NCBI RefSeq assembly: GCF_900111885.1
Contig: NZ_FOKG01000011.1
Location: 125,650-189,649 of the forward strand
Length of the DNA stretch: 64,000 nt
Source: Amycolatopsis marina
Lineage (GTDB): Bacteria; Actinomycetota; Actinomycetes; Mycobacteriales; Pseudonocardiaceae
Direction: 5' to 3'
Shown: piece after piece, positions 1-64,000 of the stretch
How positions within the stretch are numbered: the first letter of the stretch is position 1
Layout: every line of letters begins with the position of its first letter
Made by a program: the position numbers and the translations under genes
The notes under the pieces: model-generated
Seen by the model: only the letters and a program-made list of their open reading frames with translations
Told to the model about the DNA's origin: nothing
The model's database searches: none

Positions 1-54
1 CCTGACCTCATTGAGCTGTTCTCGTCGTCGGCTAGCGTAAGAAAGGGCAGCCCA

Positions 55-1212
55 ATGACCGACATTTCCGCCATCGAATCCCTGAAATTCCAGGCAGATC
101 CCCTAGCCGACGCCGTGATCGCCGATTTGGTGGCCAGCGGGCGCATCGAAGCCGTGAACGAGGTGCTCGCCCACTTCCGCGCCAACGACCAGCCCATCCC
201 CGAGGAACTGCCGGATTCGGTTCGGGCCTACCTGATCGCGACCGACAATCCGCCGGAGTGGGCCGATCTGGACCGTGTGGCACGAACATACGAGTTCTTC
301 GTCGACGACGGTGTGCACGTCGCATCCATACTGTCGTTCGCCGCCATGGTGAACTGCTACGCCCAACCACGTCCGTCCCGAGTGCTGACCCTGACGCACA
401 AACTGAACCAGCCCCACCGGCGGCTGTCGGAGACCGCCCAGTTCGTGGTGAACATGATGGCCCCTGACCCCTTCGGCGCCACCGGAACCTTTGTCCCCAC
501 GCTCCAGAAGACCCGGTTGATTCATGCGGCCGTACGTCACTTCATTACCCGCTCCGGCAACTGGGACATGGCGGCCGACGGCGTTCCCGTGTGCCAGCAG
601 GACATGCTCGGCGCACTGCTCATCTTCTCGGTACAGGTCATCGACGGCATGCGCCGCATGGGCATTTCGGTGACGGAGCAGGAGGCCGCGGACTACTACT
701 ACGTCTGGCGGGTGAGCGGAGCCATGCTCGGTATCCCCGCCGAGGCGATGCCAGAGACCTTGACCGAGGCCCGAGAACTCAACGTGTCACTTGTCGAGGC
801 GGCGTACGGCCCCTCCGCAGAAGGGGTGGCACTTACCCGCGGCCTCCTGGACCTCTACGAGAACCTGGTTCCCGGCAAGGCATTCGACGGTGTCGTGTCA
901 GCCATGGTCCGCCAGGTGATCGACCCCCGGGTCGCCGACTGGATGGAGGTGCCCCGCTCGCGCGGCTGGGAACGCATGGTGAGCTCCGGAACCCGGCTGG
1001 TGCGCGTACTGGAGCGGTCCGAGGATCGCAATCCGATAGCACGGACCATCCTGGACAGGGCGGGCAGCCTGCTGCTTGGTGGCAGCGTCTGCACCCTCTG
1101 CGATGGACAGTCCACCACTTTGGACATACCGGAGGACCTGAGGGAGAGGTGGACGACCGCCGGGGCCTGTCCGGCGGCCCGGACCACGAGCACGCCCAGT
1201 CGCCCGGTGTGA
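55..1212 (+). CDS. MpaB/DUF2236 (latex-clearing-like) oxygenase-domain protein
   Basis: A 385-aa protein of the ER-bound oxygenase MpaB / rubber oxygenase (DUF2236) family, whose studied members are b-type haem proteins such as Lcp. Visible family traits are a mostly alpha-helical body, the HAAVRHF segment (His about residue 162), and the following CQQDMLGALLIFSV and YYYVWRVSGAMLGIP helices where haem-ligand and active-site residues lie in Lcp. No signal peptide is evident, so it is probably cytoplasmic and a general MpaB-type oxygenase rather than a secreted rubber oxygenase. The ATG start follows a GAAAGGG purine run about 8 bases upstream. The stop overlaps the GTG start of the next gene, suggesting coupled translation. 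The substrate is unknown. Confidence 0.8.
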   Translation: MTDISAIESLKFQADPLADAVIADLVASGRIEAVNEVLAHFRANDQPIPEELPDSVRAYLIATDNPPEWADLDRVARTYEFFVDDGVHVASILSFAAMVNCYAQPRPSRVLTLTHKLNQPHRRLSETAQFVVNMMAPDPFGATGTFVPTLQKTRLIHAAVRHFITRSGNWDMAADGVPVCQQDMLGALLIFSVQVIDGMRRMGISVTEQEAADYYYVWRVSGAMLGIPAEAMPETLTEARELNVSLVEAAYGPSAEGVALTRGLLDLYENLVPGKAFDGVVSAMVRQVIDPRVADWMEVPRSRGWERMVSSGTRLVRVLERSEDRNPIARTILDRAGSLLLGGSVCTLCDGQSTTLDIPEDLRERWTTAGACPAARTTSTPSRPV

Positions 1213-1901
1213 GGCCGGACAATCCCCGGTCCCTCCGTGACGGGACCGAGAAGCAACCAGGGGACCTGCGGCGTAGTCCGGCAGGGCTCCGTGGCGCACG
1301 CAAGGTCCTCGTTTCGGCTGTCCTGCTGGGCACCGTTCTGGTGGTCCTCCTGACCGCGGCAACACCGGCGGCGGCCACCTCCTCGTTGTTGCCGCCGATT
1401 CCCATCGTGTGCAAGCTGCTGCAGCTGCCCCCACTGCTCAAGCCATGCCCGAAGAAGACACCTCCGTCCACTCCCCCACCGCCAACGCCTCCCGCGCCGA
1501 CACCGTCAACACCTCCACCGAGTGTCCCGGTCACCCCGGAACCACCCACGCCGACAATCCCGGTCCTTCCGACGTCCCATGCACCGCCGGGAGGGCCTTC
1601 GTCCCCGAAGGCGACCCCGGAAACGGCGCCCACGTCACCACGGCCTTCGGTGTCACCGCCTCCGTCACCGCAGCCCGCGGCGCGGACTCGTCCAGTGGGG
1701 TCCCAACCACCAGGTGAGTCCGGAAAGTCAACGGTCGAAGCCTCCACCGGGACGGGGCTGAGCCGGCGGGCAGCCACCGCCCAACCAGACATGGACAACC
1801 AGGCCGGTGTCGAGAAGCAACGCCGTTGGGCACTCACGACACTGATCATGATTCTCGGCGCGGGTCTGGTGACAGCTGCGGCGAAAAGGCGGTCCCGTTA
1901 G
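1209..1901 (+). CDS. Proline-rich exported protein with C-terminal membrane anchor
   Basis: A 230-aa protein starting at a GTG that overlaps the upstream stop (GTGA). After a basic N-terminus there is a signal-like hydrophobic stretch (about residues 32-55) ending in an Ala-rich segment, then a short Cys-containing part. A long Pro/Thr/Ser-rich low-complexity domain (about 75-180) follows. The C-terminus has one hydrophobic helix and a basic KRRSR tail. This resembles a cell-wall-spanning, tail-anchored protein; the C-terminus looks like a sorting signal but I see no LPxTG motif. No Shine-Dalgarno is obvious, which fits coupling to the oxygenase gene. No enzymatic function can be assigned. 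Longer reading in the same frame further upstream is antisense-like shadow within the oxygenase gene. Confidence 0.6.
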   Translation: MRPDNPRSLRDGTEKQPGDLRRSPAGLRGARKVLVSAVLLGTVLVVLLTAATPAAATSSLLPPIPIVCKLLQLPPLLKPCPKKTPPSTPPPPTPPAPTPSTPPPSVPVTPEPPTPTIPVLPTSHAPPGGPSSPKATPETAPTSPRPSVSPPPSPQPAARTRPVGSQPPGESGKSTVEASTGTGLSRRAATAQPDMDNQAGVEKQRRWALTTLIMILGAGLVTAAAKRRSR

Positions 1902-1979
1902 TCAACAACTCCTTGAGCCGAAACGGATCGCACAGTCAGATACCCGACCCAGCGAGTCAGTGTCCGGATAGGAATCTGC

Positions 1980-2750
1980 ATGAACGTCTATGTGACAGGT
2001 GCCCTTTGGGTGCTTGGTGTCGCGGCCGCCGCAGCGGCGGTGACCTTTTTGGTGCATCGCTTCACCCGGAACAGCAGGAACGCCGATGAGGCGGTCACTG
2101 GGGTGTTCACCATCGTGGCAGGCCTGCAGGCCGTGCTCCTCGCGTTCGTGCTGATCTCCCTGTTCGACGCGGTGAGCTCGGTCAGAGATGGCTCGCACAC
2201 CGAGGCGAACGGACTGACCGCGGTGTACTGGGCGAGCGACTCGTTGCCCGCGCCCGCACGGGAGCAGCTTCAGGATCTGTCCAGGTCCTACGTTCACACG
2301 GTCGTCGAGCAGGAATGGCCGAGTATGCGGGAAGGTGAAGCGGTGGGCGGGCCCGGCTGGGACCTGCTCGAGCGGATGCGGAGCACCATCGATGGTGCTG
2401 CGACCCGAACCGACTGGCAACAGGACCGGAAGGCCGAGGCGGCCGGTCAGTTGTGGGGTGTGTACGAGGCCCGTCAGGCGCGGCTGACCGCGGCGGGCAA
2501 CGCAGGCATCAGTACGGTGGTCTGGCTCGCACTGGTCGTCGGCAGCATCCTGTCCGTTGCGTTGCCCTACCTCTTTGACGTGCCGAAGCTCCTCACCCAC
2601 GCGCTGATTGTCGGCACCCTCGCCGGGACGATCGCGCTACTGATGTTCGCGATCTACCAGCTGCAGAACCCGTTCAGCGGAGGTGCTCAGGTCGCGCCGG
2701 ATGCCTTCAGCTCAGCCGTCGATCGGATGGTCGTGCGCACCGGAACCTAG
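1980..2750 (+). CDS. DUF4239 (bestrophin-like) membrane protein
   Basis: A 256-aa membrane protein with hydrophobic segments near residues 5-22, 38-60, 178-200 and 205-228, and a central soluble region of about 115 residues. The pattern DEAVTGVFTIVAGLQAVLLAFVL followed by an acidic helical domain and a second transmembrane pair is typical of DUF4239, sometimes called bestrophin-like. Function is unknown for the family; ion-channel activity is only suggested by the name. Start ATG has an AGGA about 6 bases upstream. Its stop codon overlaps that of the convergent gene in a shared CTAG, so the two genes have no terminator space between them. Confidence 0.72.
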   Translation: MNVYVTGALWVLGVAAAAAAVTFLVHRFTRNSRNADEAVTGVFTIVAGLQAVLLAFVLISLFDAVSSVRDGSHTEANGLTAVYWASDSLPAPAREQLQDLSRSYVHTVVEQEWPSMREGEAVGGPGWDLLERMRSTIDGAATRTDWQQDRKAEAAGQLWGVYEARQARLTAAGNAGISTVVWLALVVGSILSVALPYLFDVPKLLTHALIVGTLAGTIALLMFAIYQLQNPFSGGAQVAPDAFSSAVDRMVVRTGT

Positions 2751-4447
2751 GACGGCCCGCCCGGCAGGAGTTTCCCGGCCAGTTTCCGGTAGGAGCCATG
2801 CTCGCGCGGGTAGTCGTCGATGCCCTCGCGGAAGCAGTGCACGATGGCGTTCGCCGGTCCGGTGAGTCCGTCGCCGCGGTTCATGCTCTGGCTCTCCGCG
2901 CGGTACGTCTCACCCGGCAGTTCGCGGCCCGCGGGCATCCGGATACCGAACTGTTCACGCGTTCGGTCCTCGACCGCGCGAGTGAGGTCCTCGCCGAGGT
3001 CCAGTGCGTCGAGCAGACGCCGTTGGACGTAGTCGGTCAGAAACGCACGGCGGTCGTCGTTGCCCAGCGATCGGCGTTCGACCCTGCGCTGCTCGCGGAG
3101 CAGCACCCGCTCGAACTCCTCGATCCGCGCGGTGACCGGCTTGAGGAACACGTCAGGGTGCTCGCAGGTGTGGTACATGAGCCGCTTGAACTCCCGGGTC
3201 GCGTATCGGGTCGCCTCCAGCGGGGCGTAGTCGGCGGCGACGTGCTCCGAGGCGGCGCCGCTGGTGAGGTAGCGATGCTGTTTGTACTCCGGCGGCACGT
3301 CCTCCGCCCCGACGTACACCGGCACGAACGGCGTCGTGACCGCGCCGGTCACGGCCGTCCACAACACGTTCAGGTCCGGATGTTCGACATCGTGCAGTTG
3401 CGCGACATGACCGTAGCCGGAGCGGTCGTGCGACCACCGGGGATCCCGGACGTAGGCCAGCATGTCCTGCAGGGAAACCGGGCCGAGTTCGTCTCGTAGT
3501 TCTCGTTCCAGCTCCGCCTGGACGTTGTTTCCCCATGGATGTGTCGGAGTCACCTGTCGTTCGTCGGGCTGCCAGCCCGCATAGATCTCCTGAGGATCGA
3601 AGACCTCGCTGGACCGGGGATCGAACCATCCCCGGTCCACCGCGACGTCGATGAAGTTGTCCGAGGCGAGGAACTCCCCGGGGTGGTCCTGGTAGTCGAG
3701 CGGCAACGGGTTGAGGTATCCGGGAAACGACACGCGCGCCTCGTCCGGGCCCAGCCGCTCGGCGGCCCACAGCCCCTGGCTGCCGCCGTAGTTCACGAGG
3801 ATCCAGCCCTCGTTCTTGTCCGCGAACAGATGGGAGTTGCCGCCGTAGGTCGAGAAGCCGTACTCGTCGATCAGCCCGCCGACGATTTCCACCGCTTCCC
3901 GCGCGGAGGTGGCACGCTCCATCGCGATCCGGGACAGGTCGCTGTAGTTGGGCCCGGTCTGCGGGTTCGCGGTGAGCCCGAGCAGCCGCTCGCTGGAGGG
4001 GGACCAGATGTCGCGGGCTGCCACACCGTGCTCGTTCAGCCCTCCGTTGGTCAACGGTGCGGGAAAACCGGCGAACTCCGAGTAGTTCGAGGTGATGTAC
4101 CTGCTGGTCGCCCGCGCCTGTGGAATTTCGGAGAGGACACCGGGGTATCCCGCCTTGCCGGTCACTCCCACTGTTGTCGTGGCGCCCTCCGGGAACTGCC
4201 TTCCCGGTACGACCTCCAGCCAGTGACTGGACGGCTCGTGCCCGAATCCACCGAGCAGAACGCTGCCGTCGTCGGTGAGGTTCTTGCCGACGTAGAAACC
4301 GATGCTCTTCGTCGGAGCGTCCTGATCGGCACCGTTCACCTGCGTTGCCGCCTGTCGCGCCAGTGCTGGTGCGGCTTCCGGTGCCGACGTCGCGCCCGCC
4401 GGAATGACCAGCGCGGCCACCGCGAGCACCGCCACCAGCCGGAACAT
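2747..4447 (-). CDS. Secreted C69-family (PepD-type) peptidase homologue
   Basis: A 566-aa exported protein. ATG at 4447 is chosen because GGAG lies 6 bases upstream and it begins a compact signal peptide (MFRLVAVLAVAALV, then Ala-rich cleavage region); a GTG at 4471 is possible. The body matches the Ntn-hydrolase C69 dipeptidase family: FYVGKNLTDDGSVLLGG, the NGGLNEHGVAARD segment, and the GGNSHLFADKNEGWILV and LASDNFIDVA motifs. In classical PepD the autoprocessed N-terminal nucleophile is a Cys just before this first strand; here the equivalent position reads K-S-I-G-F, so Ser replaces Cys or the nucleophile lies elsewhere. The C-terminal 150 residues are helical and charged. Likely extracellular peptide or amide hydrolase. 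Confidence 0.75.
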   Translation of the reverse strand: MFRLVAVLAVAALVIPAGATSAPEAAPALARQAATQVNGADQDAPTKSIGFYVGKNLTDDGSVLLGGFGHEPSSHWLEVVPGRQFPEGATTTVGVTGKAGYPGVLSEIPQARATSRYITSNYSEFAGFPAPLTNGGLNEHGVAARDIWSPSSERLLGLTANPQTGPNYSDLSRIAMERATSAREAVEIVGGLIDEYGFSTYGGNSHLFADKNEGWILVNYGGSQGLWAAERLGPDEARVSFPGYLNPLPLDYQDHPGEFLASDNFIDVAVDRGWFDPRSSEVFDPQEIYAGWQPDERQVTPTHPWGNNVQAELERELRDELGPVSLQDMLAYVRDPRWSHDRSGYGHVAQLHDVEHPDLNVLWTAVTGAVTTPFVPVYVGAEDVPPEYKQHRYLTSGAASEHVAADYAPLEATRYATREFKRLMYHTCEHPDVFLKPVTARIEEFERVLLREQRRVERRSLGNDDRRAFLTDYVQRRLLDALDLGEDLTRAVEDRTREQFGIRMPAGRELPGETYRAESQSMNRGDGLTGPANAIVHCFREGIDDYPREHGSYRKLAGKLLPGGPS

Positions 4448-4591
4448 GGACATCTCCGGAGACCGCAGCACGAAACCACCCCAAGACAGCCGAAACGAAC
4501 GGACCGGAACCTACTCGCGTGGTGCTGGACGGTCAAACGGTCACGATGCTCGTTCAGTCAAGTGTGGACCGATGCGGGCGGGCATTCGTGG

Positions 4592-4975
4592 TCAGGACCG
4601 GGACTCGGCGTTCTTCTCCTTGACGCGCGCCGCTTCCTTCCGGACTTCGGCCTGAGTTTCCCGCTCCCGCCGCAGCCAGTCGGGGTTGTCCGCCTTCAGC
4701 GCATCGATCTGCTCGGTGGTGAGGGCCTCGGTGATCCCACCACGGGCGAGGCCGCCAATGGAGATCCCCAGCTTCGCCGCGGCGACCTGCCGGGGATGCG
4801 GTCCCTCTCGGCGCAACTCCCTCAGCCACTCCGGCGGATCGGCCTGCAGGGCGTTCAACTCATCGCGCGAGACGACACCCTCTTGGAACTCCGCCGGGGT
4901 GGCTTCCAGGTACACACCCAGCTTCTTCGCCGCGGTCGCTGGCTTCATCGTCTGAGGGGTCTTGTGCGACGTCAT
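4592..4975 (-). CDS. DUF5997 family protein
   Basis: A 127-aa soluble, charged protein that I match to DUF5997, a small actinobacterial family of unknown function. It contains two similar helical units, each with an EFQ/TEQ...L.AD.P.WLR pattern (about residues 25-55 and 85-105), suggesting an internal duplication, and ends in a Lys/Glu-rich tail. It is divergent from the LysR-type substrate-domain gene with only 53 bases between start codons. A TACCCT hexamer sits exactly 6 bases before the ATG, so the transcript is probably leaderless. Association with the neighbour suggests a shared role that the sequence does not reveal. Confidence 0.75.
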   Translation of the reverse strand: MTSHKTPQTMKPATAAKKLGVYLEATPAEFQEGVVSRDELNALQADPPEWLRELRREGPHPRQVAAAKLGISIGGLARGGITEALTTEQIDALKADNPDWLRRERETQAEVRKEAARVKEKNAESRS

Positions 4976-5028
4976 CGCTCAAGGGTATCGGGCACGTGCT
5001 CGCTGATCACGCCCGGTAACCTGGCCTC
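4976..5028. promoter_or_regulatory. Divergent leaderless promoters for DUF5997 and LysR-domain genes
   Basis: The 53-base gap holds a -10-like TACCCT on the minus strand (plus positions 4982-4987) ending 6 bases before the DUF5997 ATG, and TAACCT on the plus strand (5017-5022) ending 6 bases before the GTG at 5029. The TANNNT plus 6 or 7 bases rule is the actinobacterial leaderless-mRNA signature, and neither gene has a Shine-Dalgarno. Positions are seen; promoter function is inferred. Confidence 0.55.
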
Positions 5029-5781
5029 GTGACAGGTCCGGGAGCAGCTCCGTCGTTCAGGCTCGCGTATGTCCCCGGAGTGACGCCCGGGAAGTGGGTG
5101 CGAACCTGGAACGAGCGGTTGCCCAAGGTCCCGCTGGTGCTCAGCATGGTGACCGCTGCCGAGGCTGCCGACCTGGTGCTCGACGACGGTGCCGACGCGG
5201 CCCTCCTGCGGTTGCCGACCGGCCGCGCGGGCCTGCACGCGATTCCGCTGTACACCGAGACCACAGTGGTCATCGTTCCGAAGGACCATCTCGTGACCGC
5301 AGCGGACGACGTCTCGGCCGCGGACCTTGCCGACGAAGTCGTGCTCCATCCCCTTGACGACACCCTTGACTGGGAACGGCTGCCCGGGCGGCCCGCCGTC
5401 GAACGCCCCGCAACGACGGCGGACGCGGTCGAACTGGTGGCGGCCGGGGTCGGACTGCTCGTCGTCCCGCAGTCACTGGCCCGCCTGCACCACCGCAGGG
5501 ACCTCACCTACCGGCCGGTCCTGGATGCTCCGGAGTCACGCGTCGCACTGTCGTGGCCGGAGGACGAAACCACTGATCTGATGGAGCAGTTCATCGGCAT
5601 CGTCCGAGGGCGCACCGTCAACAGCACGCGCGGACGTCCACCGGCAGCCGCACCGGAGAAGCCCAAACGCCCGGCCGCCGAAGGACGCGGGTCCGCGGCA
5701 GGCACTGCGGCGGACCGGAACGGTCGGCGAGGCTCCCGCGCCCCGCAACGGGGCAAACGCGGAAAACCACGTCGCCGCTAG
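5029..5781 (+). CDS. LysR-type substrate-binding-domain protein without HTH
   Basis: A 250-aa protein with the periplasmic-binding-like effector domain of LysR regulators (about residues 8-190: FRLAYVPGVTPGKWVRTWNER, then YTETTVVIVPKDHLV and GVGLLVVPQSLARL), but the N-terminal winged helix-turn-helix is absent. The C-terminal 55 residues are basic and disordered (PEKPKRPAAEGRG...KRGKPRRR), which could contact nucleic acid or a partner. It therefore cannot act as a conventional LysR activator. It starts with GTG and appears leaderless. Divergent to DUF5997, with which it may form a functional pair. Confidence 0.75.
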   Translation: MTGPGAAPSFRLAYVPGVTPGKWVRTWNERLPKVPLVLSMVTAAEAADLVLDDGADAALLRLPTGRAGLHAIPLYTETTVVIVPKDHLVTAADDVSAADLADEVVLHPLDDTLDWERLPGRPAVERPATTADAVELVAAGVGLLVVPQSLARLHHRRDLTYRPVLDAPESRVALSWPEDETTDLMEQFIGIVRGRTVNSTRGRPPAAAPEKPKRPAAEGRGSAAGTAADRNGRRGSRAPQRGKRGKPRRR

Positions 5782-5828
5782 CGTCGTTTCTCCTGCCCCC
5801 GCCATCCGCATATGGCACGATCGTCCGG

Positions 5829-6272
<444 letters not shown>

Positions 6273-6282
6273 TGTTGCCGCC

Positions 6283-6693
6283 ATGGACATCACCATTCAC
6301 CAGACGTACCTGCCGCAGAACGACCCCGATGCCGCACTGGCCTTCTACCGCGACACCCTCGGCTTCGAGGTCCGCAACGACGTCGGATACGACGGGATGC
6401 GCTGGATCACTGTCGGTCCGGCCGGCCAACCCGGCACGTCCATCGTCCTGCACCCGCCCGCCGCGGATCCCGGCACCACCGACGACGAGCGCCGGGTCAT
6501 CACCGAGATGATGGCCAAGGGCACCTACGCCGCCATCAACCTGGCGACCAGGGACCTCGACGGCACCTTCGAGAAGCTGCAGGCCGGCGACGCCGAGGTC
6601 GTCCAAGAGCCGACCGAGCAGCCGTACGGCATTCGCGACTGTGCCTTCCGCGACCCCGCAGGCAACATGATCCGTATTCAGGAACTGCGCTGA
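6283..6693 (+). CDS. VOC (glyoxalase/bleomycin-resistance) family protein
   Basis: A 136-aa two-repeat VOC-fold protein: MDITIHQTYLPQNDPDAALAFYRDTLGFEVRNDV opens the first beta-alpha-beta-beta-beta unit, and NLATRDLDGTFEKLQAGDAEVVQEP with FRDPAGNMIRIQEL closes the second. The terminal Glu of IRIQE and the early His are candidate metal ligands. Members include glyoxalases, dioxygenases and drug-binding resistance proteins; the substrate cannot be read. TAGTGT lies 7 bases before the ATG and overlaps the AraC gene stop, so a leaderless transcript is possible. It precedes the UvrA-like gene by 25 bases, suggesting an operon. Confidence 0.85.
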   Translation: MDITIHQTYLPQNDPDAALAFYRDTLGFEVRNDVGYDGMRWITVGPAGQPGTSIVLHPPAADPGTTDDERRVITEMMAKGTYAAINLATRDLDGTFEKLQAGDAEVVQEPTEQPYGIRDCAFRDPAGNMIRIQELR

Positions 6694-6718
6694 ACCGCAG
6701 GCAACAGATGGAGACACG

Positions 6719-9096
<2,378 letters not shown>

Positions 9097-9112
<16 letters not shown>

Positions 9113-9729
9113 TCGAGGCCCGCCTCCCGTCCAACGCCGAGGTCTGAGGGGGAGGCGGGCGTCGTGACGGGTAGCGCTGCGACATAGGTCGCGATCGCGT
9201 GTCCCGCGGCCAGCAGCGGCTCGGTGGAGCGCTGGCCGCGGGCCAGAATGAACGCACCCTCGAGGGCTCCGAGCAGTGCGTACACGGCTGCCCTCGCATC
9301 GGACGGGGACAGTCCACGATGGACCAGGTACTGGCTGCCCTCGTCGATCCACGACGCGATCACCTCGTCGGCGACCGCACGGAGCTCAGGTTCGGCATCG
9401 GCGATCTCACCGGTGACGGTGCCGACCGGACACATATTGGCCCAGCCCGTGTTCTCCAGGTCCTCGGCCGCCTGAGCGAACGCCGCTTCGACGCCCGTGG
9501 CCAGATCCTCATGCGGGTCGAGCAGCAGCGGGAGCAACTGGATGTAGGCCGCGCCGGTGTGCCGCAGGGCGGCCGCGGCCACCGCCCGCTTGCCGCCCTT
9601 GAAGTGGTGGTAGATCGACCCGGTGGGCGCCCCGGCGGCCTCGGCAAGCTGCTGGATGCCCGTCGCGGCATATCCCTGCGAGCGCAGCAACTCGGCCATG
9701 GCTATCACGATTCGCTTGTCGGTTCTCAC
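9097..9729 (-). CDS. TetR-family repressor
   Basis: A 210-aa TetR/AcrR-type regulator. The N-terminal HTH is [25 protein letters not shown] (about residues 23-48), followed by a helical ligand domain like that of the YxaF/LmrA C-terminal group ([20 protein letters not shown]...[19 protein letters not shown]). GTG start with a TATCAT hexamer 6 bases upstream suggests a leaderless transcript, and that hexamer lies partly inside a 32-bp dyad, so autorepression is likely. It is divergent from the alpha/beta hydrolase gene, the probable target. Its 3' end overlaps that of the UvrA-like gene by 16 bases. Confidence 0.88.
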
Positions 9730-9738
9730 CGGATGATG

Positions 9739-9770
9739 ATAGAACAGATACTCTAGAGCGATTGTTCTAT
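9739..9770. promoter_or_regulatory. 32-bp dyad operator between tetR and hydrolase genes
   Basis: Perfect 8-bp arms ATAGAACA and TGTTCTAT flank a central palindrome CTCTAGAG, with 4 bases on each side, so the whole element is symmetric. It overlaps the proposed tetR -10 and ends 10 bases before the hydrolase ATG. Size and placement fit a TetR dimer-pair operator controlling both genes. Confidence 0.7.
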
Positions 9771-9780
9771 TGGAGGACGC

Positions 9781-10650
9781 ATGCAGACCGTGGAAACACC
9801 TTCCGGCGTCATCGAGTACGACGAGACCGGGTCAGGCCCACCGGTCGTCCTGCTGCACGGCCTGTTGATGAACCACACGCAGTGGGATCGGGCCCTGCCG
9901 CTCCTACCCGAAGGCTTCCGATACGTGCGCCCGGTACTGCCGCTGGGCGCACACCGCAGGCCGATGAACGCGAGTGCGGATCTCACCCTGCGCGGGCAGG
10001 TCAGGCTGGTCGCCGACGTTCTCGACGCACTCGACCTCGAGGACGTCACCCTGGTGCACACCGACTGGGGTGGCGCACTGTTTCTGACTGCCCATGGCCT
10101 CGATCACCGCGTGGCACGTCAGGTGATCCTGCCGTGCGAGGCGTTCGACAACTTTCCGCCCGGCCTGCCGGGGAAAATGGTGGGCATCGCGACCCGGCTG
10201 CCCGGCGGAATCCAGCTCGCCTGCAGGCAACTGCGAATCAGCTGGTTACGGCGTAGCCCACTGCTGTTCGGACAGATGGCACGACGTCCACTTTCCGACG
10301 ACCTGGTCCACGGCTGGACCGAATCCGCCCTGCACGATGCCGATATCCGCCGGGATCTGATCGCCTACTGCCGGAGTACGTTCGACAAGTCGGAACTCAT
10401 CCGTGACACCGAGGCGCTGAGCCGCTTCGAGGGTGACGCTCTGGTCCTCTGGTCCCCGGACAATCGGATGATGCCACCGGCACACGGCCCCAGATTGGCC
10501 GAGTTGTTCCCAAAGGGGCGCTACGGCGAGGTGGCAGGAGCCTACGTGCTTTCGATGCTCGACAAACCAGAGAGCGTGGCCGGCGAGATAGGCCGCTTCC
10601 TCGCCGACACGGCACCGCGGCCAAACACACAGCAACCCGAACGGTCGTGA
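9781..10650 (+). CDS. Alpha/beta hydrolase
   Basis: A 289-aa alpha/beta-hydrolase fold protein. VVLLHGLLMNHTQWDRALPLL is the oxyanion-hole strand, and VTLVHTDWGGALFLTAHG is the nucleophile elbow with Asp rather than Ser, as in haloalkane dehalogenase/epoxide hydrolase relatives. The C-terminal catalytic His is not in its usual AGHF-type motif: the region reads VAGAYVLSMLDKPESV, so activity may be altered. GGAGG lies 6 bases before the ATG. Expression is probably controlled by the divergent TetR protein through the dyad just upstream. The substrate is unknown. Confidence 0.78.
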   Translation: MQTVETPSGVIEYDETGSGPPVVLLHGLLMNHTQWDRALPLLPEGFRYVRPVLPLGAHRRPMNASADLTLRGQVRLVADVLDALDLEDVTLVHTDWGGALFLTAHGLDHRVARQVILPCEAFDNFPPGLPGKMVGIATRLPGGIQLACRQLRISWLRRSPLLFGQMARRPLSDDLVHGWTESALHDADIRRDLIAYCRSTFDKSELIRDTEALSRFEGDALVLWSPDNRMMPPAHGPRLAELFPKGRYGEVAGAYVLSMLDKPESVAGEIGRFLADTAPRPNTQQPERS

Positions 10651-10666
10651 CGTTCGCTGAACGAGC

Positions 10667-10683
10667 GCGGCCACCTCGGCCGC
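10667..10683. terminator. Short GC hairpin between convergent genes
   Basis: GCGGCC and GGCCGC form a 6-bp stem with a 5-base loop in the 40-base space between the hydrolase and the DsbA-like gene. It is a weak candidate terminator with no U-run, as is common in high-GC actinomycetes. Confidence 0.3.
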
Positions 10684-10690
10684 ACGCGTA

Positions 10691-11413
10691 TCAGCGCTTC
10701 TGCCTGCGGCTACCCCCGTGCCAGTCCTCTTGTTCGCCCACCTCGTCCGCGCGCACGCCGAGCGCTCGCAGTTGCGGTAGCTCACGCAGACTGCGTTTCA
10801 GCTCGGCGAAACCCGGGAAGCGAGCCAGCCCGACCACGTGGTCCCAGAGTTCGACCGCCTGCTCCTCGGTGGGCAGGCGACTGATCACCGGACCGAAGAA
10901 CGCGACACCGGTGGGCGGTTGAAAGTGCAGGATGGGGGTTCCGACGTCCTTGCCGGTGAGTGCCAGCGCCTCGTCGGTCTCGGCACGGACGACCTTGTCC
11001 CAGCTGGCGTCGTCCAGTGCGTCGGCGAGCTCGCCCGGCAGGCCTGCGTCCGCCAGGACCGGCTCGGCGAACTCGCGGGTGCCGGAGTGTCCGGGCTCCG
11101 TACCTGCCACTGACTCCTGATCGAAGATGTGGGTTCCGAGCGCCACGTGCAACCGGGCGACCGCGTCCCGTCCGTGTTCGGCACGGGTACGGGCCGCCAC
11201 TCGCAGCAGCCGGAGGCCCGCGGTGTGTCCCGCCTCGTACTCCGGCGGGAACTGCGCGTCGTAGTCGACCGCCGCGTTCACCATACGCAGCGAGATGAAC
11301 CGCCAGTCCACCACGTAATCCCGCTTCGCCTGCACCATGCGCACCCATTTGCTGGTCATCCAGCAGAACGGGCACACAGGGTCGAAGTAGAAGTGAATGT
11401 CCGCGTCGGCCAT
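10691..11413 (-). CDS. DsbA-like mycothiol-dependent nitroreductase family protein
   Basis: A 240-aa thioredoxin-fold protein with a long helical insertion, of the DsbA/FrnE type found in Rv2466c. The redox motif is CPFC in FYFDPVCPFCWMTSKWV near the N-terminus, and the cis-Pro loop is TPILHFQPP late in the chain. Rv2466c is a mycothiol-dependent reductase that activates nitro-prodrugs; I infer a similar oxidoreductase here. ATG at 11413 is preferred to an upstream TTG because TAGGGT ends exactly 6 bases before it, giving a leaderless start. The C-terminal 20 residues are basic and extend past the usual fold. Confidence 0.75.
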   Translation of the reverse strand: MADADIHFYFDPVCPFCWMTSKWVRMVQAKRDYVVDWRFISLRMVNAAVDYDAQFPPEYEAGHTAGLRLLRVAARTRAEHGRDAVARLHVALGTHIFDQESVAGTEPGHSGTREFAEPVLADAGLPGELADALDDASWDKVVRAETDEALALTGKDVGTPILHFQPPTGVAFFGPVISRLPTEEQAVELWDHVVGLARFPGFAELKRSLRELPQLRALGVRADEVGEQEDWHGGSRRQKR

Positions 11414-11490
11414 ACACAAACCCTAAGCCGCGAGCGGTGGCCCTGCCGGGCCTGCGGGCCGACTTCCCCGGACTGGGCCGGGACCGGCGG

Positions 11491-11889
11491 TCACGGGAAC
11501 CCGGGGGCAGGCAGCGTGCGGGTGAGGATGTTCGCCTGCCGCATGCGGCCGTCCGCGGCGAATCGGCCGAAAAAATGGACCTCTATGGCGAGATCCCGTT
11601 TGGTGTCCTCCACATGCAACGTGTAGCGAGCGGCGAGCTGCTCCCCGTCCGTCAGCGCCTCATGCACCTCTACCCGGGCGGTGGGCTTTTTCTTGCGCAC
11701 CGGCCTCGTGTGCGCGATCAACTTGTCCCGGTCAAGTCGGTGTCCGTCGGCGATCTGGACGACGTCCGGCGTGTGGTACCGGTCGACGATCTGCCCCGCG
11801 TCCTCGTCGGTGTGGACGATGTCCTCGGTGAAGGACGTGACGAAGTCCGCGATGAACTGCTTGGGGTCGGTTCGGGCAAGGGAACCCAT
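11491..11889 (-). CDS. NTF2-like / SnoaL-like domain protein
   Basis: A 132-aa single-domain protein with the alpha+beta cone of the NTF2/SnoaL superfamily: helical start DPKQFIADFVTSFTEDIVHTDEDAGQIVDRYHTPDVVQIADGHRLDRD, then strands ending VEDTKRDLAIEVHFFGRFAADGRMRQANILTRTL. Function ranges from cyclases to binding proteins; none can be chosen. AGGAG precedes the ATG by about 5 bases. The promoter region carries a perfect dyad and a second degenerate copy, so the gene is likely under tight repression by a TetR- or MarR-type protein. Confidence 0.72.
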   Translation of the reverse strand: MGSLARTDPKQFIADFVTSFTEDIVHTDEDAGQIVDRYHTPDVVQIADGHRLDRDKLIAHTRPVRKKKPTARVEVHEALTDGEQLAARYTLHVEDTKRDLAIEVHFFGRFAADGRMRQANILTRTLPAPGFP

Positions 11890-11914
11890 GGTGCTCCTGT
11901 CGACGATCCGAGTA

Positions 11915-11971
11915 ACTCTTACAGGGTGTAAGAGTATCTACCGAACACGACCATTGACAAGGTGTAAGAGT
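11915..11971 (-). promoter_or_regulatory. Promoter and paired operators of the NTF2-like gene
   Basis: On the minus strand, TTGTCA (plus 11954-11959) and GATACT about 16 bases downstream form a sigma-70-like promoter. A perfect 9-bp inverted repeat, ACTCTTACA and TGTAAGAGT with a 3-base centre (11915-11935), overlaps the -10. A second copy with one intact arm (TGTAAGAGT at 11963-11971) covers the -35. Two phased operators on a promoter are typical of TetR repression; the cognate regulator is not identified. Confidence 0.6.
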
Positions 11972-12011
11972 TAGCGGGCGACTGCACTCACCCAGCTGAG
12001 CGGCCTGCCGT

Positions 12012-12193
12012 GTGCGTGACGAGTACCGGCGTCTCGCCGACCCGGATTGGGTCGCCCGGGCGGAGTGCGGTGATCGTGCCGTCTACATCCCGAACGGCTG
12101 CACCGGCTAGAGCGCTTCCGGACGTTCCCGGGCGGGAAATGGTCGAAGATCAGCGACAACGCGGGCTACTACACCGTCAACGTGACCTGTTGA
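12012..12193 (+). pseudogene. Frameshifted small ORF remnant
   Basis: A GTG-started frame reads VRDEYRRLADPDWVARAECG, then DRAVYIPNGCTG and a stop at 12110. Reading continues sensibly in another frame from about 12101 as LERFRTFPGGKWSKISDNAG, then YYTVNVTC and a stop at 12193. The two pieces together resemble the C-terminal part of a small secreted beta-rich protein interrupted by a one-base indel. Neither half has a good Shine-Dalgarno. No family is recognised; it may also be chance. Confidence 0.3.
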
Positions 12194-12210
12194 CCCGCGC
12201 GGTCTCGCCG

Positions 12211-12630
12211 TCAGTCCCCGATACCGTCGAGGGCCGTGAGCAGCGGGCCGGGCCTGCTCACCCGGCCGAGCACGGCCACCTCGACCTCCGTCACCTTCGG
12301 CGCGAGCCGGGCGTGTTCGGCGAGGCCACGAGAACTGAGATAAACCCGCACCTTCCGGCGATCCGCCAGGTCGACCTCCCGGTAGGCAGCCGCCGCGGTC
12401 ACCAGCCGATCGACCACCCGGGTGAGGGTGGGACCGGTTGCCATCGTTCGCGCCGTGAGTTCGGACATCGTCAGCCCGCCCGCGGCCGCGAGCGCGTCCA
12501 GCACCAGCCACTGGTCGAACGTGACCCCCTCGGGCCGCAGCACCTGCTCGACCCGTGCCGTCACCGTCCGCGCCGCCCTGACCAGTCTGCTGCTCAGCCC
12601 CACCCCGGCACCGGTGTCGCGTACGTCCAT
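12211..12630 (-). CDS. MarR-family regulator of the amidase locus
   Basis: A 139-aa winged-helix MarR protein: dimer helix at the N-terminus, HTH in LTMSELTARTMATGPTLTRVVDRLV, and the wing in REVDLADRRKVRVYLSSRGLAEH. ATG follows AGGGGACC. It is divergent from the amiC-like gene with 105 bases between starts. Mycobacterial acetamidase loci also carry local regulators beside amiC, so I infer that it represses the downstream amidase operon and itself. The ligand may be a short-chain amide or be sensed via the AmiC-like protein. TACAAT at 12667-12672 (minus strand) is a plausible -10. Confidence 0.82.
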   Translation of the reverse strand: MDVRDTGAGVGLSSRLVRAARTVTARVEQVLRPEGVTFDQWLVLDALAAAGGLTMSELTARTMATGPTLTRVVDRLVTAAAAYREVDLADRRKVRVYLSSRGLAEHARLAPKVTEVEVAVLGRVSRPGPLLTALDGIGD

Positions 12631-12666
12631 GGTCCCCTGTCCTCACCCTTGCGCGAATTCCTTCCA

Positions 12667-12697
12667 ATTGTAAGACTTCCACCTGAAACTGATTCAG
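12667..12697. promoter_or_regulatory. marR/amiC intergenic promoter with dyad
   Basis: A minus-strand -10-like TACAAT (12667-12672) faces marR. An inverted repeat CTGAA-N5-TTCAG (12683-12697) covers the expected -35. It is a candidate MarR operator; the assignment is by position only. Confidence 0.4.
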
Positions 12698-12735
12698 TCG
12701 ACGGGGAGGCGGCCCACGCCCGTTCGGAGTCCCTC

Positions 12736-13818
12736 ATGGCAACCGGCCCGGTGATCCTGGATCGCGGTCGCGCGGACCTGTGGCGCGTCGCAATGGTGGT
12801 CCCCCTGCAGGGACCGGCAGGCCTGTTCGGACCTTCCTGCGAAGCGATCACCGATCTGGCGGTGCGCGAACTCAACGAGCGCGGCGGAATACTGGGCCGC
12901 GAGGTCGTCGCCGAGGTTGTCGACGGCGGCGCCGCACCCGAGATCGTCGCCACCGAACTGCGCGCGTTGGTGGAGCGGGGCGCGGTGGACGCGGTCACCG
13001 GCTGGCACATCTCCTCGGTGCGGCACGCGATCGCGCCGGTACTCGCCGATCGTGTCCCGTACGTGTACACCTCGCTGTACGAGGGCGGCGAACGCAGGCC
13101 GGGCGTCTTCTGCTCGGGCGAGACCCCACGGTGCCAGATCGCGCCCGCACTGCGCTGGCTGCGGGACAACCTCGGTGCCCGCGACTGGTTCATCGTCGGC
13201 GACGACTACGTCTGGCCGCGCGGATCGACGGCGGCCGTCCATCAGTACGCACGGGAACTCGGCCTACGGATCCGCGGTGAGACGTTCGTCGGGCTCGGAA
13301 CGCCCGACATGGGCCGAGCCGTGGATCTGGTGCGCGACGCCGGCTGCGACGGGGTGCTGATGCTGCTCGTCGGACAGGACGCGGTCGAGTTCAACCGCTG
13401 CTTCGCCGCACGGGGTCTGCACGAGCGCCTACTGCGATTCAGCCCGTTGATGGAAGAGAACATGCTGATCGCGAGTGGCGAGGCGAGCACGAAGAACCTG
13501 TTCGTCGCCGCGGGCTACTTCCGATCGCTGGTGTCCGCGGGAGCGATGGACCTGCTGGGTTCGTATGTGCGGTTGCACGGCGTGCACGCGCCACCGCTGA
13601 ACAACGCCGCGGAGTCGTGTTACGAGGGCCTGCACACGCTGGCCCAGCTCACCCACAGGGCAGGTAGTGCCGACCTGCGCGACCTGAACGCGGCGATCGA
13701 CGGCACCGCCTACGACGGGCCGCGCGGCACCATGGAGTTCCACGGTCCGCAAGCCGCCCAGCACGTCCACCTCGCGGTTGCCGACGGGTACGAGTTCGAC
13801 GTCGTGACCCGGCTGTAA
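12736..13818 (+). CDS. amiC: AmiC-like amide-binding sensor (ABC substrate-binding fold)
   Basis: A 360-aa type I periplasmic-binding-fold protein without signal peptide, matching AmiC / urea-short-chain-amide binding proteins. It opens with WRVAMVVPLQGPAGLFGPSCEAITDLAVRELNERGG, continues through AVTGWHISSVRHAIAPVLADRVPYVYTSLYEGGE and ends with AAIDGTAYDGPRGTMEF. In Pseudomonas AmiC is a cytoplasmic amide sensor that holds the antiterminator AmiR; no AmiR is visible here, so it probably acts through another partner, perhaps the MarR protein. ATG at 12736 has GGAG 6 bases upstream; reading further upstream overlaps the marR promoter. It heads the amiC-amiS-amiE-amiB gene order. Confidence 0.82.
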   Translation: MATGPVILDRGRADLWRVAMVVPLQGPAGLFGPSCEAITDLAVRELNERGGILGREVVAEVVDGGAAPEIVATELRALVERGAVDAVTGWHISSVRHAIAPVLADRVPYVYTSLYEGGERRPGVFCSGETPRCQIAPALRWLRDNLGARDWFIVGDDYVWPRGSTAAVHQYARELGLRIRGETFVGLGTPDMGRAVDLVRDAGCDGVLMLLVGQDAVEFNRCFAARGLHERLLRFSPLMEENMLIASGEASTKNLFVAAGYFRSLVSAGAMDLLGSYVRLHGVHAPPLNNAAESCYEGLHTLAQLTHRAGSADLRDLNAAIDGTAYDGPRGTMEFHGPQAAQHVHLAVADGYEFDVVTRL

Positions 13819-13866
13819 CTCCCGATCGGCGACGAAATCTTGACGGCACCGCCTCGACCATTTACT

Positions 13867-13891
13867 TTCATTTGAAATTACTTCATTTGAA
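13867..13891. promoter_or_regulatory. Twin TTCATTTGAA repeats upstream of amiS
   Basis: Two identical 10-base copies of TTCATTTGAA (13867-13876 and 13882-13891) lie in the amiC-amiS gap, 15 bases apart start to start. Each copy is a dyad (TTCA/TGAA). AT-rich composition in an otherwise GC-rich operon suggests an operator and internal promoter for amiS-amiE-amiB. Confidence 0.5.
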
Positions 13892-13928
13892 CATAACTCG
13901 CTGGACCCTCACCTGATGGGAGGCCAGG

Positions 13929-14558
13929 ATGAACAACGTCGGTCTGCTCTACGTCGGCGCGGTGCTGCTGGTGAACGGGTTGATGCTGCTCGGCCGCGTA
14001 CCTCCTCGGTCGGCGGGCGCGCTGAACCTCTTCGTCGGCGCCCTGCAGTGTCTTACACCGACAGTGCTGATAGTGCAGGCGGGCGGCGACGCCGACGCGA
14101 TACTGGCGGCGTCCGGGCTGTATCTGTTCGGCTTCACTTACCTCTACGTCGGAGTGGCGAACCTCGCGGGCCTCGAACCGGAGGGTGTCGGCTGGTTCTC
14201 GCTGTTCGTCGCGGGTTGTGCCGTGGTGTACGCGGGCCTGTCCTTCTGGCGCAACGGTGATCCGGTGTTCGGTGTCATCTGGCTGGCGTGGGCTCTGTTG
14301 TGGACGCTGTTCTTCCTCGTGCTCGGACTGGGCAGACAGGAACTGACCAGGTTCACCGGCTGGGCGGTGGTTCTGCTCAGTCAGCCCACGTGCACGGTCC
14401 CCGCCTTCCTCGCGATGACCGGGGCCTACCGCTCGAACACCGGCACCGGCCTGCTCGCCGCGGCCGTCGCCGCGGCGCTCATCGGACTCGCCGCACTGCT
14501 CGCGTCCCGATCGCGGGACACCTCCCCCGCCACCGCTCGAGCCGCCGCAACGGCCTGA
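13929..14558 (+). CDS. amiS: AmiS/UreI-family amide or urea channel
   Basis: A 209-aa integral membrane protein with six predicted helices (about residues 4-22, 28-49, 54-75, 84-102, 107-128 and 130-180 region) and the AmiS/UreI signatures [47 protein letters not shown] and the closing hydrophobic pair. It probably admits short-chain amides into the cell for AmiE. GGAGG lies 6 bases before the ATG. The last 20 residues are Ala/Thr-rich. It sits between the sensor and the amidase, and may have its own promoter. Confidence 0.88.
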
Positions 14559-14593
14559 CTACCGCGCACCAGCACCACAACCGAAGGAGAAAC

Positions 14594-15631
14594 ATGCGAC
14601 ACGGAGACATTTCCGCCAGCCCCGACACCGTCGGCATCGCGGTGGTGAACTACAAGATGCCCCGGCTGCACACGAAGTCCGAGGTACTCGACAACGCTCG
14701 CAAGATCGCCGACATGGTCGTCGGCATGAAGAGCGGTTTGCCCGGCATGGACCTGGTCGTGTTCCCCGAGTACTCGACCCAGGGCATCATGTACGACCCG
14801 GACGAGATGTTCGCCACGGCCGCCACCGTCCCCGGCGAGGAGACCGACATCTTCGCCGCCGCCTGCAGGGAGGCCGGCACGTGGGGCGTCTTCTCGATCA
14901 CCGGTGAACGGCACGAGGAGCATCCCGACAAGCCGCCCTACAACACCCTCGTGCTGATCAACGACCGCGGCGACATCGTGCAGAAATACCGCAAGATTCT
15001 GCCGTGGTGCCCGATCGAGGGCTGGTATCCGGGTGACACGACGTACGTGACCGCGGGCCCGAAGGGTATGAAGGTCTCGCTGATCATCTGCGACGACGGC
15101 AACTACCCGGAGATCTGGCGCGACTGCGCGATGAAGGGCGCCGAACTGATCGTGCGCTGCCAGGGTTACATGTATCCGGCCAAGGACCAGCAGGTGCTGA
15201 TGGCCAAGGCCATGGCGTGGGCCAACAACTGCTACGTCGCCGTCGCCAACGCCGCGGGCTTCGACGGCGTCTACTCCTATTTCGGCCACTCCTCGATCAT
15301 CGGCTTCGACGGTCGCACCCTCGGCGAGACCGGCGAGGAGGAGTACGGAATCCAGTACGCGCAACTGTCGCTGTCGGCGATCCGGGACGCACGCGAGAAC
15401 GACCAGTCGCAGAACCATCTCTTCAAACTGCTGCACCGGGGTTACTCGGGCGTGCACGCGGCAGGCGACGGCGACACGGGCGTGGCCGACTGCCCGTTCG
15501 ACTTCTACAAGCTGTGGGTGACCGACGCCCAGAAAGCCCAGGAGAACGTGCAGGCCATCACCAGGGACACCGTCGGCGTGGCGGAATGCCGCGTCGGCTC
15601 GCTCCCGGTCGAACGGGCCAGAGAGGCCTAA
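14594..15631 (+). CDS. amiE: Aliphatic amidase (acylamide amidohydrolase)
   Basis: A 345-aa nitrilase-superfamily amidase that hydrolyses short aliphatic amides such as acetamide to the acid and ammonia, in the cytoplasm. Counting from the chosen ATG, the catalytic triad falls on the family positions: Glu59 (VVFPEYS), Lys134 (KYRKILPW) and Cys166 (SLIICDDGN), with Glu142 following in [10 protein letters not shown]. Length equals that of known AmiE. AAGGAG precedes the ATG by 6 bases. It lies directly after amiS and before the AmiB-like ATPase, so it is the enzymatic core of the locus, supplying nitrogen and carbon from amides. Confidence 0.95.
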
Positions 15632-15665
15632 ACGACCGGCCCGCCACCACCGACCGGAGCCATGG

Positions 15666-16736
15666 ATGCCCTACCTGACCGACATGTTCCACGAGCAGAA
15701 CCGGCACCGGACCGGTGCCGGTGCCTCTCCCCCGGACGGCATCGCCGCCCAGAACGAGCGACAGGAACCACCGGACAACGCGGCGAACGCCGTCGCGGCC
15801 CGGCTACGTAGCCGGGTACTCGGCCAGGATCGTGCCGTCGAGGCGGTCGTGCGCGCCACGGTGCTCGCCAGCGCGGGCGCGCACGACCCGGACCGGCCAC
15901 TCGCCAATCTTCTTCTCGTCGGCCCGACCGGTGTCGGCAAGACCGAACTGGTGCGACGGGTGGCGGCCGAACTGCGGTCTGGCCCCGACGATCTGTGCAG
16001 GGTGGACATGAGCGCACTCGCGCAGGAGCACTACGCGGCCTCGTTCAGCGGAGCCCCGCCGGGATACGCTGGGAGCAAGGAGGGAATCAGCGTCTTCGAC
16101 CGATCCACAGTGGAGGGAGACCCCTACCGGCCGGGCATCGTCCTCTTCGACGAGGTCGAGAAGGCGCACCCGGCCGTGCTGCGGGCACTGCTACACGTGC
16201 TGGACACCGGCGTGCTGCGGCTCGCGAACGGCAGGGAGACGATCTCGTTCCGCAACAGCTTCGTGTTCCTGACCTCCAACCTGGGGTCGGCCGAACTCGC
16301 CCGGCGCCGCGCGAACCGGTGGCGCAGGGTCCTCCCCCGCAGCGAGCGGGCAGTGCTCTCCCGCGCGCTGACCGAGTTCTTCGACCCGGAGTTCCTCAAT
16401 CGGATCGACGAAATCGTCGAGTTCGCGGAGATCGATCCGGACACCGCCGTCGAGGTGACCAGGTTGGAGGTGGAACTGTTGCGTCGCCGGATGCGCGGGC
16501 GCGGCGTGCGCCTCGACGTCGACGACACGACTGTCCAGCTGCTCGCGCGGCGTGGTTTCGATCCGGTATACGGAGCCAGGGCCCTGCGCCGTCACCTGCG
16601 GACCGAGCTCGCGGCACCGGTCGCCGCAGAACTGGTCCGCGTACGGCGGGGTGGAACGGACCCGGTGCACATCACCGTGCGCGTCGCGGGCGGCCGGATC
16701 ACCGCGTCTGCCGTCCGGCCGGAGGACGACCGGTAG
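15666..16736 (+). CDS. amiB: AmiB-like AAA+ (ClpB/ClpA-type) ATPase
   Basis: A 356-aa protein with a single ClpB-type AAA+ module. Walker A is GPTGVGKTELVRRVA (about residue 85), Walker B is IVLFDEVEKAHP, sensor-1 lies in NSFVFLTSNLGS and the arginine-finger region is EFFDPEFLNRIDEIVEF. A short C-terminal lid carries GFDPVYGARALRRHL. It lacks the N domain, middle domain and second AAA ring of ClpB. Pseudomonas amidase operons encode a similar AmiB, proposed to be a chaperone for the amidase oligomer. It follows amiE by 34 bases, so co-transcription is likely. Confidence 0.82.
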   Translation: MPYLTDMFHEQNRHRTGAGASPPDGIAAQNERQEPPDNAANAVAARLRSRVLGQDRAVEAVVRATVLASAGAHDPDRPLANLLLVGPTGVGKTELVRRVAAELRSGPDDLCRVDMSALAQEHYAASFSGAPPGYAGSKEGISVFDRSTVEGDPYRPGIVLFDEVEKAHPAVLRALLHVLDTGVLRLANGRETISFRNSFVFLTSNLGSAELARRRANRWRRVLPRSERAVLSRALTEFFDPEFLNRIDEIVEFAEIDPDTAVEVTRLEVELLRRRMRGRGVRLDVDDTTVQLLARRGFDPVYGARALRRHLRTELAAPVAAELVRVRRGGTDPVHITVRVAGGRITASAVRPEDDR

Positions 16737-16781
16737 TCCACCCCTCGCGCCGCGTCCGCCCACTCACCGATTCGCCCCGTT

Positions 16782-17810
16782 CTACATGCCGCCGCAGGTG
16801 CCCCGCTCTCCGTAGGGGACCGCGTCATAGCCGGACAGGTCGTAGTTCGCCAGCTCGCCAACCGCGGCAGCCTGGAGCACCGCGACGGTCGGGATGCGGA
16901 AGAGGTTCTCCAGCTGTCCGTTGCTCTTCTGTCCGACCGAACGCACTTCGTAGAAGATCGCTCCCTGGGTCGGTGTCTCGGCCACCGGCTGCTCACCGGC
17001 CGGTGCGGTTCCGCCCATCAACATCCGGGACAGGACGGCATTCGTGATGTCGATGTCCGGGTACTTCGCGACGTTGACCGGGCCGTAACCCGCGAGGGCG
17101 TCGACGCTGACCATCGCCATCGCCCGGTTCGTCTGCCATTGCTGTTCGGTCATTCGCGACGGCGAGATCGAGCGGGCACCGATCTGGAACTGGTTGAGGT
17201 CGTCGGTGCCCTCGACCACGGGCGCTTCGCTCATGTGGTGCAGGTCCAGTGCGTAGGTCGGGGCCGTGTCCCGCCACAACCGCCAGAACGCCGGTGACTC
17301 CGGCTGCACGAAGTTCTCCCAGTCCCGGTTGAGGTCGGTACGGGTAGGTGTCGTGCTCTGCCGGATGTTCGCCTCGGCGCCGTCCGGGTTGTACATCGGG
17401 ATGACCACCACCGTGAGGTTCTCGCGCACCTGCCGGGCCCATGGGCTTCCCGAGGCCAACCAGTCGAGTATCTGCAGCACCGCCTCCGTGCTGTGCAGTT
17501 CGTCGCCGTGGATACGGGCCTGCAACCAGAAGGTCCGCGGACCGTCGCCGACCGTGGCGTACAGCAGATCCCGGCCCTCGCCTGACGTTCCGGTGCTGGC
17601 GACGTCGACCCGTCCGCCGGAGGTGCGCTCGATGCGATCGAGTTCCCGCACCACGTCGTCGTAGCCCGCGACGCTGGCCCGGCTGACGTGCTGCTGGTCC
17701 TGGATGCACGGCCCGCCCGGCCGGTGCGGAGCCTGGGCCGAAGCGAGTGGCGTGGCCATACCGGTGGCCAGCAGGGCGGTCACCGCGGTGAGGGTCAGGA
17801 TGCGACGCAT
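16782..17810 (-). CDS. Secreted M14-family zinc carboxypeptidase
   Basis: A 342-aa exported peptidase. ATG at 17810 follows GGGAG and opens a signal peptide (MRRILTLTAVTALLATGMATPLASAQA). The M14 zinc-binding motif is HGDELHSTE (His about 99, Glu about 102), the third ligand is His in LDLHHMSE (about 191), and the catalytic Glu is likely in IFYEVRSVGQ (about 286). TDLNRDWENF carries the substrate-binding Asn-Arg pair. It probably trims C-terminal residues of extracellular peptides or cell-wall stems. The gene stands alone, convergent with amiB. Confidence 0.88.
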   Translation of the reverse strand: MRRILTLTAVTALLATGMATPLASAQAPHRPGGPCIQDQQHVSRASVAGYDDVVRELDRIERTSGGRVDVASTGTSGEGRDLLYATVGDGPRTFWLQARIHGDELHSTEAVLQILDWLASGSPWARQVRENLTVVVIPMYNPDGAEANIRQSTTPTRTDLNRDWENFVQPESPAFWRLWRDTAPTYALDLHHMSEAPVVEGTDDLNQFQIGARSISPSRMTEQQWQTNRAMAMVSVDALAGYGPVNVAKYPDIDITNAVLSRMLMGGTAPAGEQPVAETPTQGAIFYEVRSVGQKSNGQLENLFRIPTVAVLQAAAVGELANYDLSGYDAVPYGERGTCGGM

Positions 17811-17866
17811 TACATCTCCCAGTGCTCCTGCGGACACGCCGTTGTGCCTCGCGTCGGCTGTCCTTT

Positions 17867-18732
17867 CTATCCCGCCGGACCAGCGGCCGCAAGGAGTGTT
17901 TGGGCGAACGCCCGTGGGACTGTGCGCTCCCTGCCGCGGACGGCGCCGAACCCGTGACACTGCACATTGGCGTGAATCTTGTCGCCCACGTCGGGGACCT
18001 GCGGCCCGCCAAGGCTCATGCAGTAGAAGATCGCGGTGAACTTGGTCCGCGCGTACGGCGTGAGCTGCATGGTGAACCCCGCGTCGACCAGTGCGACCAA
18101 ACCGTCTGCCCGGAAGTAGAGGTCTCCCGGATGCAGCTCGCGAGCTGGTCGACAATGTGCACCACCGGCACGCCACGCAGCGGGGGCAGCAACGCGAGTA
18201 GCCGGGCGCAGCCGCGGAGCAACGTAAGGTCGACTGCCAGCAACCGTTCGATTCCTGGTCTGCGGACCTTCACCGCCAGTACCCGGCCGTCGTGCTCCGT
18301 GACCCGGTACACGCAGGCGATGCTGCCGGCCGCTGCCGGTTCGAGGCGCCGTGCCGTGATCGTCCGGCCGAGGTCGCCGAGGTGCCGCCGCAGCACGGAA
18401 GCCATGTCCGCGGCAGGGGGCGCGGGCACGGCGTCATGCAGTCGTGACAGCCCGTGGCACACACGCGGCGGCAGCAGATCCACCCGAGTGCTGAGCAACT
18501 GTGCCGTCTTGATGAAAGCAGGCCCCAGCCGGGACACCGTCGTAGCCAGCCAGTCGGCGAAGTCTGGCGTCCTTCCGCGGCAGCTGAGCCATCCCCAGAG
18601 CGCGATCCGGCTGGCGAGAATGCCCACGATCCGCACTCCGCGGGCCCCGATCTCCGCCTTGGCGGGCCTCGAAACCGCAGCGCCGTCAAGAGGGTGCAGT
18701 CGCCGCTGTCCTGTCCGTGCACGACTCCCCAA
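17867..18732 (-). pseudogene. Broken aarF/UbiB-like kinase gene
   Basis: The 5' part (18732 to about 18130) encodes an ABC1/AarF N-terminus: FADWLATTVSRLGPAFIKTAQLLSTRVDLLP (KxGQ-like region), and GSIACVYRVTEHDGRVLAVKVRRPGIERLL with the Lys of VKVRRPG. It then jumps, with a frame change, into the C-lobe piece LHPGDLYFRADGLVALVDAGFT (18150-18075), which in intact homologues lies about 100 residues further on. The segment holding the E-lobe and part of the catalytic loop is therefore deleted, and the reading frame broken. The tail to 17867 is scrambled. An intact paralogue is at 57445-59403. Confidence 0.75.
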
Positions 18733-18877
18733 TCATGACTACTTTCCGCAACCTAATCGACACTAAGCGAATTCAAGCCGCTTGCCAGCCCAATTCACCA
18801 GGTCTGATGACGCACGACCGACTTCGGCTGGCCCGCCGGGCCGCGGCTTGTCGGAGGAATCCGCGATAATTCCGGTC

Positions 18878-19219
18878 ATGGGTGTCGAAAGCGGTCAGTT
18901 CCTGCGACTGGTGAATGCTCTGCCGGGCATCGATCGCGCGCAGGGCGGCGAGTACACGTCGTTCAGCGTGCACGGGAAGCGTTTCGGGTACTACTGGCCG
19001 CGCACACAGACGGTGGGACTGAAGCAGACACTGCACGAGCAGCTCGCCCTGGTGTCGGAGCGGCCGGACGTGTTCGAGGTGCAGTTCACCACGGGCAGCT
19101 TCGGCTGGGTCGTGGTGTATCTGGCCGGCATCGACGCCGACGAACTCGCCGAACTCGTCTACGAGGCCTGGCGCCTGTCCGCACCGGAGGCCCTCATCGA
19201 GGAGCGCCCGGCGCCATAG
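18878..19219 (+). CDS. MmcQ/YjbR-family protein
   Basis: A 113-aa protein of the MmcQ/YjbR fold (CyaY-like): FLRLVNALPGIDRAQGGEYTSFSVHGKRFGYYWPRTQTVGLKQTLHEQLALVSERPDVFEV, then GWVVVYLAGIDADELAELVYEAWRLSAP. The family is annotated as DNA-binding but its role is unclear. ATG at 18878 is favoured over a longer reading from 18782 because homology begins there and GATAAT ends 7 bases before it, suggesting a leaderless transcript. It stands alone between the aarF remnant and an M23 peptidase gene. Confidence 0.8.
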   Translation: MGVESGQFLRLVNALPGIDRAQGGEYTSFSVHGKRFGYYWPRTQTVGLKQTLHEQLALVSERPDVFEVQFTTGSFGWVVVYLAGIDADELAELVYEAWRLSAPEALIEERPAP

Positions 19220-19473
19220 CGAAGTGCCGATCCGCGGACTCGCGAAACAGTAACCCAGCACACATCTGTCCGCGCAACCGCAATGCAGTGTGTGTTCAGT
19301 CGGCCACAGTGCGCCGAGAATTGCCGAATTTGTGACCTAATTGTTGTGGCGCGCATCAAGTTTCATGGTGCTGACGAAAAGGCTCGCGGATAGTTCGCGG
19401 AGGCCTTGCCCGAGCATTACCCAGCAGAGTTACACGGCTGTGATTGCTCACGTCATTTTTATGGAGTTACTAC

Positions 19474-20232
19474 ATGGGTGCACGTCACCTGCTCACTCTG
19501 GGAGTACCGGCAACACTGCTCACAACGTTGTCGATCATCGCTGTACCAGCCAGTACGTCCGCACCCGCCGCGCCTCAGGACCATCGCGCGCAAACCGAAG
19601 TCAGCGAGATCAATTCCGCGCATCCGTACCTGACACTGGCGAACCTGCAGAAGGAACTCGCGAGCGAGAAACGGAAGCAGGAAGAGGCGGCGAAGGCGAA
19701 AGCAGAAGCTGCGGCTGAGAAAGCTGAGGAAGCTGAAAGGGCTAAGAAGGCCAAGGAGGCCGAGAAGGCTGACGAAGCCAGAGAAGCCAAGAAGGCCGCC
19801 GAGGCGGAGAAGCAGGAAAACGACAGCGCGGCCCGGAAAGAGGCCACCGCCGAAGTAGTCCAGCCGACCACCGGAACCCTGACTTCGCAATTCGGAATGC
19901 GGGGCGGCAGTCCGCACAACGGAATCGACATCGCCAACAGCATCGGCACGCCCATCCTGTCCGCGATGGACGGAAAGGTGATCGACTCCGGTGCGGCGAG
20001 CGGCTTCGGCATGTGGGTGCGGGTGCAGCACGCACGTGGGCTCGTCACCGTTTACGGGCACGTCAACGAGTCCATGGTTTCCGTCGGCGAGCAGGTCTCC
20101 GCCGGTGAGCAGATCGCCACTGTGGGAAACCGTGGCCAGTCCACTGGCCCACACCTGCACTTCGAGGTGCAGCAGAGCGGCAGCAAGACAGACCCACTGT
20201 CCTGGCTGCAGCGCCACGGGGTCTCGATCTGA
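19474..20232 (+). CDS. Secreted M23 peptidase with coiled-coil stalk
   Basis: A 252-aa exported protein. ATG at 19474 has GGAG 7 bases upstream and starts a signal peptide (LLTLGVPATLLTTLSIIAVPA). Residues about 60-125 are an Ala/Lys/Glu heptad-rich coiled coil. The C-terminal LytM/M23 domain (about 133-252) has the zinc and active-site motifs HNGIDIAN (His about 148, Asp 152) and GPHLHFEV (His about 226 and 228). It looks like an active lysostaphin-type endopeptidase rather than a degenerate regulator, acting on peptidoglycan cross-links. The 254-base upstream region is AT-richer than average but shows no ydaO-type riboswitch that I can recognise. Confidence 0.88.
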   Translation: MGARHLLTLGVPATLLTTLSIIAVPASTSAPAAPQDHRAQTEVSEINSAHPYLTLANLQKELASEKRKQEEAAKAKAEAAAEKAEEAERAKKAKEAEKADEAREAKKAAEAEKQENDSAARKEATAEVVQPTTGTLTSQFGMRGGSPHNGIDIANSIGTPILSAMDGKVIDSGAASGFGMWVRVQHARGLVTVYGHVNESMVSVGEQVSAGEQIATVGNRGQSTGPHLHFEVQQSGSKTDPLSWLQRHGVSI

Positions 20233-20269
20233 GGACTGTCCGGCTGGCTCGGGCGCGAGACGTGCCGAG

Positions 20270-23200
20270 TCAGCTCGAACCGGAGTGTTGCCCACCGAGG
20301 TGACGTAGTGCGTCGCGGGCCGCCGCGGACCACTGCGGTGACTGCGACCTGTCCGCGATCGAGCGCGCATTCCGGAAGTGTTCGGCGGCGTGACGAGGTC
20401 GTCCGAGTGCGCTGGACAGCCGGCCGAGGTGAAATGCCGTAGGTCCGAGGCTGAACAGCCCACTGCCCGCTCCGGCGAGTTCGTCAGCCGCGGGGAGCAG
20501 CTCGGCGTACAGGCGTTCCATCCTCGGACGGTCGCCTGCCTGGATCGCAGCGGCGGCGTGCAGGCACAGACGTGCCTCGAGTAGCAGGTCCCGTGGCGAG
20601 TCGGGCATGGCGTTCAGCGCCGTGAGCGCCTGATCGCGATCGCCCTGCGCGAATAGAGCCAGCGGACGGGCCCAGCTCTCGTACGGGCCCCAGTCGTCGT
20701 CCATGCTGGTCGTCATCCCGGTCGGGGCTCTGATCCCGAGCAGTGCGAGCGGGAGGATCCCTTCGGCCAGTCCGGACATTCCGGTGCCGGCGAGCCGGGA
20801 TGCGCTCGTGCGATACGCACGCCGGGCCTCGTCCGCCTGGCCGGTGACGGCGAGCCGGAGCGCGGCGTACCAGTCGGTGAAGACGCCGACGAGGGGCAGT
20901 TCGTAGCGTTCGGCGAGCAGGTCGGCCGCGGCGGCGTGGCGATCGGCTGCCTCGAGATCGGCGAGTGCGGCGCGGGCCTGTACGAGGATCAGGTGCCCGA
21001 GCACCTCGAACGTCACCAGTCGGTCGTGGCGACCCGCCAGGTCGAGCAGTTCCGCACCGAGCCGAGCGCGTCGCGGGGCGAGTCCGGTCCGGTGGAACGT
21101 GTGCATGTAGCGCCCGTTGAGCGCGAATGCCAGCAGTGTGGGGTCCCCGAGACGGCGAGCGATCTCCTCCGCTGTCCGCGCCGCCTGGTCACCCCGCGGG
21201 CTTGAGTCCCCGCGCCGCTCCATCGCGATGGTGATCAGCAGTCGGGCGCGTTCGGCGTCGTGTCCTGTGGGCAGAGTGGTGAGCGCGCGTTCGGCCGCCG
21301 CAACGAGGCGGGCGGACAGCACCTCGTCGTCATTGGCCGTCCAGATCGCCGGGACGTCGAACGCCCCGATCACGCCCGCGGTCAGCACCGGATCACCGAG
21401 TGCCTCCGCTGCGGTGATCGCTTCGGCACGGTGTCGCCGTGCCTGTCCGAGGTCCCCGGTCACGGCCAGCGCGCGGACCATGCCCACGGCCGCGACAAGA
21501 CGCTCCCTGCCGTTGCTGCTTCCCGCGCGATCCAGCGCCGCGACCGTCTCCCGCCACAACCGCGCGGCGTCGTGCGGGGCGAACCGCTGCTCCGCCCGTT
21601 CGGCGGCGGCACGCGTGTAGTGCGCGGTACGGGTCGCATCGGCCCTGCCCTCCGCGCGAAGGTTGTGCTCGGCGATGGCCTCCACGTCCCCTGGCCGTAC
21701 CTTTTCGAGGATCTCGGCAATCGTGGCGTGCCAGCGCGTGCGGCGAGCACGTGGAACTTCGCGGTAAAGCGTCTCGTACACCAGCGCGTGCGCGAACGTG
21801 AGCCTGTCCGCGTTCTGCTCGACCAGGAAACCCGCGAGCAGGGCGGCTTCGATGGAGTCCAGGACAGGATCCTCGGCACCGGCGAGGGCGATCAGCACAT
21901 CGAGGTCGACCTCCTCGCCGATCACCGCGGCCTGGCGCAGATGTGTTCGCGCCGCTTGGGCGAGCCCGGCAAGGCGCTGCCGGATGACGTCACGCACCCC
22001 GTGGGGCACCGCGAGCAGCGCTGCCTCACCCTCTGCCTCCCAGAGCCGGACCAGCTCGCGCACGAAGAACGGGTTTCCTCCGCTGCGCCTGTGGATCGTC
22101 CGCGCGTCGGCTGTGGTGATCTCGCGGCCGGTGACCCCGTGGACCAGTTCCTGAACCTGCGATTCGGCCAGGCCGCTCAGGTAGATCCGCGTGGGTTCGG
22201 CGCGGGCGGCCCGCCCGAGAGCCTCAGCCAGTGCGGGCGAGATCTCGGTGGACCGGTACGTGGCGACGATCAGCACCCGGCCGGCGCCGCTGTCGGTGGC
22301 CAGCGCGGTCAGCAGGGCGAGCGTCTCCTCGTCCGCCCAGTGCAGGTCGTCGAAGACCAGCAGGACTGGCCCCTTCGCGGAGACTGTGGCCACGGCCGAG
22401 GCGATCGCGTTGTGCCGGTGGAAACGCGCCGAGACGGGATCGTCCGTACTGGCACCTTGGACAGGGTCGCCCGCGGCCTCGGGCAGATGTCCCGCCGAGA
22501 CCAGACTCGCCCGTATCCGCGTCCACGGCCAGGCTCCCGGCGCGCCGCGCAGTTCCGGGTTGGAACCCCACGCCGTTGTCCAGCCGTCGGATTCCAGGAG
22601 GCGGGTCAGCGCACGGGCCAGTGCGGTCTTGCCCGCGCCCGCGGCCCCGGACAGCAAGGCGAGCCGTGGCATCCCGGCGGATCCGACAGCGACGGCCGCG
22701 CTCCGCAGTTCGTCGAGTTCCGGACCGCGCCCGACGAACGGATGCTCGGCCGACCGGGTCCGTCCGACCTGCGCGGTCCGCGTGTTCGGCAGCTCCACAG
22801 CGGACCTGGAGGCCAGGTGCGGGGCTTGGGCAAGGATGTCCGCCTCCAGCCGTCGCAGGTTCTCGCCGGGGTCCACACCGAGGTCGTCGCGCAGGACCGA
22901 ACGAGCCCGGCGGAGCGTACTCAGCGCGTCGCCCTGCCGCCCGGTCTGGTAAAGCGCCAGCGCCAGCAGCCGCCATCCGTCCTCGCGCAGCGGATGAGCG
23001 GTCACATGAGCCTGAAGATCAGGCACCGACTCCGCCGCCTGCCCGAGCGTCAACGCGGCCTGCGCGCGGCGTTCGACGGCCAGCAGGCGCAACTCGTCGA
23101 GCCTGGTCGCCGCCCCCCGTGCCCAGTCCTCGTCGGCGAACTCCGCGAACGCCGGCCCTCGCCACAACCCGAGCGCCTCGTCGAGCAGGATGCGGGCTTC

Positions 23201-23575
23201 CTCGGCTCTGTCACCGGACAGCAGGCGAGCGGACTCGACAACGTCGTTCTCGAAGCGCCAGGCGTCCACGCCTGTCTGCTCGGCCCGCAACGCGTAGCCG
23301 GGTGACACCGTCACCAGCAGCCGGGCGGGCGCGCGTGGCGGGCGGTCCGGTTCGAGGGCCTTGCGCAGGGCGCCGACGAAGGTCTGGAGGGCGCCGAGCG
23401 CACCCTGTGGCGGTGTCTCCCAGAGATCGTCTATCAGCCGGGTGACCGGCACGACCCGACCCCTGGCGACCAGCAGCCGGGCCAGGACGGCCTGATGCCG
23501 AGGACCCCTGAGGTCGACCGGCCCGTGCTCGTTCTCGACCTCCAACGGGCCCAGTACCCGAAACCGTGCGGTCAC
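20270..23575 (-). CDS. Large SARP-type regulator (BTAD, ATPase, TPR)
   Basis: An 1101-aa regulator. Residues about 1-95 form an OmpR-type winged helix (FRVLGPLEVENEHGPVDLRGPRHQAVLARLLVARGRVV), about 96-250 the bacterial transcriptional activator domain (LLDEALGLWRGPAFAEFADEDWA...HPLREDGWRLLALALYQTGRQGDALSTLR). About 270-540 is a STAND/AAA ATPase (Walker A SGAAGAGKTALARAL near 310, Walker B LLVFDDLHWADEETL), and the remainder is TPR-like helices. SARPs activate secondary-metabolite genes by binding heptamer direct repeats. GTG start with TAGGTT 6 bases upstream suggests a leaderless mRNA. It is divergent from a hydrolase gene whose promoter carries three such repeats; a target in the NRPS-PKS cluster is possible but not shown. 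Confidence 0.88.
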   Translation of the reverse strand: MTARFRVLGPLEVENEHGPVDLRGPRHQAVLARLLVARGRVVPVTRLIDDLWETPPQGALGALQTFVGALRKALEPDRPPRAPARLLVTVSPGYALRAEQTGVDAWRFENDVVESARLLSGDRAEEARILLDEALGLWRGPAFAEFADEDWARGAATRLDELRLLAVERRAQAALTLGQAAESVPDLQAHVTAHPLREDGWRLLALALYQTGRQGDALSTLRRARSVLRDDLGVDPGENLRRLEADILAQAPHLASRSAVELPNTRTAQVGRTRSAEHPFVGRGPELDELRSAAVAVGSAGMPRLALLSGAAGAGKTALARALTRLLESDGWTTAWGSNPELRGAPGAWPWTRIRASLVSAGHLPEAAGDPVQGASTDDPVSARFHRHNAIASAVATVSAKGPVLLVFDDLHWADEETLALLTALATDSGAGRVLIVATYRSTEISPALAEALGRAARAEPTRIYLSGLAESQVQELVHGVTGREITTADARTIHRRSGGNPFFVRELVRLWEAEGEAALLAVPHGVRDVIRQRLAGLAQAARTHLRQAAVIGEEVDLDVLIALAGAEDPVLDSIEAALLAGFLVEQNADRLTFAHALVYETLYREVPRARRTRWHATIAEILEKVRPGDVEAIAEHNLRAEGRADATRTAHYTRAAAERAEQRFAPHDAARLWRETVAALDRAGSSNGRERLVAAVGMVRALAVTGDLGQARRHRAEAITAAEALGDPVLTAGVIGAFDVPAIWTANDDEVLSARLVAAAERALTTLPTGHDAERARLLITIAMERRGDSSPRGDQAARTAEEIARRLGDPTLLAFALNGRYMHTFHRTGLAPRRARLGAELLDLAGRHDRLVTFEVLGHLILVQARAALADLEAADRHAAAADLLAERYELPLVGVFTDWYAALRLAVTGQADEARRAYRTSASRLAGTGMSGLAEGILPLALLGIRAPTGMTTSMDDDWGPYESWARPLALFAQGDRDQALTALNAMPDSPRDLLLEARLCLHAAAAIQAGDRPRMERLYAELLPAADELAGAGSGLFSLGPTAFHLGRLSSALGRPRHAAEHFRNARSIADRSQSPQWSAAARDALRHLGGQHSGSS

Positions 23576-23624
23576 GCCGACAACCTATCGCCGTCCACTC
23601 GAAACCTCCGGCTCAACCCGGTCG

Positions 23625-23667
23625 CTGATCGCGTGCTGATCGTGTGCTGATCGGTCGTGCCGAGGAT
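23625..23667 (+). promoter_or_regulatory. SARP-type triple heptamer repeat and -10
   Basis: CTGATCG occurs at 23625, 23636 and 23647, exactly 11 bases apart (7-base repeat, 4-base spacer). GAGGAT at 23662-23667 lies 8 bases after the last repeat, which is the repeat-to--10 distance described for SARP-activated promoters. The site faces the alpha/beta hydrolase gene at 23713 and lies next to the divergent SARP gene. A minus-strand -10 (AACCTA on the plus strand, 23582-23587) serves the SARP gene. Confidence 0.65.
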
Positions 23668-23712
23668 GTGCGAGGTACGACCGGAGCACACACCCCAGGA
23701 GCGCGAACCGAC

Positions 23713-24591
23713 ATGACACCCAAGATTCCCGCATTCGTCCAGCGACGTGTCACCGTCGACGACGGTGTCGAACTCAATGTCGCGGTGGGCGGCTCTGGCA
23801 GCGCCATCGTGCTGCTGCACGGGTTCCCCCAGACCCAGCTGATGTGGCGGCACGTCGCCGCCGACCTTGCCGCCGACCACACCGTCATCTGTCCGGATCT
23901 CCGCGGCTACGGCGAGAGCGACAAGCCCGCCGCAACAGGACGGCACACCTACTCGAAGCGCACCATGGCCGCGGACGTCGTGGCTCTCGCCGCCGCACTC
24001 GGCCACGACCGGTTCGCACTCGCCGGCCACGACCGAGGGGCTCTGGTGGCCATCCGCGCCGGACTCGATCACCCCGAAACAGTCACACACCTGGCTGCCC
24101 TCGATGTCCTGCCGACCCTCGACATGTGGGACGTGCTGCACGGGAGGTCCGCCGCGGTCGGCTTCCACCTCTACCTCATGGCGCAGCCGCCCGGGCTGCC
24201 AGAAGCCATGATCAGCGGCTCGGCGGACGAGTTCTTCGGGCACTTCCTCGACATCTGGTCCACCGATCCGAACGCCATCCCTGCCGACGTCCGCGCGACG
24301 TATCTGCGCGCGTCCCGCGAGGCGATTCCCTCCATCGTCGCCGACTACCGGGCCTCGGCCACCGTCGACGTCGAGCACGACGAGGCGGACCACGCCGCCG
24401 GAAACCAGCTGCGGATGCCGGTGGCCGTACTGCAGCAGGACTGGGGCGCGGCACTCGGGTTCGACGCCGCGGCCCGGTGGCGGGCTTGGGCACCGGGCCT
24501 GGCCCACAGGACCGTGTCCTGCGGTCACTTCATGGCGGAGGAAAGCCCTGCCGAGGTTGTCGAAGCCCTCCGGGAACTGCTCGCGAGGTAG
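23713..24591 (+). CDS. Alpha/beta hydrolase, haloacetate dehalogenase-like
   Basis: A 292-aa alpha/beta hydrolase of the fluoroacetate/haloacetate dehalogenase and epoxide hydrolase group. It shows IVLLHGFPQTQLMWRHVA, PDLRGYGESDKP, the nucleophile elbow LAGHDRGALVAIRAG (Asp nucleophile and the first carboxylate-binding Arg), and a C-terminal catalytic His in VSCGHFMAEESP. The second Arg seen in true fluoroacetate dehalogenases (GHDRGAR) is Leu here, so haloacid use is doubtful and epoxide or ester hydrolysis is an alternative. ATG at 23713 follows AGGAG at a long spacing. The promoter has SARP-type repeats, implying regulated, possibly specialised-metabolism, expression. Confidence 0.8.
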   Translation: MTPKIPAFVQRRVTVDDGVELNVAVGGSGSAIVLLHGFPQTQLMWRHVAADLAADHTVICPDLRGYGESDKPAATGRHTYSKRTMAADVVALAAALGHDRFALAGHDRGALVAIRAGLDHPETVTHLAALDVLPTLDMWDVLHGRSAAVGFHLYLMAQPPGLPEAMISGSADEFFGHFLDIWSTDPNAIPADVRATYLRASREAIPSIVADYRASATVDVEHDEADHAAGNQLRMPVAVLQQDWGAALGFDAAARWRAWAPGLAHRTVSCGHFMAEESPAEVVEALRELLAR

Positions 24592-24625
24592 CGCACCTCT
24601 GCCTCGACCGCCGGGCCGGGGTGGC

Positions 24626-24790
24626 CTACTCCGCAGGGCGTTCGGTCGCCTCCCGGACCCTGGAGTGCAGGCGTTCGCGAATCTCGTCCGGGGTGTAGGC
24701 ACGTCGCCGGCGCTCGCCCCTGGCTATCACGGCCCCGGTGGCAGCGACGCCGACGACCCCGGCCAGACCGACAATCTTCCACCAGCGCAT
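24626..24790 (-). CDS. Small single-helix membrane protein (54 aa)
   Basis: A 54-aa protein, MRWWKIVGLAGVVGVAATGA, then VIARGERRRRAYTPDEIRER and LHSRVREATERPAE. One transmembrane helix (about residues 5-23) is followed by a basic stop-transfer cluster and an amphipathic helix. Short proteins of this layout occur in many actinomycetes; no function is known to me. The ATG is 6 bases after a TACTCT hexamer (leaderless) and only 17 bases from the divergent start of the next gene. Coding potential is supported by the coherent amphipathic composition, not by any search. Confidence 0.65.
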   Translation of the reverse strand: MRWWKIVGLAGVVGVAATGAVIARGERRRRAYTPDEIRERLHSRVREATERPAE

Positions 24791-24807
24791 GTCCCTAGAG
24801 TATCGCC
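24791..24807. promoter_or_regulatory. 17-bp bidirectional leaderless promoter
   Basis: Start codons at 24790 (minus) and 24808 (plus) are separated by 17 bases. TAGAGT (24796-24801, plus) and TACTCT (plus 24797-24802, minus) overlap in one near-palindromic box, each exactly 6 bases from its own ATG. Two -10 elements therefore share the same DNA, and both transcripts would start at the initiation codon. Confidence 0.6.
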
Positions 24808-25461
24808 ATGGGCGACACCTGGATCGGACTCGACGAGGCCACCGACCTCACCCGCACCGGGGACGTGTGGATCTTCCGGGGCCGGTCCGCCGCCGACAGG
24901 GCGATCCAAACGCTGACCAACAGCCCGGTCAACCATGTCGGGATGTCGGTCGTACTCGAGGATCTGCCACCGCTGATGTGGCATGCGGAGCTCGGCCGGT
25001 CGTTGAAGGACCTGTGGTCCGGCACCTACCAGCGGGGCGCGCAGTTGCACGACCTGCACGACGCCGTGCTCACATGGACGCAGAAGTACGGGCAACGCGC
25101 CTGGCTGCGCCAGTTGGACCACACTGTCACCCGGGACATGGAGGACGACGTGCTCCGCACCGTGGCTCGGTTGGACGGCACACCGTTTCCGTCCACGGCG
25201 CGGCTTGCCGGGCGGTGGCTGCGCGGAAGGGTCCCGGCGAAACAGCGCGCGAGTGACCTGGAAACGGCATTCTGCGCCGAGATCGTCGCGGTCACCTACG
25301 CGGCGATGGGGCTGCTGCCGGGCGGCACGCGGCCGCAGTGGTACGACCCGGGCCGCTTCTGGAGCGGTGACGACCTGCAACTGCTGCACGGTGCCAGCCT
25401 CTCCCCCGAGATCGCCGTGCGGGTTCCGCCTGTTCTCCGGGGTCCCGGAAGCGGCAAGTGA
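24808..25461 (+). CDS. Permuted NlpC/P60 (papain-like) fold protein
   Basis: A 217-aa protein without signal peptide. It begins with a GDVWIFRGRSAADRAIQTLTNSPVNHVGMSVV segment in which the His of NHVGM sits on an early strand, and has a later FCAEIVAVTYAAMGLLP helix carrying a Cys. This His-before-Cys order matches the circularly permuted NlpC/P60 (YiiX/YaeF-like) group, whose members act as peptidases, amidases or acyltransferases. The rest, including RAWLRQLDHTVTRDMEDDVL, is helical. Leaderless start, divergent to the 54-aa membrane protein. The stop codon is embedded in the start of a strong terminator stem. Confidence 0.65.
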   Translation: MGDTWIGLDEATDLTRTGDVWIFRGRSAADRAIQTLTNSPVNHVGMSVVLEDLPPLMWHAELGRSLKDLWSGTYQRGAQLHDLHDAVLTWTQKYGQRAWLRQLDHTVTRDMEDDVLRTVARLDGTPFPSTARLAGRWLRGRVPAKQRASDLETAFCAEIVAVTYAAMGLLPGGTRPQWYDPGRFWSGDDLQLLHGASLSPEIAVRVPPVLRGPGSGK

Positions 25462-25491
25462 GGCTGCCCGGCGGGTTCGCCGGGCAGCCTC
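25460..25491. terminator. Bidirectional terminator hairpin
   Basis: Perfect 14-bp stem (GAGGCTGCCCGGCG paired with CGCCGGGCAGCCTC) and a GGTT tetraloop, between two convergent genes and overlapping the upstream stop codon. No U-run, as usual for GC-rich actinomycete terminators. Confidence 0.85.
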
Positions 25492-25497
25492 GACCGA

Positions 25498-26154
25498 TCA
25501 GGCGCTGTAGCCCTTCGGTGGGATGAGCGAGGCCAACTGGTCGAAGGTCAGCCAGTAGAACTGGTTACCACTGAACGAAGCCGGATCTGCGATGAGCACG
25601 GTGCGATTGACGTCGTCGTAGCCGATGACCGTGAAGTAGTGGTAAATCGTCTGGTTGGGCGGGTATCCGGGTGGCTGGTTGCCCGGAGGCGCGACGATGT
25701 TGGCCACGATCGGGTAGCCGTTGTTGATGTCGAGGACGATGTCGCGCCACAGCAGATCCTTCTGCGCCTGCGTGGGCGGATCGTTCGGCATCTCCTTGGT
25801 CTCGTACCAGCCCACATAGCCGCCGAGCACACGAGTGACCTGCCCGATCCAGTCGGTTCCGCCGACATGGGTTCCCAGTTCCGCGGCGAGATCCGCCTGG
25901 CTGCGGTACACGCCCCTGGCGGACAACGCGATCCTGGTCGCGGCCGGCCCGCACCAGTAGCCGGTTTCCTGCACCTGGTAATCGACCTGCAGGATCCGCT
26001 GCCCCTGCACCGCGGCAGGAGCCTGTGCCGTGATCGAGGATGCGGGCACGGTGAGCGGTGCCGCCGCGGCGGCCGTGGTGGCGGTCATGGTGGCGGTCAT
26101 GGTGGCGGTGACAGCGAGAGCGGCGAGCGGAACGGCAAGTGAGCGTCGGCGCAT
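25498..26154 (-). CDS. Secreted C39-like cysteine peptidase
   Basis: A 218-aa exported protein with a papain-like C39_2 domain. The motif VDYQVQETGYWCGPAATRIAL holds the oxyanion Gln and catalytic Cys68. HYFTVIGYDD gives the catalytic His (about 171) and VLIADPASF the Asp (about 187). GGAGG is 6 bases before the ATG. The signal peptide contains a threefold 12-base tandem repeat (ATMT-type repeats near residues 17-27), a slippage-prone tract. No ABC transporter or double-Gly precursor is nearby, so it is probably a free secreted peptidase, not a bacteriocin-processing domain. Confidence 0.85.
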   Translation of the reverse strand: MRRRSLAVPLAALAVTATMTATMTATTAAAAAPLTVPASSITAQAPAAVQGQRILQVDYQVQETGYWCGPAATRIALSARGVYRSQADLAAELGTHVGGTDWIGQVTRVLGGYVGWYETKEMPNDPPTQAQKDLLWRDIVLDINNGYPIVANIVAPPGNQPPGYPPNQTIYHYFTVIGYDDVNRTVLIADPASFSGNQFYWLTFDQLASLIPPKGYSA

Positions 26155-26429
26155 GAGTGTCCTCCGGATCGGCTGAAGGCGAACCTGGTGGGCACAGCGG
26201 GAGGACTTCCACCTGATGTGAATTCCTCACTGAGTGCCCTCTGTTATCGGTTATTCACTGCTGTCCGATGCTGTCAAAGCCGCTGCCCGGTCCGCCAGGG
26301 CTGCCGCTGGCGCACCTGGGACATAGCGCACGTGCGCCAGAACCCGACTATCGGCGCGTTGACCTGCTGGAACGAGGGTTCTAGGCTCGCCGGATCAGCC
26401 CAGCGGCGCCAGGTGACGGAGAGGCTCTC

Positions 26430-27395
26430 GTGCTGGACGCGCTCGACCCGGACAGCGATCACGGGCGGGTCTACCGAGCACTCACCATCCGCGGGCGACG
26501 TCGTTCCGATCAGCTCGTGCGCCACACCGGCCTGCCGCTTGCGGCGGTAGCGACCGCCCTTGCCGCGCTTGCCGAGGCCGACGCCGTTCTGCTGGTGGAC
26601 GAGAAGGAAGACCTGTGGGAAGCGAGGCCTCCGCATCAGGTGATGTTCACGGTGCTGCGACTCGAGGAAGCTCGGCGAGCCGGTCTCTGGCAGGCGGGCG
26701 AGGAACTCGACCGGCTGTACTACCTCGCGCAACGGGACGCCACCTACTCCCGTGATGTGGAGCCCATCGACCATCCGCTGGACCTGATCGCCCTGACCCG
26801 CCAGCTGCAGGAACAGGCGGCGGAGCAGATTCGCTGGCTGGACCGGCCGCCGTACTACAGCCGTCCTCGGCATTTCGAGGCGCAGGAGGAACTGCAGAGC
26901 CGTCGCCTGGCCGACGGTCTCCGCTACCGGACCGTGTACCACCAGGCTGTGTACGACGATCCGGACCTGTTCGCCGGAATGACCAGGATGATCGACCAGG
27001 GTGAGTCCGCCCGCGTACTCGCCGATCTGCCGGTGAAGCTGACCATCGGTGACGACTACCGGGCGCTGCTCGTGCCCGAGCCGGACCGAGCCGGGGTCGA
27101 CGGGGCCATGCTCGTCCACGCCTCCGGCCTGCTCAACGCCCTCGCCGGAGTGTTCGAAACACTGTGGACACTCGGCGTGCCGATGTCGGCGACCGCGGAC
27201 CGCGAGGAGTTGTCCGAACAGGACAGAATCGTCATCACGCTGATGGCAGCCGGAGTCACCGACGAGGCCATCGCGCGCCGCCTGCAGTTGTCCCGGCGGA
27301 CCGTCGTGCGCCGTATCACCGCGCTGCTCGACCGGCTCGGCGCCACGACCCGATTCCAGGCCGGGGTGCAGGCCGCGAACCGCGGCTGGCTGTGA
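26430..27395 (+). CDS. TrmB/LuxR-type transcriptional regulator
   Basis: A 321-aa regulator with an N-terminal TrmB-like winged helix (HGRVYRALTIRGRRRSDQLVRHTGLPLAAVATALAALAEADAV), a helical and mixed middle domain, and a C-terminal LuxR HTH (DRIVITLMAAGVTDEAIARRLQLSRRTVVRRITALLDRLGATTRFQAGVQA). This two-HTH layout is common in actinomycete regulators beside small-peptide or natural-product genes. The start is GTG with GGAGAGG upstream. Immediately downstream is a 16-codon ORF with a perfect Shine-Dalgarno. No target can be assigned. Confidence 0.85.
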   Translation: MLDALDPDSDHGRVYRALTIRGRRRSDQLVRHTGLPLAAVATALAALAEADAVLLVDEKEDLWEARPPHQVMFTVLRLEEARRAGLWQAGEELDRLYYLAQRDATYSRDVEPIDHPLDLIALTRQLQEQAAEQIRWLDRPPYYSRPRHFEAQEELQSRRLADGLRYRTVYHQAVYDDPDLFAGMTRMIDQGESARVLADLPVKLTIGDDYRALLVPEPDRAGVDGAMLVHASGLLNALAGVFETLWTLGVPMSATADREELSEQDRIVITLMAAGVTDEAIARRLQLSRRTVVRRITALLDRLGATTRFQAGVQAANRGWL

Positions 27396-27441
27396 CAACC
27401 GAGGCCGGGCAGCCATGCGAGAGAACGAGGAGGTGGTACCC

Positions 27442-27492
27442 GTGAACGTATCGACTTGGGCGCTCCCCTCCGGGATCACGGTCGGGCGGTAG
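27442..27492 (+). CDS. Putative 16-aa peptide ORF with strong Shine-Dalgarno
   Basis: GTG at 27442 preceded by AGGAGGT with a 7-base spacer reads MNVSTWALPSGITVGR and stops at TAG. Within and after it, GCGCTCCC (in the ORF) pairs with GGGAGCGC about 35 bases later, so the ORF lies inside a possible hairpin. It begins 46 bases after the LuxR-type regulator gene. It could be a leader or signalling peptide, or a chance SD-like purine run. No downstream plus-strand gene is evident. Confidence 0.3.
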   Translation: MNVSTWALPSGITVGR

Positions 27493-27881
27493 GTCCTCCG
27501 GGAGCGCCGTTCGCGAGCACCCCCGAAAGGCACGACCATGCGGTTCAGTTCCGAACAGGAACATTGCACGCCAATATGCGCAGGCACACCGGCGTCCAGT
27601 CCGACTCCACACAACAACAGGTGGTGCGCCGGTAGGGCACTCTCGGTGGCCCGCAACAAGTCCCAGCATCCGCCCGTACTGCCGACGGAACACCTTTTCG
27701 GACTCAAGCAGCCCACCAAGCAGCCCATTAAGCAGGGAGCTGCCACGCCGGAATCACCCGCTCGCCAACATCCACACCACCGACGCTACTCGAACACCAG
27801 TTCTACCAACTCCGCTGTCGGCAAACGGTCGCTTCGACCCGACGAACGGCACGACGCAAGCAGCTTCTCCCGCACGCCAAG

Positions 27882-27933
27882 CACTTTCCCGGAAAAGTGT
27901 CGTGAGTGGACTAGCACTTTCCCGGGAAAGTGC
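27882..27933. repeat. Pair of CACTTTCCC-type palindromes
   Basis: CACTTTCCCGGAAAAGTG (27882-27899) and the perfect 20-base palindrome GCACTTTCCCGGGAAAGTGC (27914-27933) lie 14 bases apart between convergent transcription units. A related copy occurs at 56409-56426, on the other side of the biosynthetic cluster. They could be terminators or a dispersed genomic dyad family. Confidence 0.6.
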
Positions 27934-28017
27934 GGTTGGGGGTTAGTTGGCGACAGGAATGATCTTGCTTGGTGGTACTTGCAGACGCACCATCCCTGAC
28001 GGGGACTGCTGCGAGAC

Positions 28018-28512
28018 TCAGTTTGCCTTTTCCTTTGCCTTTGCCACGTCCGCGAACCGCTGGAGGTAGAGCGGCCAGCCTTGATCAGCGGCCACACCGT
28101 CGCGCCCGCTCTGCCACCCGTCGCCGTGGCGGTCGAGGTGCCGGTGCTCCAGTTCGACCCGAGTCCGGCCCGACCCCACTGCCACGAAGCGCACCTCGAC
28201 CTCACTACACCGGTCGGGGTCCGTCTCGATCTGCCAACGGGGTGTGATGTCCCAGCTGATGACGAACCGGTGCGGCGGCTCGAAGGTGAGCACCCGCGCC
28301 CAGCGGCACACCGATCCGTCCTCGCCGCGGTCGTAAACGGCGCCGCCTGCGCGGGTTTCGAAGACGGTCTCAGCGATCGGCACGGTCAGCATGTTGTGCT
28401 CGCGTGGTTTGATCAGGTCGAACTGTTCGGTGAAGACGGCGAAGGCTCGCTCGACCGGAACGGCGACCTCGATCTCGCGCCGTACGGATGTCTCGGTAGA
28501 TGTGGTCGTCAT
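28018..28512 (-). CDS. SRPBCC/AHSA1-family protein
   Basis: A 164-aa START/Bet v1-like (AHSA1, SRPBCC) protein: VRREIEVAVPVERAFAVFTEQFDLIKPREHNML, FETRAGGAVYDRGEDGSVCRWARVLTFEPPHRFVISWDI, then VEVRFVAVGSGRTRVELEHRHLDRHGDGWQSGRDGV and a helical end. These bind hydrophobic ligands in a deep cavity. It begins 2 bases after the ArsR-type gene ends, in the widespread ArsR-SRPBCC operon arrangement, and is presumably controlled by that repressor. Confidence 0.85.
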   Translation of the reverse strand: MTTTSTETSVRREIEVAVPVERAFAVFTEQFDLIKPREHNMLTVPIAETVFETRAGGAVYDRGEDGSVCRWARVLTFEPPHRFVISWDITPRWQIETDPDRCSEVEVRFVAVGSGRTRVELEHRHLDRHGDGWQSGRDGVAADQGWPLYLQRFADVAKAKEKAN

Positions 28513-28514
28513 TG

Positions 28515-28826
28515 CTACTCCGTTTCCTGTTCCGCGATCTGCTTGAAGTTGACCAGCGCCTTGCCCCAGAACTCATCCAGTTCCTCGCGCAGTGCCAGCA
28601 GGCCTTCGGGATCGACCTGGTAGATGCGGCGGGTGCCCTCCGACCGGACCTGCACCAGGCGTGCCTGCTTGAGGAGCCGCAGATGCTGGGAGACCGCGGG
28701 GCGACTGATCGGCAGACCGTCCGCGATCTCGGTCACCGATTGGGGTCGCTCGGCGAGAAGCTTGAAGATGCGCCGCCGACTTGGATCGCCGAGCGCGGCC
28801 CAGGCATCGATAACGTAAGTGGACAC
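28515..28826 (-). CDS. ArsR-family repressor
   Basis: A 103-aa winged-helix regulator: AWAALGDPSRRRIFKLLAERPQSVTEIADGLPISRPAVSQHLRLLKQARLVQVRSEGTRRIYQVDPEGL. The metal-binding ELCVCDL motif of classical ArsR is absent, so it belongs to the non-metal subgroup usually paired with SRPBCC proteins. GTG start with TAGCTT 6 bases upstream suggests a leaderless message; a 16-bp dyad covers this -10, indicating autoregulation of the two-gene operon. Confidence 0.88.
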   Translation of the reverse strand: MSTYVIDAWAALGDPSRRRIFKLLAERPQSVTEIADGLPISRPAVSQHLRLLKQARLVQVRSEGTRRIYQVDPEGLLALREELDEFWGKALVNFKQIAEQETE

Positions 28827-28830
28827 GAAC

Positions 28831-28846
28831 GTAAGCTACTGCTTAC
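28831..28846. promoter_or_regulatory. ArsR operator overlapping leaderless -10
   Basis: GTAAGC-TACT-GCTTAC is a perfect 6-bp inverted repeat. The minus-strand -10 TAGCTT (plus 28833-28838) lies within it, 6 bases from the GTG start of the arsR-like gene, so repressor binding would block RNA polymerase directly. Confidence 0.65.
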
Positions 28847-28885
28847 CATCGATCGGGTCAAGACCCGCGCTGATTCGCGCCAGGT

Positions 28886-29761
28886 TCAGTTGCGACTGAG
28901 AGCCTTCTGGGTGATGTCGAAGACGGTCGGCGAGAAAGCCATCGTGATGTGCCCCGGGGTCGCCCTCGGGTTGACGTCCTGCACCGAGATGTTGTCCGCG
29001 CCGTCGAGGTAACTGGTCTCGATCGGCGTGACGAGCACGTCGTACTTGCTGGTGAGCACCGTGTAGCGCACGTCGCCGACCGTCTCGTCCGGCGAGTTGA
29101 GTTCCTCGATGAACGGCGAGCCGGTGACCAACTGGGTGCACACCTCGCAGACCGTGGGCAGCAGCACCTCGTCGAATCCGGGGATCTGCTTCGCCAGTTG
29201 GTAGAGCCCGGACAGGGAGGTGCCGTGGTTGGGCGGCGCCCAGGCCACGAAGTTGTGCACCTTGTTCGCGCCATCCAGGTTCTTGAGGTAGTAGCGGGGC
29301 ATGATCCCGCCCTCGGAATGCCCGACGATGTTTACTGTGGATGAGCGAGTTGCCGCAAGCACCTTGCTCACGAACATCGACAGCTGCTCGGCCGAGTACT
29401 CGATCGGCTTGAACCCGCCGACGAGGTCGACGATCGGCAGCCTGATCGCACCGTATGTGATGGTGAAGACGCAGTAGCCGTTGACCTTGAGATACGGGGA
29501 GAACGCACTCCAGTGACCAGCGGACGGCGCACTGAAGCCGTGCAACAGGACCACTGGGCGCGGATGCTCGGTCGTGGGTTTGCAGGACCAGTCGTTCGCC
29601 CCGAGTGGCGCGGGATTCTCCTGCGCGGGCGGCACGCCGGTGCGCGCCTCCTGGACGGCGGGCGCGCCGGCCGATTCGGCGGCCGCGGCGGGAACGGCCA
29701 CGACCGGGACGGCGGCGAACAGCACCAACAGCGATGACAGGTATCGGAGACGGGTACGCAC
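28886..29761 (-). CDS. Secreted triacylglycerol lipase/esterase
   Basis: A 291-aa exported alpha/beta hydrolase. The signal peptide is at the N-terminus (RYLSSLLVLFAAVPVVAVPAAAAE). Lipase traits are RPVVLLHGFSAPSAGHWSAFSPYLKVNGYCVFTITYG, the nucleophile elbow NIVGHSEGGIMPRYYL (Ser), and FVAWAPPNHGTSLSGLY. The catalytic Asp is likely in SKYDVLVTP and the His near PGHITMAF. Cys residues at VCEVC could form a disulfide. Resembles the actinomycete LipA/EstA-type extracellular lipases. Confidence 0.85.
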   Translation of the reverse strand: MRTRLRYLSSLLVLFAAVPVVAVPAAAAESAGAPAVQEARTGVPPAQENPAPLGANDWSCKPTTEHPRPVVLLHGFSAPSAGHWSAFSPYLKVNGYCVFTITYGAIRLPIVDLVGGFKPIEYSAEQLSMFVSKVLAATRSSTVNIVGHSEGGIMPRYYLKNLDGANKVHNFVAWAPPNHGTSLSGLYQLAKQIPGFDEVLLPTVCEVCTQLVTGSPFIEELNSPDETVGDVRYTVLTSKYDVLVTPIETSYLDGADNISVQDVNPRATPGHITMAFSPTVFDITQKALSRN

Positions 29762-29908
29762 GGAAGCTTCTCCTTGGAACGGACGGCCGCCTGTCGGCTC
29801 GCGAGAAACCGGACGCTACTGCGGAGTAGGAACACTTTTCAAGAAGTTCTTCCAAGAATCTCCGCAATCTTGACGCCGCGCCCACGCGGGCCAGCTACCG
29901 TGAGCCCT

Positions 29909-30499
29909 ATGCCGCGTTCGCTGAGTCCTCGCACCCGTCACCAGCCCAAACGAGACGCCCTGCTGGAGGCCGCCGTGGAGGTCATCGCCGAATTCGGGGT
30001 GGCGGGCACCACGCATCGCGCGGTCACCGAGCGCGCGGGGGTGCCGCTGGCCACTGTCAGCTACTACTTCTCCTCGATCGGCGAGTTGATCGAGGAGGCG
30101 CTGCGCCGGTTCGCCGAGCAACGCGCCGAGAGCCTTGCCCCTCCTCGGCGGCCGGAGGGCGCCGAGGAGCCCACGCCGGCCGCAGTGGCCGCATGGGCGA
30201 CCGACAGGTTCATGGACGTGCCCGAAGCGACCCGGCTGGCGTGGTTCGAGATGGTCATCAGCTCCGTACGCCATCCGGAGCTGGCTGAGCCCAAGCATGT
30301 CGCGCTGGGCAGCTACGAACGCGCGGCGCAGGCCGCCATCAGCGCGCTCGGGGAGCCGGAGGACACCGACCGCGCCCGCGCGTTCATGGCGCTGGCCCTC
30401 GGATTCAGCCTCCTTCGGCTGGCCGATCCGCGCGAGTCCGACGCGGCCAACCTTCGCGATTCACTGCAGCACCTTTTCCACGGCAGGCAGGATTCTTGA
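29909..30499 (+). CDS. TetR-family regulator
   Basis: A 196-aa TetR regulator with HTH in EVIAEFGVAGTTHRAVTERAGVPLATVSYYFSSIGELIEEAL, followed by a helical ligand domain. ATG at 29909 is chosen because homology starts about there and TACCGT lies 7 bases upstream (leaderless). It is divergent from the lipase gene by about 150 bases and convergent with the dioxygenase gene that ends the biosynthetic operon; either could be its target. No clear operator dyad was found in the upstream gap. Confidence 0.85.
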   Translation: MPRSLSPRTRHQPKRDALLEAAVEVIAEFGVAGTTHRAVTERAGVPLATVSYYFSSIGELIEEALRRFAEQRAESLAPPRRPEGAEEPTPAAVAAWATDRFMDVPEATRLAWFEMVISSVRHPELAEPKHVALGSYERAAQAAISALGEPEDTDRARAFMALALGFSLLRLADPRESDAANLRDSLQHLFHGRQDS

Positions 30500-30508
30500 G
30501 CGTCGGGC

Positions 30509-31456
30509 TCAGGTCATCGCGACCAGGATGCGGCGTTTGCCGGTGAACGGCTGACGACCGTGGGCCATGAGCATGTTGTTGATAACCATGATGTCACCCT
30601 GCTCCCAGGGAAAGGCATAACTGACGGCATCGTAGGTGTCCTTGACGTCCGCCAGATCGGCCTCCGGGATCGGGCTGCCGTCTGCGAAGTAGGCGTTGCG
30701 GGGCAGGTCCTCCTCCGGATAGAGCTCCAGCAGCGCCTCGCTGACCTCCGCGCCCAGGCTGGACACGTGAAACAGGTTGACCTGGTTGAACCACACCGTC
30801 TCCCCGGTATGCGGATCGTCCACAAAGGAAGGACGGAGGTGGCGTGTGCGCAGGCCCTCATCGGTCCATTCCAAGGTCTGGCCGTTACGGGCGCAGTAGT
30901 CCTCGACGACCGCAGGATCCTCGGTCTGGAAGGCCTCCTGCCAGGTCAGGCCGAGCCCCTCCCGAAATGCCCTGGTGTACGTGACTCCCGCGGCGAACCG
31001 CGCACGCAGCTCCGCGGGCAGTAGGCGGAACATCACTCTGCTGTCGGCGATCGGCGTGGCTCCGCCGGTCTCGGCCGCGGTGTCGCAGAGGAAGAACAAT
31101 CTTTCCGGCCAGGTTGCCGAGTACGAGTTCTCGTTGTGCATCGGGATCGACTCCGCGGGCGGATACTCCGTCGAGGTGTAGATGTTGCCCGCCACCGCGG
31201 ACCGCGGCGTCGAGCGTTCGGTGTAGGTCAGCAGCTCTCCCCCGACCTCCTCGATGACCTGGTTGAACAGGTCCAGATCGACCGGCAGCCCGCGCAGCAG
31301 GATCGCACCGTGCGTGCGCAGGCGCGCCTGTAGCCCGGCCAGGTTGGCCCGAACCCAGTCGAGGCCGGTGGCCTCGTAGACCGCGATCCTGGTGTGGCTG
31401 TTCCCCTCGATCCGGCACAGCGGCTCGGCGGGGTTGTTCACGATGTCGGCGGTCAT
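30509..31456 (-). CDS. SyrP/TauD-type Fe(II)/2-oxoglutarate dioxygenase
   Basis: A 315-aa TauD/TfdA-superfamily enzyme closest in layout to SyrP, the NRPS-tailoring aspartyl beta-hydroxylase. The metal triad is His and Glu in PMHNENSYSATWPERLFF (HxE rather than HxD, as in SyrP-like proteins) plus the distal His in NNMLMAHGRQPFTGKRRILV, whose Arg residues can bind 2-oxoglutarate. It probably hydroxylates an amino acid while tethered to a PCP; the cluster has Asn-like and Ser A domains. ATG has GGAGGA upstream and overlaps the previous stop (ATGA), so it is co-translated with the ATP-grasp genes. It is the last gene of the operon. Confidence 0.82.
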   Translation of the reverse strand: MTADIVNNPAEPLCRIEGNSHTRIAVYEATGLDWVRANLAGLQARLRTHGAILLRGLPVDLDLFNQVIEEVGGELLTYTERSTPRSAVAGNIYTSTEYPPAESIPMHNENSYSATWPERLFFLCDTAAETGGATPIADSRVMFRLLPAELRARFAAGVTYTRAFREGLGLTWQEAFQTEDPAVVEDYCARNGQTLEWTDEGLRTRHLRPSFVDDPHTGETVWFNQVNLFHVSSLGAEVSEALLELYPEEDLPRNAYFADGSPIPEADLADVKDTYDAVSYAFPWEQGDIMVINNMLMAHGRQPFTGKRRILVAMT

Positions 31457-32760
31457 GGGAGTTCCTCCAGTTCGAACCTGATCAGTCTCGATGCGTCCGC
31501 GTACAGCGCGGCGAGTTCCTCGTGGTCGCCGAACCCGGCGACGAACACGTTCACCGCGTAGACCTCCTGCTCGTCGCTGAGCCACTGTCCCGGCGTGACG
31601 GTGGTGACCACGCTGATGACCTCGGGCAGCTCCTCGAGCTCGTCGAGCCCGTGGACACGCACGAGCCTGCCGGTGCCGGACGGGTAGAGGATCAACTCGC
31701 CGAGCGGGACGGGGATGGTCGCGCCGTCCCGCTGCGGCGGCGGGGTTCCCAGTGCGAGCGACACCATCTCGGCGAACATGTCCACGCCCGTGCGCAGCCG
31801 CAGCAGTTCAGCGGTGGCACCGCCCACCGGTCGGCCCCCGTTCACCTCGACGATCGTCGGACCGGTCAGCTCGTCGTCGATCACCTCGACGTGGGCGCAC
31901 GTGTTGTCCAGCCCGAGCGCACGGACAGCGTCGACCGCGGCGGAGGTGATGAGCTTCGCGCGTTCGTCGGTCAGTTCCAAGGGCGGGCAGCACATACCGA
32001 GCTCGAACTTGCGTTCGTCGATCAACGGTTTGCCCACGAGCTCCACCGGTTCCGCCGTGCCGTCACGTACGAGCACGTCGATGGCATACTCCTGCCCGCG
32101 TAGCAGACCTTCCACCAGGAACACGGTGGTCGGGTCGATCGATCTCGTGCCAGGGCGCCCTTCGACCGGGCGGTGGTAACGGGCATCGGGGGAAGCCGGT
32201 AGCCGCTCGGCCAGCAACCGGTACGCCTCGACCAGTTCCCCGACCGTGTGCACGGTCCGCACCAGATTGCTCGCGGCGCCGTTCACCGGCTTGACGATCG
32301 CGGGCAGGCCCACCTCCGCCGCGACCGCACCGGCCTGGGCCGCATCCCCGATCGCCGCGAACCGTGGTCCCGGGAGTCCGGCACCGGCCAGCATCTCGCG
32401 CACCGCGAACTTGTTGTGTGCCAGCACGAAGACATCGGCGGGGCAGCGTGCGGTCCCCAGCAGTTCACCGACCCGGGCGGTGGCGGCGATGACTCCCTCG
32501 GCCGCGGTCAGGACGCCGGCAGGTGCCACACCGCCGGTGTGGTCGAGGATGGTCTTGGCCACGGCATCGGCGTCGCGCACGTCCTGGACCACCCAGACGT
32601 CCTCCGCCAGACCGGCCAGTTCGACTCGTTCTTCAGCTGTCACGGGTGGAGAGATCAGCACGACGCCCAGCCCGGCCGAGCGCAGCGCATCGGTTACCTG
32701 CCGAATCCAGTGCCCGTGGGTTTCCCTGACGACGCACGCGGTGCGTTCCCACCCGGTCAT
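31453..32760 (-). CDS. ATP-grasp ligase 2 of tandem pair
   Basis: A 435-aa ATP-grasp ligase of the carboxylate-amine type (relatives include BacD-like L-amino-acid ligases and carnosine-synthase-like proteins). N-terminal Rossmann-like domain about 1-110; HNKFAVREMLAGAGLPGP helix; VGLPAIVKPVNGAASNLVRTV nucleotide-binding strand (Lys); YAIDVLVRDG and HVEVIDDELTGPTIVEVNGGRPVGG supply metal-binding Glu and Asn. Such enzymes activate a carboxylate as acyl phosphate and join it to an amine. Its paralogue is directly upstream with a 4-base overlap; a 126-base stretch is almost identical between them. It may add an amino acid to the assembly-line product or build a dipeptide precursor. Confidence 0.85.
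   Translation of the reverse strand: MTGWERTACVVRETHGHWIRQVTDALRSAGLGVVLISPPVTAEERVELAGLAEDVWVVQDVRDADAVAKTILDHTGGVAPAGVLTAAEGVIAATARVGELLGTARCPADVFVLAHNKFAVREMLAGAGLPGPRFAAIGDAAQAGAVAAEVGLPAIVKPVNGAASNLVRTVHTVGELVEAYRLLAERLPASPDARYHRPVEGRPGTRSIDPTTVFLVEGLLRGQEYAIDVLVRDGTAEPVELVGKPLIDERKFELGMCCPPLELTDERAKLITSAAVDAVRALGLDNTCAHVEVIDDELTGPTIVEVNGGRPVGGATAELLRLRTGVDMFAEMVSLALGTPPPQRDGATIPVPLGELILYPSGTGRLVRVHGLDELEELPEVISVVTTVTPGQWLSDEQEVYAVNVFVAGFGDHEELAALYADASRLIRFELEELP
32201..32326. repeat. Near-identical 126-bp segment, copy in ATP-grasp 2
   Basis: Matches 33505-33630 at 125 of 126 positions by eye (a single G/C difference), in the same codon register, while flanking parts of the two paralogues differ much more. 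It encodes the KPVNGA...LVEAYRLLAERLP region. Suggests recent gene conversion. Confidence 0.85.
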
Positions 32761-34064
32761 ATCCCGTCCCGCATCTCGAATCGGATCAGTTTCGCCGCCT
32801 CCGCATGGAGCGCGGCCAGGTCGTCGTGGTCGGTGAACCCGGCGACGACCAGGTTCACCCCGTAGGTCTCCTGCTCGTCGCTGAGCACCTCGCCGGGAGA
32901 GACAGTGGTGATCACGTTGATGACCTCCGGCAGCGCGGCCACCTCGTCAAGACCATGGATCGCGGCGAGCCGCCCACCGCACGGTGGGTAGAGGATCAGC
33001 ATTCCGAGCGGGATGGGAAGTTTCGCGTTCTCGCGCGGCGGCGCCGGGATCCCCAGCGCCAACGTGACGCTCTCGGCGATCACGTCTATTCCGGTCCGGA
33101 GCTTGGCCAGCAGCGGCATGATCGAACCGGCGGGCCTGCCCGCGTTCACCTCCACGATGGTCGGCCCGGACACCTCGTCATCGATCACCTCGACGTGCGC
33201 GCACGTGTTGTCCAGCCCGAGCGCTCGGACCGCCGCACTCGCCGCCGCGACGACCAGGCCGGCCCGTTCCTCCGAGAGCCCGGCAGGCGGGCACGACAGC
33301 GCGAGTTCGAACTTGTGCTCGTCGATCAGCGGTTTGTCCAGGATCTCGACCGGCTCCACCTCCCCGTCCCGGATCAACACGTCCACCGCGTACTCCGGCC
33401 CACGCAACAGGGCTTCGACCAGGAACACCTTCGCGGGGTCGATCGCGGGCGCACCGGGGCGGCCGAGCACCGGCCGGTGGTAGCGGTCGTCGAGGGACTC
33501 CGGCAGCCGCTCGGCCAGCAACCGGTACGCCTCGACCAGTTCCCCGACCGTGTGCACGGTCCGCACCAGATTGCTCCCGGCGCCGTTCACCGGCTTGACG
33601 ATCGCGGGCAGGCCCACCTCCGCCGCGACCACACCAGCCTCGGCAGGATCCGCGATCAGCGCGAACCCCGGGCAGGGCACGCCCGCCTCGGCAAGTACCT
33701 GCCGCACGGCGAACTTGTTGCCCGCCAGCACGAAGGCGTCCGCGGGGCAGTGCGCGACGCCCAGCAGTTCGGCAACGCGCGCGGTGCAGGCGATAGCTCC
33801 GTCCGATCCGGTCAGCACCCCGGCAGGCGTGGCGCCGCCGGTGATCCCGCGAATCATCGTGCACAGCGCGGCCGCGTCATGGACGTCCTCGACCGCCACC
33901 ACGTCGTCCACGACCTCGGCCATCGCGGCCCACTCGGCCGCGTCCATCGGCGGGGCGAGGAGCACCGCGCGCAGGCCGGCCGCGTGCACGGCTGCCGCGG
34001 CCTCGCCGACCCAGTGTCCGCGCGACTCGCGGATCAGCAATGCGGTCTTCGACCAGTCGGTCAT
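32757..34064 (-). CDS. ATP-grasp ligase 1 of tandem pair
   Basis: A 435-aa paralogue of the next gene, equal in length and collinear throughout. ATP-grasp landmarks are LAGNKFAVRQVLAEAGVPCPGF, PAIVKPVNGAGSNLVRTV, KVFLVEALLRGPEYAVDVLIRDGEVEP and CAHVEVIDDEVSGPTIVEVNAGRPAGS. Differences cluster in the N-terminal third and around LLAKLRTGIDVIAE, the likely substrate-selecting parts, so the two ligases may use different substrates. ATG overlaps the NRPS stop (ATGA). Two ligases after the assembly line suggest two successive amide bonds made outside the NRPS, or a heteromeric ligase. Confidence 0.85.
   Translation of the reverse strand: MTDWSKTALLIRESRGHWVGEAAAAVHAAGLRAVLLAPPMDAAEWAAMAEVVDDVVAVEDVHDAAALCTMIRGITGGATPAGVLTGSDGAIACTARVAELLGVAHCPADAFVLAGNKFAVRQVLAEAGVPCPGFALIADPAEAGVVAAEVGLPAIVKPVNGAGSNLVRTVHTVGELVEAYRLLAERLPESLDDRYHRPVLGRPGAPAIDPAKVFLVEALLRGPEYAVDVLIRDGEVEPVEILDKPLIDEHKFELALSCPPAGLSEERAGLVVAAASAAVRALGLDNTCAHVEVIDDEVSGPTIVEVNAGRPAGSIMPLLAKLRTGIDVIAESVTLALGIPAPPRENAKLPIPLGMLILYPPCGGRLAAIHGLDEVAALPEVINVITTVSPGEVLSDEQETYGVNLVVAGFTDHDDLAALHAEAAKLIRFEMRDGI
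33505..33630. repeat. Near-identical 126-bp segment, copy in ATP-grasp 1
   Basis: Partner of 32201-32326; see that entry. The repeats are direct and 1304 bases apart, equal to one gene length, so recombination between them would fuse the two ligases in frame. Confidence 0.85.
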
Positions 34065-37000
34065 ACCCTCACCCGCCCCGCCGACACGTTTTCTTTCTGC
34101 GGCTGGGTTCCCGCCGTCGTAGCCGCGAGTTTGCGCTCGCGCTCCTGCGCGCCGACCAGGTCGTCGGGCAGCGAGTCCGGCACCTCGGTGTCGAACCGGC
34201 GCAGCAGGCGCAGGCAGAACCCGCCGAGGTTGACCGAAACCAGGAGCAGGGCGAACACGACGAACGCGAACCCGATGCCACGCCCGGTACCGGTGCCGAT
34301 CAGCTCGCCGACGGATCCCGCCAGCGTGCCCCCCGGCTGGAGCAGCGGTTCGAACCAGTGCACGGCGAGCGGGGCCAGCACCGCGAACCCGATGGGCAGT
34401 GTGGACCAGGTGATCGTCTGGTTGAACGCGAACACCCGGCCGTGGAACCGCTGCGGAACCTTGACCTGCACCAGGGTGGCGTAGATGCCCTGGGACACCG
34501 ACATCGCCATGGCCAGCAGGAACACCCCGATGGCCGCAACGGTCACCGAAGGATGCAGACCCATGATGAAACAGCCGGTCGCGATACCCACGTTGCCGAG
34601 CAGTACGCCGATCATCCTCCGGTGTCGTGGACCACCCCACAGCGCCATTCCCACACCGCCTGCGACCGCACCGATCGCCTCCGCCAGCGCGACACGAGCC
34701 ACGTCGGTCACCGAACCGAACGACAGCACCAGCGGGGTCACCAGGACCAGCGCGGGCGCCAGGAACACGTTGGCCAGCGCGAAGTACATCAGCATGGTGC
34801 GGAAGCCCCGGTGATTCCAGGAGTACCGCAGTCCGTTGGTGATCGCGGTCAGCAGTGGCTCACGCGGTCGCCAGCCCAGCAGGTCGGGGAAACGCACCAG
34901 CAGCAGGCCGACGATGGCGAAGACGTAGCTGGCCATGTCCAGGATCAGGATGCCCTTCAGCTCGATGGCTGCCAGCAGCCCTGCCGCGATCACCGGCATC
35001 AGCAACATGGCGAAGCCGTTGCTGAGCTGAGCGAGTCCCATCGCGTGCCCGAGGTACTGCTTTGGCACGAGCTGCGCGATCGACGACTGGTAGGCGATGC
35101 GTTGGAACGAACCGGCCACCGACCCGAGCGGGATCAGCAGGTAGATGTACCACAGGTGGAGATAACCGCTGGTCAGCAAGACAGCCAGCACGAGCTGGAT
35201 GCTGCCTGCCACCGCACTGGCCGCGATCATGATCCGCCTGCGGTCGCCGCGATCGACCAGCGCGCCCGCCAGCGGCAGGATGAGTACCCCGCAGAGCAGC
35301 GCCAGCGCCCACAACAGACCGAGGTCGGTCACCGAACCGGTCTTGGTGTAGAGCCAGATCGGTACCGCGAACGAGGTCAGCGCCGACCCGGTCGAGGACA
35401 CCAGCTGTCCGATGGTGATGGTGACGAACCGGCCCATACTCGGACGCACGGTCGGCTTGTCGTCCACTGTGGTCCGATGGGTGTCGTGCAGTGCCCACGC
35501 CGCGTCCGCGCCACGGGAGGCGATGTGCAGTTCGCCGGACTCGCCGGTCGCACCCTCCCGCACTGCCGGGTGGACCGCGGTGACGATCTCGGCCAGCTCG
35601 TCCGCCCGGTACCGCAGGAAGAAGTGGCCCGCCTGGTCGAGGACCACCAGCGCCGTGGTGTCGGTGAGGAACTCCCACTCCCGGTAACGTTCGGCGTAGT
35701 AGTCCGTGACGGGGTCCTCCGACCCGACGACCGACACGATCGGCGCGCGCAGCTTGTCCACCCGGCGATCGAGCAGCTGGCTGAAGTACTCCTCGGCCGC
35801 TCGGCCGTCGGCGCGCATGTTGCTGATGATCCGGTCGGCCTGCTCCGGGTCCAGGTCGTCGGTGTCCACCCCCATCCCCTTGAGCCAGTTCGAGTAGAAC
35901 TGGTTGCTGCGCAGCCTCTCGAGCCGGGTGCGTAGCGTGCCGACCATGCCCTTGAGGCGGGCGAACGGGAAGATCGCTCCGATGTAGACGACCTCGAGTT
36001 CCCGGCCCTGTTCCTCGAGCCTGCGCGCCACACCGACCGCGAGGGCGTTGCCCACCCCGCAGTGGCCGTAGATCGCCAGTGGCCCCTCGATCCGTTCGAG
36101 GATCTCCCCCGCCAGCCGCTCGACCAGTTCGTCGAACGGCACTGCCTCCTCGGAGAGGCCGACGTCATGGCCCGGTATGGCGACGGAGTACAGCGAGTTC
36201 CCTTTTGGCAGCGCGTCGGCCAGTGGCTGGTACACGATCGCGCTGCCACCTCCGTACGGGAAGCAGACGTAGGTGCGGGTCCGCTCGTCGGGCGGGACCG
36301 GCCTGGTCAGCTCGTAGAGCAGCCGCCGGGGTCCGTCGTCGGCGTCGCCACCCATGAAGGTCGCGAGTTCGCGGATCGTGCGGTTCTGGAACAGGTCCAT
36401 CACCCCGACCTGCCGCGAGCCCGCCGGACACTCCTTGCCGATTCTCGCCACCACCTGGGTCGCCAGCATCGAGTGGCCACCGAGGTCGAAGAAGTCGTCG
36501 TCGACCCCCAACTCGTCGACCTTGAGCACATCCGCCCAGATGGCCGCGAGCATGGTCTCGGCCGGAGTCGCCGGGGCCACCAGCTCCTGGTTCGAGTCCC
36601 GCCCGGACACGGGAGCGGGCAGCGCCTTGCGGTCGAGCTTTCCGTTGGGCGTCAGCGGAAGTTCGTCCAGGACGACGAACGAGGGCGGCACCATGTAGTC
36701 GGGCAGGGTCTGCTTGAGCGCCGTCCGCAGTGCAGCGGGGTCCGCCTCGCCCGCCAGGTAGCCGACCAACCGCTTGTCGCCCGGTGTGTCCTCCCGCACG
36801 ATCACCGTCGCGTCCCGCACCCCCGGCTGCTCGCGCAGCGCGGACTCGATCTCACCGAGCTCGATCCGCAGTCCACGCAGTTTGACCTGATGATCGAGCC
36901 GGCCGAGGAAGTCGATCGTGCCGTCCGGCCGCCAGCGTGCGAGATCCCCGGTCCGATACATCTTCGCGCCGCCCCCGCCGAACGGGTCCGGCACGAACTT

Positions 37001-39583
37001 CGCCGCCGTCAGCTCGGGCCGCTGGTGGTACCCCTTGGCCAGGCCCACTCCCGCGATGTGCAGTTCACCCGCGACGCCGACGGGACACGGACTGCCGTGT
37101 GGATCGAGGACGTAGACGCGGATGTTCTGGATCGGCGAGCCGATCGGCACCGCTGTGGCCTCGGCCAGCGCCTGCGCGGTGCAGTGCCATGCGGTGACGT
37201 CGATCGCGGCCTCGGTCGGCCCGTACAGGTTGTGCAGCTCGCAGTGCGGCAGCCGTGCGGTGAACTCTCGCGCCGCGGCGAGGGGCAACTCCTCACCGCT
37301 GCACACGACCCGCCGCAGCGAGGTGCAGTGCTCGAGGCCCGGTTCGCCCAGGAACAGCGTGAGCATCGACGGCACGAAGTGTGCGGTGGTGACGGCTTCG
37401 GTCACCAGAAGTTCGCGCAGATAGGCCGCGTCCTTGTGCCCGCCGGGCTCGGCCAGCACGAGCCGGGCGCCGGTGATCAACGGCCAGAAGAACTCCCACA
37501 CGGAGACGTCGAAGCTGGCCGGTGTCTTCTGCAGCACCGCATCGGTTTCGTCCAGCCGGTAAGCGCGCTGCATCCAGTCGAGTCGGTTCACGATGCCCCG
37601 GTGACCGTTCGGCACTCCCTTCGGCCGTCCGGTGGAACCCGAGGTGTAGATGACGTAGGCGGTGTCGTCCGGGCCTGCCGGGCGACCAGGCTCTGAGTCC
37701 GGCTGCTCCGCCAGGGCCGCGACCTCGGCCGCGTCATCGAGAACGAGCAGGGTCGCGTCGCCCTGCGGCAGCACCCCGCGCAGTTCGGCCTGTGTCAGCA
37801 CCACAGGCGCCGCCGCGTCGGCCACCATGAACGCCAGCCGGTCGGCCGGATACTCCGGGTCGAGCGGGACGTAGGCGCCACCAGCCTTCAGCACCCCGAG
37901 CAACGCGACGACCAGGTCGACCGACCGCTGCGCACACACCCCGACCAGCACGCCCGGCTCCACGCCGAGGCCACGCAGCCGGTTCCCGAGGCGGTTGGCT
38001 CGCCGGTCGACTTCCCGATAGGACAGCGACTCGCCCCGGAACGTGACCGCGACCGCGTCCGGGGTCCGTTCCACCTGCTCCCGTACCAGCGCGGACAGCG
38101 TGGTCTGCGGGAACTCGGTCGCGGTTTCGTTCCACCGCCGCAGTACCAGTGCCCGCTCGTCGGCATCGAGTATGTCGAGTTGGGACACGCGGCGTCCTGG
38201 CGCCGCGACGATCGAGCGCAGCAGGGTGGTCAGCTGCCCGGCCATTCTGGCCACCGTCGCCTCGTCGAACAACGCGGTGTTGTAGACGAACTTGGCGATC
38301 ATCCCGGAGGAGACCTCGATCGCGTGGAACTCGAAGTCGAACCGGGTGGCGGGCAGATCCATCGGCAGCCAGCGGAAGTCCACATCGGAGGTTCCGACCG
38401 CCGGCATCCGGCCCATCTCGTAGTTCTGCAGGACGAACATCGCCTGGAACACCGGCGACCTACTGACGTCGCGCGGCACGCCCAGTGCGTGCACCAGTCG
38501 CTCGAACGGGACGTCCGCGTGCTCGAAGGCGTCCAGCACATGCCGGCGGGTCCGGCTGAGCAGTTCGACGAAGGTCGAGTCGCCGCCCAGCTGGGCTCGT
38601 AACGGCAGCATGTTGATGAACATGCCGACCACGCCTTCCAACTCGGGCAATCCCCGTCCGGCCGATGACGAGCCGACGGCGAAGTCGTCCTGCCCGGAGT
38701 AGCGCGAGAGCAGGAGCTGGTAGGCGGTGAGCAGGGTCATGAACAGGGTGGCGCCGTGCTGCCTGCTCAGCTCGCCGAGCGCCGTGGTGAGTTCCCTTTC
38801 GACGAAGAACTCGTGCAGCGCTCCGTCGAAGCTCTGGGTCGCCGGACGCGGGCGGTCGGTGGGCAGCTCCAGCGGCCGCACGCCGTCGAGCTGTCCCCGC
38901 CAGTGTTCGAGCTGACGGTCCAGTACGTCGCCGGCCAGCGTCCGGCGCTGCCAGTGCGCGAAGTCGCCGTAGCCGATCGGCAGGCCCGGCAACTCCGCGA
39001 CACCGCCGGCGCACGAGGCGTGGTAGTTCACGGCCAGGTCTCGCAACAACAGGTCGACCGACCAGCCGTCACCGACGATGTGGTGGGTGCACACGGCCAG
39101 CAGATGCTCGTCCTCGCTGAGCCGGACAAGGGTCGCGCGCAGCAGCGGACCGGTGGCCAGGTCGAACGTCTCGGCCGCCGTCGCGTCGATGATCGCTCTG
39201 GCCGCCTGCTCGTCCTCGGCCGCCACCACCGTCAGCGGCACGGACACGCGCGGTTCGATGTGGACCGCGGGTTGTCCGTCCACGCCGGCGGGGAAGCGCA
39301 TTCGCAGCGCCTCGTGCCGCGCCGGGAGCGCGTCCAGCGCCGACCTGATCGCCCCGGTGTCAAGCCTGCCGGTCAGCCGGATGGGCACCGGGATGTTGTA
39401 GGACGTGGTCCCCGGAGCGAACTGCTCCATGAACCACACTCGCTCCTGCTGATAGGACAACGGCACCGGATCGCCGTCCGGCCTCCTGGTGATGGTGGCC
39501 GCGGGTTCGGCTCTTCTGCGCAGCCGCCGCTCCAGCAGCGCCCGCCGGGCCGCCGCGCTGGTGGTGTCGTCGACCGTGGTCAC
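34061..39583 (-). CDS. NRPS C-A-PCP-TE fused to MFS transporter
   Basis: An 1840-aa fusion. C domain about 45-480 (HHIVGDGWS near 166). A domain about 500-985 (YTSGSTGRPKG near 648); the specificity code read from the core motifs is D-V-W-H-V-S-L-I-D-K, a serine code. PCP has GGHSM near 1034. The TE (about 1095-1350) is alpha/beta hydrolase with IYGHCGVGNALAV, so Cys (about 1175) replaces the catalytic Ser, with later SEDPVTD and AGHFFLRYRADEL supplying Asp and His. From about 1380 the chain is a 12-helix MFS permease (MGRFVTITIGQLVSSTGSAL onward; AGALVDRGDRRR loop). It likely adds Ser, releases the product and exports it at the membrane. GTG start overlaps the previous stop; GGAG is 5 bases upstream. 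Confidence 0.92.
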   Translation of the reverse strand: MTTVDDTTSAAARRALLERRLRRRAEPAATITRRPDGDPVPLSYQQERVWFMEQFAPGTTSYNIPVPIRLTGRLDTGAIRSALDALPARHEALRMRFPAGVDGQPAVHIEPRVSVPLTVVAAEDEQAARAIIDATAAETFDLATGPLLRATLVRLSEDEHLLAVCTHHIVGDGWSVDLLLRDLAVNYHASCAGGVAELPGLPIGYGDFAHWQRRTLAGDVLDRQLEHWRGQLDGVRPLELPTDRPRPATQSFDGALHEFFVERELTTALGELSRQHGATLFMTLLTAYQLLLSRYSGQDDFAVGSSSAGRGLPELEGVVGMFINMLPLRAQLGGDSTFVELLSRTRRHVLDAFEHADVPFERLVHALGVPRDVSRSPVFQAMFVLQNYEMGRMPAVGTSDVDFRWLPMDLPATRFDFEFHAIEVSSGMIAKFVYNTALFDEATVARMAGQLTTLLRSIVAAPGRRVSQLDILDADERALVLRRWNETATEFPQTTLSALVREQVERTPDAVAVTFRGESLSYREVDRRANRLGNRLRGLGVEPGVLVGVCAQRSVDLVVALLGVLKAGGAYVPLDPEYPADRLAFMVADAAAPVVLTQAELRGVLPQGDATLLVLDDAAEVAALAEQPDSEPGRPAGPDDTAYVIYTSGSTGRPKGVPNGHRGIVNRLDWMQRAYRLDETDAVLQKTPASFDVSVWEFFWPLITGARLVLAEPGGHKDAAYLRELLVTEAVTTAHFVPSMLTLFLGEPGLEHCTSLRRVVCSGEELPLAAAREFTARLPHCELHNLYGPTEAAIDVTAWHCTAQALAEATAVPIGSPIQNIRVYVLDPHGSPCPVGVAGELHIAGVGLAKGYHQRPELTAAKFVPDPFGGGGAKMYRTGDLARWRPDGTIDFLGRLDHQVKLRGLRIELGEIESALREQPGVRDATVIVREDTPGDKRLVGYLAGEADPAALRTALKQTLPDYMVPPSFVVLDELPLTPNGKLDRKALPAPVSGRDSNQELVAPATPAETMLAAIWADVLKVDELGVDDDFFDLGGHSMLATQVVARIGKECPAGSRQVGVMDLFQNRTIRELATFMGGDADDGPRRLLYELTRPVPPDERTRTYVCFPYGGGSAIVYQPLADALPKGNSLYSVAIPGHDVGLSEEAVPFDELVERLAGEILERIEGPLAIYGHCGVGNALAVGVARRLEEQGRELEVVYIGAIFPFARLKGMVGTLRTRLERLRSNQFYSNWLKGMGVDTDDLDPEQADRIISNMRADGRAAEEYFSQLLDRRVDKLRAPIVSVVGSEDPVTDYYAERYREWEFLTDTTALVVLDQAGHFFLRYRADELAEIVTAVHPAVREGATGESGELHIASRGADAAWALHDTHRTTVDDKPTVRPSMGRFVTITIGQLVSSTGSALTSFAVPIWLYTKTGSVTDLGLLWALALLCGVLILPLAGALVDRGDRRRIMIAASAVAGSIQLVLAVLLTSGYLHLWYIYLLIPLGSVAGSFQRIAYQSSIAQLVPKQYLGHAMGLAQLSNGFAMLLMPVIAAGLLAAIELKGILILDMASYVFAIVGLLLVRFPDLLGWRPREPLLTAITNGLRYSWNHRGFRTMLMYFALANVFLAPALVLVTPLVLSFGSVTDVARVALAEAIGAVAGGVGMALWGGPRHRRMIGVLLGNVGIATGCFIMGLHPSVTVAAIGVFLLAMAMSVSQGIYATLVQVKVPQRFHGRVFAFNQTITWSTLPIGFAVLAPLAVHWFEPLLQPGGTLAGSVGELIGTGTGRGIGFAFVVFALLLVSVNLGGFCLRLLRRFDTEVPDSLPDDLVGAQERERKLAATTAGTQPQKENVSAGRVRV

Positions 39584-42500
39584 GTGCGCTCCACTTCCGC
39601 ACCGGACTCCTCGGCCAGCAACCGCTGAACCTCGTCGTCGCTGAGCTGGTCGAGGTCCTCGGTCAGCCTGCGCTCGATCTCCGCGGCGAGTCCGGCCACC
39701 GTGGTGAACGAGAACAGCCCGCGAACCGGGAGGTCGACCTCGATCTGTTTCCGGATGCGCGCCATCGCCCTGATCGCGAGCAGTGAGTTGCCGCCGAGGG
39801 CGAAGAAGTCGTCGTGGACACCGATCTTCTCCACGTCGAGCAGCTCGGCGAACATCTCGGCCACCAGTTCCTCGGCCGCGGTCCGCGGTGCGAGATACCG
39901 AGCGTCGCCGCCGAGGTGCGGCGCGGGCAGTGCCGCCCGGTCGAGTTTGCCGCTGGGCGCGACCGGCAGTGTGTCCAGGATGACGAACGTCGAGGGCACG
40001 AGATACTCCGGCAGCACCTGCCGCAGCGCGTCGCGGACGCCGTCGGAGGCACCGACCAGATACCCCACAAGTGCGTCCCCGCGGACGGCGACGGCGGCCG
40101 AGCGCACGCCGGGCAGCTCCCGCATCGCCGCCTCGATCTCCCTTGGCTCGATCCGGTAACCGCGCAGCTTCACCTGATCGTCGGACCGGCCGAGATAGTC
40201 CAGTGTGCCGTCGCGCCGCCAGCGGACGAGATCACCGGTCGCGTACATCCTGGCCGGCTCGTCGCCGTCCACAGCTACGCCGAACCGGCAGTCCGGGAAT
40301 CGTTCCGCGGTGAGGTCCGGCCTGCCGAGATATCCCCGCGCCACCTGCGGCCCGGCGACGTACAGCTGTCCGGTCACCCCCGGCGGCACCGGCCGCAGCC
40401 GATCGTCGAGCACATACGCACGCGTGTTGGCGATCGGCCTGCCGATGCTCACCGGCCCTGCGGGCAACTCCGTTCCGGGCTCGAACCTCGCCGCGACACA
40501 GCCGACGGTCGCCTCCGTGGGGCCGTACTCGTTGGTGACCACCGTGTCCGGATGGCGTCGCCGAAGGGCGTGCACCGCCTCACCGGTCAGCGCCTCACCA
40601 CCCAGCACCAGGTCGCCGGAGGGGAACAACTCCCCGGTCAGCACGGCGAGATGGGTCGGCGTGGCCTTGACGAACGACGGCCTTCCCGCCGCCGCGTCCA
40701 CAATGGCCCCGCCGGAGGTCAGTGTGCCGAACAAGGTCGTGACCGTCAGATCGAAGGACGCGGACGTGTGCAGCAGCGCACGACCGGCGAGGCTCGGATA
40801 CGCCTGCCCTGCCCACGTCAGGTATGCGACGACCGAGTGGTGCTCGACCTGGACGCCCTTGGGCTTGCCGGTCGATCCGGACGTGTAGATCACATAGGCG
40901 ACGTCGTGCGGCCCCGCCGCCGACTCCGGGTCGGCGGCGGGCTGGTCCGCCCACTCCCCCGGCTCGTCGAGCGCGAGCAGCCGCACTTCTCCCGTGACCT
41001 GATCGGCCACACCGGCCAAGTCGGCCAAGTCGGCCATTGTGGACTGTGCGGTGGATCCGGCGGTGAGCACCACGGGAACGGCCGCGTCGGACACGATCAA
41101 CGCCTGCCGCCCCGCGGGGTGCTCCGGATCCAGCGGCACGTACGCGGCTCCGCTCTTGAGCACGCCCAGCAGACCGAGCACCAGCTCCGCGGAGTTCGGC
41201 GCACACACCCCGACCACGGTTTCCGGCCCTGCTCCCATGGCCCGCAGGCGGTGCGCGATCCGGTTGGCACCGGAGTTCAGTTCGGCGTAGCTGAGCCGCT
41301 GACCGCAGAGGTCGACCGCCGTCGCGTCCGGGGTCCGCCGCGTCTGTGCCTCGACCAGCCCGTGCACGGTGTCACCGGCCGGATACGGTGCGGTGGTCGC
41401 GTTCCATTCCTCGATCACCTGCGCACGTTCGGTATCGGACAGCAGCGGAAGTTCGGCCACCGGCAGTGCTGGGTCGGCCATCGCGGCCAGCAGCAGCCGG
41501 AAGTACCGGTCCACCATGGCTTCGGCGGTCGCCCGGTCGAAGAGGTCAGTGCGGTAGAGCAGGCGCCCGTTCCGAGCGGTGAGGTCGATGGCCACGTCAT
41601 CCTTCGCGGTGGCGTAGCGGACCGGTTCGATTCCCGAGTCCGGGATGAAGTTGAACCCGATCTGGTACAGCGGCTGAACGCCGGGATCGCGATCCCGCAC
41701 GACGGCCTGCGCGACCACCTGGAACGGCACCTGACCGTTCTCGATGGCGTCGAGCATCGCGGTCCGCACGCGGCCCACCAGTTCGGCGAACGTCGGGTCG
41801 CCCGAGCAGTCGACGCGGATGGCGAGCTGGTTGACGAACATGCCGATCAGCGGTGCCAGCTCGGGCAGGTCCCGCCCGGCCACCGGAACACCGATCACCA
41901 GATCGTCCGAACCGGACAGCCGGTACAGCAGCGCCGCATACCCGGCGAGCAGCACCATGAACGGGGTCGCGGACGACTCCCCGCCGACCTCGCCCGCCTT
42001 GCCGAGCAGGCCGTCCGGCAGCTCGAAGTCGACCTGGTCACCCGAGAAACCGAGGTCCACGGGGCGAGGCCGGTCGCTGGGCAGCGTGTGCACCGGTGGC
42101 GCCCCGGCGAGGTGCTTGCGCCAGTACTCCAGCTGACCGGCCAGCCCGGCACCCTCGACCTGCCCGCGCTGCCATGCCGAGTAGTCGGGATACTGGATCG
42201 CCAGTTCCGGCAACTCCGGCTCACGCCCCTCCATCGCGGCGTTGCACGCCTCGTCCAGCTCACGGGCGAGGATCAGCACCGAGGCCGCGTCGAACACCGT
42301 GTGGTGCACCACGAACGTCAGTACCCAGTCGGCATCGGCCAGGTGACACAGGTGCGCCCGCCAGGGCGGTGGCGCGTCCAGCCGAATCGGCCGCCGGGCG
42401 GCGGCGACGGCGAGTTCGACCGCCCGCTGCTCCCGCTCCGCCTCCGGCAGGCCACGCAGGTCGTGCACCTCCGGCTCGACCGGGACCTCGGCGTGCACCA

Positions 42501-42729
42501 CCTGCGCGAGGCTGCCGCCGTCCATCCGGAACGCCGTGCGCAGTGCTTCGTGGCGGGCGACCACGCACCCCAGCACCGTTCGCCACTGCTGCTCGGTCAA
42601 CGGGAGGTCCTGCCTGACCTGACAGGGCAGGTTGTACACAGGGGACCCGAGATCGAGCTGATTGGACAACCAGATCCGCTCCTGCCCGAACGATGCCGGG
42701 AATATCCATTCCTTCGTGCTGTCGGTCAT
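39580..42729 (-). CDS. NRPS module C-A-PCP (Asn-like specificity)
   Basis: A 1049-aa extension module. C domain about 10-440 with HHTVFDAAS (HHxxxDA in place of DG). A domain about 465-930 with YTSGSTGKPKG near 616; the code positions read D-L-T-K-V-G-E-V-G-K, nearest to asparagine codes, with Asp (H-I at two positions) the alternative. PCP near 978 with ALGGNSLLAI. There is no epimerase, so the L residue is expected. ATG at 42729 is preferred to the in-frame TTG at 42738 and lies 9 bases after the PKS stop. It receives its chain from the PKS module and passes it to the Ser module. Confidence 0.9.
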   Translation of the reverse strand: MTDSTKEWIFPASFGQERIWLSNQLDLGSPVYNLPCQVRQDLPLTEQQWRTVLGCVVARHEALRTAFRMDGGSLAQVVHAEVPVEPEVHDLRGLPEAEREQRAVELAVAAARRPIRLDAPPPWRAHLCHLADADWVLTFVVHHTVFDAASVLILARELDEACNAAMEGREPELPELAIQYPDYSAWQRGQVEGAGLAGQLEYWRKHLAGAPPVHTLPSDRPRPVDLGFSGDQVDFELPDGLLGKAGEVGGESSATPFMVLLAGYAALLYRLSGSDDLVIGVPVAGRDLPELAPLIGMFVNQLAIRVDCSGDPTFAELVGRVRTAMLDAIENGQVPFQVVAQAVVRDRDPGVQPLYQIGFNFIPDSGIEPVRYATAKDDVAIDLTARNGRLLYRTDLFDRATAEAMVDRYFRLLLAAMADPALPVAELPLLSDTERAQVIEEWNATTAPYPAGDTVHGLVEAQTRRTPDATAVDLCGQRLSYAELNSGANRIAHRLRAMGAGPETVVGVCAPNSAELVLGLLGVLKSGAAYVPLDPEHPAGRQALIVSDAAVPVVLTAGSTAQSTMADLADLAGVADQVTGEVRLLALDEPGEWADQPAADPESAAGPHDVAYVIYTSGSTGKPKGVQVEHHSVVAYLTWAGQAYPSLAGRALLHTSASFDLTVTTLFGTLTSGGAIVDAAAGRPSFVKATPTHLAVLTGELFPSGDLVLGGEALTGEAVHALRRRHPDTVVTNEYGPTEATVGCVAARFEPGTELPAGPVSIGRPIANTRAYVLDDRLRPVPPGVTGQLYVAGPQVARGYLGRPDLTAERFPDCRFGVAVDGDEPARMYATGDLVRWRRDGTLDYLGRSDDQVKLRGYRIEPREIEAAMRELPGVRSAAVAVRGDALVGYLVGASDGVRDALRQVLPEYLVPSTFVILDTLPVAPSGKLDRAALPAPHLGGDARYLAPRTAAEELVAEMFAELLDVEKIGVHDDFFALGGNSLLAIRAMARIRKQIEVDLPVRGLFSFTTVAGLAAEIERRLTEDLDQLSDDEVQRLLAEESGAEVERT

Positions 42730-42738
42730 GGTCTCCAA

Positions 42739-45700
42739 CTACCGCTCTACCTTGGGGATGGTGGTCCGGACGGCCTGATCGGCGGGCGTGGCGGCGGCCG
42801 CGGTCTTGGCGCCGCCCGCCTTCAGCTCCTCGATCCGCTCCGCCAGCGCGGCCACCGTGGGGGCTTCGAACAGGGTTTTCATGGCGAGCCGGGCGCCAGT
42901 CGTCTTGCGCACCTGGGCGATCAGCTGGATGGCCACCAGCGAGTTGCCGCCGAGCGCGAAGAAGTCCTCGTGCAGCCCGACGCGCTCGACACCGAGCACC
43001 TCGGCCCACTGGCGGGCGATCTCCACTTCCAGCTCGCTGCGCGGCGCGACGAACTCGTCCTCCGGCCCGGATTCGGCGGGCTGTTCCGGCACCGCCTGCG
43101 CCGTCCCGTCGGCGGCCTCCAGTCGCGTGGTGGTGACCAGGCCCGCGAACAGATCGCGCACGGGCCTGGTGTTGATCACCACCTGCGGGCCGAGGTCCGC
43201 CGACAGCGCACGGAGGAACGCCTCGGCGCCGTCCACCGGCCGGATTCCCGTTCCGGGGGCGGTCCCGTCACCCGTGGACACAGCGTTGACAGTGGACACT
43301 CGGGACACCGCCGACACACCTGGGAGCCCGCCGGTCACCGCGCCCTCTTCGACCTGGCGCAGGACGAAGTCCTCGATCTCGACCAGCACCTGCCCGGTGT
43401 CGTCGCACAGCGTCACGTCGGCGGAGACGACCTGGTCGCCGCTCGATTCCCGGTAGCGCAGGTAGCTGTGGAAGGTGCCGGGCAGCGGGGCGTGCATGGT
43501 CAGCCTGCCGTAGCTCATCGGCAGGTAGGTGCCGCTGCCCCTGCCCCGGCCGAATGCGGTGGCGACGTCCAGCAGTGCGGGGTGCATCCCCCATGCGCCT
43601 TCGTCCCCGCGCGCCGCGTCCGGCGCGCTGATCGAGGCCAGCTCCTCCCCCGCGCCCAGCAGGTGCGTGCGCAGCGCTGCCCAGCGCGGCCCGAAGGCGA
43701 CCATGCTGGTCCGGCCCATCCCGAACGCGTGCTCGTCGTCGAGCACACGGGCGCGCGCGGTGACGGCCGCGATGTCCACCGGGGACGGTCGCTGGGGTGT
43801 GGCCCAGCCCGCGGTACCACGCACGTGCACCGCGGACACGCCCGCCGATCTGCCGCTCACCTCGAATTCGGCGCCGTCGAACTCGACCCGGTACTCCGCC
43901 GCCTGGCCGTCGGGTACGGCGAACGGCTCAAGGAACACCACGTCCCGCAGCTCCACGACGTGTCCTTCGCCCGGTGCGGGCAGGATCGCCGCGGCCGCCG
44001 CCCGCACGGTCTCCAGATGAGCGGTGCCGGGAACAACCGGTACCCCACCGATCCGGTGCTCGTCGAGGACCCAGTGGGTCGCGGCGGACACCACGCCGTG
44101 GCAGCCGGTGTCCGTGCGACTGGTCAGGATCGGGTGGTCGACAGGCCCGCCGGCGCGCCCGCCCGACGTGCGGATCGCGGTCGGCGCGCTCACCTCGGCC
44201 GCCATGCCGACCTCGTCCCAGCCACCCCAGTTGTGTGCGACGACGCTGGCCAGCCAGCCGTGGTCGCCGCGTGCGTAGGCGTCCAGGAAGTTGTTCGCCG
44301 CGCAGTAGTCGACCTGCCCGAAGTCGCCGGACACGGCGGTGACCGAGGAACACAGTGCGAGGAAGTCCATCGGCAGATCGGCGAACGCGTCGGCGAGGGC
44401 CAGTGTGCCTGCCACCTTCGGGGCGAGGACGGCCTCGGCCGCCGCCCTGTCCCTGATCTCGGCGACACCGCCGCCGGGAAGACCCGCCGCGTGCACGATG
44501 CCGTCCAGTCCGCCGAATTCCGCTTCGGCCAGCTCGCGCACCGAACGCAGCTGCGCGGGATCGCAGACGTCGGCCGCGATCACGTGCACCACGGCGCCCG
44601 CCGCCTCCATCCGCCGGACCGCCAGCATCGCGCGACCTGCTCGGTCTGCCCCCGCGTTCACGGCGAGGTGGGAGTCCCACTCCTCTCGTGGCGGCAGGCC
44701 GCTCCGCGTGAGCAGAATGAGTCTGGCACGAACCCGTCTCGCGAAGTCCTCGGCCAAAGTTATGCCGATTCCGCCGGTGCCCCCGGTGATCAGGTATCGC
44801 CCCTCCGGCCGGAGCGCGGGCGTGACCGTCTCGTCCGGGGGAAGCTCGAGCTGGGCGTAGTCGAGGACCCAGCGGCGACCGCCGCGCAGCGCGACCTCCG
44901 TCGCCGTGTCCGCGGGCCGGAACAGCTCCGCGACCAACCCGGCGAGACCTTGGCCCGCGTCGGCGCCGTGGACAGCGGGGTCGATGTCGATGCGCCGGAC
45001 CACCATGTCGGGGATCTCCAACGGCACCACCCTGGTGATGCCTGCCAGCGTGGCGTGTTCCGGACGCGTCAGGTCCGCGCCCGTGACGTCCGTTGTTCCG
45101 GTGCACACGACGTCGATCCGCGCTGGCTCACCCAGCGCCTGGACAAGACTGAGCAGGCTGAAGAACCCGCGGTCCTGTGCGGCCATCGCGGACTCGTCCG
45201 CCGCGGTCAGGGACAGCGCGTGCACGATCCGCTCCGGGCGGCTCGCACCGAGGGCGGAGATCAACTCGTCGTAGTCGCCGCGCACGCCGGGCCGGATGGT
45301 GAAGCCCGTGTCCGTCGCGGCGAAGCGCTCGCCGGGGCGTACCTGCACCACCCGCACCCCCGCCTCGCGCAGCAGGGCGGGCAGCACGTCCTCGTCGACG
45401 AACGCGAGGCACGAGGCGAACGGCTCGCGGCGCAGTTCCGGTTCGGCCTGTCGCCAGGTGGGGACCGCGAACCAGGCGTCCAACGGTAGCGGCCCCGCAG
45501 GCCCGCGCGGTTGGACGGGCACCGCGGTCGAGTCGGCGTCCGGGTCGATCCAGTACCGCCTGCGCGCGTACGGGTATCCCGGCAGCGGCACATGGTATCC
45601 ACCCGCATGCAGGGATTCCTGGTCCAACGTCACCCCGGAGGTCCACAGCAGACCGGCGGTGCCGTAGATCGTCTCCACGTCGCCCGTGCGCTCGGTGCGG

Positions 45701-48201
45701 CCTGGCAGGCTGGGTTGCGGAACCGGCATTCCCTTGGGCACCTGGCCACGGGCGAGCCCGACCAGCTGATGGCCGGGACCGCATTCGACCAACGCCCACC
45801 GCTTGCCGTCCTCGAACAGGGTGCGCACGCAGTCGCCGAAGCGCACCGCCCCGCGCAGATGGGCGGCCCAGTAGCCGGGATCGACGGCCTGTTCGGCCGT
45901 GATCCAGGTACCGGTGAGGTCGGACAGGAAACGGACGGTGGGCGCCTGCCGCGGCACGGCCGCTACGGCCTCGGTGAACTCGGCCAGGATCGGGTCCATC
46001 ATCGGCGAGTGGAACGCGTGCGAGGTGACAAGTTCCCGGCTGTTCACCCCGGTGCGCTTCAGTGTCGCGGCGAAGCCCGCCACAACGTCGGCGGGACCGG
46101 CGACGACACAGGTGCCGGGGCCGTTCACCCCGGCGATCGACAATCCCTCGGGCAGCCGTTCAGTGACCGCGGCCTCGTCGAGCTGGACGGCGAGCATCGC
46201 GCCAGGGGGCATCGACTGCATCAGCTGCCCGCGCCGCACCACCAGCCGCAGCGCGTCGGCGAGGGTGAAGACCCCGGCCACCGTCGCGGCCACGTACTCG
46301 CCGATCGAGTGCCCGATCATGGCGGCGGGCCGGACGCCCCAGCTGCGCCACAGCGCCGCCAGCGCGTACTCGATCACGAACAGCGCGGGCTGGGTGTGCC
46401 GCGTCTCCCTCAGTGACTTCTCGTTGTCCGTTTCGAAGATCAGCTCACGGAATCCGGGCAGGTCGTCGGCGAGCAGATCGACGCAGTCGTCGACGGCCGC
46501 GGCGAACACCGGCTCACAGCGGTAGAGCTCGGCGCCCATCCCGGCGTACTGCGCACCCTGTCCGGAGAACAGGAACGCCACGTCCGTGCTCGCCTCCGGC
46601 GCGACGGCGGAAAGGCAGCGACGCGGATCGCGCAGTCCGTCCACCGCGTCCTCGAGGTCGCGGGCGACGACAACGGCTCGATGCGGGTACTCGGTACGCC
46701 CGACGCCCAGCGTGTGGGTCACATCGGCGAGGTCGAGGTCGACGTCCCCGGCCAGCCGGTCGGCGAGCCGATCGATCGAGGTGGACAACGTGGCCGCGGA
46801 GCTGGCCGAGACCTGCAACAGGTATGCGGGCCGTGGCTGCCGTCGCCGCCCGGCCGCGGGCGCTTCCTCCAGCACCACGTGCGCGTTGGTGCCACCGACA
46901 CCGAACGAACTCACACCTGCCCTGCGGGGGGTGTCACCCGGCTCCCACTTGGTGACCGTCCTGGCGGGATAGAACGGGCTGCTCGGGAAGTCGATGCCGG
47001 GATTCGGGCGGTCGTAGTTGATGGTCGGAGGGATGAGACCGTGCTCCATGGCGAGGACCGTCTTGATCAGCGACACCACACCGGCAGCCTGCGACAGGTG
47101 CCCGATGTTGGACTTGACCGAGCCGATCGCGCACCACTCCGTGTCCGTGACCCCGTCACCGTATACAGTGGACAGCGAGGTGATCTCGATCGGGTCGCCG
47201 AGAGCGGTTCCGGTGCCATGTGCCTCGACATAGGTGATCGTGCGTGGATCCACTCCGGCCATACCGACCGCCTGGGCGATGGCATCGGTCTGCCCGGCCA
47301 CGCTCGGCGCCGAGAAGCCGACCTTGCCCGCCCCGTCGTTGTTGATCGCGTTGCCGCGCACCACCGCACGGATGTGGTCGCCGTCGGCGATCGCCGAGGA
47401 CAGGCGCTTGACCAGGACGACCCCCGCGCCACTGCCCCACACCGTGCCGTTGGCGTCCGCGTCGAACGCCCGCACGTGCCCGTCGGGTGAGGTGAAGCCG
47501 TCCACCCCCATGTATCCGACGCCGTGCGGGATCTCCAGGTTCACTCCACCCGCGAGGGCCATGTCGCACTCGCCGTTGCGCAGCGCCTCACAGGCCAGGT
47601 GCACCGCGACGAGGGAAGTGGAACACGCGGTGTACACCGCGAGGCTGGGCCCGCGCAGGTTCAGCTTGTAGGAGACCGAGGTGGTCAGGTAGCTGGGTTG
47701 GTTGCCGGTGGCCATGCCGATGCCGCCGTGCTGGGAGTCCATGATCCGCTGGTTGCGGAACAGGTTCTCCACCAGATACGCGGTCCGGCCCGCCCCGCCG
47801 TACACGCCGATCGAGCCCGGGTACCGCGCCGGGTCGTACCCCGCGTCGGTCAGCGCGGCGTGGCAGGATTCCAGGAACACCCGGTGTTGCGGATCGGTGA
47901 TTTCCGCTTCCCTGCTGGTCATCCCGAACAACTCGGCGTCGAACTGGTCGAACTCGTCCACGACCGTGGTGGCGTTCACCCAGCTCGGATCGTCGAGGTC
48001 GGCCTCCTTGGCGCCCCTGGCCAGTAGTTCCTCCCGGCTCGCTGGGGCGATCGACTCGACACCGTCGACCAGGTTGCGCCAGAACTGCTGCAGGTCCACG
48101 GCGCCGGGCACGCGGGCGGCCATGCCCACGATCGCGATCGGCTCGACGCCGGGATCGCCGGATTCGGTTTCGAACTCGATGCCGGGTTGCGACTGAGTCA
48201 C
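42739..48201 (-). CDS. Type I PKS module KS-AT-KR-DH-ACP
   Basis: An 1820-aa PKS. KS about 22-450 (TACSTSL Cys near 194, VEAHGTGT and KSNIGHLSQAAG His). AT about 535-850 with GHSIGEY near 630 and HAFHSPMM, the malonyl-CoA type. KR has GGTGGIGITLA near 1139 with the CSSVTA and YCAANNF catalytic Ser/Tyr region. DH follows the KR, with HRIGGVPVVPG (His near 1381) and HPALLD. The carrier domain has ALGGNSLVAI near 1752, PCP-like. The KR-before-DH order is opposite to the usual DH-KR. It should add one malonate unit reduced to an alkene if both domains work. GTG at 48201 has AGGAG 7 bases upstream. Confidence 0.9.
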   Translation of the reverse strand: MTQSQPGIEFETESGDPGVEPIAIVGMAARVPGAVDLQQFWRNLVDGVESIAPASREELLARGAKEADLDDPSWVNATTVVDEFDQFDAELFGMTSREAEITDPQHRVFLESCHAALTDAGYDPARYPGSIGVYGGAGRTAYLVENLFRNQRIMDSQHGGIGMATGNQPSYLTTSVSYKLNLRGPSLAVYTACSTSLVAVHLACEALRNGECDMALAGGVNLEIPHGVGYMGVDGFTSPDGHVRAFDADANGTVWGSGAGVVLVKRLSSAIADGDHIRAVVRGNAINNDGAGKVGFSAPSVAGQTDAIAQAVGMAGVDPRTITYVEAHGTGTALGDPIEITSLSTVYGDGVTDTEWCAIGSVKSNIGHLSQAAGVVSLIKTVLAMEHGLIPPTINYDRPNPGIDFPSSPFYPARTVTKWEPGDTPRRAGVSSFGVGGTNAHVVLEEAPAAGRRRQPRPAYLLQVSASSAATLSTSIDRLADRLAGDVDLDLADVTHTLGVGRTEYPHRAVVVARDLEDAVDGLRDPRRCLSAVAPEASTDVAFLFSGQGAQYAGMGAELYRCEPVFAAAVDDCVDLLADDLPGFRELIFETDNEKSLRETRHTQPALFVIEYALAALWRSWGVRPAAMIGHSIGEYVAATVAGVFTLADALRLVVRRGQLMQSMPPGAMLAVQLDEAAVTERLPEGLSIAGVNGPGTCVVAGPADVVAGFAATLKRTGVNSRELVTSHAFHSPMMDPILAEFTEAVAAVPRQAPTVRFLSDLTGTWITAEQAVDPGYWAAHLRGAVRFGDCVRTLFEDGKRWALVECGPGHQLVGLARGQVPKGMPVPQPSLPGRTERTGDVETIYGTAGLLWTSGVTLDQESLHAGGYHVPLPGYPYARRRYWIDPDADSTAVPVQPRGPAGPLPLDAWFAVPTWRQAEPELRREPFASCLAFVDEDVLPALLREAGVRVVQVRPGERFAATDTGFTIRPGVRGDYDELISALGASRPERIVHALSLTAADESAMAAQDRGFFSLLSLVQALGEPARIDVVCTGTTDVTGADLTRPEHATLAGITRVVPLEIPDMVVRRIDIDPAVHGADAGQGLAGLVAELFRPADTATEVALRGGRRWVLDYAQLELPPDETVTPALRPEGRYLITGGTGGIGITLAEDFARRVRARLILLTRSGLPPREEWDSHLAVNAGADRAGRAMLAVRRMEAAGAVVHVIAADVCDPAQLRSVRELAEAEFGGLDGIVHAAGLPGGGVAEIRDRAAAEAVLAPKVAGTLALADAFADLPMDFLALCSSVTAVSGDFGQVDYCAANNFLDAYARGDHGWLASVVAHNWGGWDEVGMAAEVSAPTAIRTSGGRAGGPVDHPILTSRTDTGCHGVVSAATHWVLDEHRIGGVPVVPGTAHLETVRAAAAAILPAPGEGHVVELRDVVFLEPFAVPDGQAAEYRVEFDGAEFEVSGRSAGVSAVHVRGTAGWATPQRPSPVDIAAVTARARVLDDEHAFGMGRTSMVAFGPRWAALRTHLLGAGEELASISAPDAARGDEGAWGMHPALLDVATAFGRGRGSGTYLPMSYGRLTMHAPLPGTFHSYLRYRESSGDQVVSADVTLCDDTGQVLVEIEDFVLRQVEEGAVTGGLPGVSAVSRVSTVNAVSTGDGTAPGTGIRPVDGAEAFLRALSADLGPQVVINTRPVRDLFAGLVTTTRLEAADGTAQAVPEQPAESGPEDEFVAPRSELEVEIARQWAEVLGVERVGLHEDFFALGGNSLVAIQLIAQVRKTTGARLAMKTLFEAPTVAALAERIEELKAGGAKTAAAATPADQAVRTTIPKVER

Positions 48202-48205
48202 TTCG

Positions 48206-51200
48206 TCACTCCTGTTCCGCGGTGCCGGTTGTGCCGGCGGTGCGTCGTGGCCTTCTGGCCTGGGATCGTCCGCGCCGTGCGGCGACACGTTCGGCCGCGC
48301 GGGCGAGTTCGGGACTGCGCGTCGCGCCGTGCAGGTGGACGGCGAGCGCGCGGATGTTGGGATGGGTGAACAGTTCGACCATCGGGATCGGCCTGCCGAG
48401 TCGGGCGGTGACCTTCGCGTGCACCTCGGCGAGCGCGAGCGAGTGGCCGCCGACGTCGAAGAAGTTGTCGGTGACCCGGACGGACTCCAGCCCGAGCACC
48501 TCACGCCAGACGGCGGCGATCATCGACTCCGTCGCGGCCAGCGCGGACGGGTCGGATGTGCCTGCGTCCACGATCCCGGCCGGCACTGGCCCTTGCCGCC
48601 CCGGTATCAGCGCGGCCGGTCCCGACGAGCGGAGCGCGGGGCGGGGCAATTCACTCGCGGCGATCGGAACGTGGGGTGCGGCGGTCAGTTCCGCCACCAG
48701 CTTCAGGAAGTCCTCGGCCAGCGCGGCCATCCGGGACCGGTCGAACAGGTCCGGGTTGTAGAGCAGTTCGACGCCGTGCTCGAGCACGTACACGGTGAGG
48801 TCGAACGGTGATCCCGGCTTGTCCACCGGCAGCCATTCGGCGCGCACATCTCGCAGCAGCAGGCTCGGCTCGCTGAAGTTGAGCACGTTCAACATCACCT
48901 GCACCAGCGGGGCGCGAGAGGTGTCCCGCCCGACGCCGAGCGCGGTCACCAGACGTTCGATGGATGCCGCCGGATGGGCGGTCGCCGCCCGGAGTTCGGC
49001 ATCGCAGCGACGGACGTGCGTGCTGAAACTCGCTGCGTCGCCGGAGCACAGGCGCACCGGCACGATGTCCACGAAGAACCCGGCCACGTCCTGGAACGCG
49101 GCCAGCTGCCGGTCCGCGACCACCGTGGCGACCAGCTGCTCGGTTGTCCCGGTCAGCCGGTGCAGCAGCTGGCCGAATCCGGCGAGCAGCACCCCGGCTG
49201 TTGTGCTGCCCGTGGTCGCCGCGAGCTCACGGATCGCCTGCCCTGACCCGTCCGGGAACGGGTGGTACAGAGTGGCGCCGCGATAGGTCTGCACGGCGGG
49301 GCGGGCGCGGTCCCTGGGCAGATCAAGTGTGGTGGGAACGTCGCGAAGATGCTCCGTCCACCAGGCGACGTCGAGCCCGGCGCGTCGCTCGTCCCGGTCC
49401 GCACGCCAGACCGCATAGTCCGCATAGGACGCCACGGTGGGCTCCAGCGTGGCGCCGCTGTACGCTGCGGCGAGATCCGCGCAGAGCAGTGCCTGTGACC
49501 AGCCGTCGAACACCGCATGGTGCAGGGTGAGTCCGAGCACGTGCTCGGTGTCGCCGAGCCGGTACAGCCGCGCTCGCCACGGCGGTCCCTCGTCGAGCCG
49601 CAGCGGTGTCGCCGCGTCGGTGGCCAGCCGGGCGCGCACCTGCTCACCCGCGATCGGCAGCACCGGCAACGGAACGTCCTCGACCGGTCGGCACTCGGCC
49701 TGCGGGACGCCGTCCACCGAGCGGATCCGCCACCGCAGCACGTCGTGGCGGTCGGTCACCGCGCGCAGTGCCGCACGCAACGCGGCCTGGTCCAGCTGGC
49801 CGGACAGCCGGAAGGCCATCGCGATGTTGTACGGCGCGGCATCCGGAGCGAGCTGGTCGAGGAACCACAGCCGTCGCTGGGGCGGTGAGAGAGCCGGTGG
49901 GTTCCCCGTGGCCAGCTCCGGTCCGGCAAGAGGAGGAGCGTCCGCGACGCGCTGTGCGAGGGCGCGCAGGGTCCGACCGGCCAGCACGTCCTCCACGCCG
50001 ACGTCCGCCGTCAGTTCGGCGCGCAGGGCCGCCACCAGCCGCATGGCCGAGATGGAATCGCCCCCGGAGAGCAGGAAGTCGTTGCCCGCCATGGGCCCGA
50101 GCACCCGCCCCCAGATGCGCGTCACGGCATGTCGCACCGGGTTTGCCGAGGCGTCCGGCTCGGGGTGCGGGTCGTCGCCGGATTGTGAGGCGAGTGCGTG
50201 CTCCGACATGGAACGCAACGCGGGCCGGTCCACCTTTCCGGTAACCGGGTTGAGCGGCAGGGTGTTCAGCCGCACGACGGCGGCCGGCCGCATCGCGGGC
50301 GTCAGCCTGTCCTCGGTGTGGGCTCGGATATCCACATCAGACGGTGCGGTGGCGGGAGTGACGAACGCGACCAGCCGGGTCCCGTCGTGGTCGTTCACCG
50401 CCTCGACCGCCGCCGCGGTGACACCTGGGTGCTCGGACAGTGCGGCTTCCACCTCACCGAGTTCGATCCGCTGTCCACGGACCTTGACCTGCCGGTCGGC
50501 GCGGCCAACGAATTCGATCCTGCCGTCGAACCCGACGCGAACCAGGTCGCCGGTGCGGTAGAGACGCTGGTTCGCCCGGTCGGCGAACGGGTCCTCGACG
50601 AATCGGGACGCGGTCAGTTCCGGCCTGCCGAGATAGCCGCCCGCCACGCCCGGGCCGCCGATGAGCAGTTCGCCGGTCTCACCCCGGCCGACGAGGCGGA
50701 GTCGATCGTCGACGACATATGCCCGGTGGTTCGGAGTGGGGGTACCGATCGGCACCGGATCGGCCGGGATCCCGCTCACCTCGTGGGTCAGCACGACCAC
50801 GGTGGTCTCGGTCGGTCCGTAGACGTTGAGGAACCGTCGTCCCGGCAGCCACTTCGCGGCCAGTTCGGCGGGCACCTTCTCACCGCCGCAGGCGATGATC
50901 TGCCAGTCCGGCACGTCAGCCGGGTCGAGCAGGGCCAGCACGGTCGGGGTGATGAAGCCGCTGTTGACCTGGTGCTCGACGAGGAAGCGGCGCAGCCGCT
51001 CCGGGTCCGCCCGGTCGGCCGTGCCGAGCAGTTGCACCGAACCTCCGTGCGCCAGCGGCGCGAAAACATCCATCGTGAACGCGTCGAAAGCCGGCGAGGC
51101 GATCCCGAGGGTCCTGGTCCCGGGCCCGATCCCGAGCAGGTCCGCCCAGCCGGTGACGAACGCGACAATGTTCCGGTGGCTGGTGAGCACGCCCTTCGGT

Positions 51201-51739
51201 GTTCCTGTCGACCCCGAGGTGTACAGCACGTGTGCGGTGTTCGCGGGCACAGCCGGGCATACCGGAACCCCTGCCCGGTCCTCCGATGCCGCTGCGCGGA
51301 GAGGTGGTGTCTCGAGGTCCGCTATTCCCGGCGCCGCACCGAACTCGGCCACCGCGGCGTCGCCGACCACCAGGGTGACTCCGGCGTCGGCAGCGATCGC
51401 GGCGAGCCTGCTTGCGGGGCCGCCCGGCTCCAGCGGCACGTAGCAACCCCCGGAGAGCAGCACACCGAGCACTGTGGACACCAGAGCTGGAGACCGTTCG
51501 GCGCACACACCGACCCTGGTTTCCTGCCGCACGCCCCGCTCACGGAGAACGTCGGCCACGCTCCTCGCGTGGGCAACCAGCTCGCGGTAGCTGAGCTGGA
51601 CATCCCACTGCCGCACTGCCACGGCATCCGGAGTCCTCGCGGCCTGGGCCAGGATCAGCTCCGCGATACTGGTGTCCGGAAAGGACAGTTCTTGTCCCGC
51701 CAGCCATTGTGTGGCCGCGACGGGCATGGTGTTCGTCAT
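48206..51739 (-). CDS. NRPS A-PCP-C-PCP
   Basis: An 1177-aa protein. It opens with an A domain (about 20-480; YTSGSTGTPKG near 176) lacking an upstream C domain. The code reads D-A-M-F-A-G-V-V-V-K, which I cannot assign beyond a hydrophobic residue. PCP1 has LLSGGDSISAM near 556. C domain about 600-1030 with HHAVFDGWS near 740. PCP2 has VGGHSLALAE near 1095 and a basic tail. PCP2 has no cognate A domain, so it must be loaded in trans, for example by this A domain or by that of the first protein. ATG at 51739 follows GGGAG. It precedes the KS-AT-KR-DH-ACP protein by 4 bases. Confidence 0.9.
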   Translation of the reverse strand: MTNTMPVAATQWLAGQELSFPDTSIAELILAQAARTPDAVAVRQWDVQLSYRELVAHARSVADVLRERGVRQETRVGVCAERSPALVSTVLGVLLSGGCYVPLEPGGPASRLAAIAADAGVTLVVGDAAVAEFGAAPGIADLETPPLRAAASEDRAGVPVCPAVPANTAHVLYTSGSTGTPKGVLTSHRNIVAFVTGWADLLGIGPGTRTLGIASPAFDAFTMDVFAPLAHGGSVQLLGTADRADPERLRRFLVEHQVNSGFITPTVLALLDPADVPDWQIIACGGEKVPAELAAKWLPGRRFLNVYGPTETTVVVLTHEVSGIPADPVPIGTPTPNHRAYVVDDRLRLVGRGETGELLIGGPGVAGGYLGRPELTASRFVEDPFADRANQRLYRTGDLVRVGFDGRIEFVGRADRQVKVRGQRIELGEVEAALSEHPGVTAAAVEAVNDHDGTRLVAFVTPATAPSDVDIRAHTEDRLTPAMRPAAVVRLNTLPLNPVTGKVDRPALRSMSEHALASQSGDDPHPEPDASANPVRHAVTRIWGRVLGPMAGNDFLLSGGDSISAMRLVAALRAELTADVGVEDVLAGRTLRALAQRVADAPPLAGPELATGNPPALSPPQRRLWFLDQLAPDAAPYNIAMAFRLSGQLDQAALRAALRAVTDRHDVLRWRIRSVDGVPQAECRPVEDVPLPVLPIAGEQVRARLATDAATPLRLDEGPPWRARLYRLGDTEHVLGLTLHHAVFDGWSQALLCADLAAAYSGATLEPTVASYADYAVWRADRDERRAGLDVAWWTEHLRDVPTTLDLPRDRARPAVQTYRGATLYHPFPDGSGQAIRELAATTGSTTAGVLLAGFGQLLHRLTGTTEQLVATVVADRQLAAFQDVAGFFVDIVPVRLCSGDAASFSTHVRRCDAELRAATAHPAASIERLVTALGVGRDTSRAPLVQVMLNVLNFSEPSLLLRDVRAEWLPVDKPGSPFDLTVYVLEHGVELLYNPDLFDRSRMAALAEDFLKLVAELTAAPHVPIAASELPRPALRSSGPAALIPGRQGPVPAGIVDAGTSDPSALAATESMIAAVWREVLGLESVRVTDNFFDVGGHSLALAEVHAKVTARLGRPIPMVELFTHPNIRALAVHLHGATRSPELARAAERVAARRGRSQARRPRRTAGTTGTAEQE

Positions 51740-51774
51740 CCAGGCTCCCCATGATCGGATGGATGGTGGACCCG

Positions 51775-52530
51775 TTACGCGCCGGCACCGGCGGCCGCGG
51801 TAGCGGCAACCAGATCGCCGCGCACGGTGGCGAGCAGTTCGTCCCGGGATTCGCGCAGAAAGAAGTGCCCCCCTTCGATCTGCGAAAGGCTGAATCCGGC
51901 CGCGGTGTGCCCGGCCCACGCCTGGACGTCGGCGGTCGCGACCGCGTCGTCCGAACTACCGGCGAACGCGACGATCGGCACCTCGACGGGGGGTTCCGGG
52001 AGGTACTCGTAGTCGTCGATCCAGGTGAAATCGGCCCGTAGCACCGGTAGCAGCAGTTCCATCAGCTCGGGCTCGGCGAGCACGGCATCGGGCACGCCGC
52101 CGCCCTCGGCGACCCGGCGGACCAACTCCTCGTCGTCCAGCCGGGACAGCCCGACGAACGGCCCCTGCTCCCGGATGTGCGGCGCCCTGCAGGCGCCCGC
52201 ATACAGTCGCACCGGCAGCCGCTGCCGAGTCCGGCGCAGCCGCCTGATCACCTCGAACGCGACCAACCCACCCAGCGAGTGGCCGTACAGCGCGAACGGG
52301 CGGCCGTCCGCGTGGGCGGCGACCGCGTCCGCGAGTTCGGCGATCTCGAAACCGGGGTCCTCGGCGAACCTCCGTTCCCGTCCCGGCATCGAGACCGCCT
52401 GGACCTCGACGTCCGGTCCGATAGCCGATGGCCAGTCGTAAAACACGCTGGCCGCACCACCGGCGTAGGGCAGGCAGTACAGCCGGACCGCGGCCTCCGG
52501 ACTTGGCCTGCGGCAGAGGAACCAGCTCAT
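51775..52530 (-). CDS. Type II (editing) thioesterase
   Basis: A 251-aa external thioesterase of the RifR/GrsT type: LYCLPYAGGAASVFYDWP, the nucleophile motif FALYGHSLGGLVAFEVIRRL (Ser), catalytic Asp in AGSSDDAVAT and His in IEGGHFFLRESRDELL. Such enzymes clear misprimed or stalled carrier proteins. The ATG overlaps the previous stop (ATGA), so MSWFLCRRPS is the true start rather than a longer reading. In contrast to the TE inside the last NRPS, the nucleophile here is the normal Ser. Confidence 0.93.
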   Translation of the reverse strand: MSWFLCRRPSPEAAVRLYCLPYAGGAASVFYDWPSAIGPDVEVQAVSMPGRERRFAEDPGFEIAELADAVAAHADGRPFALYGHSLGGLVAFEVIRRLRRTRQRLPVRLYAGACRAPHIREQGPFVGLSRLDDEELVRRVAEGGGVPDAVLAEPELMELLLPVLRADFTWIDDYEYLPEPPVEVPIVAFAGSSDDAVATADVQAWAGHTAAGFSLSQIEGGHFFLRESRDELLATVRGDLVAATAAAGAGA

Positions 52531-55500
52531 CGCGGGCCGCCCTTCAACGGTGGGTCGATCCAGAACCTGGTGCGCTGAAACGGATATGTCGGCAGTGGAA
52601 TCCGGCGCCCTGACCGGCCTTCGTAGTGGGCACGCCAGTCGACATCGGCGCCCGCGACCCACCTCGCGCCCAGCTCCAGCAACTCGCCCTGCTGTCCGGC
52701 CAGGTCCGTGTCGTCGTCCAGCAGGACGTCCAGTGCGGTGACCGCGGCGTCCCGGCTCTCCGCCACCACCGCCGCGCGGCAGCGCAGGGCACGCCTGCCC
52801 ACCGCGAGCGTGTACGCGACGTCGGCGAGTTCCGGCGAACCCGCGACCAGATGGTCACGCAGCCGGGAGACGACGGCACGCAACGCCGTGCTGTCGCGTG
52901 CCGACATCGGCAGCAGGTACGGACCGATGGCGGGAACCGCTACCCCGCCGGGCGGGGCCTCGCGTACGACGACGTGCACGTTGGTGCCGCCCATCCCGAA
53001 CGCGCTGACCCCGGCGACCCTGGGTTCGCCAACGGGCCATTCGAGGGGTTTGGTCGGCACGTAGAACGGCCCGCCCGTGAGATCGACCTCGGGATGTGGT
53101 GTCGTGAAGTGCAGGTTCGGCGGAATCACCCCGTGCCGGACCGCGAGCACCGCCTTGATGAGCCCGGCCACGCCCGCGGCCGCGTCGAGGTGACCGATGT
53201 TGGTCTTCACCGAGCCGAGCGCGCACCACCCCTGCGGCGCGCTGTGCCCGAACACCCGGTTGAGCGCGGACACCTCGATCGCATCTCCGAGCGGGGTGCC
53301 ACTGCCGTGTGCCTCGACCAGCCGCACCTCGACGGGGTCCACCTGGGCCACGGCCAGCGCCTCGGCCACCGCGGCGGACTGCCCCGCCGTCCCAGGCACG
53401 GCATAGCCCGCCCGGTCCGCCCCGTCGTTGGTCATCGCCCAGCCGGGCAGCACCGCGTAGACGTGATCTCCGTCGGCGAGTGCGTCGGCGAGCCTGCGCA
53501 GCGCGACGACCCCGGCTCCCGAACTGAATCCGGAGCCGTCGGCCGCCGCATCGAAAGCCCGGCAGCGGCCGTCGACCGAGGTCAGGGCGCCACGGCGGTG
53601 CCGGGGCCAGGTGACGCTCACGCCGCCTGCCAGTGCGAGATCACAGCGGTAGTCGGCCAGGTTCTGCGCGGCGAGGCAGACCGCCGCAAGCGAACTGGAA
53701 CACGCGCTCTGCACGGCAAGGGCGGGACCGGTGAGGCCGAGCCGGTAGGCCACCTGACCCGGCAGATGGTCGGTGAGCTGACGCTCGAGCAGCCGAGTCT
53801 CCCACTCGTCGGGGTCGAGCACACCGGTCACCGCCGGGTTGTCGAACAGGTGGTAGAGGAAGTAGCGGTTCACCGAACTCGACGCGAAGACGCCCACCGG
53901 GCCCTCCTCCTCCGCAGGGTCCCGTCCCGCGTCCTCCAGTGCCTGCCAGGCCGCCTCCAGGAACAGCCGGTGCTGCGGGTCGGCGAGGGCCGCCTCTTCG
54001 GCGCTGAAGCCGAAGAACTCGGCGTCGAAGTCCTCGACTCCGTCGAGCCGGCCGCCAGAGCGCACATGTGCCGGATCGGAGCGCAGGCCCACCCCGATGC
54101 CGAGTTCGGCCAGTTCCTTGTCGGAGTAGTCGTGGATGGAGTCGACGCCGGCGCACAGGTTCCACCAGAACGACGCCACGTTCCGCGCGCCGGGAAAGCA
54201 CCCGCCCAGCCCGACGACGGCGATCAGGTCGCTGTTGACCTCGGCCGGTTCGACGGGTGGGACACGGTGGGCCGGTGCCTGCGCGACCTCGGCAGCGCTC
54301 GTTGCACTGTCCCCGACGGTGCCGGAAACAGCGCCGTCGAGGTACTCGGCCTGCGCGGTGATGGTCGGATGTTCGAACAGACGGAGCAGCGGAATGTCCA
54401 CTCCGAACCGTTCCGTCAGCCGCTGCTGCACACGGCCGAGCAGCAATGAGTGCCCGCCGACGTCGAAGAAATTGTCGGACACGGCCACGACGTCCCGGCC
54501 GAGCACCGCGCACCAGATGTCATGCACCTGCCGCTCGGTTCCGGTCGTCGGCGCGCCGAAGCCGGTTCCGGCCATTTCCGCCCTCGGGTCGGGCAGCGCC
54601 CGTTCGTCGAGCTTGCCGGTCACGGTGAGCGGGAACTCGCCGACCACGGTCACGGCAGCGGGCACCGAGTAGCCGGGCAGCCGTCGGGCCAGTTCCGCCC
54701 GCAGCAGCGTCGGTTGTGGGTGGTGAGTGTCCGCCGCGGCCGTGACGTATCCCAGTAGGACGTCGTCACGCACGATGACCCGCGCCTGTGCCACTCCGGG
54801 CAGCGCGCTGAGGCAGGCCTCGACCTCGGCGGGCTCCACCCGGAACCCGCGGAGCTTCACCTGCCGGTCCAGCCTGCCGAGGCAGACCAGTTCGCCGTCC
54901 GGCAGGCGCCGCCCGACGTCCCCGGTGCGGTAGCGACGTACGCCGTCGGCGGTGACGCCGAACCCCGGGCTCTGTCCGTCGGGCCGGTCGGACTGGTCGA
55001 GATAGCCCTGTACCAGGTGGCGGCCGCGGATCTCGATCTCACCGCTGTCCTCGCGCAGCGCCAGCTCGAATCCGGGCAGCGCGGAACCGATCGGCAGTGG
55101 CCCCCTCGAGGCCGCCGCATCGAACTCGGTCACGGGCAGCCGGTACTGCGCCGCGAACGTCACCTCGGTCGCGCCGTACCCGTTGACGAACACACACTCC
55201 GGCCCGAACCGCGCCACGCCTGCCCGGACGTCGTCGTAGGTGGCTTGTTCACCGCCGAGCAGCACGGTCCGCACCGAGGCGAGCCGGTCCTCGCCGAGCA
55301 CGTCGAGCAGGTACCGGTACACCGTCGGAGTCGAGTGGTAGATCGTCACCCCATGCCGTGCCAGTACTCGCGCGGTATGGGCGACCCCGTGCGCACGGAC
55401 ATCCACCGGAACCACTGCGGCACCGGTCAACAGTGCCGGATAGAGGTCGGGAATCGCCGCGTCGAAGGCGAACGACGCCAGCAGGCTGAGCCGGTCGGCG

Positions 55501-56057
55501 ACGGTGATCGACAGGCTGTCGATCTGGTTGTCCACCACGTGCAGCAGGTTGCGCCGAGTCTGCCCGACGGCCTTGGGCCGTCCCGTCGAGCCCGAGGTGA
55601 ACAGGACGTACGCCAGTTCGTCCAGGTCCTGCCCCGACGCCGACGGGAGCGCCGCGAGGTGGTGGTCGTCCGCCAGCACCAGCCGCCTCGCGGTGTGGCG
55701 GCAGAGGGCTTCGGCCAGTTCGGCGTGTTCCGGAGCTGCCAGCACCAGTGACACGTTCGCCGTCGCGAGCTGGTATTGGAGCCGGTCGACCGGAAAACCC
55801 GGATCGAGCGGGACGTACACACACCCGGCCGCGAGTGTGCCCAGTACGGCGGCGATCGACGCGGTGCCGTGCCCGGTCAACAGTCCTACCCTGGTGCCCG
55901 GCAGCGCGCCGGCCGTGCGTAACAGGCGGGCCCGTCCCCCGGCGAGTTCCGCCAGCCGGGCATAGGTGACGTCGCCGGTGTCGGTCGCGACGGCGATCCG
56001 GTGGGGTGCGTACTCGGCGGTGTCGGTGAAACGTCGGACGATGTCGGATCTGCTCAT
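52527..56057 (-). CDS. A-PCP-KS starter protein with missing AT
   Basis: An 1176-aa hybrid. A domain about 5-480 (FTSGSTGRPKAVG near 154) with unusual YGATEVTFA instead of YGPTE; the code reads D-A-P-H-L-G-G-F-A-K, which I cannot assign. PCP has VGGHSLLLGR near 534. KS about 615-1035 (SACSSSL Cys near 784, VEAHGSGT, KTNIGHLDAAAG). After the KS come the KS-AT linker (LLPMSARDSTALRAVVSRL) and then the post-AT linker (RIPLPTYPFQRTRFWID), with the whole AT and any ACP absent. The KS therefore needs an AT and carrier in trans. The ATG overlaps the stop of a 23-codon leader ORF, so translation is probably coupled to it. Confidence 0.9.
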   Translation of the reverse strand: MSRSDIVRRFTDTAEYAPHRIAVATDTGDVTYARLAELAGGRARLLRTAGALPGTRVGLLTGHGTASIAAVLGTLAAGCVYVPLDPGFPVDRLQYQLATANVSLVLAAPEHAELAEALCRHTARRLVLADDHHLAALPSASGQDLDELAYVLFTSGSTGRPKAVGQTRRNLLHVVDNQIDSLSITVADRLSLLASFAFDAAIPDLYPALLTGAAVVPVDVRAHGVAHTARVLARHGVTIYHSTPTVYRYLLDVLGEDRLASVRTVLLGGEQATYDDVRAGVARFGPECVFVNGYGATEVTFAAQYRLPVTEFDAAASRGPLPIGSALPGFELALREDSGEIEIRGRHLVQGYLDQSDRPDGQSPGFGVTADGVRRYRTGDVGRRLPDGELVCLGRLDRQVKLRGFRVEPAEVEACLSALPGVAQARVIVRDDVLLGYVTAAADTHHPQPTLLRAELARRLPGYSVPAAVTVVGEFPLTVTGKLDERALPDPRAEMAGTGFGAPTTGTERQVHDIWCAVLGRDVVAVSDNFFDVGGHSLLLGRVQQRLTERFGVDIPLLRLFEHPTITAQAEYLDGAVSGTVGDSATSAAEVAQAPAHRVPPVEPAEVNSDLIAVVGLGGCFPGARNVASFWWNLCAGVDSIHDYSDKELAELGIGVGLRSDPAHVRSGGRLDGVEDFDAEFFGFSAEEAALADPQHRLFLEAAWQALEDAGRDPAEEEGPVGVFASSSVNRYFLYHLFDNPAVTGVLDPDEWETRLLERQLTDHLPGQVAYRLGLTGPALAVQSACSSSLAAVCLAAQNLADYRCDLALAGGVSVTWPRHRRGALTSVDGRCRAFDAAADGSGFSSGAGVVALRRLADALADGDHVYAVLPGWAMTNDGADRAGYAVPGTAGQSAAVAEALAVAQVDPVEVRLVEAHGSGTPLGDAIEVSALNRVFGHSAPQGWCALGSVKTNIGHLDAAAGVAGLIKAVLAVRHGVIPPNLHFTTPHPEVDLTGGPFYVPTKPLEWPVGEPRVAGVSAFGMGGTNVHVVVREAPPGGVAVPAIGPYLLPMSARDSTALRAVVSRLRDHLVAGSPELADVAYTLAVGRRALRCRAAVVAESRDAAVTALDVLLDDDTDLAGQQGELLELGARWVAGADVDWRAHYEGRSGRRIPLPTYPFQRTRFWIDPPLKGGPR

Positions 56058-56125
56058 GGCCGGTTGGCTGCGCGATCCGGCCGATTCCGGGCGCGCGACA
56101 ACCAGGGTGGTGCGGTGGACTTCAT
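56054..56125 (-). CDS. 23-aa leader ORF coupled to first NRPS gene
   Basis: ATG at 56125 has a good GGGGAG Shine-Dalgarno 5 bases upstream and reads MKSTAPPWLSRARNR, then PDRAANRP, ending in TGA that overlaps the ATG of the A-PCP-KS gene (ATGA). The NRPS gene itself has no Shine-Dalgarno, so ribosomes probably arrive through this ORF. Rich in Arg and Pro; it may simply couple translation or act as an attenuation sensor. No family is recognised. Confidence 0.5.
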   Translation of the reverse strand: MKSTAPPWLSRARNRPDRAANRP

Positions 56126-56144
56126 CGTGCTCCCCAGTGCTCCT

Positions 56145-56171
56145 CTTAGCGAAGAATCACGCAAGGCTAAG
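56145..56171. promoter_or_regulatory. Dyad upstream of the cluster leader ORF
   Basis: Inverted repeat CTTAGC-N15-GCTAAG centred about 33 bases before the leader ORF start. Position fits an operator or promoter-proximal element for the whole cluster; no clear -35/-10 pair was resolved. Confidence 0.4.
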
Positions 56172-56408
56172 GGGCACAACGAAGTTTGCCGCACGATCGC
56201 GGTGGAATGGGTACGAATGAGCCAACCGCGATAGGCCGGAGGGCCGCGATTTCTTGCGCCGAATGGCAGCATCAGGCAACTTCGGCCCGACCACCGTCAC
56301 TCGTTTGCCGAAGCACTCACGCACCGGACGGCCGCGACCACCAGTCGACCACGAACCGGCACACGAGGACTACCGACGAAGTGCGGTAGTTGCGCACGCG
56401 GGGTACGA

Positions 56409-56426
56409 CACTTTCCCACAAAAGTG
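56409..56426. repeat. CACTTT/AAAGTG hairpin
   Basis: CACTTTCCCACAAAAGTG: 6-bp arms with a 6-base loop, closely related to the two palindromes near 27.9 kb (shared CACTTTCCC and AAAGTG). A half-site CCCACAAAAGTGC recurs near 59685. Confidence 0.5.
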
Positions 56427-56622
56427 CGATTCGGGGAATGAAGTGCCCGCAAGTAGCCCCCAAGCGAGATAACCAGCGACGGATGCTAGCGCGGTGGGTG
56501 ATCCAGGGAGTGCCGCGCCCAGGGAGGACGCGTCCTGGTTGCCTGCCGCTGTGGCGCCAAGACTCGTGGTCGAGAAGCCCACACCACGAGCACCTGGCCT
56601 TGCGCCGGGAGGAGACACAAAG

Positions 56623-57357
56623 ATGGGGAATTCCGGCAGGACCGTCCTGATCACGGGCGCGAGCAGCGGCATCGGAGCGGCCACCGCTCTCCGGCTGGCC
56701 ACCGACGGCCACCACCTCCACCTCGGCGCCCGCCGAACCGATCGGCTGGAGCAGCTGACGGCGGACATCACCGCCAGCGGTGGCAACGCCACGTTCCAGC
56801 GTCTCGACGTCACCGACGCGGAGGACATGCGGGCTTTCGTCGCCACCGCGAGGGAACACCACGGCCGTGTGGACGTCATGGTGAACAACGCGGGGGTGAT
56901 GCCACTGTCGCCGCTGGCGGAACTGAAGGTCGGCGAGTGGGACCGCATGATCGACGTGAACGTGCGCGGAGTGCTGTACGGCATCGCGGCAGCGTTGCCC
57001 GTGATGCGGGAACAGGGGGCGGGCCAGTTCGTCAACGTCGCTTCGGTGGGCGCCTACGAGGTCGTCCCCACCGCGGCGGTCTACTGCGCCACGAAGTTCG
57101 CGGTCCGGGCGATCTCGGAAGGACTGCGCCAGGAGTCCTCCGGCGACATCCGGGTCAGTGTCGTCTCTCCCGGGGTCACCGAGTCCGAGCTGGCCGACTC
57201 CATCTCCGACCCGCTGGCGAGGGAGAACATGCGGACCTACCGGTCGGTGGCGATCCCGGCCTCCGCGATCGCGAACGCCATCGCCTTCGCGATCAGCAGG
57301 CCCGCCGAGGTCGACGTCAACGAGATCGTGGTCCGGCCCGCCGCGAGCGCACAGTAG
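56623..57357 (+). CDS. SDR-family NAD(P)-dependent oxidoreductase
   Basis: A 244-aa classical short-chain dehydrogenase. Cofactor motif is TVLITGASSGIGAATA (TGxxxGIG), followed by NNAGVMPLSPLAEL, the catalytic Ser in NVASVGAYEVVP and the YxxxK motif YCATKFAV. The Arg-rich start of strand 2 (LGARRTDRLEQL) suggests NADP. ATG at 56623 follows GGGAGGA; upstream frame extension is not conserved in character. It is divergent from the cluster and could be a tailoring or housekeeping oxidoreductase; nothing ties it firmly to the pathway. Confidence 0.9.
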   Translation: MGNSGRTVLITGASSGIGAATALRLATDGHHLHLGARRTDRLEQLTADITASGGNATFQRLDVTDAEDMRAFVATAREHHGRVDVMVNNAGVMPLSPLAELKVGEWDRMIDVNVRGVLYGIAAALPVMREQGAGQFVNVASVGAYEVVPTAAVYCATKFAVRAISEGLRQESSGDIRVSVVSPGVTESELADSISDPLARENMRTYRSVAIPASAIANAIAFAISRPAEVDVNEIVVRPAASAQ

Positions 57358-57444
57358 GGCGGAAGTCCGGACCAGGACCTGGGAGTGAAGGAAACCCCTC
57401 CCGAGATGGAACCACCGGGTGCGGCGGCATGATCTGATCTGTTC

Positions 57445-59403
57445 ATGTCGTCGTTACTGCTCGGCCTGCTGAGCCTGCCGCTTTACCTGGTGATGTTGTG
57501 GCCACTCGTCGTCGCGTCCCGCCGGGTGCTCGGGGTACGGATCGGCACCGGCCGTGCCCTCGCCGGGGCACTGTTCGGCTGGACGATCGCGGGCCTGATC
57601 ATCACCGCGCTGCCCCTCGGCCCGGAGCAGGATCCGGTGTTGGCCCTCGGACTGCTCATCCCGGTGGCGGGCTGTTCCTTTCTCGCGACCCTGGTGTTCC
57701 TGCTGGTGGCGGAGATGGCGTTTCCGAGCGGAGCCGGCCTTGGCGTCCTCGTCCGGATCCGCGCACTGCGCAGCAGGATGGCCCGTACCAGGAGGTACTC
57801 CCAGATCACCGCGATCGCCGTGCGGCACGGGCTTGGCAGGTACCTCGCTGGCAGAAGGGACGCGGAAGGCGAAGGGCACCGCAACGCCACGCTCGCGAGG
57901 GCACTGCGCCGGGCACTGGAGGAGGGCGGTGTCACGTTCGTCAAGCTCGGCCAGGTGTTGTCCACCCGCCCCGACCTGCTCCCGCCCGAGTTCATCGACG
58001 AACTGAGCGGGCTGCAGGACCAGGTCGCCCACGCGGATCCAGACGAGATCGCGCAGGTGCTGCGCGACGAACTCGGCGCGGGCACGAACGAAGTGTTCGC
58101 CGACTTCGACGTGGAGCCGATCGCCGCCGCCTCGATAGCACACGTGTACCGCGCGCGGCTGCACAGCGGCGAGGACGTGGTGGTGAAGGTGCAGCGGCCG
58201 GGTGTGCGCAAGGTGGTGGAACAAGACCTGGACATCGTCCGCAGGCTGGCACGGACATTGGATCGGCGGACCAACTGGGCACGCGGGCTCGGTGTGGTCG
58301 ACCTTGCCGAGGGGTTCGCGGTCGCGCTCGTCGAGGAACTCGACTTCCGGGTCGAGGCGCGCAACATCTCCGCGGTCGCGTCGGCGAGTTCGGGATCCGT
58401 CCGCCTTCCGACTGTCCATTCGGCACTGTCGACCGAGCGGGTCCTGGTCATGCACCGTCTCGACGGGGTACCGCTCGGCGCGGCGACGATTCCCGGTGAC
58501 GGCGCGAACCGTACCGCCGCCGCGCGAGAACTCCTGGACTGTGTGTTGCGGCAGGTACTCCTCCACGGCGTCTTTCACGCCGACCCGCACCCCGGCAACA
58601 TTCTGCTGCTCGCCGACGGCGGGCTCGGGCTGCTCGACTTCGGGTCGGTCGGCAGACTCGACTCCGGTTTGCGAGAGGGGCTGCACACGTTGTTTCTCGC
58701 GGTCGATCGTGGTGACCCCGCCGCATTGCGGGACGGGCTGCTGGAGATCGTCGAACGGCCGGACGAGATCGACGAGCAACGGCTCGAACGGGCACTGGGC
58801 GCGCTCGTCGCCAAGCACTTCAGCCATGGCGAGGCGCCGGACATGGAGCTGTTCACCGATCTCTTCCGCGTGGTGGCCGGCTTCCGCTTGTCGGTGCCCG
58901 CCCCGATCGCGGCCGTGTTCCGCGCACTGGCCACAATGGAGGGAACGCTGGCCCTGCTCGCCCCTGGGTTCAATATCGTCGCAGAGTCCCGAGCCTTCGC
59001 GACAGCACAGTTCGGCGAGCAGCTGCGCCCGGATTCGGTACGCCGGGCGGCGACGGACGAACTGCTGGCCCTGCTACCGGTGCTGCGCAGGCTGCCCCGC
59101 CGCGTCGACCGGATCGGCGGCGCACTCGAGCAGGGACGGCTGTCGGTGAACGTCCGGCTCCTGGCCGACGAGCGTGACCGCGACCTGCTGACCGGCTGGT
59201 TGCACGAGGTACTGCTGACGTTCGTCGGAGCTGCGACCGGGCTGATGGCCGTACTGCTGCTGACCGGATCCGGCGGTCCGACCCTGTTACCGGATCTCAG
59301 CCTGCACCAGCTGCTCGGCTACAACCTCCTGGTGATCAGCGCCCTGGTGGGTCTTCGGCTGCTGTTCGTGGTTTTCCGTACCCAGCAACGCCATTCGACC
59401 TGA
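57445..59403 (+). CDS. AarF/UbiB/ABC1-family atypical kinase
   Basis: A 652-aa protein with three N-terminal membrane helices (about 1-95), the ABC1 kinase-like domain (about 140-530) and two C-terminal helices (about 590-645). Family motifs are FVKLGQVLSTRPDLLP (KxGQ), IAAASIAHVYRARLHSGEDVVVKVQRPGV (Ala-rich loop and Lys), ELDFRVEARN, and FHADPHPGNILLLADGGLGLLDFGSVG (catalytic loop and metal-binding DFG). UbiB/Coq8 proteins support quinone or isoprenoid lipid metabolism, with ATPase rather than protein kinase activity. It is the intact counterpart of the broken copy at 17867-18732. Confidence 0.9.
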   Translation: MSSLLLGLLSLPLYLVMLWPLVVASRRVLGVRIGTGRALAGALFGWTIAGLIITALPLGPEQDPVLALGLLIPVAGCSFLATLVFLLVAEMAFPSGAGLGVLVRIRALRSRMARTRRYSQITAIAVRHGLGRYLAGRRDAEGEGHRNATLARALRRALEEGGVTFVKLGQVLSTRPDLLPPEFIDELSGLQDQVAHADPDEIAQVLRDELGAGTNEVFADFDVEPIAAASIAHVYRARLHSGEDVVVKVQRPGVRKVVEQDLDIVRRLARTLDRRTNWARGLGVVDLAEGFAVALVEELDFRVEARNISAVASASSGSVRLPTVHSALSTERVLVMHRLDGVPLGAATIPGDGANRTAAARELLDCVLRQVLLHGVFHADPHPGNILLLADGGLGLLDFGSVGRLDSGLREGLHTLFLAVDRGDPAALRDGLLEIVERPDEIDEQRLERALGALVAKHFSHGEAPDMELFTDLFRVVAGFRLSVPAPIAAVFRALATMEGTLALLAPGFNIVAESRAFATAQFGEQLRPDSVRRAATDELLALLPVLRRLPRRVDRIGGALEQGRLSVNVRLLADERDRDLLTGWLHEVLLTFVGAATGLMAVLLLTGSGGPTLLPDLSLHQLLGYNLLVISALVGLRLLFVVFRTQQRHST

Positions 59404-59465
59404 GCGGGTGCGGATTTAGCCGGTGGACACCCCCAGGGGGACCACCGACCAGGCCGCCCGCACAC

Positions 59466-59505
59466 GTCGCGGTTCCCGCCTCGCTGCGGGGGTGGGAACC
59501 GCGAC
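59466..59505. terminator. Strong hairpin after aarF-like gene
   Basis: Perfect 12-bp stem (GTCGCGGTTCCC with GGGAACCGCGAC) around a 16-base GC-rich loop, about 60 bases after the stop codon. A probable factor-independent terminator without U-run. Confidence 0.75.
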
Positions 59506-59609
59506 GCCGGCGGAGTCAGCTCCCGTACCAATGACTACTTCTCATCGATGCCCTTCGTTCGGTCCGCGATCCAACGGCGGCGGCCGGATCCCGAGCATGC
59601 GCGAAGCTG

Positions 59610-59757
59610 CTGACCTTTCACTGACACCTGGTCGCTGAGATCCTGCTCGCACTCGCGCGAGCACCGGGAAGTCCCGACCTCAACCCACAAAAGTGCAGCT
59701 CACAGCGTTCTTTCCGAAGTGACCCTTCGCTGACAACTCGTCGCGGACCGTTAGAGT
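59610..59757 (+). promoter_or_regulatory. Paired 11-bp-phased repeats upstream of SARP gene
   Basis: CTGACCT-TTCA-CTGACAC (59610-59627) and GTGACCC-TTCG-CTGACAA (59719-59736) share the pattern TGACCYTTCRCTGACAM. In each, two heptamers are 11 bases apart, the phasing of SARP sites. TAGAGT at 59752-59757 is a candidate -10 for the SARP gene starting at 59805. The 400-base gap 59404-59804 otherwise holds the terminator hairpin and no gene. Confidence 0.5.
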
Positions 59758-59804
59758 GAGTGCCCTGCGGAGCTGATCCGCGGACGACTGGACGAGGGGG
59801 CGCT

Positions 59805-62800
59805 GTGAGTGGTCGCGAAGACTGGTTCTTCGCCGTTCTCGGGCCCCTTCGAGTCAGCCACTCCGGTCGGCCGGTCGAGATCCGGTCGGCACGGCAGCGG
59901 GTGCTGCTGGCGGCGCTGCTGATGCGTGCCGGGCAGGCCGTCTCCACGGACGAACTGGTCGAACACCTCTACGGCAGCCGCCCGTCGAAGGCCGCCCGCG
60001 CCACTCTGCAGACTTATGTGATGCGTCTGCGCCGGACGCTGCGGGACGCGGATGAGCGACGACTGATCCGAACCGAGACCTCGGGCTACGCGATCCACCT
60101 CACCGAGGAACAACTCGATCTCAGCAGGTTTCACCGACTGCGCGCCGCTGCCGAGACGGCGGCGGAGAACGGCGATGTGGCTGAACAGGCCCGGCTGCTC
60201 GACACGGCCCAGTCACTCTGGCGTGGGCAGCCGCTGGCGGACGTGCCGTCGCTCTACCCCGGACACAGCGAGGCGGACGCGCTGAACGAGCTGCGGCTGG
60301 GGACGATTGAACGGCGCAACGACGCGCGGCTGCGGCTCGGGGAACACCACGGCATCATCGACGACCTCCGTGCGCTGGTCACCGAACACCCGTTGCGCGA
60401 ACGATTCTGGGCTCAGCTGATGCGCGCCCTGCACCACAGCGGCGAACACGCGCAGGCGCTCGACACCTACCGCCGAGCCACCGGCGTCCTCGCGACCGAA
60501 CTCGGGATCGACCCGAACGCGGAACTGCGTGAACTGCACCTTGAAGTCCTCGCGACCCCGGCGACCGGCAACCGGCGGCAGCACCGAAGACCCCCGAGCA
60601 CCCCGGTCCCGTCCTGGCTGCCCGCCGACGTCCCCGAGTTCACCGGTCGCGCGGACGAGGTGGCGCAACTTGGCGCCGGATTGCGCGACGGCGCGGGTGT
60701 CTGGACCATCACCGGACCGGCGGGTGTGGGCAAGACCAGCCTGGCCGTGCATGTCGCCCATCTGGTCCGCGACCACTACCCGGATGGTCAGCTCTACCTG
60801 AGCCTGCGGGGAACCGAGGACAACCCGGTCGACGCCGCTACCGCGCTGGACCGAATGCTGCGCGGCCTCGGTGTCCCGGGCCGGGCCGTTCCCACCGATC
60901 CAGCAGAGCGCGCCGATCTGCTGCGCGACCTGCTCGCCGATCGGCGCGTGCTCCTGGTGCTGGACAATGTGGCCGACGAGGCGCACGTGCGTACGTTGCT
61001 GCCCAACACCACCGCCACCGCCGCGATCGTCACCAGCAGGCGGATACTCGCGGGCCTCGAAGGCGCACGAGTGGTCCCGTTGGACGTGCTCTCGTCCGAA
61101 GCGGCCGTGGACCTGATGCGTGACGCACTGGGCGGGTCCCGGATCGCCAGCGACCCCACGGCGGCCGTGCGGATCGCGGACTACTGCGGCCATCTCCCAC
61201 TGGCGCTGCGGGTCGCCGTCGCCCGGCTCGTCAAGCGCCCGCACTGGCCCCTGGCCCGACTTGCCGATCGCCTTTCGGACGAGCGCCGCAGACTCGACGA
61301 GCTGCGCGTCGGCGACCTCGATGTCCGGGCCAACCTGGCCTGCGGCTACGACGGACTGGACGACTCCCACCGCCAGGCGTTCCGGCTCCTCGCCGCGCTA
61401 CCGGGCCCGGACTTTCCCGCCTGGGTCGCCGCTCCCCTGCTCGACCTCGGCCTCGAGCAGGCAGAGGACCACGTCGAAACCCTCGTCGACGCACGCCTTG
61501 TCGCCTGCGTGGGTCAGGACTCACTCGGGCAGCCGCGGTTTCGGCTGCACGACCTGCTGCGGACGTTCGGCCGCGAACTCACCGGCGGCGCCGACCTCGT
61601 CCCGCCGTTTCGCAGACTGTTCGAGCTGTGGCGAGGGCTCGTCGAACGCGCCGATGACCGGCTGCCACATCAGGGCCTGCTGCGCACGCGCGGCGGCACG
61701 GGTGACACCCGGTGGACCGAAGAACTCGCCACCCTGCTGCCCGCGGATCCTGCTGCCTGGCTGGACGCGGAGTGGCTGAACATCCGCGCCTGCGTCGAGC
61801 ACAGCGCGGAGCTCGGGCTCGGCGGGCTGACCGGTGAACTGGCGCTGGCCACGGCCGGCTTCTGCGATCTGCAGGCTCGCCTCGAGGACTGGGACGACCT
61901 CAACCGGGTGGCACTACGCGCGGTGGACCCGGATGACGTCGGCGGGCTGCTCCAGCAGCGTGGTGTGCTCCGCGCACGGCAACACCGCTTCGCCGAGGCC
62001 GAGGCCGACTTCCTGCGGGCGAGTGTCATCCTCGAACGCAAGGGCGACACCAACGGTGCTGGTTACGCCCGCCACGGTGTCGGCTGGATGCACGAATGGG
62101 CGGGACGGCAGCCGCAGGCTCGTGAGCAGCACCGGGTGGCCAGACGACACTTCGCCGCGGCGGCCAACCGCCACGGCGAGGTGGAGGTGCTGTGCTCCCT
62201 TGGCGCGATCGAACGCAGAGCGGGTCGCCTGCCCGAGGCGGATGGCTACCTGAGCCGGGCTTACGAGATCGCCCATCGGCTGGGCGACGAGGCGTTGTGC
62301 ACCTCGTCCGCACTGGAACTCGGGAGGCTGCACCAGGCCTCGGGTCAACCCGGCCTTGCCGCCGAACATCTCACCGCGACCCTGGCCTCGGCCCGCCGCA
62401 TGGGCGACCTCGACCTGGTGTCGGTTGTGCGGCTGTTCCTCGCCGACGTCCAACTCGTGCTCGGCGACACCGACTCGGCGGACCGGCACATCCGCGATTC
62501 GCTGATCTACGCGGAGGAGCACAACGACCTGATGGGACAGGCGTGGGCGCTGCGGCTGCTCAGCCGCACCTCGCAGACCCCCGACACGGGCCTGCGCCTC
62601 GCCAGGAGGGCCGTCGCGCTCGCCGAGCACGTCGCACTGGACCCGGAACTCGCCCGTGCCATGCGCCAACTCGGTCTCGCGTTGCTCTCGGCAGGGCGGC
62701 ACGACGAGGCGGATCGCACGCTGCGGCAGGCAGCGGAGCTGCTGGAGAGCAGTGGCTTTCACGCCGAGGCCGCACACGCCCGCGCGGAAGCCGAACGGCA

Positions 62801-62816
62801 CAGGTTGTGCGGCTGA
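59805..62816 (+). CDS. AfsR/SARP-type regulator with NB-ARC and TPR
   Basis: A 1003-aa AfsR-like regulator. Residues about 5-95 are the OmpR-type DNA-binding domain (FFAVLGPLRVSHSGRPVEIRSARQRVLLAALLMRAGQAVSTDELVEHLYG), about 100-245 BTAD (HHSGEHAQALDTYRRATGVLATELGIDPNAELRELH), about 275-600 an NB-ARC-type ATPase (WTITGPAGVGKTSLAVHVAHL, LLVLDNVADEAHVRTLLP, GHLPLALRV), and the rest TPR repeats. GTG at 59805 has GAGGGGG 4 bases upstream and is preferred to GTG at 59760. It is 3.7 kb from the NRPS-PKS promoter and is a reasonable, unproven, candidate for its activator. Heptamer-like repeats upstream suggest autoregulation. Confidence 0.9.
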   Translation: MSGREDWFFAVLGPLRVSHSGRPVEIRSARQRVLLAALLMRAGQAVSTDELVEHLYGSRPSKAARATLQTYVMRLRRTLRDADERRLIRTETSGYAIHLTEEQLDLSRFHRLRAAAETAAENGDVAEQARLLDTAQSLWRGQPLADVPSLYPGHSEADALNELRLGTIERRNDARLRLGEHHGIIDDLRALVTEHPLRERFWAQLMRALHHSGEHAQALDTYRRATGVLATELGIDPNAELRELHLEVLATPATGNRRQHRRPPSTPVPSWLPADVPEFTGRADEVAQLGAGLRDGAGVWTITGPAGVGKTSLAVHVAHLVRDHYPDGQLYLSLRGTEDNPVDAATALDRMLRGLGVPGRAVPTDPAERADLLRDLLADRRVLLVLDNVADEAHVRTLLPNTTATAAIVTSRRILAGLEGARVVPLDVLSSEAAVDLMRDALGGSRIASDPTAAVRIADYCGHLPLALRVAVARLVKRPHWPLARLADRLSDERRRLDELRVGDLDVRANLACGYDGLDDSHRQAFRLLAALPGPDFPAWVAAPLLDLGLEQAEDHVETLVDARLVACVGQDSLGQPRFRLHDLLRTFGRELTGGADLVPPFRRLFELWRGLVERADDRLPHQGLLRTRGGTGDTRWTEELATLLPADPAAWLDAEWLNIRACVEHSAELGLGGLTGELALATAGFCDLQARLEDWDDLNRVALRAVDPDDVGGLLQQRGVLRARQHRFAEAEADFLRASVILERKGDTNGAGYARHGVGWMHEWAGRQPQAREQHRVARRHFAAAANRHGEVEVLCSLGAIERRAGRLPEADGYLSRAYEIAHRLGDEALCTSSALELGRLHQASGQPGLAAEHLTATLASARRMGDLDLVSVVRLFLADVQLVLGDTDSADRHIRDSLIYAEEHNDLMGQAWALRLLSRTSQTPDTGLRLARRAVALAEHVALDPELARAMRQLGLALLSAGRHDEADRTLRQAAELLESSGFHAEAAHARAEAERHRLCG

Positions 62817-62910
62817 GCACCGGCAGCGCGGGTGACTGTCGCCCGATCGGATCGGGTGGCAGGATAACCACGGTTACGTTCAAGACCGCCGGTATGTCTG
62901 GAGGATGGTA

Positions 62911-64000
62911 ATGACACCTTGCGGAAACGATGGCGGCCCGGACGAACTGCTCGAACACGTGGACGTGCTGATCGTCGGAGCCGGCCTGTCCGGCATCGGC
63001 GCGGCCTGCCAGCTCCGTCGTGACCGGCCCGGCTCCACCCTCGCGATCCTGGAGGCCCGGGACACGATCGGTGGCACCTGGGACCTCTTCCGCTATCCCG
63101 GTATCCGTTCCGACTCCGACATGTTCACCCTCGGCTACCGGTTCAAGCCCTGGACCGACCAGAAGGCCATCGCGGACGGCCCCGCGATCCTGAGCTACGT
63201 GCACGAGACCGCGCGGGAGTACGGCGTCGACTCGCTCGTCCGGTTCCACCACCGCGTCGTGCACGCCGACTACGCCAGCGACGAGCGCCGGTGGACCGTT
63301 ACCGTCGAGCGGACCGACACCGGCGAAACGATCACCCTGACCTGCGGGTTCCTGTACTGCTGCAGCGGCTACTACCGCTACGACGAGGGATACACCCCGG
63401 ACATCCCCGGTCTGGACCGGTTCGCGGGGACGGTCGTGCATCCCCAGCACTGGCCCGAGGACCTGGACTACGCGGACAAGCGCGTCGTGGTCATCGGCAG
63501 CGGTGCGACGGCAGTGACCCTGGTGCCCGCCATGGCGCCGGACGCGGAGCACGTGACCATGCTGCAGCGGTCGCCGAGCTACATCATCGCCCAGCCGGGC
63601 GTCGACGTCGTGGCGAACTTCTTCCGGAAGGTCCTGCCGTCCCCGCTCGCGTACCGGCTCTCCCGGTGGAAGAACGTGCTGACCCAGACCGCCGTGTTCC
63701 AGCTGAGCAAGGCTCGTCCCGGCCTGGTCAAGTCACTGCTGCGCAGGCTCGCCATCGCGCAGCTGCCCAAGGACTATCCCGTCGACGTCCACTTCAGGCC
63801 GAAGTACAACCCCTGGGACCAACGACTGTGTCTGGTGCCCGACGGTGATCTGTTCAGGGCCATCCGCCGTGGTGCGGCATCGATCGTGACCGACCACATC
63901 GACACGGTCACCGAGTCCGGCATCCGGCTCCGCTCCGGCGACCAGCTCGATGCCGACGTGCTCATCACCGCCACCGGGCTGAACCTGCTCGTCTTCGGCG
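62911..64000 (+). CDS. ethA: EthA-like FAD-dependent Baeyer-Villiger monooxygenase (partial)
   Basis: The first 363 codons of a flavin monooxygenase, cut by the window end. FAD-binding VDVLIVGAGLSGIGAACQL is followed by IGGTWDLFRYPGIRSDSDMFTLGYRF, the Baeyer-Villiger type I fingerprint region near FAGTVVHPQHWPEDLDYADKR and the NADPH-binding VVVIGSGATAVTLVPA. YNPWDQRLCLVPDGDLFRAI is characteristic of EthA, which oxidises ketones and activates thioamide prodrugs in mycobacteria. GGAGG is 7 bases before the ATG. In mycobacteria a divergent TetR gene, ethR, adjoins ethA; here the upstream neighbour is instead the same-strand SARP gene. Confidence 0.9.
   Translation, partial: MTPCGNDGGPDELLEHVDVLIVGAGLSGIGAACQLRRDRPGSTLAILEARDTIGGTWDLFRYPGIRSDSDMFTLGYRFKPWTDQKAIADGPAILSYVHETAREYGVDSLVRFHHRVVHADYASDERRWTVTVERTDTGETITLTCGFLYCCSGYYRYDEGYTPDIPGLDRFAGTVVHPQHWPEDLDYADKRVVVIGSGATAVTLVPAMAPDAEHVTMLQRSPSYIIAQPGVDVVANFFRKVLPSPLAYRLSRWKNVLTQTAVFQLSKARPGLVKSLLRRLAIAQLPKDYPVDVHFRPKYNPWDQRLCLVPDGDLFRAIRRGAASIVTDHIDTVTESGIRLRSGDQLDADVLITATGLNLLVFG

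What the first reader, a model, noticed from the sequence alone, without database searches (positions are those of the whole stretch)
30509..56125. Apparently undescribed hybrid NRPS-PKS operon with tandem ATP-grasp ligases
Seen: a 25.6-kb single-strand operon, mostly 4-base overlaps, encoding A-PCP-KS, TEII, A-PCP-C-PCP, KS-AT-KR-DH-ACP, C-A-PCP, C-A-PCP-TE-MFS, two ATP-grasp ligases and a SyrP-like dioxygenase. Known: ATP-grasp ligases and SyrP enzymes each tailor peptide natural products. Inference: I cannot match the whole set to a pathway I know; it would make a short peptide-polyketide with Asn and Ser residues and extra ligase-made amide bonds.
Basis: partly seen in the sequence, partly recalled or inferred. 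Interest (0 to 1): 0.85.

Follow-up and report, generated by a model that had tools for sequence, protein, structure and literature searches.

The report
Widespread Amycolatopsis peptide-polyketide gene cluster
A nine-gene bacterial factory for an unknown peptide-polyketide is real and shared by many Amycolatopsis species, and its release enzyme has the active-site layout known from enzymes that close strained four-membered rings, which makes a reactive beta-lactone product a testable guess.

Summary
Nine co-directional genes (window 30509-56057, minus strand) encode A-PCP-KS, TEII, A-PCP-C-PCP, KS-AT-KR-DH-ACP, C-A-PCP, C-A-PCP-TE-MFS, two L-amino-acid-ligase-type ATP-grasp enzymes and a TauD dioxygenase. 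It is not a one-off: the tandem ligases occur in 35 of 80 genomes of the genus (Amycolatopsis). The 27 relatives examined keep the core in the same order; one lacks TauD and one ends at its contig end. Tested catalytic residues and Asn/Ser specificity codes are conserved. Ten searches of open-licence papers found no described product; MIBiG was not available.

ObiF (beta-lactone) and SulM (beta-lactam) have this layout; ObiF1 is the best solved-structure match. With a Ser-loading last module, I propose a serine beta-lactone released straight into a fused exporter (about 0.4). Ligase, TauD, TEII and front half recur in a cousin cluster without that thioesterase, so the cluster looks like two joined halves. 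Product, first steps and ligase substrates remain unknown.

The parts
52527..56057 (-). gA: A-PCP-KS (1176 aa); KS ends in a post-AT linker with no AT domain; A-domain code DAPHLGGFA (substrate unknown)
   Evidence: Pfam; code 21 of 21; KS Cys/His/His and PCP Ser 28 of 28
51775..52530 (-). gB: stand-alone type II thioesterase (251 aa), Ser nucleophile; found in the operon only in the window and G331 among 28 clusters
   Evidence: Pfam; motif
48206..51739 (-). gC: A-PCP-C-PCP; A code DAMFAG[V/A]V[V/A], probably a small or branched aliphatic residue (inferred)
   Evidence: Pfam; start codon reasoning; code; residues 28 of 28
42739..48201 (-). gD: KS-AT-KR-DH-ACP, AT motif HAFH (malonyl, recalled), KR and DH residues intact
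   Evidence: Pfam; residues 28 of 28
39580..42729 (-). gE: C-A-PCP, A code for Asn
   Evidence: Pfam; code 24 of 24 rows
34061..39583 (-). gF: C-A(Ser)-PCP-TE-MFS single protein (1840 aa)
   Evidence: Pfam; code 24 of 24 rows; long matches
35579..36268 (-). TE domain within gF: Cys1175 nucleophile, Ala1203 at the canonical Asp position I, Asp1290 at position II, His1320
   Evidence: 31 of 31 sequences (Ala1203 in 30, Gly in 1); best PDB match ObiF1; control
34409..35416 (-). MFS exporter domain fused behind the TE in gF
   Evidence: Pfam (residues 1390-1725)
32757..34064 (-). gG: ATP-grasp / L-amino acid ligase type (435 aa)
   Evidence: Pfam; PDB; Foldseek 3vot rank 1; E292/E305/N307/R310 28 of 28
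31453..32760 (-). gH: second ATP-grasp / L-amino acid ligase type (435 aa), 64-65% identical to gG
   Evidence: Pfam; same residues 28 of 28
30509..31456 (-). gI: TauD/clavaminate-synthase-like Fe(II)/2OG dioxygenase (315 aa)
   Evidence: Pfam; PDB; HxE...H and Arg 26 of 26; absent from the G331 stretch read

Best explanation
This is a compact hybrid NRPS-PKS cluster. Shown by sequence: two amino-acid-loading front modules (gA, gC), one extension module with ketoreductase and dehydratase (gD), then modules read as Asn (gE) and Ser (gF), a Cys-type thioesterase and a fused exporter. Inferred order: residue 1 is loaded by gA. The AT-less KS of gA extends it with malonate held on the second PCP of gC, the malonyl group being supplied by the gD AT in trans. 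The gC C domain then caps its amine with residue 2. gD adds an enoyl C2 unit, then Asn and Ser follow. The thioesterase takes the chain on Cys1175, and the terminal Ser hydroxyl closes a serine beta-lactone, which the fused MFS exports at once, protecting the cell. TauD probably beta-hydroxylates carrier-bound Asn (not needed in the lineage without it). The two ligases probably work on the amino end or on a front-end building block.
For: Domains. Conserved codes and catalytic residues. TE: Cys, no Asp at position I, Asp at position II in 31 of 31; ObiF1 best PDB hit E 3.7e-30 against 1.8e-18 for the next; ObiF1 rank 1 and SulM TE at ranks 3, 6 and 7 in Foldseek, from a low-confidence model. 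PMC11298585 (passages): among the NRPS TE structures compared there only ObiF1 and SulTE place the Asp at position II, and both use Cys and close four-membered rings. PMC6668435 (passages): ObiF Cys required for beta-lactone. Control: of 70 fetched TE loci (66 distinct places), only L121 and L168 share the layout. Two-halves logic: the 80 kb read around G120 holds the front end, TEII, a ligase, TauD and an Asp-like next module but no such TE; the Embleya and S. clavuligerus loci read hold the Cys-TE-MFS module without ligase or TauD matches.
Against: Only two characterised TEs define the layout, and type II TEs such as RifR and RedJ share Asp position II. TE identity to ObiF1 is about 30% (29%). 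The S. clavuligerus relative has the same TE behind an Asp-like code, which offers no free beta-hydroxyl unless modified. The Ser could be used otherwise. The trans use of the gD AT and of the gC second PCP is inference. The substrate of gA (DAPHLGGFA) is unknown. No flanking gene family is shared by all relatives, so no target-based self-resistance gene was recognised. If the TE makes a lactone, the ligases cannot extend the C-terminus, so their role is unexplained. The TE model has mean pLDDT 55.
Confidence: 0.42

Rival explanations
1. The thioesterase hydrolyses the chain to a linear acid and the two ATP-grasp ligases then activate that carboxylate and add one or two amino acids, as the first reader's 'extra ligase-made amide bonds' suggests.
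For: Two ligases with intact residues follow gF directly with 4-nt overlaps; such ligases work on free carboxylates (family knowledge; fold matches 3vot, BacD, RizA).
Against: The TE has the Cys/position-II layout of ring-closing TEs, and Cys TEs are described as suggestive of challenging transformations (PMC11536411, passage). In G120 a ligase goes with the front half, not with this TE; at the Embleya and S. clavuligerus loci this TE occurs without a ligase match.
Confidence: 0.25
2. The Cys thioesterase closes a larger macrolactone or macrolactam rather than a four-membered ring.
For: BulbE-TE has a Cys nucleophile and makes a 15-atom macrolactam (PMC11536411, passages).
Against: BulbE keeps Asp at the beta6 position, unlike ObiF, SulM and this TE; the predicted chain is short.
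Confidence: 0.2
3. The KS of gA does no elongation and only relays the first aminoacyl unit, so the product has one ketide unit instead of two and the second PCP of gC is loaded by an A domain in trans.
For: No AT or ACP follows the gA KS; the cousin G120 also has an AT-less stand-alone KS.
Against: The KS keeps Cys/His/His in 28 of 28. In G120 another AT-less KS carries its own carrier domain, as an elongating module would.
Confidence: 0.3
4. An already described natural product whose cluster is not in the open-licence library.
For: 35 of 80 genus genomes carry the tandem ligases, so the compound may have been isolated; MIBiG was not searchable; most subscription papers are missing from the library.
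Against: Ten searches found no matching cluster.
Confidence: 0.15

Closest known systems
ObiF (obafluorin NRPS) thioesterase, PDB 6n8e
   Same: Cys nucleophile, no Asp at position I (Gly there in ObiF, Ala here), Asp at position II, in-cis TE behind a module for a beta-hydroxy amino acid
   Different: Here the TE is fused to an MFS, the last residue is predicted Ser and the chain contains a polyketide part; activity untested
SulM (sulfazecin NRPS) thioesterase, PDB 8w2c
   Same: Cys nucleophile and Asp position II
   Different: The Gln-Cys-Asn motif reported as present only in SulTE is absent (here His-Cys-Gly), and the last residue is predicted Ser, not diaminopropionate
L-amino acid ligases BL00235 (3vot), BacD/YwfE, RizA
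   Same: ATP-grasp_4 plus LAL_C2 domains, tested catalytic residues, overall fold
   Different: 15-23% identity in the structural match; tandem pair inside an NRPS-PKS operon; substrates unknown
Cys-TE-MFS terminal modules of Embleya sp. NBC_00896 and NBC_00888 and S. clavuligerus megaplasmids
   Same: C-A-PCP-TE-MFS along nearly the whole gF length, 54-55% (Embleya) and 44% (S. clavuligerus); same TE layout
   Different: No ligase or TauD match in the about 45-kb loci read; no KS match in the two Embleya loci
   Same: A-PCP with code DMTHLGGFA, TEII, AT-less KS, A-PCP-C-PCP, KS-AT-KR-DH-ACP, Asp-like next module, one ligase, TauD; matching domains 43-67% identical
   Different: Genes on both strands, extra modules with a methyltransferase domain, one ligase, no close Cys-TE or MFS match in the 80 kb read

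Membership tests
ObiF/SulM-type strained-ring thioesterase | Cys nucleophile | tested here: met
   31 of 31
ObiF/SulM-type strained-ring thioesterase | catalytic Asp absent at position I and present at position II | tested here: met
   residue 1203 Ala in 30 and Gly in 1, residue 1290 Asp in 31 of 31; layout described in PMC11298585 and PMC6668435 passages
ObiF/SulM-type strained-ring thioesterase | last residue carries a beta nucleophile | tested here: met
   Ser code DVWHVSLID, 24 of 24 rows, (prediction from a recalled code)
ObiF/SulM-type strained-ring thioesterase | forms a four-membered ring | not testable with these tools
   needs enzyme assay
[quoted passage not shown]
   His-Cys-Gly here; criterion from PMC11298585 passage
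L-amino acid ligase (ATP-grasp) | ATP-grasp and LAL_C2 domains with catalytic Glu/Glu/Asn/Arg | tested here: met
   (residue roles recalled)
L-amino acid ligase (ATP-grasp) | joins two unprotected amino acids | not testable with these tools
   needs enzyme assay
SyrP-type aspartyl/asparaginyl beta-hydroxylase | TauD family with 2-His-1-carboxylate triad | tested here: met
   PF02668; H107, E109, H299 in 26 of 26
SyrP-type aspartyl/asparaginyl beta-hydroxylase | closer to SyrP than to other TauD enzymes | not tested
   no SyrP sequence was compared; nearest PDB entries are At3g21360 (1y0z) and 9yut
Hybrid cis-AT NRPS-PKS | each extending KS has its own AT | tested here: not met
   gD has an AT; the gA KS has none

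The most novel reading that the evidence does not exclude
A genus-wide, undescribed class of peptide-polyketides ending in a serine beta-lactone, made by an ObiF-type Cys thioesterase fused in one chain to its exporter, so that a reactive warhead is formed and expelled by the same protein. The warhead half has been swapped between pathways independently of the ligase/TauD front half.
Probability: 0.38. Interest if true: 0.8.

Novelty: new variant of a known kind. Interest (0 to 1): 0.6.

Why it matters
Few TEs are known to close four-membered rings (ObiF and SulM are the two described in the passages I saw). A conserved family, found in 35 of 80 genomes of the Amycolatopsis genus by its tandem ligases, with that active-site layout, a Ser-type last module and a fused exporter, gives a ready test of whether the layout predicts beta-lactone formation. 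It would also supply many homologues, several named producers and a clear mass and reactivity target for isolation.

Tried and rejected
Amicoumacin/zwittermicin-type Asn prodrug motif: recalled, dropped because Asn comes late and gE shows no E domain. Detoxin/rimosamide (also tauD-bearing, PMC9231227 passages): dropped, as the passages seen mention no ligase and the codes here read Asn and Ser. Pachycephalamide and demiguisin clusters of Amycolatopsis (PMC11446937, passages): different gene sets as described there. Pbo cluster of P. syringae (PMC8473136, passages and abstract/outline): holds a ligase-fold and an oxygenase gene but different NRPS/PKS genes. Dipyrimicin (search listing only): not pursued. 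Mycosporine-type clusters with ATP-grasp and TauD (PMC11888242, passages): unrelated. Nocardia beta-lactones (PMC7413640, passages): beta-lactone-synthetase type, unrelated. Self-resistance gene in the flanks: no flank family reaches all 27 relatives; the largest, of untested function, is in 16. Phylum sample for TE-MFS: 3 of 396 genomes matched (own included), the two others only over the MFS part. Class sample for the ligase: 1 of 394, own genome only. Structure of the TE: mean pLDDT 55, used only as weak support. Own genome: one MbtH gene and a third LAL_C2 gene, both on other contigs.

Corrections made on checking: the gG and gH rows were chosen by best score, which can pick the other paralogue; one search repeats the residue check on both ligase genes of each genome, with the same result. 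In one search I labelled Gly1202 as the canonical Asp position; the alignments put it at residue 1203 (Ala in 30, Gly in 1). Neither changes the odds.

Of the 36 relatives with the tandem pair (34 in the genus, plus G227 and G331), 27 were fetched and 9 were not. In the TE control, 70 loci of the matches were read; four pairs are the same place twice, and one is the window's own gB. The six in-family TEs were left out on purpose, and the other listed matches were not read.
Full report
Check of the observation. Nine minus-strand genes fill 30509-56057. Pfam gives gA AMP-binding, PP-binding and KS; gB thioesterase; gC AMP-binding, PP-binding, Condensation, PP-binding; gD KS, AT, KR, DH, PP-binding; gE and gF Condensation, AMP-binding, PP-binding, gF also Thioesterase and MFS_1; gG and gH ATP-grasp_4 and LAL_C2; gI TauD. 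Junctions were measured. The gC start assumed there was a GTA codon, so the ATG at 51739 is more likely, leaving 5 of 8 junctions as 4-nt overlaps. ARAGORN found no tRNA and Rfam no match at its gathering scores in the window. The neighbours are an SDR, an ABC1/UbiB-type gene and a SARP on one side, and a TetR and a lipase-like gene on the other. They are not part of the conserved unit, except that G049 carries a SARP of the same kind (34% identical) upstream of its cluster.

Where it comes from and how common it is. Searching with gG found the tandem pair in 35 of 80 genomes of the genus (own genome included), a match in 38 of 390 genomes of the family (one of these, G120, with a single copy) and in 1 of 394 in an even sample of the class (own only). 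One of the named loci is Amycolatopsis eburnea (the contig of G017), one Amycolatopsis sp. A133 (G065), and one Labedaea rhizosphaerae (G227) (contig lengths). In 20 of 20 genus relatives fetched first, gA and gC to gI are colinear. Seven more relatives gave the same, except that G331 lacks TauD and the G054 contig ends shortly after gH, whose frame ends early (one search shows no replacement oxygenase in the G331 stretch read). TEII lies in the operon only in the window and in G331 (72% identical) among the 28 clusters, and a homologue (49%) sits next to the A-PCP gene in G120, so it looks ancestral and often lost (inference).

Conservation. Specificity codes read from alignments: gA DAPHLGGFA 21 of 21; gC DAMFAGVVV 10, DAMFAGAVV 10, DAMFAGAVA 1; gE DLTKVGEVG 24 of 24; gF DVWHVSLID 24 of 24 (the 24 rows are 23 genomes). 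Asn and Ser assignments, and the malonyl meaning of the AT motif HAFH, are from recalled tables. The tested catalytic residues of KS, AT, KR, DH, C, PCP (28 of 28), of both ligases (28 of 28) and of TauD (26 of 26) are invariant. One caveat: the gE condensation motif ends in Ala instead of Gly in 28 of 28. The KR lacks an LDD motif, which would fit an A-type KR (recalled).

The thioesterase. The gF TE reads GHCGVG. Phmmer against solved structures puts ObiF1 first (E 3.7e-30), then a type II TE (1.8e-18), with the SulM TE at 1.1e-11. In 31 of 31 sequences (window, 27 relatives, three Streptomycetaceae) residue 1175 is Cys, 1290 Asp and 1320 His. Residue 1203, which aligns with the canonical Asp, is Ala in 30 and Gly in 1. 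PMC11298585 (passages seen) states that among NRPS TE structures only ObiF1 and SulTE place the catalytic Asp at position II, that both use Cys and that both close four-membered rings; type II TEs such as RifR and RedJ share that Asp position. PMC6668435 (passages) shows the ObiF Cys/His/Asp triad and Gly at the usual Asp place. PMC11536411 (passages) describes BulbE, a Cys TE with Asp at the usual place that makes a macrocycle.

Control for the thioesterase. I read 70 TE loci from the genomes (four pairs are the same place; one is the window's gB). Cys occurs in L121, L153, L164 and L168, and Cys together with no Asp at position I and Asp at position II only in L121 and L168. Of the 40 loci fetched from long open frames (L133-L172) that is 1 of 40, and 33 of 40 have Asp at position I. 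The automatic nucleophile column was off by one gap, so I read the printed motifs. The AlphaFold model of the TE is poor (pLDDT 55). Its Foldseek list has ObiF1 first and SulM at ranks 3, 6 and 7, with type II TEs between them, which I count as weak.

Two halves. Splitting the proteins into domains and searching cousin loci: the 80 kb read around G120 holds relatives of the gA A domain (44%), TEII (49%), the gA KS (55%), all of gC (52-56%), all of gD (52-67%), a ligase (47%) and TauD (48%), but its best matches to the gF TE and MFS are only 24-25%. The Embleya and S. clavuligerus loci hold the gF module (TE 55-58%, MFS 48-53%) but no ligase or TauD match. In G120 the code of the gA-like domain is DMTHLGGFA, and the module after the PKS reads DFTKLGHVG, Asp-like. 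So ligase, TauD, front modules and an Asx residue travel together, while the Cys-TE-MFS end is a separate unit. That argues that the ligases do not depend on the carboxyl end made by this TE, and keeps hydroxylation of carrier-bound Asn/Asp as the best guess for TauD.

Ligases. Both keep Glu292, Glu305, Asn307 and Arg310. The gG model (pLDDT 84) matches L-amino acid ligases 3vot, 3wnz, 3wo1 and RizA in the first five ranks of the PDB list. Their substrates cannot be read from sequence.

Mechanism, shown and inferred. Shown: gene set, conservation, domain order, residue layout. Inferred: identities of Asn and Ser; malonate as the only extender; extension by the AT-less KS on the second PCP of gC; capping by residue 2; beta-lactone closure on Ser; export by the fused MFS; action of TauD and the ligases. 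The weakest links are the first residue, the KS step and the ligases.

Literature. Ten searches of an open-licence library found no description of this cluster; their listings were seen, and passages of nine papers were read (PMC5984834, PMC11446937, PMC11888242, PMC9231227, PMC8473136, PMC11298585, PMC6668435, PMC11536411, PMC7413640). Most subscription papers and MIBiG were out of reach. Adamek 2018 (PMC5984834; passages only) mentions PKS/NRPS BGC-4, spread over Amycolatopsis clades A and B and A. marina at variable positions; it may be this family, but I could not check.

Verdict.

Noticed in passing
L080 20001-25451, L082 20001-26941 and L081 20001-25661: Embleya and S. clavuligerus megaplasmids carry C-A-PCP-TE-MFS proteins, without listed genes in PLSDB, with the same Cys-TE layout; the code is Ser in Embleya and Asp-like in S. 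clavuligerus.
   Followed up: partly
L168 (G024 C45, 412732-414557): A thioesterase in a long open frame outside this family also has a Cys nucleophile and Asp at position II.
   Followed up: no
L121 (G000 C11, 45251-45916): The window's own genome has another thioesterase with a Cys in the GHCMG motif and Asp at position II, in a 576-codon frame.
   Followed up: no
L087, L088, L101 (G120 contig 16): Cousin cluster on both strands with an AT-less KS-ACP protein, a methyltransferase-bearing NRPS and a single ligase next to an A-PCP gene.
   Followed up: partly
window 59760-62816 and 20270-23575: Two large SARP/AfsR-type regulators lie on either side of the cluster; among the relatives read only G049 showed a similar one beside its cluster.
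   Followed up: no
G000 C10 199909-200265 (about 10 kb beyond the window): A thioesterase in a 2714-codon open frame suggests a second large NRPS or PKS gene close by.
   Followed up: no
L083-L084 (G331): A 5.4-Mb genome of another genus in the family keeps the cluster with TEII but without TauD.
   Followed up: yes
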